From assembly GCF_041381155.1 (NCBI RefSeq), contig NC_091136.1, positions 48,970,284-49,034,283 on the forward strand: DNA of 64,000 bases, written 5' to 3'. Below, piece after piece: positions 1 through 64,000 of this stretch (its first letter is position 1; each line of letters starts with the position of its first letter). The notes beneath the pieces were generated by a model. The model saw only the letters and a list, made by a program, of their open reading frames with translations, did not search any database and had not been told where the DNA came from. The DNA is from Argopecten irradians (lineage: Eukaryota; Mollusca; Bivalvia; Pectinida; Pectinidae). The position numbers and the translations under genes were made by a program.

Positions 1-135
1 AAATCATTGCCTGTAGTAAGATTGAATAGAAGTTTGTGAAAAGGTATGACCTTGATCTTCATCCAGGTCATAGGGGTTAAATATACTAAAATATTTAAAA
101 CAACTTCTTCTCAAGTCAAGAGGCTATCGGTAATT
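1..135 (+). repeat. Degenerate fragment of a family B core repeat
   Basis: Contains the order tgaccttgatcttcatcc, ggtcataggggt, aatatttaaaacaacttctt and agaggct. This matches the core unit of the element at 21186-23152. No terminal hairpins are visible, so it is a truncated relic or the end of a copy lying to the left. Confidence 0.6.
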
Positions 136-189
136 CCAATGATGATGATTTTGTTATGGTGGTATCCAGCCCATAAATGACCTTTAAGG

Positions 190-930
190 ACTAAAAGAGG
201 ACACAGAGTAAATGGTTGTCTATATCATATGTGGTCAGCAGTCGTTAGTAGATAAAGAGGACACAGAGTAAATAAAGAGGACACAGAGTAAATGGTTGTC
301 TATATCATATGTGGTCAGCAGTCGTTAGTAGATAAAGAGGACACAGAGTAAATGGTTGTCTATATCATATGTGGTCTGCAGTCGTTAGTAGATAAAGAGG
401 ACACAGAGTAAATGGTTGTCTATATCATATGTGGTCTGCAGTCGTTAGTAGATAAAGAGGACACAGAGTACACAGAGTAAATGGTTGTCTGTATCATATG
501 TGGTCTGCAGTCGTTAGTAGATAAAGAGGACACAGAGTAAATGGTTGTCTATATCATATGTGGTCTGCAGTCGTTAGTAGATAAAGAGGACACAGAGTAA
601 ATGGTTGTCTATATCATATGTGGTCTGCAGTCGTTAGTAGATAAAGAGGACACAGAGTAAATGGTTGTCTATATCATATGTGGTTCTGCAGTCGTTAGTA
701 GATAAAGAGGACACAGAGTAAATGGTTGTCTATATCATATGTGGTCTGCAGTCGTTAGTAGATAAAGAGGACACAGAGTAAATGGTTGTCTATATCATAT
801 GTGGTCTGCAGTCGTTAGTAGATAAAGAGGACACAGAGTAAATGGTTGTCTATATCATATGTGGTCTGCAGTCGTTAGTAGATAAAGAGGACACAGAGTA
901 AATGGTTGTCTATATCCTATGTGGTCTGCA
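190..930. repeat. 60-bp tandem repeat array (about 12 copies)
   Basis: Unit of 60 bp running gataaagaggacacagag ... gtggtctgcagtcgttagta, very homogeneous. Early copies have a cagcag variant of the ctgcag site, and copies near 265 and 470 show short partial-unit duplications. It ends directly against the inverted repeat at 937. Confidence 0.95.
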
Positions 931-936
931 GTCATT

Positions 937-1084
937 TAACAATTAAAGGATAATTAGATTGCATTTATTGGAGATATAAATGCAATTTGGGTGGCAGATA
1001 AATATTCATAGCGCCCTATTTATCTGCCACCCAAATTGCATTTCTATCTCCAATAAATGCAATCTAATTATCCTTTAATTGTTA
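937..1084. repeat. Long near-perfect inverted repeat (foldback)
   Basis: Arms 937-1004 and 1017-1084 (68 nt each) are reverse complements with about two mismatches. They surround a 12 nt loop at 1005-1016. The outer ends read taacaattaaagg / cctttaattgtta. Probably a foldback or MITE-type element; no coding capacity. Confidence 0.93.
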
Positions 1085-2732
1085 TATTTACATTTAACCT
1101 AGTCAGCCAAGTTCAATGCGATAAAAAATAGTCCCTATAAAAAATGAAAAGACAACAAAGTTTCAATGTTTTTCAGTTGCTTTTCAGTTTACTTTCAATT
1201 ATCCAGACTTTCAAAAGAATTTTTATAGATTCATAACGAAACTGGTTCATTCAACTACAATGTCAATTTTTCCGCGCGGACTAACATGGTGTCAGTAAAC
1301 AAGACACACATCCATTTATTTAGATATTACTACACAACACAAAGTCTAGGCTGCATTTATTGGCTCATAATGCAGATCACAATTATCATTAGAGTAATGG
1401 GAGTCGCTGTGGCAAAATGTAAATATTAGTAGATAAAGAGAAGACATCATTCTAAGACTAATGCATTTGAGGGTTAAAATTTCTTGACTATAAAAGTCAG
1501 TAAATTTATCTGTTATTTCCACCTGCTAAGTGGAAAACAATATCGTTGGGTATGCGAATATTGGCCATGGCCTCTGGGATGAAAGCTACAACAATATCTC
1601 TTTAATCATTTGTAATTATTTTCTGTCTGCAAAGAACATTTAATTATTTATCTGGAGAAGTTGACTAATGTCTGTGTCAGACTTGGATATTGTTGGTTTG
1701 AGCTGAAGAGAATCAATCAAAAGAACAAGCGAGCTATCCTTGAAATGGAAACAAACATGGCATGGTTCTCTGGAGAGCTGATAGTTTGCCTGAAGAATCC
1801 AACATCAAAATAAAAGTGTATGTTCAATTCTTAATGAAGATGAACATGCAGTCCTAGAAGGCTACCACAAATTTTCCATGAATTTCGAACTAAAAAGTGC
1901 TTCAAAACAAATAAATCTACTGTTTGTTTGTTTTTGTCACGAGGCTGTCTATAGATAATGAGCTTATTCTCCATTATATGAAATGATTGTGAATGGGGAC
2001 ATTATAGGGTATTTATACTGATTATTTTTCCTTCGCTTTTCCTGCTCTAGATCTCTCAAATCATTTCTTGTTCAGGACATTAATATTCAAGATATGGTCA
2101 TAATATTTGATGGATACTTGCATCATTAGTTGATATACAATGCACTACCTTCAGGTCACTTACCTTGACCTCAAGGTCAAATGTCAAATAATTGCCAAAT
2201 TTTACAATAATTTCCTATTTCAATATACTTGATGGAACATGAAGGACATCTAAGGTCAAGGTCTTGTTTGGGCACTAACTTCTGAACCTTTGACAATAAA
2301 GTGATAAAATGTGGACAAATTATAGATTCATCAATAAAGCAAAACAAATAGTATAGTTAGATGAGGTAAGATATGATTTTGTTCTATTGTAAGCATTCAA
2401 AAGCTGTATGAATCTGTATAAAAATGTATGTATATGTGAACAAAGTAAACATGTGTGTGTAGAGTTGATGTGTGTGTGTTTTGGTTAAAGTAAAAGTTTT
2501 GCATCTAGACAAACTATGAAATCATATTCAAACTGACCAAGTAAGAGGATTGTTTACAGAAGTCACAGCAGGGTTTCTGTGTCAGTTCATCAGACATTGC
2601 CCTACTGGACCTCCCCACACTGGACAATTGACCAGACCTGACCAATATATACGACCAGAACCACTAATTTGACAATTGCTGTGATCACCAGAAGTATATA
2701 AACATGGCTGGTTAATACAGTAACCAATATAA
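1085..2732. other. AT-rich stretch with no recognised gene
   Basis: No exon of the neighbouring EPAC gene or any other gene was recognised here. The stretch may be an EPAC intron, since the 5' EPAC exons are missing, or intergenic. It holds a few TGACCT-type motifs near 2155-2190 and a short GT-rich run near 2450-2480. Confidence 0.5.
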
Positions 2733-2905
2733 TGATGGCACAGTCATTCCAATATTAGTTAGTACACTGACCTCTGACAATGTAGTCCACATCATTGATT
2801 GTGATGGCACAGTAATTCCAATATTAGTTAGTACACTGACCTCTGACAATGTAGTCCACATCATTGATTGTGATGGCATAGTAATTCCAATATTAATTAG
2901 TACTG
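2733..2905. repeat. 69-bp tandem repeat (2.5 copies)
   Basis: Copies start at 2733, 2802 and 2871, each beginning tgatggca. Because 69 is a multiple of three, the repeat gives an open antisense frame with a 23-residue period, but there is no sign of coding selection. Confidence 0.85.
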
Positions 2906-3234
2906 GTCCCTCCCAGGACACCAGCACTGCTCTGTTTACTTATTAGATCTGAAATGTTATGACTGTAACTGTATTGTATATACAAAATAGGAAAGTTTGG
3001 TGATTCATTCTGAAATTTATGATAAAAATTTCAATCAGTTTCTTTTGTGTTACTACACTGGCATAATCATATGTTTGAAATATTTCTGAGGATCATTGGT
3101 AGTTTGATAAATTGTTAAAACAATATTGAAAGATCGTGATGTACAAACGAAGTTAATAAACAATTTGATTTCTAAAATAATGAACTTTGTTGAAGCTGTG
3201 TGTTATGATTACAGCAGAAATAATTCTGTTCTTG

Positions 3235-3258
3235 AAAAAAAAAAAAAAAAAAAAAAAA
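3235..3258 (+). repeat. Poly-A run of about 24
   Basis: A homopolymer of A at 3235-3258. It could be the tail of a retroposed sequence, but no recognised SINE or LINE body or target-site duplication was found on its left. Confidence 0.7.
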
Positions 3259-3872
3259 CATGATTCAAAGATATAAGATGATATAAGAAGGAAATGGGTA
3301 ATTACAGAAGTTGCTTATGTTTGCAATCAAATGGTTGTACGATAAAGAGAACACACTGTTAGTTCCAATATAACAAAAGTTTTATTTCTCGCACCAAAAT
3401 AAACCTTGTATCTTAAGATATTATACCATGGTATATTACCAAGGTATAACAATTTTTTTCTAAATTTTTGGCTACAAAGCCTTTGCAAAGAAACATTTTC
3501 CACTACTTTTTCAAGTTTCCATCATCCAAAACTATTCCAAAGGGAGCATAATTGACTTTTGGAACAGTTTTGGCTAAATATATACAAACTGTAAATTATG
3601 TTCCCTTTTGAAACAGTTTTCACAAATTACAGATATCTCAAAATAGTTACCTGTACTATTGAACCTGAAGTAATAGCTGTATCAACTGTACAATATATAT
3701 GCTAACATGTTTATTCCAGGGGAACCTGGTTATAGTCCCACTTTTAGTTCAGATGTTGGTCTGTAATGATTATTTTAGCCTTGTACTTCTGACCTTTCTT
3801 CAGCAATGTAGGGTCTACTGAGTCGGTGTCACATGGTAATAAACTCCTATTAACTCCATCTGTAAGTTTATA

Positions 3873-4751
3873 GGTGTTCTTACTCCCAAAGGTCGAGCAA
3901 GGCACCAAACCGATAGTTATAGCTTCAGTAGACTGATCTAAGGCCTATAACTGGATTTAAAGAACACATTAGTTAAAATTAAAAAAACAACATAGTCACA
4001 TGAATTGCTTTCAAATTTGCCATTTTAACCTGGGTTGGTAAAGTACCCTCTCAGCCACCACACAGGGGATATGAGGTATGCAGGTGCACATGTGAATGTG
4101 CTTTTCTTGTTATGTCACTCAAGCAACTTTTTTTTCAGTCAATTAATCTTCCACCTTCACATGTGTCATTAGTACCTGATTTTCTTATTCATGTTGTGTT
4201 GTCTGATGTTTGAAAATGCATAAAAATAAATAAACCTGAACATCTTGATCAATTTGGTTTTAATTTGGTTCAATTATAGTCAAAACTGAGTTCATCGATA
4301 TAATATTTATGAAATATCTCTGTCATAACTGTAGCAGCTCCATTTCTCCACTGATTTTCGTCATTAAACTATTGCTGTTAGGCATTGTAATATCTTTAAC
4401 AAATAACCTTCAGCATTCCAAGCTTGGTACCAATGTCCCCTGTTTATTGTTCATAGAAAATCTTTCTAATCTGTGTAGCAATTTCATTTTAAAATTGATT
4501 TTCATAAATTCATTATTTGGGGCTGTCATCTTAATTCTGCACTGTTTAGATTCAATAAAATAGATGTACTAGAGGTGTTTTGTAAGGTTAACAATGTTCA
4601 CCATAAAACTACAAGAACCACAACCTACTGTGCTATTGAAGACCTGGATACTAGAACAACCTAGAGTTTTGACTGAGTCAAACATTCAGGAATGTTACAT
4701 ATGAGTTAATTCTTACTTGTAGATTTGTTTCTTTAATTGTTTTATTTCTTT
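3873..4751 (+). repeat. Duplicated intron segment, copy 1 (ends at the acceptor of exon 4755)
   Basis: Shares long stretches with 6857-7464: gtgttcttactcccaaagg at the left, ctaaggcctataactgga, cacacaggggatat, cattaaac-attgctgtt, and finally gatttgtttctttaattg at about 4717. The last shared block is the polypyrimidine region of the acceptor before the exon at 4755. Confidence 0.8.
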
Positions 4752-4754
4752 CAG

Positions 4755-7700
4755 TGTTCAATCAAGGAGATGAAGGAAAGTCGTGGTATATTATACTGAA
4801 GGGATCAGTAAATGTTGTTATATATGGGAGAGTAAGTATCAGTGTGCTTTATTTAGGTGGATATTTATAATACATTTTTTTGGAGTTATATATGAAATTG
4901 TGTGATGTGATTGATTTTCATGATGAATTGTTTGGCATTAGATTTACAATGATTGTACTAAATGTTCTATTTCACAACAATGACTGATTAGATGTGAGAT
5001 GTTTAAGTTTTAATACATCAGTTTCAAGATATCAAAATGATGTAGGTAAAATGTGGCCTCATATTTTGATGTATTGAATCACCTGAAAGTGGGACTTATC
5101 AACTGTAAGTCATACTTTTACCCCAAATAAAAACAACTTCTCATTTATCATATCATCTGGAGAACTCATTTCTCCAAGAATATACATAATGATGCTATTT
5201 AGCAAAGCTGAAATTTTGAAAAAGAAATCATATTTTAACATTTAAAACATTGCAGGGAGTTGTCTGCACATTACATGAAGGAGATGACTTTGGAAAGCTG
5301 GCTTTGCTGAACGATGCTCCTAGGTATTAGTTGTTCTACATAAAAATGCTTGTTTCATTAAAAAACCTATGTAAAGTGTTGAATATATGGCAGTTGTGTA
5401 CACGTACTTCCATTTCATAACAAAATTATTATTATTCACAATTTTGTTTTGGCAATTTAAGTTTATGACCACTTTATTTCAGAAAGTACAGAAAGTTTTC
5501 TTGAAATTCCCTATGTAGGTTTCTTTTTCATGTTAGATTAGTTGAAGAAAAGCTAAATGGTGGCAATTTGGGATTTTGATGTTGAAAATTTATAGGTTCT
5601 TTCTTATATTTCCTTAGTATCAAAGATAAAATTAGTTAGTCAAAAGTAAGAGATAATAAAGTTTTGATCCAAATTAGAAAGTGAAATTTTACAGAAGATG
5701 TACCTCACTGTCCTATTTTGGCAATGGATACTGTGGTAGTTCTATTTGGTGCTAAGTTATTATGCCCTTTGTTAACGTTGTGTATTACAGAGCAGCCACT
5801 ATTGTCCTCCGAGAAGACAACTGTCACTTCCTCCGGGTAGATAAAGATGACTTCAACAGGATACTTAGGGTAGGTAACACCGAAGGGAAAATTGCTAAGT
5901 AACTACACCATCACCAACAGTTCTGTCATTTAGATATTTGTTTAACAAATTACTAATTATCTGGTAGAACTGCTGAATAAAAATGTTTTAGAAATGCTGA
6001 TTAAATTGGCAACATTTTTCATGTATTTTAATCTAACAGGATGTGGAGGCTAATACAGTACGACTAAAAGAACATGGCAAGGATGTGTTGGTTCTGGAGA
6101 AGATTCCAATGAACAGTCAAGGTCCTGATGGCACGACTCAAACCCACTACAGGTACAGAGAGAATTGAGAAATGTGGAGTCTGGGCTTTGTGAAATCTCT
6201 GCACTGTCACTTTGTGTTATCCTTTAGCATCATATTCGGCTTCCTTAGTTCAAGGTGACATGACTTAACGAATATGACATGATTAGCGTCCTTCCCCTAT
6301 AATCACCCTTCCCCCCTCCCTCTAAAGAAGGAGTTGAAGTTATGTAAATGCCTCTTATTACATGAATTAAAGAATGTTTTACAGTCTTAAGCATCTCTTT
6401 TGCAACAATTTTTTAAGGGCCCTAGGCACTAATTATAGTAAATACCGTAGTCAGAAGCTGTTAGATAACGTCAAAGCTGTCGCAGCTAAAATGACAGTTG
6501 TTGATGCATACTCTCCAAAGTGTTGTAAAAGACTCTCACATGGAAAGATACTGAATACCCAATAGCCCATTATAGATTTGTGGCACAATTTAAGATGTCT
6601 CTGCAGTGATATAATAAATATGATTAAGTGAAGACACTTATTATCAGTACGATAAAATGGTTCAATATTGAGAAAAATTGTAAAATAATTCTAAAGTCCA
6701 AACAATTAGCAATGCATCATTTAAAATGAATATGTTGGTATGTCCTCATGCTGTGTTGTAGGTACTCCGTTATGGCTGGGACGCCAGAGAAGATGTTAGA
6801 ACATCTACTAGAGACAAGTCTTGAGAGTAAAACAGAAGAAGCCACAGGTGATATTTGTGTTCTTACTCCCAAAGGAGGCACCAAACCTATATTATAGCTT
6901 CAATAGACTGACCTAAGGCCTATAACTGGATTTAAAGAAAACATTAGTTAAATAAAAAGCAACAGAGCCACATGAATTACTTTCAAATTTGTCATTTTAA
7001 CTTGGATCGTTACAGTACCCTCTTAGTCACCACACAGGGGATATAAGGTATTCAGGTGCGCATGTGAACAATTGCTTTTCTTGTTATGTCACTCAAGCAA
7101 CTTAATTTTTCAGTCAATTATCATCCACCTTCAAATGTGTCATCAGTACATGAATTTCTTGTTTATGTTTTGTTGTCTGATAAAAATAAAAATAAATTTA
7201 CCTGAACATCTTGATCAATTCGGTTTTCTAATGTTTACAATCAAAACTGAGTTCACCATTATAATATTTATGAAAAATCTCTGTCATAACTCTATAAGCT
7301 CCATTTCTACACCGATTTTCATCATTAAACCATTGCTGTTGTAATATCGTTAAAGGGACACGAACCTAAATAAACCATGTAAATTTGAGTAAAATACATA
7401 TTTAAGACGTGTCAGATACCTTACTTGTTACTTGTAGATTTGTTTCTTTAATTGTTTTATTTCATTAAAAAATCATATCATAGTCATTTGGTCTTTTAGC
7501 TTCAAACAACATCTTCAGTTTTATTTCTGATATTTGTATGTAAATGACTTAGATAACCTCGTTAATAATTTTATGTTATAGATAACTTCCTGGAGGTATT
7601 CCTACTTACACATGTGATATTTATGCCAAGTGACCAGCTCTGTCCATCCCTCCTGGCCCAGTATCCTTTATCAGGGCAGTATGATAGCTGCATGTTTATA

Positions 7701-10700
7701 TCTAGATCATCTTAGCAATCATAAAAAACAACGTAAGCATGTACAGGTACTTTTAAACCTCATCATTTAACTTCTTGGAGAACATGACATAATAGATTTG
7801 ACCTTGACAATAGAACAGTTACCATGCTAAGGTCAACCAGAAGTCTGAGGAAGAGGACATGGTTGATTATGCTGTAACACAACGCAAGTGTGTGGTCCAG
7901 TTTGTACAAGAATGGTTTGATATTGCACCTGAGGGATTTAAGGAGGACCCTGCCATCAGGGATTTCTTCCCGGTAAATAATAGCTCGCAATAGGGGAGAT
8001 AAGTTGAAAATATTATAAATAACAAGAGGGGAGATAAATAACTATTGAACATGAATTACAACACAAAAGATAAATAAATTATTAAGATCGGGGAGATTAC
8101 TCTGTCAGGGATGTGAATACTAACTTATTACATGGGAGGTAACTGTCAGGGATGTCTGACATGAATACCCTAACGTGAATATGAGCTGATGATAGGGAAG
8201 CCAAAAAAGTCACTATCAGGGATGTCTGGACAAGCTTCTTAGCTATAAAAAGTGTAAAATTTAACATATTTCTTTTCATTTCAGAAATTATATGCCTCTC
8301 TGAAAGCTGATAGTTCTGAATATCCGTCCCTTTTACAAGAGCTTACATCACTTGAAGACATTATGAAATACGACAAAGAGTATAGTATTTTATTTATTAA
8401 TCAATGTATTTTAATTAACAGAGATAATTTTATTGTTCCACACTCTCTCAGCTATTACACAGATTTCAGTAAGTGTTGGTTTGTTTACTGTAAAGGGTGT
8501 TAGCAGTATATCATTGCCATTCAGGCTTTTCTGAAAATTGAACGATTGATTAAATGAGAAATTTCAAAATTAGATTATAGCTCTATGTTTGAAAGAGGAA
8601 AGTGATGAAATCACTTTTAAGTCGCGGATATGAAGGTTAGTTGTATTGTAATCTTGAGCTCATCAAAACAGGGATAAAACATTTAGCAAACTCATTTAGG
8701 TTTTATCACATATTGAAACCCATTGGCTAGAATATGCAAATCTTCCCACATATAAAAAGTATTTGTATTCCATTGACAGTCAGATACAGGTTGAGAAGGC
8801 TAGTAAGAAGAGAACCTCACCGACTGTCATTATCACGCGTAGATGTTCTAAGGAGAATATGGTGGAGACACTGACCCGACGTCGACCAATCAAAGCCGAT
8901 GATGAAAGTAGGAAATGATAATGTTTTGTCATTACCCATTTCTATAAAATCCCTATCTTGCAAAGTTTAAAGAAATTTTCTTGATTACGACATAGTAATG
9001 ATTATTCCTTTGATATAAGAAATCAAGTTGACATACCTGAGACTAAGATTCACAAATATATACTTTCAGTTTAAGCTTGCCTAGTGTGGTGTCCACAACA
9101 GTTTAATGAACTTCATTACCTCAGATTACAATTTATCTGAAATGTGGCCAGTAGCATCCCTTCAGCATTGGGTATTTTTTCTAAATCAAACAATTGTGTT
9201 TCAGATGTGTTTAAAGTATATTGTGCTGACCATACATACACGACGCTACGACTACCAATGTATAGTACAGTTAAGGACATTATACTACAAGCCCGAGATA
9301 AGCTGTGCCTTGGAAATGATCTTGTCCTCTGTGAGGTCAAGTCTACTGGAGGTAGGTGTACAACATGATAGTGTTTCCAACCTGAATACTATAGTGTAGT
9401 TATACCTTATTGTAAGTCTTCATTCCTTTTTCAATAAAATATGATGGTCATGCATAATTTTTTTTTCTTATCTTGGAAATATTTCGCATATTTATGTTAA
9501 GATAAATGGCCTTGTTGCCCAAATAGTCAAGGCACTACTGAATTCTCGTCTTTAAAATTCCTTCTCCACCAGAATTTGGCAGGTACTTATAAATGAACAT
9601 AGCTGGTAATTCAATTGAGACAAATTTTTGATTATATGTTTTCGTATAATTTTGTTTATATGTTGTGTGTATATTCTCTAGTCTTCTACATGTACATCTC
9701 TCTCAATAATGTATACTGTTCAGATATAAATAGAACTGCAATATACAAGCACAGACTGTTTCAGAACTATTGGTGTTTCCTGTGAGGTTTAGATGTTTTC
9801 AATAGATGCTATTTTTGTATATATATAGATGACCCTTGCCCTTAGGCATTGATATCATTAAACTGTACTGACCAATCAAAACGTCCAGCCGTACCACGTG
9901 ACTTAGTAGTCTGGGGGTCAGCTTCAGTTACAGAATTTCTTTGTGAAGAGATTGACGTGCTTTCCGTTTTTATTTCCTTATTACTTCTTTCAACTACGAT
10001 CACATAAGACTGTGTTCCTAATTGGACTTTACTTCTATGGTGCAGCAAGTATGGTTCTAACTTTTATGGATATTTTTTAATACCTTAAGAAACCCACGTT
10101 TCCCACGTTTCTCATACAATCGCTTGCGTGCGCGATTCATAAACTATGGTCAAGCGGGATTAGTATTATAGCCTAAATTTCAACTAAGAACCAACATGCC
10201 AAGCATATTGTTTGTCGGATTGTTTCTACTGTTACAATAAATGTACATAACTTCATATAAGGGTTGTGTTATCTCTGGAGCAGTCTGCGCTTGTATTTGA
10301 ATCAAGTATGGCCGTACTAGTAAATCATCCTATAGATCTATATGAAACAAAATGCTAAGAGGACACAGGATATAAACAGTAACCATTTAATTAAGCAAAA
10401 TCTCATATGTAGTATAATTTCAGTTCCTGTCTCATCCCAGTTGATAAAGTAGCCAAGGGCATTTATGTTTTATACAACTTTCTGTGTTAGATGAAGGTGT
10501 ATGATGATGACGACTAATATTTGATTATATTCCAGAGCGTCTTATATTGAAAGACAACGACCTCTGTATCACCACCTCTCTCAGTGTCAATGGACAACTG
10601 TTTATTGCTCCTCGGGAACACATCGACGCTTTAGTAAGTAGCAAAGATACTAGTCTATATATAAGTATATTACAGAGTTATCTGCCCTTGTGGCTAGGTA

Positions 10701-13700
10701 TCCATTTTGTAAGGGAAACTTGACCCCAATTATTCTGAAAAACATTAAAAACACATGACAGGCTCACAAAAACAGTCAATACCTACCTGCATGGCAGATA
10801 ACTCTGTAATACAAAAATAAAACTAACTTGTGTAATGTTAGAAGAGGAGTCATTTTAGAAAGCAATACAGGCTAAATCATGTAGGTTTCCTTATTGCTTT
10901 AGTATACAGTGAAACACGGTTATAACGAACCTCTGGGGACCAACAAAACCATTTGTGGTAAGCAAGGTTTGTTATATACAAATTGCAGATATTTTATATG
11001 AACCTTGACGGGGAATACAAATACTACATTATCATAACCATGAATATGTTTTAAGAGTGTTCGTTTTAACTGTATTACCTTTTTTACTTCAGTGTATGTG
11101 CAAATGATGTAATGATGAAAAGAAAATGACCCTTTGATGGTTAGACATACATAAATCTTACAAGACTTTGATTTCTAAAGCTAAGATGTAGAGAAACTGA
11201 GTGTGGATGTGAAGTTGAATGTTTGTATTTCAGACTCCATTACCAGAACAGGACGGGCCAGCGACTGGCACTATGTCCATGTTTGAGATGATGAGTACCA
11301 AAGAAGTGGCTTACTATATGACGCTGTATGACTGGGAACTGCTCGTCTGTGTGGACGAGGTAGGTATATTATATATATGTGATAAAATGGTGGTTCCATA
11401 ATGTCGATACACCTGGCCAAATGTTATGTCTAAGTTGAGTTTAGTGTATCAAAGTAACTGGTAAATTGATTTTATGCCCCCCCCCCCCCCCAACACACAC
11501 ATACACACATATTTAATGATCTCCTGCACTGTCCTGTCCAATTCTTGTTTCATATCGAAGTGGGAATAATGTCTATAGATGTTTTTAGTTTGGAATATCA
11601 TCATTTATTTTATATAAAAAAATGCTTAACTGATGCTAATGTGACTTGGTTTTGCAGTATGAGCTGATCTATCAAGTACTTGGTCGTCACAATTTTGGAA
11701 AGATTACCTCTAATCTCGACATGCTTCTTCGTCGCTTTAACGAGGTCCAGTTCTGGGTAATCACGGAGATGGTGCTAGCTCAGAATGTCAGTAAACGGGT
11801 ACAGCTGCTGAGGAAGTTTATCAAGCTAGCTTCGCAGTAAGTGGTCATATCATAATTCTTCACTAAGTTTATAAACTACAGTATTAGCCAAATTGAAGTA
11901 AATATATAGAATATAAAAACATGTTTGTTAATTTTATAGTCATTCTACATTTGTTTGCCTTCTCTATTTGTCTGTATACTAGAGTTATGTCCCTTACTTG
12001 ATAGAAGCCTATATGCCTAAACTCTATTCCATTGTAATTGTCTATCTGGTAGCAATGCACAAATCATGAAAAATAATCAAATAAACACCTGTTAGAGAAT
12101 GATGATGTACAATTTCCATTAATTACTTACCGGTACTTGAAAAAAAAACCCCATATTGGAATCCATATTTAACATATTCTGTATAGGGGAGTTAAAATGC
12201 TATTTTAAGATAGAAATCTGTGTTTGGGTGATTATTGTGTGGTAAGACTTACCTTGTTTTCCAGCTGTAAAGAGTACCAGAACCTGAACTCTTTCTTTGC
12301 TATTGTGATGGGGCTGAGTAACATCGCTGTGAGCAGACTGTCACAGACATGGGAGGTAACTCCATTTCTTAACACACTTTGATTACTGATATATACAATA
12401 GCAGGTGTTTCATTAGACTGGCCTCCAGTCTCTAGAATGTTGAAAAGAATAATCGCTAAATATTGGCGTGATTGTTTTTGTCGCTACTACATTTCTGATT
12501 CTAGGTTTCAAACTAGGGGTAGATAATCTAGTGAGCTCTGCTGAGAAAAGTCTTAGCAACAACTTAGGGTCTAGTGGCCAGTCTAATGTTTCATGTACTG
12601 AACTGCTTTATTTCATTTTCTGTTAAGAGTAGAATTAAATAGAGAAAATTTATACAAGCTAGAACTTGAAGTGAATATTAGCTTGATTTATAAATCAGGG
12701 TATGGTAAATTATACAGTAAAACATGGTTATAACAAACTTTTGGGAACCAGCAAAATCACTGTTATAGACATACAGTAGTTTGTTATACACATGTAACAA
12801 ACATCTTGTAGAAACCTTGATTGGGAATAAAAATTACTACCTTATAGCCATGAATTCCTTGTAAGTATGTACATTATGAATGTGTTTTATTGTAATTTTC
12901 ATATCTAATAAACATGTGATTTTTTATCTCCTGTAGAAACTACCTAGTAAGTTCAAGAAGATGTTTGCAGAGTTTGAGACACTGATGGACCCGTCTAGAA
13001 ATCACCATGTATACCGACTGATAGTGGCTAAACTGGCTGCTCCGATCATACCCTTTATGCCTCTCCTCATGAAAGGTACGACCTGTGCTGGTAGATGTAT
13101 TTACCTTCAGTGTACTCAAAGTCTTACTATTGAATACTAAATTTTGTTACTGATAGAGGGTCAATTTTCAAAATTTTTAAATTGATTAGGCTTGTATTAA
13201 TTTTGATTCTCTGATCATTTCTTGGGTGAAACATGTAAGCTTTGCATGATATCATACAGATTATGTTTGCCAGATTTCTTTTTGATAATATTTTCAGTAG
13301 AACTTCATTTTTTGGTCACAGGTTCACGTTCGTGTTGATAATGTAGTGTGTATGGTATCAAAAGTAGGTCACTGTGACCATATTGGATATACATTTTGAC
13401 CTTTGTCTTACACCAAAGCTGAAAAATGGTCTATCTGGATACAATATTTGCATCAAGATGATATAATGTACTATGTAACACAAGTAGGTCAATGTGACCT
13501 ACATTGTGACTCTGTCTTAATTGAAAACATTTACTCTTTGGTTTACAGATTTGACCTTTACCCACGAAGGAAACAAAACTTATTTTGATGAACTGGTTAA
13601 CTTTGAAAAAATGGTAAGCCTAAAGTTTACAAAAATAAAAAAGAGAAGGAAAAAAAATCAACAAAATAATGGTGTAAGTAACAATAAATTTTGAATTGCA

Positions 13701-16700
13701 ATGGTATGCCTCAAATTCAACAGGTCAGTAACAATAGTTGATTGTATGTCAATCTATGAAGTCCATATGTTCTGTTACTTTGGACCAAAATGGAGTACAG
13801 AAATGATAACAGGATAACAGGATGCTTAAAAATTAACAAAATAAACATTGATAATTCAGTCATTATCACTAAGGCATCACTAAGTAACACAAAAATGCTT
13901 TAAATAGATGGCATGTCAGACAATTCTATCTACTGGTGTGCTAGAATTGCAGCAATGCTTTGCCAATACTAGGTAGTCTGCAATAGTTAAGATATTGAAA
14001 AAAGTGTTTCCTCGATAAAAATAGTAGAATCTATTGCTTTTAATTGTATGTTATAATCATCCCCAGCAACAAACAAACAAGCAGAAAAATTATGATAAAA
14101 ACGATTATAAAATAGAAGGCTGTTTTAGGAAGTCCAGACTTAAAAATCAGGGTTGTTAACTACTTGAACAAATTTTATTTTACAGCATATGATTGCCCAG
14201 ACCATGAGGACAGTTCGTTTCTGTAAAAGTCAACATTTAGGTATGTTTCAATTGTGCATTTTCTTAATTATTCAAGTTTTCTAGCATAAGATATTTAATC
14301 TTCTGTCTAATTAAGCTCTAACTTAAAACGTAATCTTTGTCATTCACAAATAGTAAAATAATTGTGACATTATATTTCCTCTGATTTCCCAAATGAACCT
14401 ACGTGATATATAAAACTCTATAAGGTTTCATTGCAATCATTAGAGATTTTATTGCCAGGTCTTCTAGTCCTGCCTGACATAGACTGGTGTTCTTGATGTA
14501 ATTTGAGGTTTGGTAGTTATAATATTGTTAATTTTCCTATCTAAACTATCTACAGATTTGGAAGCACCCACCTCATTAAAGTGTTCGTCAGAAGTTATTG
14601 AGTACATCAGGTATGTATCCATGTATTCTCCCTATCCAATAGGAGGCATGCTAATCTTCTAACCCTTAAATTATAAAATGTTTCATGTATTTTCTTCAAT
14701 AAGTACTTTCATTTTTAGCTCACCTGGTCCGAAGGACCAAGGTGAGCTTATGCCATACCGTGGCGTCCGTCCGTCGTCCGTCGTCCGTCGTCCGTCGTCC
14801 GTCGTCCGTCCGTCCGTCCGTCCGTCAACAATCGACTTCTTCTCCATAACCGCTGGTCGGATTTCAACAAAATTTGGCTGGTAGCATCCTTATGGGCTAC
14901 TAACTGAAAATTGTACAAATGATGGGGCTGACCCCCCAGGGGCCTGAGGGGCGGGGCCAAAAGGGGTCAATTTGGCTATTTCCATATAAACGACTTCTTC
15001 TCTGAAACCAAGCATGGGATAGCACCCATAATGCAATGGTAGCATCCTTATAGGGTGGGGATTCAAAATTGTACAAATGATGGGGCTGACCCCCCGGGGG
15101 CCTGAGGGGCGGGGTCAAATGGGGTCCATTTGGCTATTTCCATATAAACGACTTCTTCTCTGAAACCAAGCATGGGATAGCACCCATAATGCAATGGTAG
15201 CATCCTTATAGGGTGGGGATTCAAAATTGTACAAATGATGGGGCTGACCCCCCGGGGGCCTGAGGGGCGGGGTCAAATGGGGTCAATTTGGCTATTTCCA
15301 TATAAACGACTTCTTCTCTGAAACTAAGCATGAGATAGCACTCATAATGCAATGGTAGTATCGTTATAGGGTAGGGATTAAAAATTGTACAAATGATGTG
15401 GCTGACCCCCCGGGGGCCTGAGGGGCGGGGTCAAAAGGGGTCAATTTGGCTATTTCCATATAAACGACTTCTTCTCTGAAACCAAGCATGGGATAGCACC
15501 CATAATGCAATGGTAGCATCCTTATAGGGTGGGGATTCAAAATTGTACAAATGATGGGGCTGACCCCCGGGGGCCTGAGGGGCGGGGTCAAATGGGGTCA
15601 ATTTGGCTATTTCCATATAAACGACTTCTTCTCTGAAACTAAGCATGAGATAGCACTCATAATGCAATGGTAGTATCTTTATAGGTTGGGGATTCAAAAT
15701 TGTACAAATGATGTGGCTGACCCCCGGGGGGCCTGAGGGGCGGGGTCAAAAGGGGCCAATTTGGCTATTTCCATATAAACGACTTCTTCTCTGAAACTAA
15801 GCATGGTATAGCACCCATAATGCAATGGTAGCATCTTTATAGGGTGGGGATTCAAAATTGTGCAAATGATGGGGCTGACCCCCAGGGGGCCTGAGGGGCG
15901 GGGTCGAACGGGGTCGAACGTGGCCAATTTGGCTATTTCAATATAAACGACTTCTTCTCTGAAACTAAGCACGGTATAGCACCCATAATACAATGGTAGT
16001 ATCCTTATAGTGTGGGAATTCAAAATTGTGCAAATGATAGGGCTGACCCCCCGGGGGCCTGAGGGGCGGGGTCAAAAGTGGTCAATTTCCATATAAATGA
16101 CTTTTTCTCTGCAACTTAACATGGGATTACGCTCATAATGCAATGGTTACATCCTTATAGGGTTTGGATTCAAAATTTTGCAAATGATGGGGCTGACCCC
16201 CTGGGGGCCTGAAGGGTGGGGTCAAAAGGGGTTAATTTAGCTATTTCCATATAAACGACTTCTTCTCTGCAACTAAGAATGGAAGAGCACTTATAATGCA
16301 ATGGTAGCATCCTTATAGGGTTGGGATTTGAAATTGTACAAATGATAGGGCTGACCCCCGGGGTCTTAGACGGCAATAGATGCGAGGTCAAAAGGTCAAT
16401 TAGGCTGCTATTTTCATATAAATTACTTTGTCTCTGAACCTATGTATTGGATAGCATATTTGTATGGTATCAATAGCATCATTGTATGGTTGTGATTCAA
16501 AATTAAACTTTGGGAGTCAATTTTGCTTATTTTTCTAATTGTCTGAGTCTTGTGATAATTACTAACAAAAAACCAGGTGAGCGATACAGGCCCTCTGGGC
16601 CTCTTGTTTTATTTTCATTATATTCTATTCATTAACAATGAGAGTATTTCTCTTTGTCATTAAACAAAATCTGCTTCCTGGAATTCTATCACCACAACAT

Positions 16701-17600
16701 GGTAACAAGTTATCAGCAGGTATTCTATCAACACAACATGAAAACAAGTTATCAGCAGGCTATTCTATCAACACAACATGATAACAAGTTATCAGCAGGC
16801 TATTCTATCAACACAACATGATAACAAGTTATCAGCAGGCTATTCTATCAACACAACATGGTAACAAGTTATCAGCAGGCTATTCTATCAACACAACATG
16901 GTAACAAGTTATCAGCAGGCTATTCTATCAACACAACATGATAACAAGTTATCAGCAGGCTATTCTATCAACACAACATGATAACAAGTTATCAGCAGGC
17001 TATTCTATCAACACAACATGGTAACAAGTTATCAGCAGGCTATTCTATCAACACAACATGGTAACAAGTTATCAGCAGGCTATTCTATCAACACAACATG
17101 GTAACAAGTTATCAGCAGGCTATTCTATCAACACAACATGGTAACAAGTTATCAGCAGGCTATTCTATCAACACAACATGATAACAAGTTATCAGCAGGC
17201 TATTCTATCAACACAACATGATAACAAGTTATCAGCAGGCTATTCTATCAACACAACATGGTAACAAGTTATCAGCAGGCTATTCTATCAACACAACATG
17301 ATAACAAGTTATCAGCAGGCTATTCTATCAACACAACATGAAAACAAGTTATCAGCAGGCTATTCTATCAACACAACATGATAACAAGTTATCAGCAGGC
17401 TATTCCGTTTTTGTCTATTATTAATATAGTTACATGTATCTCTCTTATTATTTTATGAGTGAAACAAATAACGTCCCATTGTAAAGTACAAGTACGTGTA
17501 CTAATATAAAACTGTTTGGTGTTTCAGGAACCTCAATGTGATTGACAACCAAAGATTACTTACACAGTTCTCATACAAGTTAGAGCCACGTAGAACTTGA
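4755..17600 (+). CDS. RAPGEF4: EPAC-type Rap guanine nucleotide exchange factor, 3' 19 exons (5' partial)
   Basis: cAMP-activated exchange factor that loads Rap GTPases with GTP. Exons: 4755-4831, 5256-5323, 5791-5869, 6040-6152, 6762-6847, 7582-7660, 7819-7972, 8285-8379, 8780-8907, 9205-9351, 10536-10633, 11234-11359, 11658-11836, 12265-12355, 12937-13075, 13549-13613, 14186-14240, 14556-14610, 17528-17600. Phases agree throughout, giving 634 residues and TGA at 17598. Order in this fragment: second cyclic-nucleotide domain (1-112, phosphate-binding cassette [14 protein letters not shown] at 37-50), REM (112-250), basic linker (250-292), RA-like domain (293-374), CDC25 catalytic domain (375-634, with [11 protein letters not shown] and FTHEGNKT). 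The Lys in FGKLAL, where PKA has Glu, is typical of EPAC. The sequence is closer to EPAC2 than EPAC1. The exon before 4755 (ending one base into a codon) was not found. Several introns hold mobile elements. Confidence 0.95.
6857..7464 (+). repeat. Duplicated intron segment, copy 2 (acceptor lost)
   Basis: Second copy of the 3873-4751 segment, shorter by internal deletions. It begins about ten bases after the splice donor of exon 6762-6847. Where copy 1 continues tttctttcag into the exon, this copy reads tttcattaaa, so the acceptor AG is absent and no duplicated exon follows. Confidence 0.8.
10669..10811. repeat. Inverted-repeat element in EPAC intron
   Basis: Ends are attacagagttatctgcc (10669) and ggcagataactctgtaat (to about 10810), perfect inverted repeats of about 18 nt. 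The interior also has partly complementary ctaggta / tacctac. About 143 bp, no coding capacity; a MITE is likely. Confidence 0.8.
10908..11075. mobile_element. MITE-like repeat, copy 1
   Basis: Begins tacagtgaaacacggttata and continues with gggaccaacaaaac and gaaccttgac-gggaata. The same order occurs at 12715-12890. The cagtgaaac...ggttataac start resembles Tc1/mariner-class or related DNA-transposon ends. The right end is uncertain. Confidence 0.6.
11477..11515. repeat. Poly-C run followed by (CA)n
   Basis: About 15 C at 11477-11491 followed by a short CA-rich run. Simple sequence inside an EPAC intron. Confidence 0.8.
12715..12890. mobile_element. MITE-like repeat, copy 2
   Basis: Begins tacagtaaaacatggttata and is collinear with 10908-11075 (gggaaccagcaaaatcac, aaaccttgattgggaata, catgaat). 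It lies in another EPAC intron. Divergence suggests independent old insertions of one family. Confidence 0.6.
14717..16606 (+). mobile_element. Composite hairpin-ended element, family A (pearl/Helentron-like)
   Basis: The 5' end after a T run is a hairpin, agctcacctggtcc-gaa-ggaccaaggtgagct (14717-14748). Then comes a CCGTCGTCCGTC-type simple repeat (about 14763-14827). About ten ~158 bp core units follow, each with a GC-rich block gacccccc-gggggcc. The 3' end has ccaggtgagc, the inverse of the first stem, then the hairpin aggccctctgggcct and ctcttg at 16601-16606, followed by Ts. No protein is encoded. The layout fits non-autonomous Helentron or pearl-type elements; the class assignment is inference. 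Confidence 0.8.
16681..17405. repeat. 40-bp tandem repeat array (about 18 copies)
   Basis: Unit of 40 bp, tattctatcaacacaacatg plus rtaacaagttatcagcaggc, almost invariant except at one A/G position (ataacaag, gtaacaag, aaaacaag). It lies in the last EPAC intron, ending about 120 bp before the terminal exon at 17528. Confidence 0.97.
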
Positions 17601-19319
17601 CAGTTACTAGGGGGGTAAAATAATGGACTACATAACTATCTGGGCACTGGTCACACTTTATTTGTCCTTGGTTACCTCATGTACTAGGACCTAAAAGTTC
17701 ACTGAGATCGGACATGGTCCAGTCCACCAACCTTTGGTGATTTACATAACGGTACCTGATAAAATGTGATACTAGTTAACCGACCTCAAAGTGTGAAAAA
17801 GCTGTGTTCTGGTTACCATGTGGCAGCCTTCAAAGATGGTCAGGCCTGGCAAAGACAGGTCCTTAAAAGATGCAATTATGACTATTATGTGAAAAATATG
17901 TGCTCAATGCAATATTCCATTGACTAGGAGGGAGTCCATGCTCCTGTTAACAAAGACATGGGGAAATGCTATTGGCCAAAAGTTGTATGTCTCCTGACTC
18001 GTACAGAGGTAAAAGTCCTGTACTCTTGTATAAATGTTAAGTATGATTGGTATGAATGGGGAAGAATGTGAGGATATGAAAAATGAATGTTTTCCTTGAT
18101 GTAGTATTATTTAATTGCTGGAAATCACAAAGATAAGAGAGAGAGATTTCAGAACAAATCAAGATATCAAATTTATTTGTTAAAATGTTTTATTTCTGAT
18201 GTGTTATTTTATTTCAATACCAGAAAACATTTAAATCAATTGATTGATTGATGGAGCTTAACATCCTTACTTCCCGTTATAACCGAGCCTATCAAGGACA
18301 CCACCTGTAAACTTGCATTACGGAGTGGGGCATATGTACAATTTGGAATTATTATTTGGTAATCAGTTGTAGTGTATCAAAATATAGATATCTTGATTCT
18401 AGCTCACTTTTCTTTTCAAAAAACTTACTGGTCACTTCAGACATTCAGGTTACCTGATATAACATCACAAAGGGAAATTACTTTGGCACATCAAAATGTC
18501 TTTACATTTCAGCTCACCACCCCAGCAAAGGGCAAGTGAACTATATTGTGTTATGGCAATTTTATGAAAATTTGCTGGTCATAGGTGCAATCATGGAATA
18601 GAGATTGGCAAGTCTATGAAAAAAAATACCTTGACTCCACTATTTATATCGACAAATAAAGCTAAGTTATAGAGATTTATCCTGGTTTGTATTGGTAAGT
18701 GTATGTGGGGATGACGAAATTACATAGTGGGTGAAATATGTAATCTCCCCAAGACAAGTTGTAAACTATACACGATTCTTCCATTCTAATTATCCATTTG
18801 CAAGTATAAATGTTTTCTAATTACGATTGCAATCTTGATATGAATTAAAAGAAATGAAAGATTATTTGATGACTAGCTATCTTCATATTATTCCAGAAAG
18901 AGAATTTCCTCCTAAGTAAAGCTTTTGATTGTCTCTATATATATTACATGTAAACATATAGATATTGTCTATTGACTGATGCATACTATTTCATATGTTG
19001 TATTTAAGTTTGTATTCTTTATGTGATACCAATATACGTTTTCTTGTGATAGTTATATAAACTTTTAGTGTTGTTAGGCTGGTTTTTTTTGTTTTTTATT
19101 TAATCAGTTTATGACATTCCATTCGTTAATTCTATCTAGATATGTTATACAATTGAATCTTACCCACTTCATTATACAACTATCTGAATCAAGATTGTAA
19201 TCTCTTATAATTTTGATTCTTTACTTATGAAGATATCTTAGATATCTTATTTTTATAAAATCAGAATTCAGAAGTAGTTTAATCAACATAAAATAGCATA
19301 ACTGAAGTATTGGATTTTT
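17601..19319 (+). other. EPAC 3' UTR and flank
   Basis: Follows the EPAC stop codon. AT-rich, no further reading frame. An AATAAA at 18655-18660 with GT-rich sequence downstream is a plausible polyadenylation signal, which would give a 3' UTR of about 1.1 kb. No other feature recognised. Confidence 0.5.
18655..18660 (+). terminator. Candidate polyadenylation signal for EPAC
   Basis: AATAAA hexamer about 1055 bp after the stop, followed within 40-60 bp by a GT-rich stretch (ggtaagtgtatgtgggg). Other hexamers cannot be excluded without transcript data. Confidence 0.4.
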
Positions 19320-20387
19320 AGCATGGTGGGCTATGCAAATTGCCTTTTGTCTGTGGTCCGTCTTTTAACAATTCTTGTTACCACTATTTCTCAGAAAGCA
19401 CTGAAGCGATCTTTTTTTAAATTTCATATGTAGGTTTCCCTAGGGCCCTAGTTGTGTATATTACATATGGGGACCAATCGGTCAACAAGATGGACGCCAG
19501 ACAGCCATCTGCCATCGTGGATTTTGATAGTTAAAAAGTTTGTTACAGCTATTTCTCAGAAAGTACTGAAGGGATCTTTCTAAAATTTCAAATGCAGGTT
19601 CCTTTAGGGACCTTGTTGTGCATATTGCATTTTGGGACCAATCGGTCAACAAGATGGCTGACCAGCCGCCATCTTGGATTTTGGTAGTTAAAATTTATTA
19701 TCGCTATTTCTCAGAAAGTACTGAAGGAATCTTTCTCAAATTTCATATGCAGGTTTCCCTTAGACCCTAGTGCATGTTACATTTTGGGATAAATCAGTTA
19801 ACAAGATGGCCGAATTGATTTTGATAGTTAAAGTTTGTTACCGCTATTTCTTAAATAGGACTGAAGAGATCTGTCTCAAATTTCATGTGCAGATTCCCCT
19901 TAGCCCCCTAATCTTGCATATTGGGACTGATAGGTGAACAAGATGGCCGACTGGCCGCCATCTTGGATATTGATAGTTGAGGATTGTTACCGTTATTTCT
20001 CAGAAAGGACTGAAGTGATCTCTTCCAAATTTTTTATGTAGGTTCCCATCTTGGAATTTGGTAATTGAAATTTGTTACCGCTATTTCTCAGAATGTTTCA
20101 CTGAAAGGATCTGTCTTAAGTTTCTTGTGCAGGGTCCCCTAGAGCCCTTGTTATGCATATTGCATTTTAAGACTGATTGTGACCAAGATGGCGAACAGGT
20201 CGCTATCTTGGATTTTGACAATTGAAGTTTGTTATCGCTATTTCTCAGAAAGTACTGAAGCAATCTGTCTCAAATTTTATGTTGAGAATGTTTGAAAAAG
20301 TTTGAAAAACAAAGAAAAGATCCCTCTTTCCAATGGCAGAAATAGATCATTCTTTGGTGGGCGCCAAGATCACTCTGGGATCTCTTG
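19320..20387 (+). mobile_element. Composite hairpin-ended element, family C
   Basis: The 5' end after tttttagc carries ggtgggct, a damaged form of the hairpin seen intact at 30371-30399. Core units of about 170 bp repeat gctatttctcagaaagtact, aaatttcatatgcagg and gccgccatcttgg. The 3' end is ttggtgggcgccaag-atc-actctgg-gat-ctcttg at 20387. Several canonical YY1-type ccgccatcttgg sites occur. No coding capacity. Confidence 0.75.
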
Positions 20388-21185
20388 TTTAAATACACAA
20401 ATTTATTTTCACATTTTTTTTTAAAAGATATAAAACTAGTGACACAAAACATTGGAGTTGTTCAGTGAGAGAGTGGCCTAAAAATCAAACCTTATTGTAT
20501 AGAACACATTTCCCTAAATCTATCTGTTTAATGTTTATTGTATCATTTTAAACCTACAAAATTAATTGGTATAGAAAATTTACAGATATATCCAGATTCC
20601 TACTTCATTTACACTTTATTTATAAACCTTTAAATGACACAAAAATCTTGTAAAAACCAATATATTTTCATGCTGAACAGTTCAGAATGGTTTAGATTCC
20701 AGATTTTATCTTTATCCAGATAGGTTTTGTTTAAAGGGCCTGACGTACAATTGTACAATAATTTACTTAATTCTATTAATTGAAATTGAATTATGCGCAG
20801 ACAAAAGAATCACACATGAAAATATGTTGGTACTTGTATAAAGTTGAATTTCTACAAAAATGTGTGTATAGTTAAACATCTCCAAACTTAAAATGAGATA
20901 TTACGCTGTTTTGATGACAATTTCTAATGCAACTTATTTGGTTCAGTATAATTTTGGATTTCTTAGTTCTAGTCATTATAAGATAATTAAAGAATACTTT
21001 CAGTTACAGACAGTTTCATTAAATCTATAAAAGTCTACAAAATTGCTGTTACATCGAAATCACTGTGAAGGAGATCACTATGACATATCATTGTACTGTT
21101 GGTTGATGACAATGTTGTTGTTGAAGCGATTTTTTAAAAATAAACGTCGCAATATTTATTTGTATCATGTGTTATAGTAATTTTT
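20388..21185. other. AT-rich spacer, nothing recognised
   Basis: Between two composite elements. No exon, RNA gene or repeat unit recognised. Confidence 0.5.
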
Positions 21186-23152
21186 AGGTCATCTGACCCG
21201 CAGGATCAGGATGACTTATTGTCATCATGCACCATCCGTCGTCGTCCGCCGTGCGTAAATTTTTCATTCAAATGACTTCTACTCAATAACCGAAAGGCCC
21301 AGGGTACCTTCTACTCAATAACCGAAAGGCCCAGGGTACTGATATTGGGCCTGTGTCATGCTGGGATGAAGGGCTACCAAATTTTTTCAAATGAATGACC
21401 TTGACCTTCATTTAAGTTCACAAGGGTCAAAAAGGCAAAAATCCTTTAAACAACTTCTTGTAAATAACTAAGAGGCCTAGAGACCTGATATTGGGCCCCT
21501 GACATGCTGGGATGAAAGACTATCAAGTTTGTTCGAATTAATGACCTTGATATTCATTCAAGGTCACAGGTGTAAAAATGCTAAAATATTTAAACGTCTT
21601 CTTCTCATTCAAGTCAAGGGGTCAATTAGGCTAAAATCATTAAACGTCTTCTTTTCAACAACCAACAGGCTCAGGGTTCTCATATTGGGCCTGCAACATG
21701 CTGGGATGAAGGGCTATCAAGTTTGTTCAAATGAATGACCTTGACCTTCATTCAAGGTCACAGGGGTCAAATAAGCTTATATCTTTAAACGACTTCTTCT
21801 TAAGAACTAGAAGGCCCATGGTACTGATATTGGGCCTGTAGCATGCTGGGATGAAAGGCTACCAAGTTTGTTCAAATGAATGACCTTTACCTTCATTTAA
21901 GGTCACAGGGGTCAAATAGGCTAAAATCTTTAAGCAACTTCTTCTCAAGAACCAGAAGGCCCAGGGTACTGATATTGGGCATGTAGCATGCTGGGATGAA
22001 GGGCTACCAAGTTTGTTCAAATGAATGACCTTGACTTTCATTCAAGGTCACAGGGGTCAATTAGGCTAAAATCATTAAACGTCTTCTTTTCAACAACCAA
22101 CAGGCTCAGGGTTCTCATATTGGGCCTGCAACATGCTGGGATGAAGGGCTATCAAGTTTGTTCAAATGAATGACCTTGACCTTCATTCAAGGTCACATGG
22201 GTCAAATAAGCTTAAATCTTTAAAAGACTTCTTCTCAAGAACCAAAAGGCACATGGTACTGATATTGGGCCTGTAGCATGCTGGGATAAAAGGCTACCAA
22301 GTTTGTTCAAATGAATGACCTTGACCTTCATTTAAGGTCACAGGGGTCAAATAGGCTAAAATCTTTACACGACTTCTTGTGAATAACTAAGAGGCCTAGA
22401 GACCTGATATTGGGCCCCTGACATGCTGGGATGAAGAGCTATAAAGTTTGTTCAAATGAATGACCTTGATCTTCATTCAAGTTCACAGGGGTCAAAAAAG
22501 CTAAAATATTGAAACGACCTCTTCTCATTAACCAGAAGGCCCAGGGAACTGATATTGGGCATGAAGCATTCTGGGATGAAGGGCTACCAAGTTTTTTCAA
22601 ATGAATGACTTTGACCTTCATTCAAGGTCACAGGTGTCAAATAGGCTAAAATCTTTAAATGACTTCTTCTCAAGAACCGAAAGGCCCAGGATACTCATAT
22701 TGGGCCTGCAGCATGCTGGGATGAAGGGCTACCATGTTTGTTCAAATGAATGACCTTGACTTTCATTCAAGGTCACAGGGGTCAAATAGGCTAAAATCTT
22801 TAAAAGACCTCTTGAGAATAACTAGGAGGCATAGATAACTGATATTGGGCCTGTGACCTGCTGGGATGAAGAGCTACCAAGTTTGTTCAAATCAATGACA
22901 TTGACCTTTATCCAAGGTCACAGGGGTCAAATAGGCTTAAATCTTAAAATAACTTTTTTGTGAATAACTAAAAGGCCTAGAGACCTGATATTGGGCGTAT
23001 GACATGCTGGGATGAAGGGCTACCATATTTGTTTTAAAAAATGACCTTGATCTTCATTTCAGATCACAGGGGTCAAAATGGCTAAAATCTTTAAATAACT
23101 ATGTTGTATTGTACCAATAGTCAGATAACCCTTTAGGCCCATGGGCCTCTTG
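21186..23152 (+). mobile_element. Composite hairpin-ended element, family B
   Basis: 5' hairpin aggtcatctgaccc-gca-ggatcaggatgactt, preceded by Ts and followed by a short CCGTCGTCGTCC-like run. About twelve ~146 bp core units repeat tgaccttgaccttcattc, aaggtcacaggggtcaaa, aacgacttcttctca, ggcccagggtact and gcatgctgggatgaaggg. The 3' end is gtcagataacc, then the hairpin aggcccatgggcct and ctcttg at 23152. Each core carries TCAAGGTCA-type half-sites in both orientations. No coding capacity. Confidence 0.85.
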
Positions 23153-23284
23153 GTTTTTTTTACTTGTCGATAAACAAGAAAAATGCATTATCCCTTCTCT
23201 GCATATAAGAGTTATCTGCCCTTGTGGGTAAATAGTTTAACATAATTAGTTTGTGTGCAACAATGCAGGGGTTTTGAGATCCCC

Positions 23285-23427
23285 AAAACGATGTGGATTA
23301 AGTACAATTAACCGTCAATTAGTCCTTCTGGTGATTGTGAAGTCATCTTTCGACATGAATTTTGTGACGTCACAATCTCTGAAAGGTGGGACTAATCGAC
23401 GGTAAATTGTACATTACCCATCGTTTT
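23285..23427. repeat. Inverted-repeat element (MITE-like)
   Basis: Ends aaaacgatg / catcgtttt, with inner arms gtacaattaaccgtc and gacggtaaattgtac. The centre is a short palindrome around ttgtgacgtcacaa. Total about 143 bp; no coding capacity. Confidence 0.8.
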
Positions 23428-23691
23428 CTCTTAAAAATATGACCTTTAGCTTGTAAAAACATGAAATCAAAATGAATACTTACATGCAATAACTAATAAC
23501 TCTGTATTAGCAAATACAAAATAACAATGAAATTGTGACCTGGTCAAACATTGTAGCCAACAGACAGCTTGATTGAGTAGAGTCTCTATCTAAAAGTCAT
23601 AGGGTTCCAGGTTTTTGACAAATTCTAGTCATTATGTAACCCTGGTCAATAATAGCTGTAATATACACTCGACAAGAGTGAACTTCTTTTT

Positions 23692-23755
23692 AGCTTGATT
23701 GGTTGAGCGTCAGACAAGTAATCCGGAGATCCTGAATTTGATCCTTGGCAGAGGT
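23692..23755 (+). repeat. tRNA-like SINE head
   Basis: An A-box-like ttggttgagcgtc and a B-box-like gaatttgatcc are spaced as in a tRNA-derived pol III promoter. The acceptor stem is not complete, so it is not a functional tRNA gene. It lies just before the 74-bp array at 23825. Confidence 0.5.
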
Positions 23756-23824
23756 AGTGATTTTATGATAAATCCTGCACCCTGTTACAATTATATGCCC
23801 TCTCCAATAACAAAATTAATACTG

Positions 23825-25372
23825 AACTCAATACCCATGTTGGTGGTGGTATGTGGTTTTATCATCAGTGACCAGGGAGATCTAGAGCCTCCACTAGAAC
23901 AAACTCAATACCCATGGTGGTGGTATGTGGTTTTATCATCAGTGACCAGGGAGATCTAGAGCCTCCACTAGAACAAACTCAATACCCATGGTGGTGGTAT
24001 GGGGTTTTATCATCAGTGACCAGGGAGATCTAGAGCCTCCACTAGAACAAACTGTATACCCATGGTGGTGGTATGTGGTTTTATCATCAGTGACCAGGGA
24101 GATCTAGAGCCTCCACTAGAACAAACTGTATACCCATGGTGGTGGTATGTGATTTTATCATCAGTGACCAGGGAGATCTAGAGCCTCCACTAGAACAAAC
24201 TGTATACCCATGGTGGTGGTATGTGGTTTTATCATCAGTGCCCAGGGAGATCTAGAGCCTCCACTAGAAAAAACTCAATACCCATGGAGGTGGTATGTGA
24301 TTTTATCATCAGTGATTAGGGAGATCTAGAGCCTCCACTAGAACAAACTCAATACCCATGGTGGTGGTATGTGATTTTATCATCAGTGACCAGGGAGATC
24401 TAGAGCCTCCACTAGAACAAACTCAATACCCATGGTGGTGGTATGGGGTTTTATCATCAGTGACCAGGGAGATCTAGAGCCTCCACTAGAACAAACTCAA
24501 TACCCATGGTGGTGGTATGGGGTTTTATCATCAGTGACCAGGGAGATCTAGAGCCTCCACTAGAACAAACTCAATACCCCTGGTGGTGGTATGTGGTTTT
24601 ATCATCAGTGACCAGGGAGATCTAGAGCCTCCACTAGAACAAACTCAATACCCATGGTGGTGGTATGGGGTTTTATCATCAGTGACCAAGGAGATCTAGA
24701 GCCTCCACTAGAACAAACTCAATACCCATGGTGGTGGTATGTGTTTTTATCATCAGTGACCAGGGAGATCTAGAGCCTCCACTAGAACAAACTCAATACC
24801 CATGGTGGTGGTATGGGGTTTTATCATCAGTGACCAGGGAGATCTAGAGCCTCCACTAGAACAAACTCAATACCCCTGGTGGTGGTATGTGGTTTTATCA
24901 TCAGTGACCAGGGAGATCTAGAGCCTCCACTAGAACAAACTCAATACCCATGGTGGTGGTATGGGGTTTTATCATCAGTGACCAGGGAGATCTAGAGCCT
25001 CCACTAGAACAAACTCAATACCCATGGTGGTGGTATGGTGTTTTATCATCAGTGACCAGGGAGATCTAGAGCCTCCACTAGAAAAAACTCAATACCCATG
25101 TTGGTGGTGGTATGTGGTTTTATCATCAGTGACCAGGGAGATCTAGAGCCTCCACTAGAACAAACTGTATACCCATGGTGGTGGTATGGGGTTTTATCAT
25201 CAGTGACCAGGGAGATCTAGAGCCTCCACTAGAACAAACTCTATACCCATGGTGGTGGTAAGGGGTTTTATCATCAGTGACCAGGGAGATCTAGAGCCTC
25301 CACTAGAACAAATTCAATACCCATGGTGGTAGTAAGGAGTTTTATCATCAGTGACCAGGGAGAGCTTCCACT
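23825..25372. repeat. 74-bp tandem repeat array (about 21 copies)
   Basis: Unit of 74 bp: ctcaatacccatggtggtgg, tatgtggttttatcatcag, tgaccagggagatctagag, cctccactagaacaaa. Highly homogeneous, with variants ctcaatac/ctgtatac and tgtgg/tgggg. The two variant sets alternate in blocks, for example the pair ending near 24580 and the one ending near 24900, suggesting duplication of multi-unit blocks. Confidence 0.96.
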
Positions 25373-26549
25373 AGAATTTGGAAGGTAATATTGGAACCCC
25401 TATTTGACTGGTAGGTGCTCTATTTTCTTTTTACCAGCTGGAGATGATATTTATAAACGATATATGCCCGCATGGAATTTCTTAAAGAGGCACGTACTAT
25501 AAAAGGAAGACTGGATGTTTCATTTATTTCCTTTTTCAACAAGTTTGCTCATTCACAACCTCATGATCAAGGGTATCAAAAGCATAGCACGCATCCGATT
25601 TCACTTTGAATATACATGGTAGTCTCCACTTGTTCAGGATATCAATGAATTTGGTTGTCTCCCCTGCATAATGTGAACTTGATTAATGAAACATTTTGGT
25701 TGTTTTCTCCCTGAATCAGGATGTATTAAAATCCCCTGAATTAAAATATCAAATGAAATTCATCTATATATTAAACAATGTCATATAAGATGTATTATCT
25801 CCCCTGAATTAGGATATCAAATTAATGTGATTATATACCATGCCCCTTCCCCACCTAAATTAGGAAATCGGATGTAATTGCTTTACTATTGCCTCCTCAT
25901 AATTGAAATATTTTATGCACGATTTGTTATTTAGATTAATAGATTTCTTGATATAAAACATCTTCAAATTAATTTTTCCTACTTTGACAAGAAAAAAACA
26001 CAAGAGAAAACATTTTTAATTATCTCTTTTTTTAATTAGAATTGTCTTTGTTTCACCTTTTTCCCACCCTGCAATGAAACAAAATGGGAAATTATAAATT
26101 TGTTTTCAAAACGTTATTACATGGTAGCTGTTATAAACAAATAAATTAAAAGTCTGGCCTTAAAACTTTTGTACTAACAGCACTAATTTGCATATTCTGT
26201 GTAAGCTTCTATCTAAAATTGTCTTATAAAATGGCAAGCATTGTATACAAATTGTGACAATTTACACACAACACAAACAATCCATATTGGTTTGGGTTTT
26301 TTTTTAAATTGAATGATCAAATTACATTTTGTCATAACTAACAGTTATTTATAAGCAAATGACACAAAAGAAACTTAAAATACATATCTAAGATTTTATG
26401 CTTCTGAAATAAGTTTTTTGATAATCTTGAAATTTCTCTGGGCCAATCACAGAGGTGAAATCTGGAGACAGCAAAAAACTCTGGGATAGATTGCCAACTT
26501 TCCTACATTACATTCAAGTATGGGTTTTTGAAAAGGTAGAATTTTAGAC
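25373..26549 (-). other. NOP53 3' flank / probable 3' UTR
   Basis: AT-rich DNA downstream of the NOP53 stop (26550). No other gene or repeat unit recognised. The polyadenylation site could not be fixed. Confidence 0.45.
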
Positions 26550-29500
26550 TTACTCTTCGATTTCGTATCCTTTTTTCATGAACACCTTCGGCTTATATTT
26601 CCTCTTCTTGCTGTTAGAACAAAAATAATCATAATGTAAGTTGATATAAGAAACTAAAATAAAATTTTAACACAATTCATTCATGGTATTTGTTTATGGT
26701 TTATATTAAAACATCACATTTTCAGTCTTACCTTGCTTCAAGTCTTGGCTCTATCACATTTCTCTTCTGTAAACTTTTGAATCTGTCCACTAATAGGTGT
26801 CCTTCTGGCTGTAAGATCAGACACAACATTAGGATATGGTAAGATAAATAGGAGTACATGTATGGTGTATTATTAAAGAAAGAGATGTGTGTAGATGAGG
26901 GGTTTCTGACACTGCTGAATTAATCCATCACTTGATTTCGAAAAGGAATTTTTAAGCTATAATATAAACAATTTATTTCAATTTTTTCCCCAAATATAGA
27001 CCAATCACACAACAAAAACTGAATATGTTACTAAATGAAATACATTCTATTAAAGTATATTTCGACACAAATTAAAGATAAACTAGAATTATGTCAGTAT
27101 GACATTAAAAGCCACTGCAACAACAATTATTTTATTTTTGCTTCATGTTAAGTGCTGAAATTAGAAAAAAAAACGTTTGAAGTGTACTCATAAACCGAAC
27201 AAGTGTTATGCACATTGTCTGCAACTATGGGCCAAAATTCATGATTTTTTTCAATTTTTCAAGCATTATGCTGTAGCTACCATGATCTTCATTTGTATGA
27301 ATAAGAGCAGAAATTCGACAAATCTTTATCTAAATAATATTATCATATTGAGATAAATAGTATATATCGTGCCTATTAATTATAGGTGTACTTTTTTACA
27401 TTTAAATGACTTCGATATTTTCCCAAGTATTCAACATATGAACACAAACTAAAATTAGACAATGTTTTGAAATAAAAGGCCCATGGGCCTTAATGGTCAT
27501 CTGACTATTGGCACAATACCACACCTCAAAGGATATAGTAGTGGCAAACAATTAAGGCATTAAAAAAGAAGTTTTTTAATAGAAGAAGTTTAGGTTCTGA
27601 TATATTTGATGAATTAGACCATGACCCTTGATCCCCACCATGCTACAAATTCATTATCCAGTCTCTAACTTCAGTAACTTAGACTCTAAGCTTCTAAGTA
27701 ATTTATAAGAAGTTTTTTTTAAAGATTTTAGCCTGTTTGATCCCTGTGACCTTGAGTGAAGATCAAGGTCAATCACTTGAACAAACTTGGTAACTAAAGG
27801 TGAGTATCGCCTACAATTTTAACTATTGCAATACTATTGCTATCAGGGAAAACACTATTGTGATAGTTTAACTATTGCATACTTCAATTGCAATAGTATT
27901 GAGATAGTATTGCATTCTGAATTATATTAAAATCCAGTCGATGAATTGGCCGCCATGACGTATATCTAGCCCAGTATTGGTTTAAAGTTACTTCCCTTTA
28001 CCTGCTAACGTCAGTACCAACTCAAACGCAATGAAGATCATGATTGAGAACATTGTCGGTGTTTGCATTTTGATTAAATATCATGGAAAAAGTAACATTT
28101 TATCATACTGTTAGTTTGTTTGTCAATCCTATGTGAGTACATGATTTTAGTTCAAGTTACAGAAAATATCTGACAATTGAAACTATTGATTGGTTGGCAT
28201 ACTATCAGCGATTGTTATCGACTTTTTGAAATTGACATCGATTGATTGAGTTGAGAGGCATGCAATCGCAATATATCGGTAGTTCGATGTATTGTTACAC
28301 TCCTATTGGTAACCCTTCATCCCACCATATCACAGACTCAATATCAGGTATCTAGGCCTCTTAATTATTCACAAAAAGTTGTTTAAAGATTTTTGCCTAT
28401 TTGACCCCTGTGACCTTGAATGAAGATCAAGGTCATTCATTTGAACAAACTTGGTATCCCTTAATCCCAGCATGTCACAAGCCCAATATCAGGTCTCTAG
28501 GTCTCTTAGTTATTCACAAGAGGTTGTTTAAAGATATTAGCTTTTTTGACCCCTGTGACCTTGAATGAAGGTCAAGGTCATTGATTTGAACAAACTTGGC
28601 AGACATTCATCACAGCATGCTACATGCCAAATATCAGTACCCTTTGCCTTTCGGTTATTGAGAAGAAGTTGTTTAAATGAAAAATTTGAAGCAAAATCTC
28701 CAATTTTCTGTGTAAGCGAAGCGGAAGTTGCGCCTGCATCACAGATGATTATGACAGCCATGCTTATCATCTATCCCATGAATGACAACAGAGTATTTCC
28801 TAATGGTCATCCGGGTTAATGTAACGAATCTGTAACAACAAAATGCGGTCAAAAACGAAAGCGCTGCTGATAAAGTTATAACAACAAAGTGAAAGAAGAT
28901 AATGACATACAGGTTGGGCACTGACAGTTTGTTAATTTGATATTAAACCTTGTTCAAGATATAATAGTGATGATAAAAATAATGACATGACAAAATCCAA
29001 CCAGTAAGACCAACAGTATCTATCGTTTCACACGTAACACATGAGGTAACAAGAGATCCCAGAGGGATCTTGGCGCCCACCAAAAAATGATCTATGTCTG
29101 ACAATGGAAAGAGGGATATTTTCCCTGCTTTTCAAACTTTTTCAAACACACTACATATAAAATTTGAGACAGATCGCTATAGTACTTTCTAAGAAATAGT
29201 GGTAACAAACTTCAACAATGAAATCTAAGATGGCAGCCGGTTGGCCATCTTGTTTACCGATCAGTCCCGAAAGGCATTATGCATAAGTCCTAAAAGGTAC
29301 TATGCACAACTAGGGTACAAGGGGAACCTATGCATGGAGTTTGAGAAAGATCCCTTCAGTACTTTCTGACAAATAGCGATAACAAACTTTAACTATCAAA
29401 ATCCAAGATGGCCGTCGGTCGGCCATCTTGTTTACCGATCGGTCCCAAAATACAATATGCACAACTAGGATGCTAGGGGAACCTGTATATGAAATTTGAG

Positions 29501-32500
29501 AAAGATCCCTTCAGCACTTTTTGAAAAATAGCGGTAACAAACTTTAACTATCAAAATCCAAGATGGCAGCCTGTTGGCCATCTCTTTCACCGATCGGTCC
29601 CAAAATACAATATGCACAACTAGGATGCTAGGGGAACCTGTATATGAAATTTGAGAAAGATCCCTTCAGCACTTTTTGAAAAATAGCGGTAACAAACTTT
29701 AACTATCAAAATCCAAGATGGCAGCCTGTTGGCCATCTCTTTCACCGATCGGTCCCAAAATGCAAAATGCACAACTAGGGTCCTAGGGGAACCTATATAT
29801 GAAATCTGAGAAAGATCCCTTCAGTACTTTTTGAGAAATAGCGGTACCAAGTTTTAACTATCAAAATCCAAGATGACCGCCTCGGCCATCTTGTTCACGA
29901 TCAGTCCCAAAATGCAATATGCACAACTAGGGTCCTAGGGGAACCTGTATATGAAATTTGAGAAAGTTCCTTTGAGCACTTTTTGAGATATAGCGGTAAC
30001 AAACTTTAACTATCAAAATCCAAGATGGCCGCCTGTCAGCCATCTTGTTCACCGATCGGTCCCAAAATCCATTATGCACAACTAGAGTCCTAGGGGAACC
30101 TGTATATGAAATTTGAGAAAAATCCCTTCAGCACTTTTTGAGAAATAGCGGTAACAAACTTTAACTATCAAAATCCAAGATGGCCGCCTGTCAGCCATCT
30201 TGTAGACCGATCGGTCCCAAAATGCAATATGCACAACTAGGGTCCTAGGAGAAGCTACATATGAAATTTGAGAAAGATATCTTCAGTACTTCCTGAGAAA
30301 TAGCGGTAACAAGAATTGTTAACAGACGGCAGGACGGACGGACGACAGACCACGGACGAAAGGCAATTTGAACAGCCCACCATCTAATGATGGTGGGCTA
30401 AAAAACAAACAAGAGGCCCATGGACCTTAACGGTCATCTGACTATTTGCACAATACAACATAGTCATTTAAAGATTTTGGCCATTTTGACCCCTGTGATC
30501 TTGAATGAAGATCAAGGTCATTGATTTGAAAAAAACTTGGTAGCTCTTCATCCCAGCAGGTCACAGGCCAAATATCAGGTCTCTAGGCTCCTAGTTATTC
30601 TCAAGAAGTCATTTAAAGATTTTAGCCTATTTGACCCCTGTGACCTTGAATGAAGGTCAAGGTCATTCATTTGAACAAACTTGGTAGCCCTTCATCCCAG
30701 CATGCTGCAGGCTCAATATGAGTATCCTGAGCCTTTAGGCTCTTCAAAAGAAGCCGTTTAAATTTTTTTAGCCTATTTGACCCCTGTGACCTTGAATGAA
30801 GGTCAAGGTCATTGATTTGAACAAACTTGGTAGCCCTTTATCCCAGCATGCTGCAGGCCCAATATGAGTATCCTGGGCCTTTTGATTCTTGAGAAGAAGT
30901 CATTTTTTAGACCCCTGTGACCTTGGATAAAGGTCAATGTCACAGTATTGCCAACCTCTGATGAGGTCAAATCGGGTGATCACCCTTAAAAAAACGGGTG
31001 AAAGGGTACAAAAAAGGGTCATGTGCGAAACAACATTTTAGTGTAATTTTTAACACTTTTTAAAAGCCTTAAATATGCATGTATTTATTATTTTCATATT
31101 GTTATTCAATAATATTATGATGTTTTTTGTAATAATATAATTAATATATGATAATTAATAAAAATATCATAAATTTAAAAACAAAAAAAATTAATAAAAT
31201 CCGGATTTTTTGTTCTACACATGTCCGGTTTCATTATTATCTTTGACTAAACAAAATGGCGGCCATTATGATTGGCTTGCATGCCTCCGGCAACAGGATA
31301 AAATTCACGTTGACTATGTTTTATTCATGTGAGTAAATCTTTGTCTGAGATCACAAGTGTTTGTGCTTTTGTAGAATTTTGAAAATATTATTTCTGATTT
31401 TGAACAGTATTAATTGGCCATGTCTAATTTTGCTCTGGCTAAAAACGATCATGGACATCGTGATGCATGACTGAATAGAGTAATTGCTACAATTTCACAC
31501 CTTTATTTAAGTTTGTGTAAACACAAACATAGCTACCTGCGTTATACAAGGAGCTGATATGAGTCTTAAGCCCTGAGTAAAATTGCGCTAATGGCTTGAT
31601 CTGGAGTAATTTTTGTGAGTTTTTTTGACACTTTGGTCAAAGTGCTGAAAACCGGGTTATTTGATGACCCGTTGGGTCAATCGGGTTATGCATTCTAAAA
31701 TGTCTAAAAAAACGGGTCAACCCGGAGAAATTTTTTTAACGGTCATCTGACTATTTGCACAATACAACATAGTCATTTAAAGATTTTGGCCATTTTGACC
31801 CCTGTGATCTTGAATGAAGATCAAGGTCATTGATTTGAAAAAACTTGGTAGCTCTTCATCCCAGCAGGTCACAGGCCCAATATCAGTTCTCTATGCCTCC
31901 TATTTATTCTCAAGAGGTCTTTTAAAATTTTTAGCCTATTTGACCCCTGTGACCTTAAATGAAGGTCAAGGTCATTCATTTGAACAAACATGGTAGCCCT
32001 TCATCCCAGCATGCTGCAGGCCCAATATGAGTATCCTGAGCCTTTCGTTCTTAAAAAGAAGTTGTTTAAAGGTTTTAGCCTATTTGACCCCTGTGACATT
32101 AAATGAAAGTCAAGGTCATTCATTTGAACAAACATGGTAGCCCTTCATCCCAGCATGCTGCAGGCCCAATATGAGTATCCTGAGCCTTTCGTTCTTGAAA
32201 AGAAGTTGTTTAAAGGTTTTAGCCTATTTGACCCCTGTGACCTTGAATGAAAGTCAAGGTCATTCATTTGAACAAACTTGCAATTGGTAGCCCTTTATCC
32301 CAGCATGCTGCAAGCCCAATATGAGTATCCTGGGCCTTTCGGTTCTTGAGAAGAAGTCATTTAAAGATTTTAGCCTATTTGACACATGTGACCTTGAATG
32401 AAGGTCAAAGTCATTCATTTGAAGAAACTTGGTAGCCCTTCATCCCAGAATGCTTCATGCCCAATATCAGTTCCCTGGGCCTTCTGGTTAATGAGAAGAA

Positions 32501-35500
32501 GTCGTTTCAATATTTTAGCTTTTTTGACCCCTGTGAACTTGAATGAAGATCAAGGTCTTTGATTTGAACAAACTTGATAGCCCTTTATCCAAGCATGTCA
32601 GGGGCCCAATATCAGGTCTCTAGGCCTCTTGGTTATTTACAAGAAGTTGTTTAAAGGATTTTAACCTTTTTGACCCCTGTGACCTTAAATGAAGGTCAAG
32701 GTAATTCATTTGAACAATCTTGGTAGCCCTTCATCCAAGCATGCTACAAGCCAAATATCAGCACCCTGGGCCTTTCAGTTATTGAGAAGAAGTCCTTTGA
32801 ATGAAATGTTTAAGTAGGCGGACGGCGGACGGCGCACGACGACGGACGGTGCATGATGACAATAGGTCATCCTGACCCTTCGGGTCAGATGACCTAAAAA
32901 GTTACTCAGAAAGTCTTCATCAGAACTGGGCAAGGGGTTCCAGAATAAAATAAAATAATGTATGAACAGATGTTCTTGTAGTAAAAACAAAAAATAAATT
33001 ATGAGAATGGACAAAAAATAAATTATGAGAATGGACATGTTGACTAAATGCAGTCTTGGAGTTGTATGATTTTGCAATAGGCCTATGACTTAGTGACAAA
33101 CTGTTACAGAATTTCCTGATTTATCTAGCAGCACAAATGAAAAGAATAGAACAAAGTTGTGTTACAAATTGAATTAGAGAGACATAAGGAATATGTACAT
33201 CTAATGATTTAATTCCTAAAATTCAAGTAATTCCATTTACAAGAAAATGTAGTAACTGCAGAAATTCATTTAAAATAATTGACTAATTTAATGATTCGGA
33301 CCTGTGCCTAGTTGTTTAAAAAAATATTCCAGACCCCTGTGGAATGCATTGTGACATTGACACAAGTACATACCGGGTATTACTACAAAACAGTGTTAAC
33401 TCCAGTGTACAAGGGTGTTAAAGTTTAAATGTCTTACCTTTAACAGTCTAAGTGATCCAGGAAGCTCATCACTTAACTTCAGTTCAATTTCTGCTTCTTC
33501 AAATCTGAACAAGGTCAAGGTCACTTAACTAATATGACATGATTTTGTTCAGGACATTTGAGATCCTGTTTTTACAAAAACATCTAACAGTAGCAAGAAT
33601 CAACAGTTTATGTCATCTGGACTTACATGTATTATATATAATGCTTGAAGTTACACATCCTTTTCAAACATACACTGACTGATAAAATTGGTAATTATCT
33701 TGCATATTAAATAATACATGGATTACTTAAATTTGACCATGATTCTTCAGGTAATTAACTGCAACAATGTATTCAGAAAATGCTAGGATAATTTGTAGAT
33801 TTTTGAGATTGGACAACAAGTTATCTTAATGTTTATCACTTCTATGAGAAAGTGTTGTAAAGGATACTTGATTTTCCCCAGCTTCCTCGTGTTCATGCCC
33901 GACTTTTCATACTTTTCTTTCTTCAGTCTCGCCCTCTGTGATAAATCCTTCTCACGGGCTTTTATTTCAGCTTTAATTGTTTTTAACCTGCAACGAGAAA
34001 TACACAAAAATTGATGTGCAAATATACCTGTGTTGTAAGTATAGCATGTATAAGGATATGACAGGTTTTGGACTAACTTTTGGTAGTCTTGGGATTAACC
34101 ACTTAGCCAACATGACCTGAAGATGGAGAGCTATTGATTGAACACCAGACAAATTAACCACTTAGTCAAAAGTTATTGATTAAATATCGGGCACCTTAAA
34201 TCATCCATGGCCCTGACTAAACTTCATTCATTTAAGGAAAACATGGCCCATAAATGAAAGAATCATGATTTTGTTTACTGAAAAGCTCAAATACTACCTT
34301 GACCTCTATAATATGTATTTTCTGAGGAGCATCATCATCCCTGACCTGATTGTTGTATCTGATAATTTCTTACCTGAATATATCCTTTTCTCGTGTTTTA
34401 GCAAATTTCTCTTTCATTTTACCATGTTCCTGAAAGAGAACAGTATTACCAGTATACTGTATATATGAACATACCAGAAAGAACATTATTCACAGATATT
34501 ATAGAAACTCCTATACAGAAAGAAAATATTAAATTAATGTGAACATAGTGTATTTGTTTTTGGTTTTTTAAATTCTCATTAATGATAAGAAATCACATTG
34601 ACTTATGTGTCACTGATAATGATAGCAACGTTTTTGTATTTACAGAAATCCACAGTAATACTTGTTTTCATACCTTGTCTTTAATATTTTTCTCCTTGTT
34701 TCTCTGAACTCTGGTTTTCTTGTCCTCCCTGCGGACTGGAGGAGCTACAGACAGTTTTTCCAGCTCCTCCTCTGTGAATTCGACCCTCTCCTCATCCTCC
34801 TGATTCAGTCCTGCGGACATCTCTGCTTGAAGATTCGCCTGTAAATGAGTCGTATATATATAACACAAGCCAAAGGAGAGATAACTGAAGATTCACTATT
34901 AATGGGTCATATATTACAATACAGAGGAATTGCTTCAAGATTTGCCTGTTTATAAAAAAATAATCAGGAGTAATTACAGTGCTTGAAGCTAAGTAAAAAA
35001 TACCTTTCCAAGATCGTCTTTGTTTGACCTAAACTAACAAGCCCATTAAATGATAAAGCATCGCATTATCTTGATAAAACAAAAATTAATTTGCAAACTT
35101 TCTTTGTTTTGTTTCATTTTTCTGTGTTTTAAGGAAGCATACAGGAATATATTTGGGTATTGGTATTAAGTGACCTACCTCTAGCTCCTCTGCAGACACT
35201 TTCCTAAACTGGGCCTCAACAGCATTGTAGAGTTTCCTTTCCTTCCTTTCACGCTTCACCTCTATATCATGAGCTTTAGCTAGTAAATTCTGAGGATAAA
35301 AAACAATTCTATTTCTTATGTATAACGCCTTTGCAAATGGCCAAAATCAGTCACATGGCAATAAGCATTTTCAAGAAACTGTGGTAAGGACAAGTTTTTT
35401 CCCTGTTTTCATCAATATTGTGACAATATTTGGTCACATTGTAATAAGCATTTTTCAACACACTGTGGTAATTAGGACATGTTTTTTTCCTTTACCTGTA

Positions 35501-38500
35501 TACAAATCTATGGGTTACCAGGTCAGTACGGACAAAGTCTCACCTGGTGATCATCATATGAAGGATTATAAGATGCTCCAGGATCCGGGACCTGAACACC
35601 TGTGATCTCTGACGGTTTTTGGTTGTAATGTTTCGGAACCTGCAATGAACAATTGGTAAGAACACCTTAATGTAAAACTAAATGTTTACATATCAGGAGA
35701 AAGTGTTTAGTGATCATTATCTTAAATAACCATACAAAACATCATTACAGTACATAAGAAGATAGAGTGTAGCTAAATGGAAATGTAGTTTTAATACCAC
35801 TAAATGTACTCACATTAATTCTCCTTCTCTTTGTTACCACACAGTAGTGAGGGTCCTCGTTCCTGATATCTGCATTTACATCTGTTAAAAACCACAATCA
35901 AAATAATCAATATATTTTCTAGTGAGATCTTTTAGAGTTGAATCAAAGAAGTACTATTAAAGATAGTATACCATTAGTTGTTAACATTTGATGATATCAT
36001 TTCAATTAGTAATACTGGTACTTCTTTTTTCATCTATAGCTTCTATCTATTGTTCTTCAAAGAAGAGAAATACAATAAGTTTTCACTTTCTAGAACTGTC
36101 ATGACCTAGTGGTTCAGGAGTAGAACATTCTATCCATAGCTTTCAATCACTTGACCACAAATTACATGTACAAATAGGGAATCTGGTTGGCTATATGTCA
36201 ATTTTTCTTTCTTCCTAAATCTGTTGTCTTTACACCCGGTCCACCCCAACTGCGAATGATAAATATTATGAAGTTCCTTACCGTCAATCGATTGATTTGT
36301 AACACAGCGAGAAATTCTGTACCGTGTAGCGATAAACGCTAACACTCTACCGACACAACGTGGCTATTTTTAGACTCGAGTACTGTCGCCAAATCCACAG
36401 GTAAATCGCGGGGCGCTCTGGCTACATCAGCTATACCAAACACAATCGTAAATGTTACAAATACCGTAAAATCTTGTGTTACTTACACACCAGTGTACTT
36501 TGCACATGTATTTTTTCTTATGGCTTTAAATACTGAAAAAAATCTACTATCGGTATATTTTGCGCATTCAAAAATTTGGGGGAAAACGATGTCCGGGGAA
36601 CCACAAATTCAGTGTTATAAAGGTGGTAATTTCATTGCAAAACATTCACAATAAATGCTTGACAACTTGCACAAAAAGTGTTGTATTTAGAAGAAATAAC
36701 ATAATATAATTGCACTGTGCTTGTTTTCTTTTATTGGCCACCGTAACTGAAACAGTGAAATATATCTTGCAGAACATGTCAAAAACATTGGCAGTCCGCC
36801 GTATTCGATCCGTACACATGTCAATGTCTGGAGATATTACACATGAATAGTTATCAGAACTATTTGAAAATATTATAATTTAGTTACTTTAATATTGCCA
36901 CAATAAGTTTTAAGTGTGTTTGAGATCATTAACAAACTTTAAAGAGCATTCCGATAGCATTTACGTTGGCTTGCAATAATCACATCGTGAGTGAACTCAC
37001 TATCTGTACGGCACCAGATCCAAGCTGATGGCTAATTATATATAACAGTACGGTTAAAATGCCACTAACCTTCTAGCTTGTCAGTTTTGCTGTAATAATA
37101 TTACAAACCACTTATTGAAAATCCTAAATATAGGACAGTTTAGGACTCGTCTTATAAATCCCACGTGTGTTTTGACTTTTTGCACACGGCCTGCAGCCGG
37201 GACATGTTATGGCGGTTTCCTACGTAATGAGCATAGCTAGATCTATAAGGAGTTTCATATGCAATTTTACTAGAAATATGAAGATTTGTTAAAATATCTA
37301 AAATAAAGAAATACTAGTCAAGTGAATTTTTATGCAATTTGAAGAATATTTGTTTTGTTTTTAAGTAGATACAGACGCATTGTTGATGATATATAGATCG
37401 GTTAAGCTAACTAGCCATTCAGTTTCGTTAAGCTGGATGAGAGGCCCGAGCGTAGCATCCAGTACCAGTTTACCTGTGGATTTGGCGACAGTACTGGAGT
37501 CTATAAATAACTACACTCATTCAATACATCGATACAAGTCAGCGGTAGAGCGGTAGGGGTTTATATACACGCATCGTTCGCAGTTGGGGTGGACCGGGTG
37601 TAAATGAACCTGCCAGTGAGTAGAACATAAAACAAATCTAAATCATCTTGAAAGATAATCAACAACACCTGTCTCCCATAAGTCGAAGCTAGCTTCAGGC
37701 AACACATTCTTGTTTCTCCTTGTCTGTGCCCTTTGTTTGTTTCTTGCTATACGCTGTTTTTCTGCTTTTCTCTCTGTCAGTGTCTTTTTACCACTTTTTA
37801 TTTTTCTTGTCAGCCGTTCAACTTCTGGTTGTGTTTTTCTGATATTGTGAGAACTGAAAATATGGATACAGTGAATTCTTATTACCGGTAGTTAATCTGT
37901 TTTCTCTTTAATGGGAAGGGGGGTTCTATCTAAAATAATATGTACATCTACAATCAAAAATATTTTCTGTTTAAGATATATAGATAGCATTTATTTATTG
38001 TAACATTTAATATTGAATTGCATGATTTTCCATTCTGTTAAATTTCAATTTTTATTAATACATAGATATCCAATGACATATTGGGTAGTGTATTCCCGTT
38101 AGTGAACTAGAAGGACTATAAGATTAGCTTTGGTTCCAATGTAGTTTACAGACATCAAATCAAACAGTGTAGACATGTGCTATATATAGAGATGATGCGA
38201 AGTAAAGATATTTTCATTATTGACAAAAATTTGTTCTTATTTAAACAGACAGTAACTCACATGGATATAGGCTTAATTTTTGGGTCTGGTTCCAGATTTG
38301 CATGGCATTTGAGGGCTCTTTTTCTGTTTTTCTTTTGATATTTGGCATCTGAAATTAATCATTATAGATATTGTATAATTCTATAAATGGATGAGAAATC
38401 ATCATTGTTTCAAACATTGAGGCAGCTATTTTTTTTAATGTAATAATAGTATCTATATATATATATATATACACATTTTAAATTTGTCATGCTTAGCATA

Positions 38501-41500
38501 TTTACACACATAATTACACCTATACAAAAAAACACCAAAAGATGTTTTAATGATTAACTGTGCAAGCTTTCAAGAGCTTTCAGATAAGTGAAAGATATCA
38601 TACAGATTATAATTCACACTCCTGTCATTTGATCATAGTTTGAAGGATTTGTGCAGTCAAAAATGACAATTTCAGTTATGCTGGAAATGGCTTTATTAGC
38701 ATGAGTAGAAATCTCTCCGTGCCAAGCGCCACCGGAATAACTTGTAAGCCGCCGATATCGAGGTCAAATTTTCTGACCACCCGATTATGCATATTTTCTA
38801 GCTCTAAACCATGTGACGTCATTTAAGTCCGTGGCTTATAGCTGTACTATAACTGATGTGCTATCACTTACATTGACGGTCACAGGAAAAGCCGATCAAC
38901 GATATTTTATGGTTATTTTTGAGTGAAGTTAATCGTACAATAACTTTGACTCGAAATACTCTAATTTATGCTCTAATAGCAGGTATCTTCGAGTAATTAT
39001 TAAAGAAAATCCACACAAAAACAAAAGTTTCGGATTTTGTGTCGAGGAGTTCAGTAGCTTTAATAAGATAATATTTTCCTGTAGTCTGTATATATATCTT
39101 TAATATATTGTGAATTGCTAAGTTTGTGATTGTAAAATGAAATTTTACGTAACAATTTAAGAAATCCTTGATTAAAGCATCAGCATTGAAGATGTAAAAG
39201 CAAATGGAAATAAAATATTACTGATCATACCTAGGAATATGTATTGCATATATACATATGTCATACACAGGTAAAACAATAATGGAAGTTGACTTATTCA
39301 GAAATAAAAATGGTTCTAAGAACTATTTCAACTAAAGGTTTAACCTTAAAAATTATTCCAGTCTAGTACTGTAATTACAGAATCGTGGCATATAGCAATC
39401 TTCCGTAATTTCTAAGGTATTAGTAAAAATTCTAAGCATGTATTTTCACCGTTTTGAATCTACATGTACATGTATAGTCATACAAGAAGGTTTACAACAT
39501 TACCACACTAAATATACTATCTAAATATCACTAAGTTTAATTTTAAAAAGGTACAAGATATTATATCTATTTATAATGCCTGTATATAAGCAATTTCATT
39601 TTTCATTTGAACACTATATTTGGTTACTTTTTGGATTATACGATAAATGATCATATATCATACTATCAAATCTCGGTATGATATACAAAAGGATCGACAA
39701 CGAGTATACTATTTTAAGGATTTAGTATAATTTTGAAATAATGAATTTAAATCTACACTTATACTGTAATTTAGAAACATATATCAGAAATATCATTGAT
39801 GTATTTCTGCTTTTTAGTAAACATTATGGACAAAGTTTCAAAGGCAACAATATCAATATACATATTATTTTCGGTATAAGCTAGTTCGGCACTAGCTGTT
39901 ACTCCAATATCACATAACTGATAACCGTCCACATTTTATTTTTACTCAAAAACTGTGTTGTGTTTGCATCATTATAGCAGAAGTTTGAGATAATGAATTT
40001 AAATCTACACTTATACTGTAATTTAGAAACATATATCAGAAATATCATTGATGTATTTCTGCTTTTTAGTAAACGTTATGGACAAAGTTTCAAAGGCACG
40101 GATTCTAGATATATTTATGTTAAAGTTTTGGATTTTACTCGTAAAAAGATAGTGTTACATTATACTATTTTTTTATTACACAGAAATTTACATTACATGC
40201 TATTTAAATCTCAGTCAAGACTGATCCGAACATCATATTGATATCGCTATCAAATTGGACTGATTATCTAATCTAAAGTTAGACATATGCTTGTTTGAAT
40301 GTTTAAAATGGTGTAAATGGAATGTTTTGAAACTGAAAATATCTACACCATAAATAACTAGAATAACCATTTACTCGAAAAACTCAAATTGTAGATCTAA
40401 CGTATATGTATATGTGCTGTATATAGATGTATAGTACTAGGCTTACCTTGTGTAGCCGCGGACTACTGAGACATCACAAGACCACGTGACTGCCTAGCTC
40501 ATTATCTCTAAACCGTAGTTGACACTACACGTAAATCACAACCAAAACCAACCGATAGCACTAAAACATAGGCGATTCGTTCGGTGGGACCTAATTTTTC
40601 ATTCATTCAAAGCAATATCCTGACGTATTATCAAAAAAAAAAATTGGCTGCACAAATCTTTTAAGTCTGCGACTTTAAGCACTAGTCTAATGCCCATGTC
40701 ATGATGATTAATAATTTTATGGCAGACTAGCCCAAACTGTAATGAACTACATGTAGTCCGATTGAACTAGTGACTCCCCACCCGATTATTATTGGTAAAT
40801 GCTATAATTACAAGAACGGTGGTCAATTGCATTTTTCAACACAGTTTGAGAGCATTCTGTATGCGATTATTACAGTCGAGATGGTTCACCCTTAATAACG
40901 ACAACAAAAGACAACAAGCAACAACACGTTAATATGCAGAAAAGTTAGTGACAACACAGGATATGTTATTCAAAACATTAAAATAAACATTTTTACCAAG
41001 TTTTATGAAGATTGGAGTAAAATGAAGACTTTATAGCAGTTTGAATGTTACAAGATCAGCAGCTGGATAGGTTGATATCGTGAAATTGTCACTAACTTTT
41101 CTACCTATTTAACGTGTTGTTGTTTGTTGTCGTTATTAAGGATAATACACCATTTTGTGACTGTTAATATGACTTTAATACCCATATTTTATTATACATA
41201 TGTATGTACGTGACTGTACTTTTTCATATTTACCATTTTCTTTTGGATCAAATGCATCTTTATCAAACATAAACAGCTGGTCATCCGATTTCTCAGCAAC
41301 AAGACCACTGAAAACAAAATCAAGACCATATGCTATATTGCAGATGACAGCATCATTTACAAAAAATTACACAACCAGCAAGACACACTACATTTACAAG
41401 AAGACCAACATGCAGCAGAACACTGGGCGCAGAATTGGCTCATGTCCTTCTACCCCGACAAATGCAACATTATTAGCATCACACCTACAGTTGGGAGCAA

Positions 41501-42705
41501 ACTAAACTTGGTATCTAGAGCATGTTGTAGTGCACATGTAGTGAACAACGTAGTGCACTAGACTAAACATTGTAGTGCACTATAGTTCACAATGATGTGA
41601 ACTCCAGTGCACTACAGTGTTAATGTAATAAAATACATACACAACTACACCCTGCTAAACATAATACACTAGAAATTGTACAGTCCAGCAAATACTTAGA
41701 CGTAACACTACAACACAACCTTTGCTGGGACAAACACATAAACAACATAACATCAAACGCAAACAAATCAATAGGCTTTCTGAAACGCAATTTAAAATAA
41801 ACTCACCACACATCATAGAACACGCATGCAAGGCACTTACACTACCCAAACTGAAATACTGCTCTTCCGTATGGGAACCCTACTGTGCCAATCAGATCAA
41901 ACAAAGCGAAAAAATACAGCGCAGAGCAGCATGATACATCCAAAATAGATACCACTACACAAGCTGCACTTACTGACATGATATACGAACTCAAACTACC
42001 ATCACTAGTACTCACACGCAGACTACAGTCAAGACTAACACTCTTGTTCAAAATCACAAGTCATAGTTAATACACTGTTCCTTATAAAAAAAAGACTGTA
42101 GAACTAGACATGTACACCCACACACATACCATTACATATCTACTACCAATGACACATACAAATACTACTTTTTTCCACATAAAATCACACAATGGAACCT
42201 CTTACCGGTAGCAGCAATACAGAGCACAACACTCGACAACTTCACGGCACACATTCCATACTGATACACAGTCCTTGAAGCCTTCACAACAAACTAAACT
42301 CCATACCTTTTATCTTAAGTTGCACAAAAACTAATAAAAAAAATCCTTAACCTCAGCACTGTACATAATATTTCACACGTCCCTACGTCACTATTGACAG
42401 CTTGATCTTAGAACAAGAAGAAGAAGATAAGACATATTTTCTTTATTGCAAAATATTGATGTGCCAACAGAGGACAACCAATATCAATAAATTACGTTAT
42501 ATTGCACAACTCTGACAACAGTCTGGGCACTGATTATGATAAACAACATTTCTAAAAGGAAATGGCCTTTCAAATCTTACCCTGTTCTTTCTTGCATTCG
42601 TTCGTCCTCTAAGACTTCTTCCACTTCTGATATATCGATTGCCTTCCATGCTTTCTTCTTGTTTTTCCCCAGTCTGTTTTTCCTGACTGGCACGTTGGAA
42701 GCCAT
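26550..42705 (-). CDS. NOP53: NOP53 (GLTSCR2) ribosome biogenesis factor, complete, 13 exons
   Basis: Nucleolar 60S assembly factor; in known species it helps place the 5S particle and recruits the MTR4-exosome for 5.8S processing. Exons in order of transcription: 42705-42581, 41307-41234, 38348-38261, 37853-37669, 35881-35814, 35639-35544, 35289-35179, 34838-34674, 34429-34374, 33987-33868, 33504-33438, 26808-26732, 26610-26550. They total 1293 nt, 430 residues plus TAA; human is 478. Recognised segments: N-terminal NKKKAWKAID and ERTGGL; LFMFD at 53-57, fitting the arch-interacting motif of NOP53; FDLWET; GASYNPSYDDHQ; a long Lys/Glu/Arg-rich helical stretch; RKLGKIKF; and the C-terminal block LLVDRFKSLQKRNVIEPR followed by KKRKYKPKVF. 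The ATG at 42705 gives the best match to the family N terminus. The intron 26809-33437 holds about 5 kb of mobile elements. The start lies 138 bp from PTGR2. Confidence 0.95.
27476..28690 (-). mobile_element. Family B element, 5'-truncated, with nested insertion
   Basis: Reading from the plus strand it starts aaggcccatgggcctt-aatggtcatctgac, which is the 3' end of family B. Core units with gaccttgaatgaag and aaggtcattcatttgaac follow. The sequence departs from the family near 28690, where the 5' simple repeat and hairpin should come, so the 5' end is missing. It is interrupted by 27795-28305. Confidence 0.75.
27795..28305. mobile_element. Insertion with 8-bp target duplication (hAT-like MITE)
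   Basis: A 511 bp block inside a family B core unit is flanked by a perfect direct repeat ttggtaac at 27787-27794 and 28306-28313. Ends read taaaggtgagtat and, from the other side, ataggagtgtaacaa, loosely inverted. An 8-bp duplication is what hAT transposases make. No transposase is encoded. Confidence 0.7.
28691..29049. other. Spacer without recognised feature
   Basis: Unassigned sequence between two minus-strand elements. Short open frames cross it but show no family similarity I recognise. Confidence 0.4.
29050..30399 (-). mobile_element. Composite hairpin-ended element, family C, near complete
   Basis: On the minus strand it starts with the intact hairpin agcccaccatc-atta-gatggtgggct (30399-30372). 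A CCGTCCGTCC-type run follows, then about seven core units of ~170 bp with gctatttctc, aagtactgaagggat and gccatcttggattttg. It ends gggcgccaagatccctctgggatctcttg at 29050. Cores near 29540 and 29690 are almost identical to each other. Confidence 0.82.
30410..32895 (-). mobile_element. Composite hairpin-ended element, family B, with internal insertion
   Basis: The 5' end at 32895 (minus strand) is the hairpin aggtcatctgacccgaagggtcaggatgacct. It is followed by a CGTCCGTCGTCG run and ~146 bp cores with nuclear-receptor-type half-sites. It ends ccttaaggtccatgggcctcttg at 30410. The block 30940-31734 is foreign, and the ~100 bp left of the block are repeated to its right. The next element on the same strand (family C) starts ten bases after its end. 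Confidence 0.82.
30940..31734. mobile_element. Unclassified insertion inside family B element
   Basis: Sequence unlike the surrounding cores. Both ends carry cgggt-type motifs next to seven As or Ts (cgggtgatcaccc then aaaaaaacgggtg; aaaaaaacgggtcaacccgg). After it, the 3' part of family B (acggtcatctgactatttgc) starts again, copying 30430 onward. A TIR element or a junction between two copies are both possible. Confidence 0.5.
36229..37604. mobile_element. 1.4-kb element with long terminal inverted repeats in NOP53 intron 4
   Basis: Ends tttacacccggtccacccc and ggggtggaccgggtgtaaa are perfect inverted repeats. Complementarity resumes inside the arms, with actgtcgccaaatccacag at about 36380 against ctgtggatttggcgacag at about 37474. 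Arms are about 135-180 bp. No transposase frame was seen in the 1.06 kb between. The target duplication is not clear because the outermost bases are A/T. Confidence 0.8.
39732..39846. repeat. 115-bp direct repeat, copy 1
   Basis: Nearly identical to 39984-40098 (two or three differences), with a spacing of 252 bp. Contains ctacacttatactgtaattt and gatgtatttctgctttttag. Lies in NOP53 intron 2. Confidence 0.92.
39984..40098. repeat. 115-bp direct repeat, copy 2
   Basis: Second copy of 39732-39846. The sequence between the copies is unrelated to them. Confidence 0.92.
40871..41165. mobile_element. MITE-like element with ~80-bp inverted repeats
   Basis: Left arm tacagtc ... ccttaataacgacaac ... 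aaaagttagtgacaa (to about 40955). Right arm ttgtcactaactttt ... gtcgttattaagg ... gactgtta (from about 41086). A short internal region lies between. It sits just upstream of NOP53 exon 2 on the genomic strand. Confidence 0.8.
41327..42420 (+). pseudogene. LINE-type reverse transcriptase remnant
   Basis: One frame from about 41340 reads ICYIADDSIIYK, the catalytic Asp-Asp box of a non-LTR retrotransposon reverse transcriptase, then LHLQEDQHAAEHWAQNW and PDKCNIISIT. After an interruption (41521-41640) the homology resumes with YLDVTLQHNLCWDKHI, GFLKRNLK, LPKLKYCSSVWEPY and EKIQRRAA in shifting frames. Stops and frameshifts show it is dead. The order fits jockey/RTE-like LINEs. It is 5'-truncated and sits in NOP53 intron 1, antisense to that gene. 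An AAG-rich end near 42412 may be its tail. Confidence 0.85.
41521..41640. repeat. TAGTGCAC-rich cluster interrupting the LINE remnant
   Basis: Contains gtagtgcac three times and the inverse cagtgcactac, plus palindromes such as gtgcac. It splits the reverse-transcriptase homology, so it arose after LINE insertion by insertion or local expansion. Confidence 0.6.
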
Positions 42706-42843
42706 GCTTGTTAAAAGGGTCGATAGAACGCTTGTCAAAAGAGTTTTTGGGCACGATCATTCAAGTCTCCAAATGACCTCGATTTTTCAGTTTCGAGTTA
42801 TCTGCCCTTAGATTGTAAAGTGAAAGTAGAAGTAAAAGGCAAA
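42706..42843. promoter_or_regulatory. Putative bidirectional promoter between NOP53 and PTGR2
   Basis: The start codons of the divergent genes NOP53 (42705, minus) and PTGR2 (42844, plus) are separated by 138 bp. Both starts are supported by conserved N-terminal protein sequence, so this interval must hold both 5' UTRs and at least core promoter elements, unless untranslated first exons exist elsewhere. No TATA box is evident. A GAGTTATCTGCCCTT motif at about 42797 also occurs at about 10675 and 23209, close to other repeats, so it may be repeat-derived. Transcription start sites cannot be read from sequence alone. Confidence 0.6.
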
Positions 42844-51108
<8,265 letters not shown>

Positions 51109-51322
51109 CAAATATAAATACATTTTGTATACAGGAAAACAAATTGTGTGTTGGACAGCCACAGATGTATTACATTAATCTTCCCTGTATCAGTGATTGG
51201 ATCAGGGGAAACGACATAGTCAATTATAGTAACACTGACTTATTGAAACAATCATGGTGGATACGTGTGCTGGGAATACAGGTTGATAGATATAGGTTCC
51301 ATTGACATGCTCTTTAGTATTG
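51109..51322 (+). other. PTGR2 3' UTR start
   Basis: Sequence after the PTGR2 stop, no other feature seen. No AATAAA directly after the stop; an AATAAA at about 52046 is the nearest clear one, beyond the MITE at 51323. Confidence 0.4.
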
Positions 51323-51482
51323 ACAGTCAAACCTGCCTTTGTGACCACCTCTCTATAATGACCACCTTCTTGAAAGGTCACTTTCTCAAGGTCCTAAACA
51401 GTCAATTTCACCACAATTTGCCCTGTGTATAAAGACCATTTTCCTTTGTCTCTTTGGTGGATTTATAGGTAGGTTTGACTGT
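51323..51482. mobile_element. 160-bp MITE with terminal inverted repeats
   Basis: Ends acagtcaaacctgcctttg and (inverse) acagtcaaacctacctata. The interior has gtgtataaagacc. Lies in the PTGR2 3' region. The cagtcaaacct termini resemble Tc1/mariner-class MITEs. Confidence 0.75.
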
Positions 51483-52086
51483 ACACAGTATGGCTATGCA
51501 TGTCCATATGATATACAGTATAACCCCTCTAACTCGAACCCTCAAATACCCCCTATTCGTCGAGCTGGTCACACGGTCCCGACCGAGTCATTATATAATC
51601 TATGTAAAAAAAAAACCGGATAGCTCGAACAGCTATTCGCCCAATACCCTTCATTCCTCAAACAGACAAATGTCCCCGTTTCATCAAATACATGTACATA
51701 GTATTTACCTATGTATTTGTCGAACAGGTGTTCCGCCGGCCCTTGAGATATCTGTGTACATCCGCTATGCACAGGTTCCAACTGTGCACGTGAAACCGGA
51801 AGTCACTTTCTTATACCGTTTAGTGATTTAGTGACACCAACCTTTTAAAAAATAAGAGATACCTATCAGCGATGTTCTTCTGTAAATTAACAACAGTGAC
51901 ATTAAACAGTGATAAACACATTCGTTTTGTGTAAATTTCAAGCGGCGTATCATACAAACTCTTGCCTCGGCACGGTATTCTATGCATTTGATTGACTTTG
52001 GAAACTTCCGGAACAATACAATGCAATTCAGGTTTATATAGTCAATAAAAGAAAGTGTCGAAACAGATAACTTTTAGTACATTTTT

Positions 52087-54317
52087 AGGTCATCTGACCC
52101 GAAGGGTCAGGATGACCTATAGTCATCATGTTTCGTCCGTCGTCGTGCGCCGTGCGCCGTGCGCCGTGCGCCGTCCGCCGTGCGTTAACTTTTCACATTT
52201 TGAACTTCTTCTCAAGTTTGACCAGTGGGATTGAGCTGAAACTTACCTGAAATGATCCTGAGATGGTCCCGACAAAGTGTTGTTATTTTTCGGGTCGATC
52301 CGAAATCCAAGATGGTCCCGACAAAGTGTTGTTATTTTTCGGGTCGATCCGAAATCCAAGATGGCCGCCACAGGCGCCATCTTGAAAACACATTTTGAAC
52401 TTCTTCTCAAGTTCTACCGGTGCGATTTGGCTGAAACTTGCATGAAATGATCCTGACATGGTCCCGACAAAGTGTTGTTATTTTTCGGGTCGATCCGAAA
52501 TCCAAGATGGCCGCCACAGCCGCCATCTTGAAAACACATTTTAAACTTCTTCTCAAGTTCTACCGGTGCGATTTGGCTGAAACTTGCATGAAATGATCCT
52601 GACATGGTCCCGACAAAGTGTTGTTATTTTTCGGGTCGATCCGAAATCCAAGATGGCCGCCACAGGCGCCATCTTGAAAACACATTTTGAACTTCTTCTC
52701 AAGTTCTACCGGTGCGATTTGGCTGAAACTTGCATGAAATGATCCTGACATGGTCCCGACAAAGTGTTGTTATTTTTCGGGTCGATCCGAAATCCAAGAT
52801 GGCCGCCACAGCCGCCATCTTGAAAACACATTTTAAACTTCTTCTCAAGTTCTACCGGTGCGATTTGGCTGAAACTTGCATGAAATGATCCTGACATGGT
52901 CCCGACAAAGTGTTGTTATTATTCGGGTCGATCCGAAATCCAAGATGGCCGCCACAGGCGCCATCTTGAAAACACATTTTGAACTTTCTCAAGTTCTACC
53001 AGTGCGATTTCGCTGAAACTTGCATGAAATGATCCTGACATGGTCCCGACAAAGTGTTGTTATTTTTCGGGTCGATCCGAAATCCAAGATGGCCGCCAAA
53101 GCCGCCATCTTGAAAATACATTTTGAACTTCTTCTCAAGTTCTACCAGTGCGATTAGGCTGAAACTGGCATGAAATGATCCTGACATGGTCCCGACAAAG
53201 TGTTGTTATTTTTCGGGTCGATCCGAAATCCAAGATGGCCGCCAAAGCCGCCATCTTGAAAACACATTTTGAACTTCTTCTCAAGTTCTACCGGTGCGAT
53301 TAGGCTGAAACTTGCATGAAATGATCCTGACATGGTCCCGACAAAGTGTTGTTATTTTTCGGGTCGATCCGAAATCCAAGATGGCCGCCAAAGCCGCCAT
53401 CTTGAAAACACATTTTGAACTTCTTCTCAAGTTCTACCGGTGCGATTAGGCTGAAACTTGCATGAAATGATCCTGACATGGTCCCGACAAAGTGTTGTTA
53501 TTTTTCGGGTAGATTTGAAATCCAAGATGGCCGCCAAAGCCGCCATCTTGAAGACACATTTTGAACTTCTTCTCAAGTTCTACCGGTGCGATTTGACTGA
53601 AACTTGCATGAAATGATCCTGATATGGTCCCGACAAAGTGTTGTTATTTTTCGGGTCGATCCGAAATCCAAGATGGCCGCCACAGCCGCCATCTTGAAAA
53701 CACATTTTGAACTTCTTCTCAAGTTCTACCGGTGCGATTTGACTGAAACTTGCATGAAATGATCCTGACATGGTCCCGACAAAGTGTTGTTATTTTTCGG
53801 GTCGATCCGAAATCCAAGATGGCCGCCACAGCCGCCATCTTGAAAACACATTTTGAACTTCTTCTCAAGTTCTACCGGTGCGATTTGACTGAAACTTGCA
53901 TGAAATGATCCTGACATGGTCCCGACAAAGTGTTGTTATTTTTCAGGTCGATCCGAAATCCAAGATGGCCGCCACAGCCGCCATCTTGAAAACACATTTT
54001 GAACTTCTTCTCAAGTTCTACCGGTGCGATTTGGCTGAAACTTGCATGAAATGATCCTGACATGGTCCCGACAAAGTGTTGTTATTTTTCCGGTCGATCC
54101 GAAATCCAAGATGGCCGCCACAGCCGCCATCTTGAAAACACATTTTGAACTTCTTCTCAAGTTCTACCGTTGCGATTTGGCTGAAACTTGCATGAAATGA
54201 TCCTGACATAGGCCAGACAAAGTATTGTTACATCTCTGGTTGATCACAAATCGAAGATGGCTACCATGCCACTATATCTAATTAATTTCCTATATGTTAA
54301 GGCCCTTGGGCCTCTTG
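52087..54317 (+). mobile_element. Composite hairpin-ended element, family B ends with 146-bp YY1-motif core array
   Basis: 5' hairpin aggtcatctgacccgaagggtcaggatgacct, then a CGCCGTGCGCCGTG run. About fourteen highly uniform 146 bp units follow, to about 54210. Each has ccaagatggccgcc, a 3-4 base spacer and an inverse gccatcttg, followed by aacttcttctcaagttctac and tgatcctgacatggtc. The 3' end is gttaaggcccttgggcctcttg at 54317. The repeat gives antisense open frames of 63 residues that overlap every 146 bp and are artefacts. Confidence 0.88.
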
Positions 54318-54447
54318 TTTGAAATAAAATTTGTTGAAAGAAATTGAAAATGATCCTGACATGGTCCTGACAAAGTAACACCATATATAATTAATTTTAC
54401 TATTGCCAAGGTAGTCAGATGACCGTTAAGGCCCTTTGGGCCTCTTG
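54318..54447 (+). mobile_element. Second 3' end of the same family, joined head to tail
   Basis: Starts with 30-40 bp of unrelated or diverged sequence. Then come tgatcctgacatggtcctga (a core fragment) and a full 3' end, gtcagatgaccgttaaggccctttgggcctcttg. It has no 5' end of its own. Confidence 0.7.
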
Positions 54448-54450
54448 TTT

Positions 54451-54531
54451 AGGTCATCTGACCTGATGACCTATAGTCATCATGTTTCGTCCGTCGTCGT
54501 CCACCGTCCACCGTCCACCGTCCGCCTCTTG
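54451..54531 (+). mobile_element. 81-bp mini-element: 5' end fused to CCTCTTG
   Basis: Begins three Ts after the end of the previous element: aggtcatctgacc-tgatgacct, then tagtcatcatgtttcgtccg, a ccaccgtccaccgtcc run, and directly cctcttgttt. It holds the 5' hairpin (shortened), the simple repeat and the final bases of the 3' end, with no core array and no 3' hairpin. Confidence 0.75.
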
Positions 54532-55429
54532 TTTAATATATTATTCAATTTATTTCACATCATCCTAGGTCTAAGGTGTACATTATACTATCGCTTACTA
54601 AACCCTGTGACCATAGACAGCAATTAATAAAAAAAATATATATATTGCTGCAGTTCTAATTAATATTTATAAAATTAGACAGCTTTGCATGAGAGAAACA
54701 GAATAAAAAAAACACATTATAAAATATCAGTCTGAGCTCTAGATCCAATGTACCCCAGAAAGGCGTTCAAGCATGACACCATGGGCACGTGCACAAAGAC
54801 TGGACCGTGTTCTAGCGGACGACTATTTTGAACAATGAAACAAGTTATTGTGTCAATATCAATATGATAATAAACACACTTTTATGTAACAAAGAACTTC
54901 AAAGTAATTTCACATTTTAAGTTCTGATGGCGTAAAGGAAAGTATTTATTACAATGCACCAAGGGCGTAAACCATCTCCTTGCAAAAGTCCCAAGGATAA
55001 TGGCGAAAGTGCTACTTACACCTGTTGCAGAGGATGATTTCATATAGCGGAAATTAAGGTTAGGAAGTATTTAGCGAGCACTAACAGACATATTTCTAGT
55101 TTCAACTTGATATGCTATCAATAAAACACTTGAATAAAGAAATCCAAAATGCTGAAAGATGGGGTAAAAAAATCTCATTGCCATGCATTGTCATAGTTTG
55201 AGACCGGACATTTTGACAGTCGATCGTGACCAACCTCAGATGAGTCGAATACTCCATATTCCTCAAACTATTGACCTGGTCCCCTGCTATTCGAGATACA
55301 CAGGTTTTACTCTAGTATTTGATGAACACTCAAACACAAACTGTATTTGTTTCCATATTTATTAATTTTGTGAACATGTTTTTATCATATTTTTGACATA
55401 CAATAGATTTTTATAAATATTGGAATATA

Positions 55430-55546
55430 AGACTCTTTCATATGTGGATATGAAGGATAGGGATATTCTACCCAAGGATTTTACAACATTTTGTGATCCC
55501 GAGGGTAGAATATCTCTATCCTTCATATCCACTTATGGAAGAGTAC
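55430..55546. repeat. Inverted repeat with ~44-bp arms
   Basis: Arms 55430-55473 and 55503-55546 share gtggatatgaaggatag and gatattctaccc in opposite orientation, with about five mismatches. The 29 nt loop is at 55474-55502. No coding capacity. Confidence 0.88.
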
Positions 55547-58500
55547 TTTTCTTTCATACCTCGACGTTCTATTGCAATTTTACAACTATAATATCCCGCC
55601 ATTTTGAAATAAATTCGAAGAAATCCAAGACTGAAAGTCGATTTTCCATACATGAAAAAGTATGTGAACATTTCAACACAAATTACATTGTTTGCATCTT
55701 TTATAGTAAAAACCAGTCAAGGTTGTGAAAAAAATGGAAACGTTTTACCGAGGAAATAGTAATTTTGTTGACGCCCTGACATAACGAGGCTTTATTGCAT
55801 GGGTAGCCATGCAATACAGCCTCAGGCGGCATGAGTGTATTGCCCTAGACCAGCCAGTATTACACCCGTAGGTATGAAAGAATATAATTTATACACACAT
55901 GTCCTCACAATCTCAAATACAGAAATTCCACTGAAGCAATATCTAGATTACAAAACCCTCAGTGTGACATTAGGAGACATTTAGGTGAACACAAATGGAA
56001 GCCTGTTGTTGTCCCAGTAGGAGTAGATTGTATTATGCATGATAATGAAAATTATACATTGTACATAACATCAACAAGAATATAGTCCTCACCTATACAA
56101 TGATCATGTGATACAAACAGCAACAGTTTAAGGAAGGGCATTGATTTTACATATACATTACTGTATTACCCTTTTATAGTGAAGGGTTATCAGCTGTATG
56201 GATCCACAGCATGTGTGTTGTATGTCATTACTTTATGTGCAGAAATTTACATTTGTTAATTTAATTCTTAAAACACAATTTGTTAATGTTACTTGTTAAA
56301 ATGCAGTGTGTCAAATATTGTAACAAACAGCACCTGTTCAAAACTAATGAGCACAGTACAAGCATTTTGTTTTTAACTTTTTAATCTTTTGATACAGGAA
56401 TGTAATATTATATGATGTTTTGTTAATTATATTTATATGAATGAATAAAACATATTTTTCAAACCTGGAGAACTATTTTGTTATTTAGATTTTCTATGTG
56501 AAGAATATAATTTTGATTGACCTTTTGGTAAATATTTGTGAAGATATTCCAAACAACAGATGATTACATTTTTGTGTTATATCTTACTCTATAACCAGTT
56601 CGTGGAAGGTGACTATGGTTTGCAAGGATGGAAAATAATAATAATAAAAAAAACCTTTAACATCATACTCATAATCAAAGAACAAACAAAAAAATAAAAA
56701 TTACACTGGATTTAGTTATATGGGATATCTAAAAATGCTTTCAAGGTGTAAGTTTGTAAAAAGTTTGAAACCTAACGTTATGTACAACAGAATACTATGA
56801 ATCTGAACTAAAATTAACTCAAACTGCTATGAGTATAATTATAAAATATACAACAATTATTCATATCAATTAAGGGAAATAATTTTACAAGTGCCCTTCA
56901 TATACCTGGTATACACTTTAGCATCTAGGAACAAACGATCACATCGGATAATATGCAATTAATCTGATCCTGCTACAGATATCGGGGACATATAGAATTT
57001 TATAGTACTGTAAATAATTTAACATCAAGTCATATTTTGCAAGTGCTTTTACATTTATTAGTACAATTGTACATATCTGTTTATACCAGTACATTGTTTT
57101 TATTTAAATGTCAAACAGGAGGTTATATTAGAGACTGAAGAAACTCTTACATGAATGATGAAAGTCATTAGCTAGTCAAGACAGAAATGATCTATGCATT
57201 GGTAAATTAGGCAATAGCTGGGCTCATCCCTGAATTACATACTTGAAACTGTTAATGATGAAATCACAAAGCTTAATAAACAAGAATATAAATAGATGTA
57301 GACTGATATATTGTCTTAAAATACACAATTTATTTAAAAAAAAATGAAATGTGGATTTCCAAACTTTGAAACATGATTGAACATTTAAACTACTTAAATA
57401 AGCATTACTGTCAAAAAGACATAATGCAAATACCCGGTAAAGCAATGATTCACCCTTACTCTGTATACAGATATATACACACCATCCAACCTGGGGTAGT
57501 TATTAGGGCTTTACTGAAGTTTACTATACATGGAAAACACCACAGTTCTCTACAATATATCCCATTCATTCCAAATTAAGGTAGCTATCCAATTGCAATA
57601 TCTTAAGCATGAACTTATTTAATCCATAAAGACTGTTTAACAATGTTTGATTTAACAAATTTTCTGTAGAATTTCTTCACTGAAAGATATACAGCTTTAT
57701 ATATATATATGCTCTATTCAAGAAATTGTTGACAATGCCAATGTATCATTATTATTGCTTTCCTCCAGCCCAAGTGCTAGATCTTGTCTGAATTTCATAT
57801 ATATAGGATCTTACATGAGTGTTCATTTCATATGAGGTTTCAATGAAACGAGTCTAAGAAGTTTTTATTTTTAGGAGCCTTAGTTACACTAGTGACATAC
57901 GCAAAAATATTACACGGGCGAAATCACTGGATATCTGGCGGATTATGTGATAAAACATGTTTTGATAATTAAGTTGTCTGTATTATACTTATCGCTATGC
58001 CTTGTAAAAAATTTCTTATGAAGTTGTTCAACATTTTCTTTTTCAGATTTGTTATTACATTGGCGGTAGTTTTATACCTGACCTTAACATAACACAACAA
58101 AGAAAGGTATGTAGGTACTGTATTGTAAACAAACTCAGGACCAGAGGAAACATTGACTGATATTGCCTAACACAAACTTACAAAGTGTTGGATACATCAG
58201 TAGATGTGGACCACTAATGGCTATATAACAATACAAAAATAACACTTTTTGTGACAGTGTATCATTTAACAATTGTATTGCATAGAAAATCTTCAAAGTG
58301 CTTTCAAAAACAGGAAACAATTTTGGATCAATTACAGCAAAATAAGGAAGCAAAGGAAATTATACCATTTAACATTCAAACTTAACTGTTCAGTCAATGA
58401 TATCACAGAAGCATTTCATTGTCACATTAACTGTTTACCAATGATTGAATCTGACTTACGATGTGTATTTGATTTAGATAATGAAAAACGATATCATTAG

Positions 58501-59995
58501 TGAAAATAAGTCTTTTTAGGGATGATTTTGTTGGTGGCTTAAATCCTCGAAAATAAATACAGGTATTTGTCATTTAAAGATGCTCTACCGCCAACAGAGC
58601 ATAAATGATATTCATCATTTGAACAATAATTGGTGTTTAATAGTGTGTATATATATATATATGTCTAATTAACACAAAAAATAATTTAAAATAATTTATT
58701 TTGCCTTTGGTGCATGCACAATCAGTACTTCATTCCAAATAGGATATAGTGACACAGAATTTTTTCGGGATGCAATTAATTATTTTTCATATTTTTAACT
58801 TGAAGTAAAAGTAGAAGCTCAAACTTTTCAATGGTGGTAATGGTGTAAAGTAAGTAACTTTTTTATCTGAAGAAAAATACTAAATCCTCTGCTCCTGTTT
58901 TTAATAGTGAAAAAATGGAGCATCTTTAAATGTATGTTATTATATATTTTACATGAAATTGAAACCAATTTTAAATCTGTATGGAAATATGAATTTTTTT
59001 TTATATTATGTTCTTCAATATTTTATTTTCAAAGAAAACTAAGCTATGTATATAATCTACCTAGTACAATTTTCTTATACAAATGTCTTGATTCTGTCAT
59101 AAAACTGTAACCTCATTTCATTAAAACATTACAGTCTGTAGTAAATGTTTGTCTGTTTTTAATTGATCTATGTATGTAGACTATATTATAGAAACATATT
59201 ATTTTTCTAAATAAAGAAAAAATTGAAGAGAATATTACAGTACAGATTTTCTACTTAGATAATCTATTCCTAGCCTGAAATAAGAGACTGTTTCAGTAAT
59301 ATTTAGCCACTCACAAACAAATATATTTATGTAAACATTTTCAGATCGCTGTTTGATACAAGTATGAATTATCAAATATAGGACTGATACATATGTATAA
59401 ACAATTTAAGTAAAGCCTTAGATTCTGAAAATTATTCAGATGATTGTTGTTTTCTGCCACATTCTACAAATTATAAAAAAATAACGCAAGGTTTTTATTT
59501 TTTGTTTCATTTTCTTTTCAAGTTAATGTGAAAATAATTCAATAACTTTTGATGAATATCTTATTCCTCCCTAAAAACTGCTAGGATTCAACAAACACTG
59601 GTCTATATATTGTATTTGTATCAAATTATCCAGTACCACTACATACACTTTTATAGCAGGAAGGTCAAGCAGTGATACCAATGTGCCAACTAAAACATCT
59701 TAGCATCTATTCTGATTCAATACCTGTACGTGTTCACAACATCACAAAGCTAGTGTCTGATCACTTGTAAGGCACTTGATTTCCATCAATAGAAACACAT
59801 CTGTTTATAATGACACACCTCCTCTCTGTGAGTTTCGTTGTTTATGTTTCTTTGACTTCATTAAGAACTGATTGTATAATGTGGGGGTTCTCTGGTAAGG
59901 TGTTGAACACTTCCACAAACACACATTAAGGATTAAGGAATGCTATAGTCCTGAAGATAAGATCCCATTTGTCATCTATTGTATTCTGTGTCCGG
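55547..59995. other. AT-rich intergenic DNA and probable ERLEC1 3' UTR
   Basis: No gene or repeat family recognised over about 4.4 kb. Contains short (TA)n runs near 57696 and 58647. Sequence just left of 59996 should be the ERLEC1 3' UTR on the minus strand; its end cannot be placed. Confidence 0.5.
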
Positions 59996-62900
59996 TTAAA
60001 CGTTGATTTTATCCTTAATTATACCATTTTCATCAGCACGATCCAGTATACTACAGAACAGTGGAGACTCAATCTGTAAATAATAATAAAAACACATCAA
60101 TCAAATGAATTGTTTATTAATTATCACAGTGACCATATAAGGTCAATATTTCACAAGGTTTCTTGCATTCTGGACTATTAAAATAATCTAGCTTCACAAA
60201 AGGGTTTTCTGTAGTTTATATGTACATTGTATTTAGGTATTAATTAAATGTAATATTAAATTTTACATGTGTTACAAAACAACTGCTATGACAGGAAGAA
60301 AATAAAATCCCAGCGAAATTTGTTCTTTGTCTCTGTGAACATTTTAGCAGCAATTAAATTTCACAATTTCTTATCAATCACAAAATACGCAACATTTAAT
60401 CAGATGTGAAAATAAATTGGTTTACAGTATAGAGATGTTAAGTTCTTTTCTTTTTATGAATAGCATTACAAATTATACAGACAACAGGGACTATACTCAC
60501 CCCTAAAATATATTCACAAGTTTTAGGTTCCATTAAGTAGATAGAGACAGAATGGGGCTGACCAGGATTAGGTACACATCTGTAAAACAGACAAAACATA
60601 ATATATATTAAGTCACCTCAATTAGAACCTGTTTGCTTTTGTTTGTGGAGCTCTGTGATACAAAGGTTATTCTAACATAAAATCATATGTGAACTTTTTA
60701 CACAGCAAATGTTTGAAATCTTGTGCAAGGACAAGCAAAGGCAAATGGGTGCAATGATGTCAACGAATGTTTATCTTGCTGTAATGAATAATAAATCATG
60801 TTGATGTGACAATAGCTGGATATGCTATATGATACTTACTTTAATCTAACTTCTGCTAATCTTTTTTTACCAGTAATGTCACAAACTTCTCCATCCACAT
60901 AAAGGTAATGTAAAGATCTGTAAATGATATGGTTAGTGATTATCGTATCTTTCCAATACTCTGTGTTCTAACGATAATGATGTGCATCATCTAATAATCA
61001 TAAAGTTTTGTTATTGTTTCATAAGTCAGAACAAAAAAGTCATCATTATTTAGATAACCGTATTTTGTCACAATTTATCTGACATTACATGTATAACAAA
61101 TCTATGTAGTGATTCTGTATATTAAAGAAAGGAAAGTGAATGATGTTATATTGCTTCATATTTTGCAGATTGTATCAACATGGACTTTGATGATATGCCT
61201 GCTATGTTAAAATACATGTACCTGTAAATAGTGTTTGTATGATACAACACAACATAAAACTAGAACTATCGTCCAGGAGGCCAAATCATACTCCCCATCC
61301 TCGCAATTTTAATATAAATTACACACATCTTCACTGTATAAGGATTATTGTCACCAAGTTTTGTTGAAAGCCCTCCAGTAGTTTAGGTGGAGTAGTCATT
61401 TATCATTTTGTAAATAAATGGCACAACTATGAAAAAAGGTGGAGGTATCTTGTTTTGATATACTAGATTTATAGATTATATATGTCAAGAATCTACAATG
61501 TATAAGGATTATTGCCACAAAGTTTAAATCCTTCCAGTAGTTTAGGAGTAGTAGCTGTATAGTCTGTTGATCATTGTGTCTACAGACGGACAACCTGTAT
61601 CCAGTATCCCCCTTACTCTGTTGCAGGGAAGGGTGGGAAATTACTAGTAGTTAATATACAGCATAACAATTAATAGATTAACAATAATTTCTTAACTTTT
61701 AGTACTAAAATATATCTGTAACAATCAGAAGCAGTGCTAAATCTTTGCATCTAATTTTCTTTATTTGAGGAAAGAGAGAATATGTGAAGGTGTCTTACTT
61801 TCTTTTTCCAATCTCTGTTGGTCTCTTTGAAGGATGATTGGTTAACCATTCTAGATGTTTTTCCTCATTCCAATAGCCAAGGAAAACATCAGTTCTTCCA
61901 GATGGATCCTACAAATCATTTTACATAATTATTCTCAAAACCCCCAAATTTCTCCACTTAATCCATTGTATTTTAACATTCTGTATATTTTTTTAAATAC
62001 TACATAAAATCAGAAATTTAAAAATATTGAATTTGAAGATTAAATTCTGATACCAAATTAAACTAAGTATAGTGTATGACATTGTAAGATAGTAACTCGA
62101 CGGGAAACGTTCAATGATATTTTCCAAGAAAGTGCTTGTTGTGGATGTAAACAGGAAATGGCTTCTCTAGTCAGGAAGTAGTCAGGATAATGCACTTACC
62201 TCATGAAATTGTTTAACATATTTCCCGTAACATAATTCATGTTTCCACCAGCCTGAGCCCTGAAATGTACAGGAATATACATTAGACTGTAAAGGGTCAG
62301 ACGATGCACAGATTGAGCAAAACAAGAGGCCCACGGGCCTTAACAGTCACATGAGTTCGGATACAGAATGAAACAAAGACATTTGTTGCCTGACTCTCCG
62401 TATAAATGTAAATGAAGTAATTTCGCCTATTGACCGGCACAGAACGTTTGTATGTGCTTTATATTGTTGACGTCATAATTAATTGTTGATGTCATAAACA
62501 CCGGTGCACCAGACTAAATACCGGTATTCTTTCAGTGAAAGTCTTTCTCGACAGATGTTGTGATAAGTTTAAAATTGCGGTTTAGGTAACAAAACAGTTG
62601 TTTCATGCCTTTTCAGTCAACAGTCAAAACTCTTTCCCCTCCAGCCTCGGGAAACAGTTCATCGGGTTGGTCCCAACGCCTCCGGAAAAGAGTTTTTAAT
62701 GTTGACTGAAAAGGCATGAAACATCTGTATAATACACACTGTATATTGGCCCATTAGGCCTTGAAGTCAGTCAGTGATTTTATAAATTTGACTTTTTAAT
62801 CTATGAAGATTATTTGGTTACATCAAATCTGTATATTCAGAAGAAGATTTTTGAAATTTTAGCCATTTTGACCCCTTTTGGCTCTGGCCCCTGGGGGTTG

Positions 62901-63586
62901 GCCAGGATCAATATTGATATGGTGTTAAAATGCTATTTTAGACTAATAATTCTAAACCAGTTTGACTGATTTTCTATGAAAACTAAGCAAATAATGTTCA
63001 TAAATGTGTTTCCCTATATAAACTATAATAATAGTGACCCCCTCCCCAGGGGGAAACTGGAGACCCCAGGGTCTTATAATTCATAAGTTTTGTAGAGGGC
63101 CTTGAGACCTTTCTATCTATGAGGAGTATTTGTTAAGGGTTCTAAAATATACAGAACTATAAATTAAAAAATGTACAGACACATAATTAATTTTATTATT
63201 GGAAAAAGCTCTTAAATGAACAGAAATATACTATATATCGCCAAATTGACTTCAGGTCCTAGGAAAGTCACTTTAATTGTGAGATGGTTTATACAATCTT
63301 GAGTCCCAACCATAAAGGAATGCTTCCAGTTTTATTTCATAAAATCCTAATGATTGGTCCAGAACATGACATTTTGGAGCTCACAAACCAGTGGACACCT
63401 TACCCCTTGCAGACAGTGACTACCAGAAAGGAACTCCCGGAGGACTTGTTTGTCCGTGGTGTCTCCTAGTGTTTTGTCTGGTACTGAGAACTTTGGAGGC
63501 TGTATTTGAGGCTCTGGAGCAGTCTTTTCTTCCTCTTCAGCATCATCTGGGATAATTTCAGGTTTCACTACAAGTTTGTCTTTACT
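59996..63586 (-). CDS. ERLEC1: ERLEC1 (XTP3-B) ER lectin, last six exons (5' part beyond window)
   Basis: ER-lumen lectin that reads trimmed mannose on misfolded glycoproteins and passes them to the HRD1-SEL1L degradation complex. Exons in order of transcription: 63586-63404, 62259-62200, 61908-61799, 60917-60840, 60579-60501, 60073-59996 (TAA at 59998-59996), giving 195 C-terminal residues in one consistent frame. An acidic, Pro-rich linker (residues 10-35) leads into the second MRH domain. This domain has the double-Trp motif in GSGWWKHELCYG, the Gln of KQFHE, the Arg of AEVRLKC, the Glu-Tyr of TCEYILG, and six Cys placed for three disulfides. Family ending ESPxxCxILDxADENG is present. The first MRH domain and signal peptide are not in the window. 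OS-9 is the alternative, but the C-terminal ILDRADENG favours ERLEC1. The intron 62260-63403 contains an element fragment and a long inverted repeat. Confidence 0.93.
62323..63110 (-). mobile_element. Degenerate composite-element fragment (3' end family B-like)
   Basis: Starts caagaggcccacgggcctt-aacagtcacatgag, the minus-strand form of the common 3' end. Farther on it has gccattttgaccccttttgg and cccctgggggttggcc, as in GC-rich cores of this type. The 5' end is not recognisable. Interrupted by the inverted repeat 62600-62722. In an ERLEC1 intron. Confidence 0.6.
62600..62722. repeat. Inverted repeat with 36-bp arms nested in element fragment
   Basis: Arms gtttcatgccttttcagtca... (62600-62635) and ...tgactgaaaaggcatgaaac (62687-62722) with about three mismatches. 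The 51 nt centre is GC-rich and holds a smaller hairpin gttgg-tc-ccaac. Confidence 0.88.
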
Positions 63587-63769
63587 CTGATAAAATAAAA
63601 AGTTGTAGGACATTCAAGAGTCCTTGATTTAAAGTACATTGTTTTTTGGTTAGAAGAAACATTACATAAACAAAACTACCGGTATATAGGTATTGTATCC
63701 GTAAGTGTATTACCATGAATACATCTTATTTTCATTTTAACAAGATCTAATTGTGACGGGTGATGTCAC

Positions 63770-64000
63770 ATAAAGTTCCCCCAATCTCCACAGAGCCTAA
63801 TTTGACAAGAGTGGCCTCCCCTGAATGATGATGTGACATTGTTTTACCGGTAAATAAATTCTATTTCGCAGAAATAGATATAGTGTAATATCAATGGAAA
63901 CAACATCATTTATAAAGTTCCCCCAATCTCCACAGAGCCTAATTTGACAAGAGTGGCCTCCCCTGAATGATGATGTGACATCATTTTACCGGTAAATAAA
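63770..64000. repeat. 142-bp tandem repeat running off the right edge
   Basis: ataaagttcccccaatctcc ... gatgatgtgacat..ttttaccggtaaataaa occurs at 63770-63858 and again from 63912 to the window end. The period is 142 bp; copy number beyond the edge is unknown. Confidence 0.85.

What the first reader, a model, noticed from the sequence alone, without database searches (positions are those of the whole stretch)
14717..54531. Three terminal families of one modular hairpin-ended element class with a shared 3' cap
Seen: each complete copy begins after Ts with a ~30 nt hairpin. The three versions start agctcacctgg (A), aggtcatctgac (B) and agcccacc (C). A CCGTCG-type simple repeat and a tandem core array follow. 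The inverse of the 5' stem then reappears near the 3' end (ccaggtgagc, gtcagatgacc, ggtgggcg), followed by a hairpin and ctcttgttt. A and B share the 3' hairpin aggccc..gggcct; C uses gatcccctctgggatc-type sequence in the same place. Known: subterminal inverted repeats, a 3' hairpin and a central array are typical of Helentron-associated and oyster pearl-like elements. Inference: one replication machinery reads the common 3' cap while family identity sits in the paired subterminal motifs.
Basis: partly seen in the sequence, partly recalled or inferred. Interest (0 to 1): 0.75.

Follow-up and report, generated by a model that had tools for sequence, protein, structure and literature searches.

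The report
Rolling-circle transposons sharing one cap
These are several families of small rolling-circle jumping genes that have matched family-specific ends, share one kind of 3' tip, and often land exactly against the ends of one another, and for one family the likely parent element with the replication-protein gene was found in the same genome.

Summary
The pattern is real. A, B and C, and a fourth family D, are non-autonomous Helentrons (HINEs): 5' hairpin, CGTC-type microsatellite, tandem core, 3' subterminal repeat, hairpin, CTTG. A is the published scallop CvA/pearl element: a published CvA primer matches exactly. In 16 of 16 elements with both ends in hand the ends were of one family.

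New here: (1) Nested insertions with known empty sites (two with both junctions, two with the right junction only) give TTAG...CTTG to within one T, a target like NTTD^TT and no duplication. (2) The 3' tip plus flank, CTTG^TT, is itself such a target. Precise CTTG|TTAG joins lie at resident ends in 19 of 33 sampled cases, against 3 of 149 random CTTGTT sites. (3) Families pair at random at such joins: 27 of 68 same-family, 28.5 expected. So they are not mainly concatemers. (4) A Rep-PIF1 element of about 17 kb has A-type ends; 9 of 11 copies examined carry the A 5' hairpin.

The parts
14715..16606 (+). Family A HINE (CvA-like), TTAG to CTTG; core 158 bp x 9.4 at 14879-16363; 3' subTIR and cap 16574-16606
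   Evidence: flanks ATTTTT|AG and CTTG|TTTTATTTT
14717..14748 (+). A 5' hairpin, stem with a 1-nt bulge on the 3' arm
19318..20387 (+). Family C copy with damaged 5' hairpin; core about 140-164 bp; cap gatcactctgggatctCTTG
21184..23152 (+). Family B HINE with 145-bp core; 3' flank CTTG|G instead of CTTG|T
29050..30401 (-). Family C HINE, perfect 11-bp 5' stem, 155-bp core, cap gatccctctgggatctCTTG
30410..32897 (-). Family B HINE with 145-bp core, interrupted at about 30945-31735 (by reading); the C copy starts 8 bases beyond its 3' end
43575..45628 (+). Family B HINE with 161-bp core, unrelated to the 145- and 146-bp cores
52085..54447 (+). Family B HINE with 146-bp core (x 13.4); two caps, the first (CTTG 54314-54317) without subTIR, the second with
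54449..54531 (+). B stub: 5' end, microsatellite, CTTG; begins one T after the CTTG of the previous copy
62323..62360 (-). Family D-like 3' end (CTCATGTGACT...GGCCCGTGGGCCTCTTG)
27476..27505 (-). Decayed B 3' end (subTIR and hairpin, CTTG lost)

Best explanation
A to D are internally deleted, rolling-circle (Helentron-type) transposons. Shown from sequence: each element runs TTAG (5' hairpin)...(3' subTIR, hairpin) CTTG, goes into a site like NTTD^TT, without duplication where both junctions could be read, and has 5' and 3' subterminal repeats of one family. Inferred: a Rep nuclease (HUH type by class) binds the paired subterminal motifs, which set family identity, nicks before TTAG and stops at the hairpin before CTTG^T. 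The same enzyme nicks targets of the same shape. A resident CTTG^TT tip is therefore both a termination site and a ready target, so copies of different families come to lie against one another and build mixed head-to-tail arrays. Shown for family A: the likely parent is an element of about 17 kb that carries A ends, its own core array, and Rep and PIF1 helicase matches in one open frame of 2805 aa. HINE A would arise from such elements by loss of the middle (inferred).
For: Ends and target: L052 and L053 are two different B elements in the same core position (host CATATTTTATATAAAT becomes CATATTTTT|AG...CTTG|TATATAAAT). Right junctions only: a B copy in the C376 parent (host T7 in C337, T4 after CTTG) and a C copy in the C626 parent (host T5 in three other copies, T2 after CTTG). 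Left junction only: a C copy in the C11 parent (host T8 in C337, T5 before AG). B 5' flanks: TTTTT 63, TTATT 10, TTGTT 4 of 94 distinct, with T at -6 in only 5 of the 63. 3' flanks: T at +1 in 66 and at +2 in 58 of 68 distinct. Hotspot: 19 of 33 precise joins at resident ends against 3 of 149 random CTTGTT sites, odds ratio 66, p 4e-14. Family independence: 27 of 68 same-family, 28.5 expected. Parent: PF14214 104 matches; PF05970 in the same 2805-aa frame at C11; A-type 3' ends in both copies read, similarity stopping just after CTTGTT; A-type 5' hairpin in 9 of 11 copies; the array-leader junction 7.4-13.2 kb upstream of a Rep match in 14 of 20 loci.
Against: Cross-recognition by one enzyme is inferred from insertion sites, not shown. 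Family C joins A/B/D ends only once as right partner and once as left partner (L041); its abundance was not measured. It cannot be told which of two abutting copies came second: a copy landing just before a resident 5' end (NTTD^TTAG) gives the same join. The insertion position is fixed only to within one T, and only two insertions show both junctions with a known empty site. One nested case (L003/L049) needs a local TT where the host core consensus reads CC, so it is inconclusive. Joins with a single T between CTTGTT and AG (9 of 100 rows), which include the window's own 54449 join, do not fit NTTD^ strictly. 14 of 33 joins are at CTTGTT with no recognisable element. L080 has a GACGG flank and L085 no 5' hairpin.
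Confidence: 0.7

Rival explanations
1. The head-to-tail joins are rolling-circle concatemers made by read-through of one element's 3' end.
For: Some same-family runs with regular spacing exist (C11:23717861-23722834, C5:48927542/48929831). Read-through and tandem copies are known for Helitrons.
Against: Concatemers predict a same-family excess; observed 27 of 68 against 28.5 expected. 20 of 32 joins with A on the right have B on the left before merging.
Confidence: 0.12
2. Simple T-rich target preference: copies abut only because TT sites are common and CTTGTT is one of them.
For: 14 of 33 precise joins are at CTTGTT without a recognisable element. The main host targets are T-runs.
Against: HINE tips are 3 of 149 random CTTGTT sites but hold 19 of 33 of the sampled insertions.
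Confidence: 0.13
3. Each family has its own Rep enzyme, and mixed joins arise by repair or template switching between nearby copies.
For: Several groups of Rep-bearing elements exist (grouped by me from scores, no tree). The paired subTIRs differ by family. C scarcely joins the others.
Against: Joins are exact to the base and family-independent for A, B and D. A, B and the few C and D copies seen lie in the same kind of T-run target.
Confidence: 0.25
4. Cut-and-paste TIR transposons or MITEs (the older reading of pearl/CvA).
For: Subterminal inverted repeats exist; CvA was classified as MITE-like.
Against: No target duplication in the two insertions with both junctions and a known empty site; asymmetric ends; parent element with Rep and PIF1 matches.
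Confidence: 0.02

Closest known systems
CvA / pearl family of bivalves (Gaffney et al. 2003, as cited in PMC5874043; not read directly)
   Same: Family A: a 21-nt primer designed on Chlamys farreri CvA (PMC5874043, passages) matches the A 3' end exactly; microsatellite and tandem core of about 156-158 bp
   Different: No autonomous partner or exact target was described in the passages I saw
Cg_HINE elements of Crassostrea gigas (PMC7492417, parts 1-3 of 7 read)
   Same: 5' subTIR, IR, GTCY-type microsatellite, core array, 3' subTIR, palindrome; TT targets; no TSD; related flanks around unrelated cores
   Different: Mixed-family joins at 3' tips, target like the 3' tip, and an autonomous partner are not in the parts read
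Helentrons, HINE and DINE-1 (PMC4067079, passages)
   Same: Anatomy, TT target, T's at the borders; HINEs as deletion derivatives of Rep-helicase elements. It notes distantly related Helitrons lying close to or directly next to one another in bat and maize and says the same might be seen with Helentrons
   Different: No base-exact count in the passages read; endonuclease domain not tested here
FoHeli / Helitron2 of Fusarium (PMC5148889, passages)
   Same: Asymmetric TIRs, hairpins, 3' end CTCCTGT in FoHeli3-5, close to CTCTTG-T here; one element 2 bp from another
   Different: Different insertion sites for FoHeli1 and 2 (TNAT/A); one example of an element 2 bp from another in the passages seen
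Canonical Helitrons (Helraiser, PMC4778049, passages) and IS91
   Same: 3' CTAG followed by T, hairpin as terminator, no TSD, circular intermediate
   Different: 5' TC and A^T target; paired subTIRs not mentioned in the passages seen. IS91's tetranucleotide target (CTTG or GTTC) is recalled and was not found

Membership tests
HINE / Helentron | Subterminal inverted repeats, 5' and 3' of one family | tested here: met
   16 of 16 both-ended elements
HINE / Helentron | Internal IR next to the 5' subTIR | tested here: met
   Folds; 10,327 A/B/D-type 5' hairpins genome-wide against 15 in control
HINE / Helentron | Palindrome near the 3' end | tested here: met
   5601 perfect B/D-type caps, control 0
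HINE / Helentron | Insertion at TT, no target duplication | tested here: met
   two insertions with both junctions and known empty site, others with one junction; exact to within one T
HINE / Helentron | Autonomous partner with Rep and helicase and the same ends | tested here: met
   Family A only; partners of B, C, D not found
HINE / Helentron | Endonuclease domain in the autonomous protein | not tested
   C11:11369000-11373500 was not fetched
HINE / Helentron | Rolling-circle transposition | not testable with these tools
   needs bench assay
CvA / pearl | Sequence identity of the end region to scallop CvA | tested here: met
   exact 21-nt primer match, (A only)
Canonical Helitron | 5' TC, 3' CTRR, A^T target | tested here: not met
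   TTAG...CTTG; A^T only in a minority (TTATT class 10 of 94 B flanks)
TIR/MITE transposon | Target site duplication | tested here: not met
   (two insertions with both junctions)

The most novel reading that the evidence does not exclude
One Rep reads the same short motif, NTTD^TT, for the 5' nick, the 3' stop and the target, so every resident tip CTTG^TT is a landing pad open to all families. This would make mixed head-to-tail arrays a built-in outcome and a route by which unrelated satellite-like cores are brought side by side.
Probability: 0.5. Interest if true: 0.7.

Novelty: new member of a known kind. Interest (0 to 1): 0.55.

Why it matters
Pearl/CvA-type elements spread satellite-like repeats through bivalve genomes, and I saw no published autonomous partner (search listings). 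A concrete parent element with its own core array says where the core arrays can come from and gives a protein to test. Tip-directed, family-blind insertion is a quantitative, testable rule for how rolling-circle transposons choose targets and build mixed arrays.

Tried and rejected
Concatemer origin of the joins was tested by family independence and rejected as the main source. A TSD model (target NTTDTT, TT duplicated) was rejected because hosts with four T's give five on the left and one on the right. At first I took the C-cap beside the C626 Rep element as the Rep element's insertion at a C tip. Comparing more copies showed the reverse: the C element sits inside the Rep element's leader. 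A conserved one-base bulge in every 5' hairpin does not hold: in the commonest form B and A1 have it on the 3' arm, A2 on the 5' arm, D has a 1x1 internal loop, and the complete C copy has none. Rows left out by hand before counting: 5 of the 100 rows (identical units of one 3.35-kb tandem); 27 of the 100 rows (repeats of flanks already entered), leaving 73, of which 68 distinct. A count of all A/B/D 3' ends and a C abundance count did not complete. Merging for one search was by hand: 7 of 48, 4 of 32 and 0 of 6 joins on unplaced contigs dropped, then joins within 13 kb merged unless their left families differed (86 to 68). Of the 41 zero-spacer rows in the first 100, 4 were not examined; L030 (cap score 0.47) was counted as no element. 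In one search, 19 shorter matches (query 143-389, 74-75%) and array-only matches were set aside from the 20 loci.
Full report
Setting. The window lies at G000:C3:48970284-49034283 of an unnamed 846-Mb genome. A published primer designed on scallop CvA matches the A element exactly, so the host is probably a scallop or close kin (inference).

Observation. The described features are present and far above chance in the window and in the genome. The genome holds 4427 exact B 5' dodecamers against 213 in the reversed control, 10,327 A/B/D-type 5' hairpins against 15 and 5601 perfect B/D caps against 0. The tool says such counts of repeats are lower bounds. The same B ends enclose three cores of 145, 161 and 146 bp that show no similarity to one another beyond 8-nt matches, so ends and core are separate modules. 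The A core shares about 40 bp at 81-82% with the 145- and 161-bp B cores, and the 146-bp B core shares 16 exact bases with the C core. Related flanks around unrelated cores are already described for Cg_HINE group 2.

Ends pair by family. I had both ends of 16 elements. Seven are in the window. Three are in L002/L003/L049, one each in L050, L052, L053 and L018, and two are autonomous copies (C11 and C626). All 16 have 5' and 3' subterminal motifs of the same family: A 4, B 9, C 2, D 1. Under random re-pairing of these ends the chance of that is about 8e-7 (my arithmetic: 4!9!2!/16!). The sample was not drawn at random; most fetched loci were chosen through B ends or through Rep. One C copy has a damaged 5' hairpin, the D copy reads TGAG at its start, and one B copy (L002) reads TAAG.

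Exact boundary. Insertions into sequences whose empty form is known settle the borders. L052 and L053 hold two different B elements at the same position of a resident 161-bp-core element. The host reads CATATTTTATATAAAT in sister monomers; both insertions give CATATTTTT|AG on the left and CTTG|TATATAAAT on the right. In the autonomous copies, a B insertion in C376 (host T7 in C337) leaves T4 on the right, and a C insertion in C626 (host T5 in L060, L062 and L066) leaves T2. Their left junctions were not compared. A C insertion in C11 shows the left side only: T5 where C337 has T8. All fit an element TTAG...CTTG placed three T's into the T-run, with no duplication in the two cases where both sides are seen. 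TAG...CTTGT placed one base further is equivalent. L051 shows a third right-hand junction of the L052 kind. L003/L049 is inconclusive.

Target. Of 94 distinct B 5' flanks (from 100 rows on C1), 63 end in TTTTT, 10 in TTATT and 4 in TTGTT. T is rare at -6 in the first class (5 of 63), so the run starts at a fixed place. After CTTG, T follows in 66 of 68 distinct cases and a second T in 58 of 68. Written without the element's own TT, targets are VTTT^TT or YTTR^TT. The element's 3' tip with its flank, CTTG^TT, has the same shape.

Tip-directed insertion. Precise joins CTTG|TTAG are frequent. The pattern with up to 12 spacer bases gave 583 against 37 in control, and 41 of the first 100 rows have no spacer. 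Of these 41, 22 lie at resident HINE ends, 15 at CTTGTT without a recognisable element, and 4 were not examined. The 22 comprise 16 with exact subTIR, one seen in L004, and 5 of the 20 fetched. After merging duplicates this is 19 against 14. Among 149 CTTGTT sites in 200 kb of systematically spaced sequence (20 loci) 3 are HINE tips, which gives an odds ratio of 66 and p 4e-14. The criterion for a decayed tip was slightly looser in the insertion set; scores are.

Family-blind. Joins with exact motifs on both sides number 86: 48 with B, 6 with D and 32 with A on the right. On chromosomes and after merging neighbours, 68 remain. 27 are same-family against 28.5 expected, permutation p 0.70. Concatemers would give an excess. 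Family C is rare at these joins: one case as right partner and one as left neighbour (L041). Without a C abundance count this cannot be weighed. Which neighbour came second is not known.

Parent element of family A. PF14214 (Helitron_like_N) matches 104 places and none of 14 control genomes. In one group the two copies read downstream (C11:11368984 and C626:23457) end in the A-type 3' end, CAGGTGAGCGATACAGGCCCTCTGGGCCT|CTTG. Their similarity stops right after CTTGTT, with CTTG at C11:11377269 and C626:31573. About 9.2 kb upstream of Rep in C11 lies the A-type 5' hairpin, followed by a CGTCC microsatellite and a 157-bp array of 5.7 units. No A cap was found on the same strand in the 6.3-kb stretch searched, which holds this 5' end and the 4.4 kb after it. 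The junction of that array with the leader occurs in 20 loci, 14 of them over its full length. 14 of the 20 lie 7.4-13.2 kb upstream of a Rep match on the same strand (distances are my comparison). Of 11 copies whose 5' end I looked for, 9 have the hairpin, one of them with a 2-nt deletion. One fetch did not reach it and one lacks it. One of the nine (L084, contig C932) has no Rep match listed, and L082 has the same flank as L076, so it is a duplicate. Seven of the eight distinct flanks are TTTTT or TTATT. Rep and PIF1 matches share one open frame of 2805 aa in C11, with DUF6570 before them. The stretch C11:11369000-11373500 was not fetched, so the endonuclease expected of Helentrons is untested.

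Mechanism. Shown: borders to within one T, target shape, family pairing in 16 elements, tip hotspot, family independence for A, B and D, and the likely parent of A. Inferred: that a Rep nuclease does the nicking, that one lineage serves several families, and that resident tips attract insertions because they look like the cut site plus hairpin. The hairpin of canonical Helitrons is a termination signal (PMC4778049, passages).

Literature. Anatomy and TT target are published (PMC4067079 and PMC7492417, read in part). PMC4067079 also says that distantly related Helitrons in bat and maize may lie directly next to one another and that Helentrons might do the same. I found no base-exact count and no autonomous partner of pearl/CvA in the listings, which cover open-licence papers only.

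Numbers were recounted.

Noticed in passing
G000:C1:9157081-9158215: 20 listed copies of the HINE cap with CTTG, mostly at 48-bp spacing: a satellite made of 3' tips alone
   Followed up: no
G000:C1:456929-457153: Four B 5' ends at 71-bp spacing: a small array of 5' tips
   Followed up: no
G000:C1:5414119-5431411: Six tandem units of about 3.35 kb, each with an A 5' end and an opposite-strand cap
   Followed up: no
window 52312-54261 and 29287-30312: Two otherwise largely unrelated cores (B 146 bp, C 155 bp) share AAGATGGCCG in the unit tested, in C also as its reverse complement; it resembles a YY1 site (name recalled)
   Followed up: partly
window 54294-54447; L053 1765-1895 on the reversed strand: Two B copies carry two caps about 130 bp apart, the inner one without subTIR, as if a new end had been added by read-through
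   Followed up: partly
L057 (G000:C13:39078490-39081490): Another Rep group has a Herpes_teg_N-type (protease-like) domain before DUF6570
   Followed up: no
window 267-933, 16683-17405, 23825-25363: Further tandem arrays with units of 60, 40 and 74 bp, not tied to these elements
   Followed up: no
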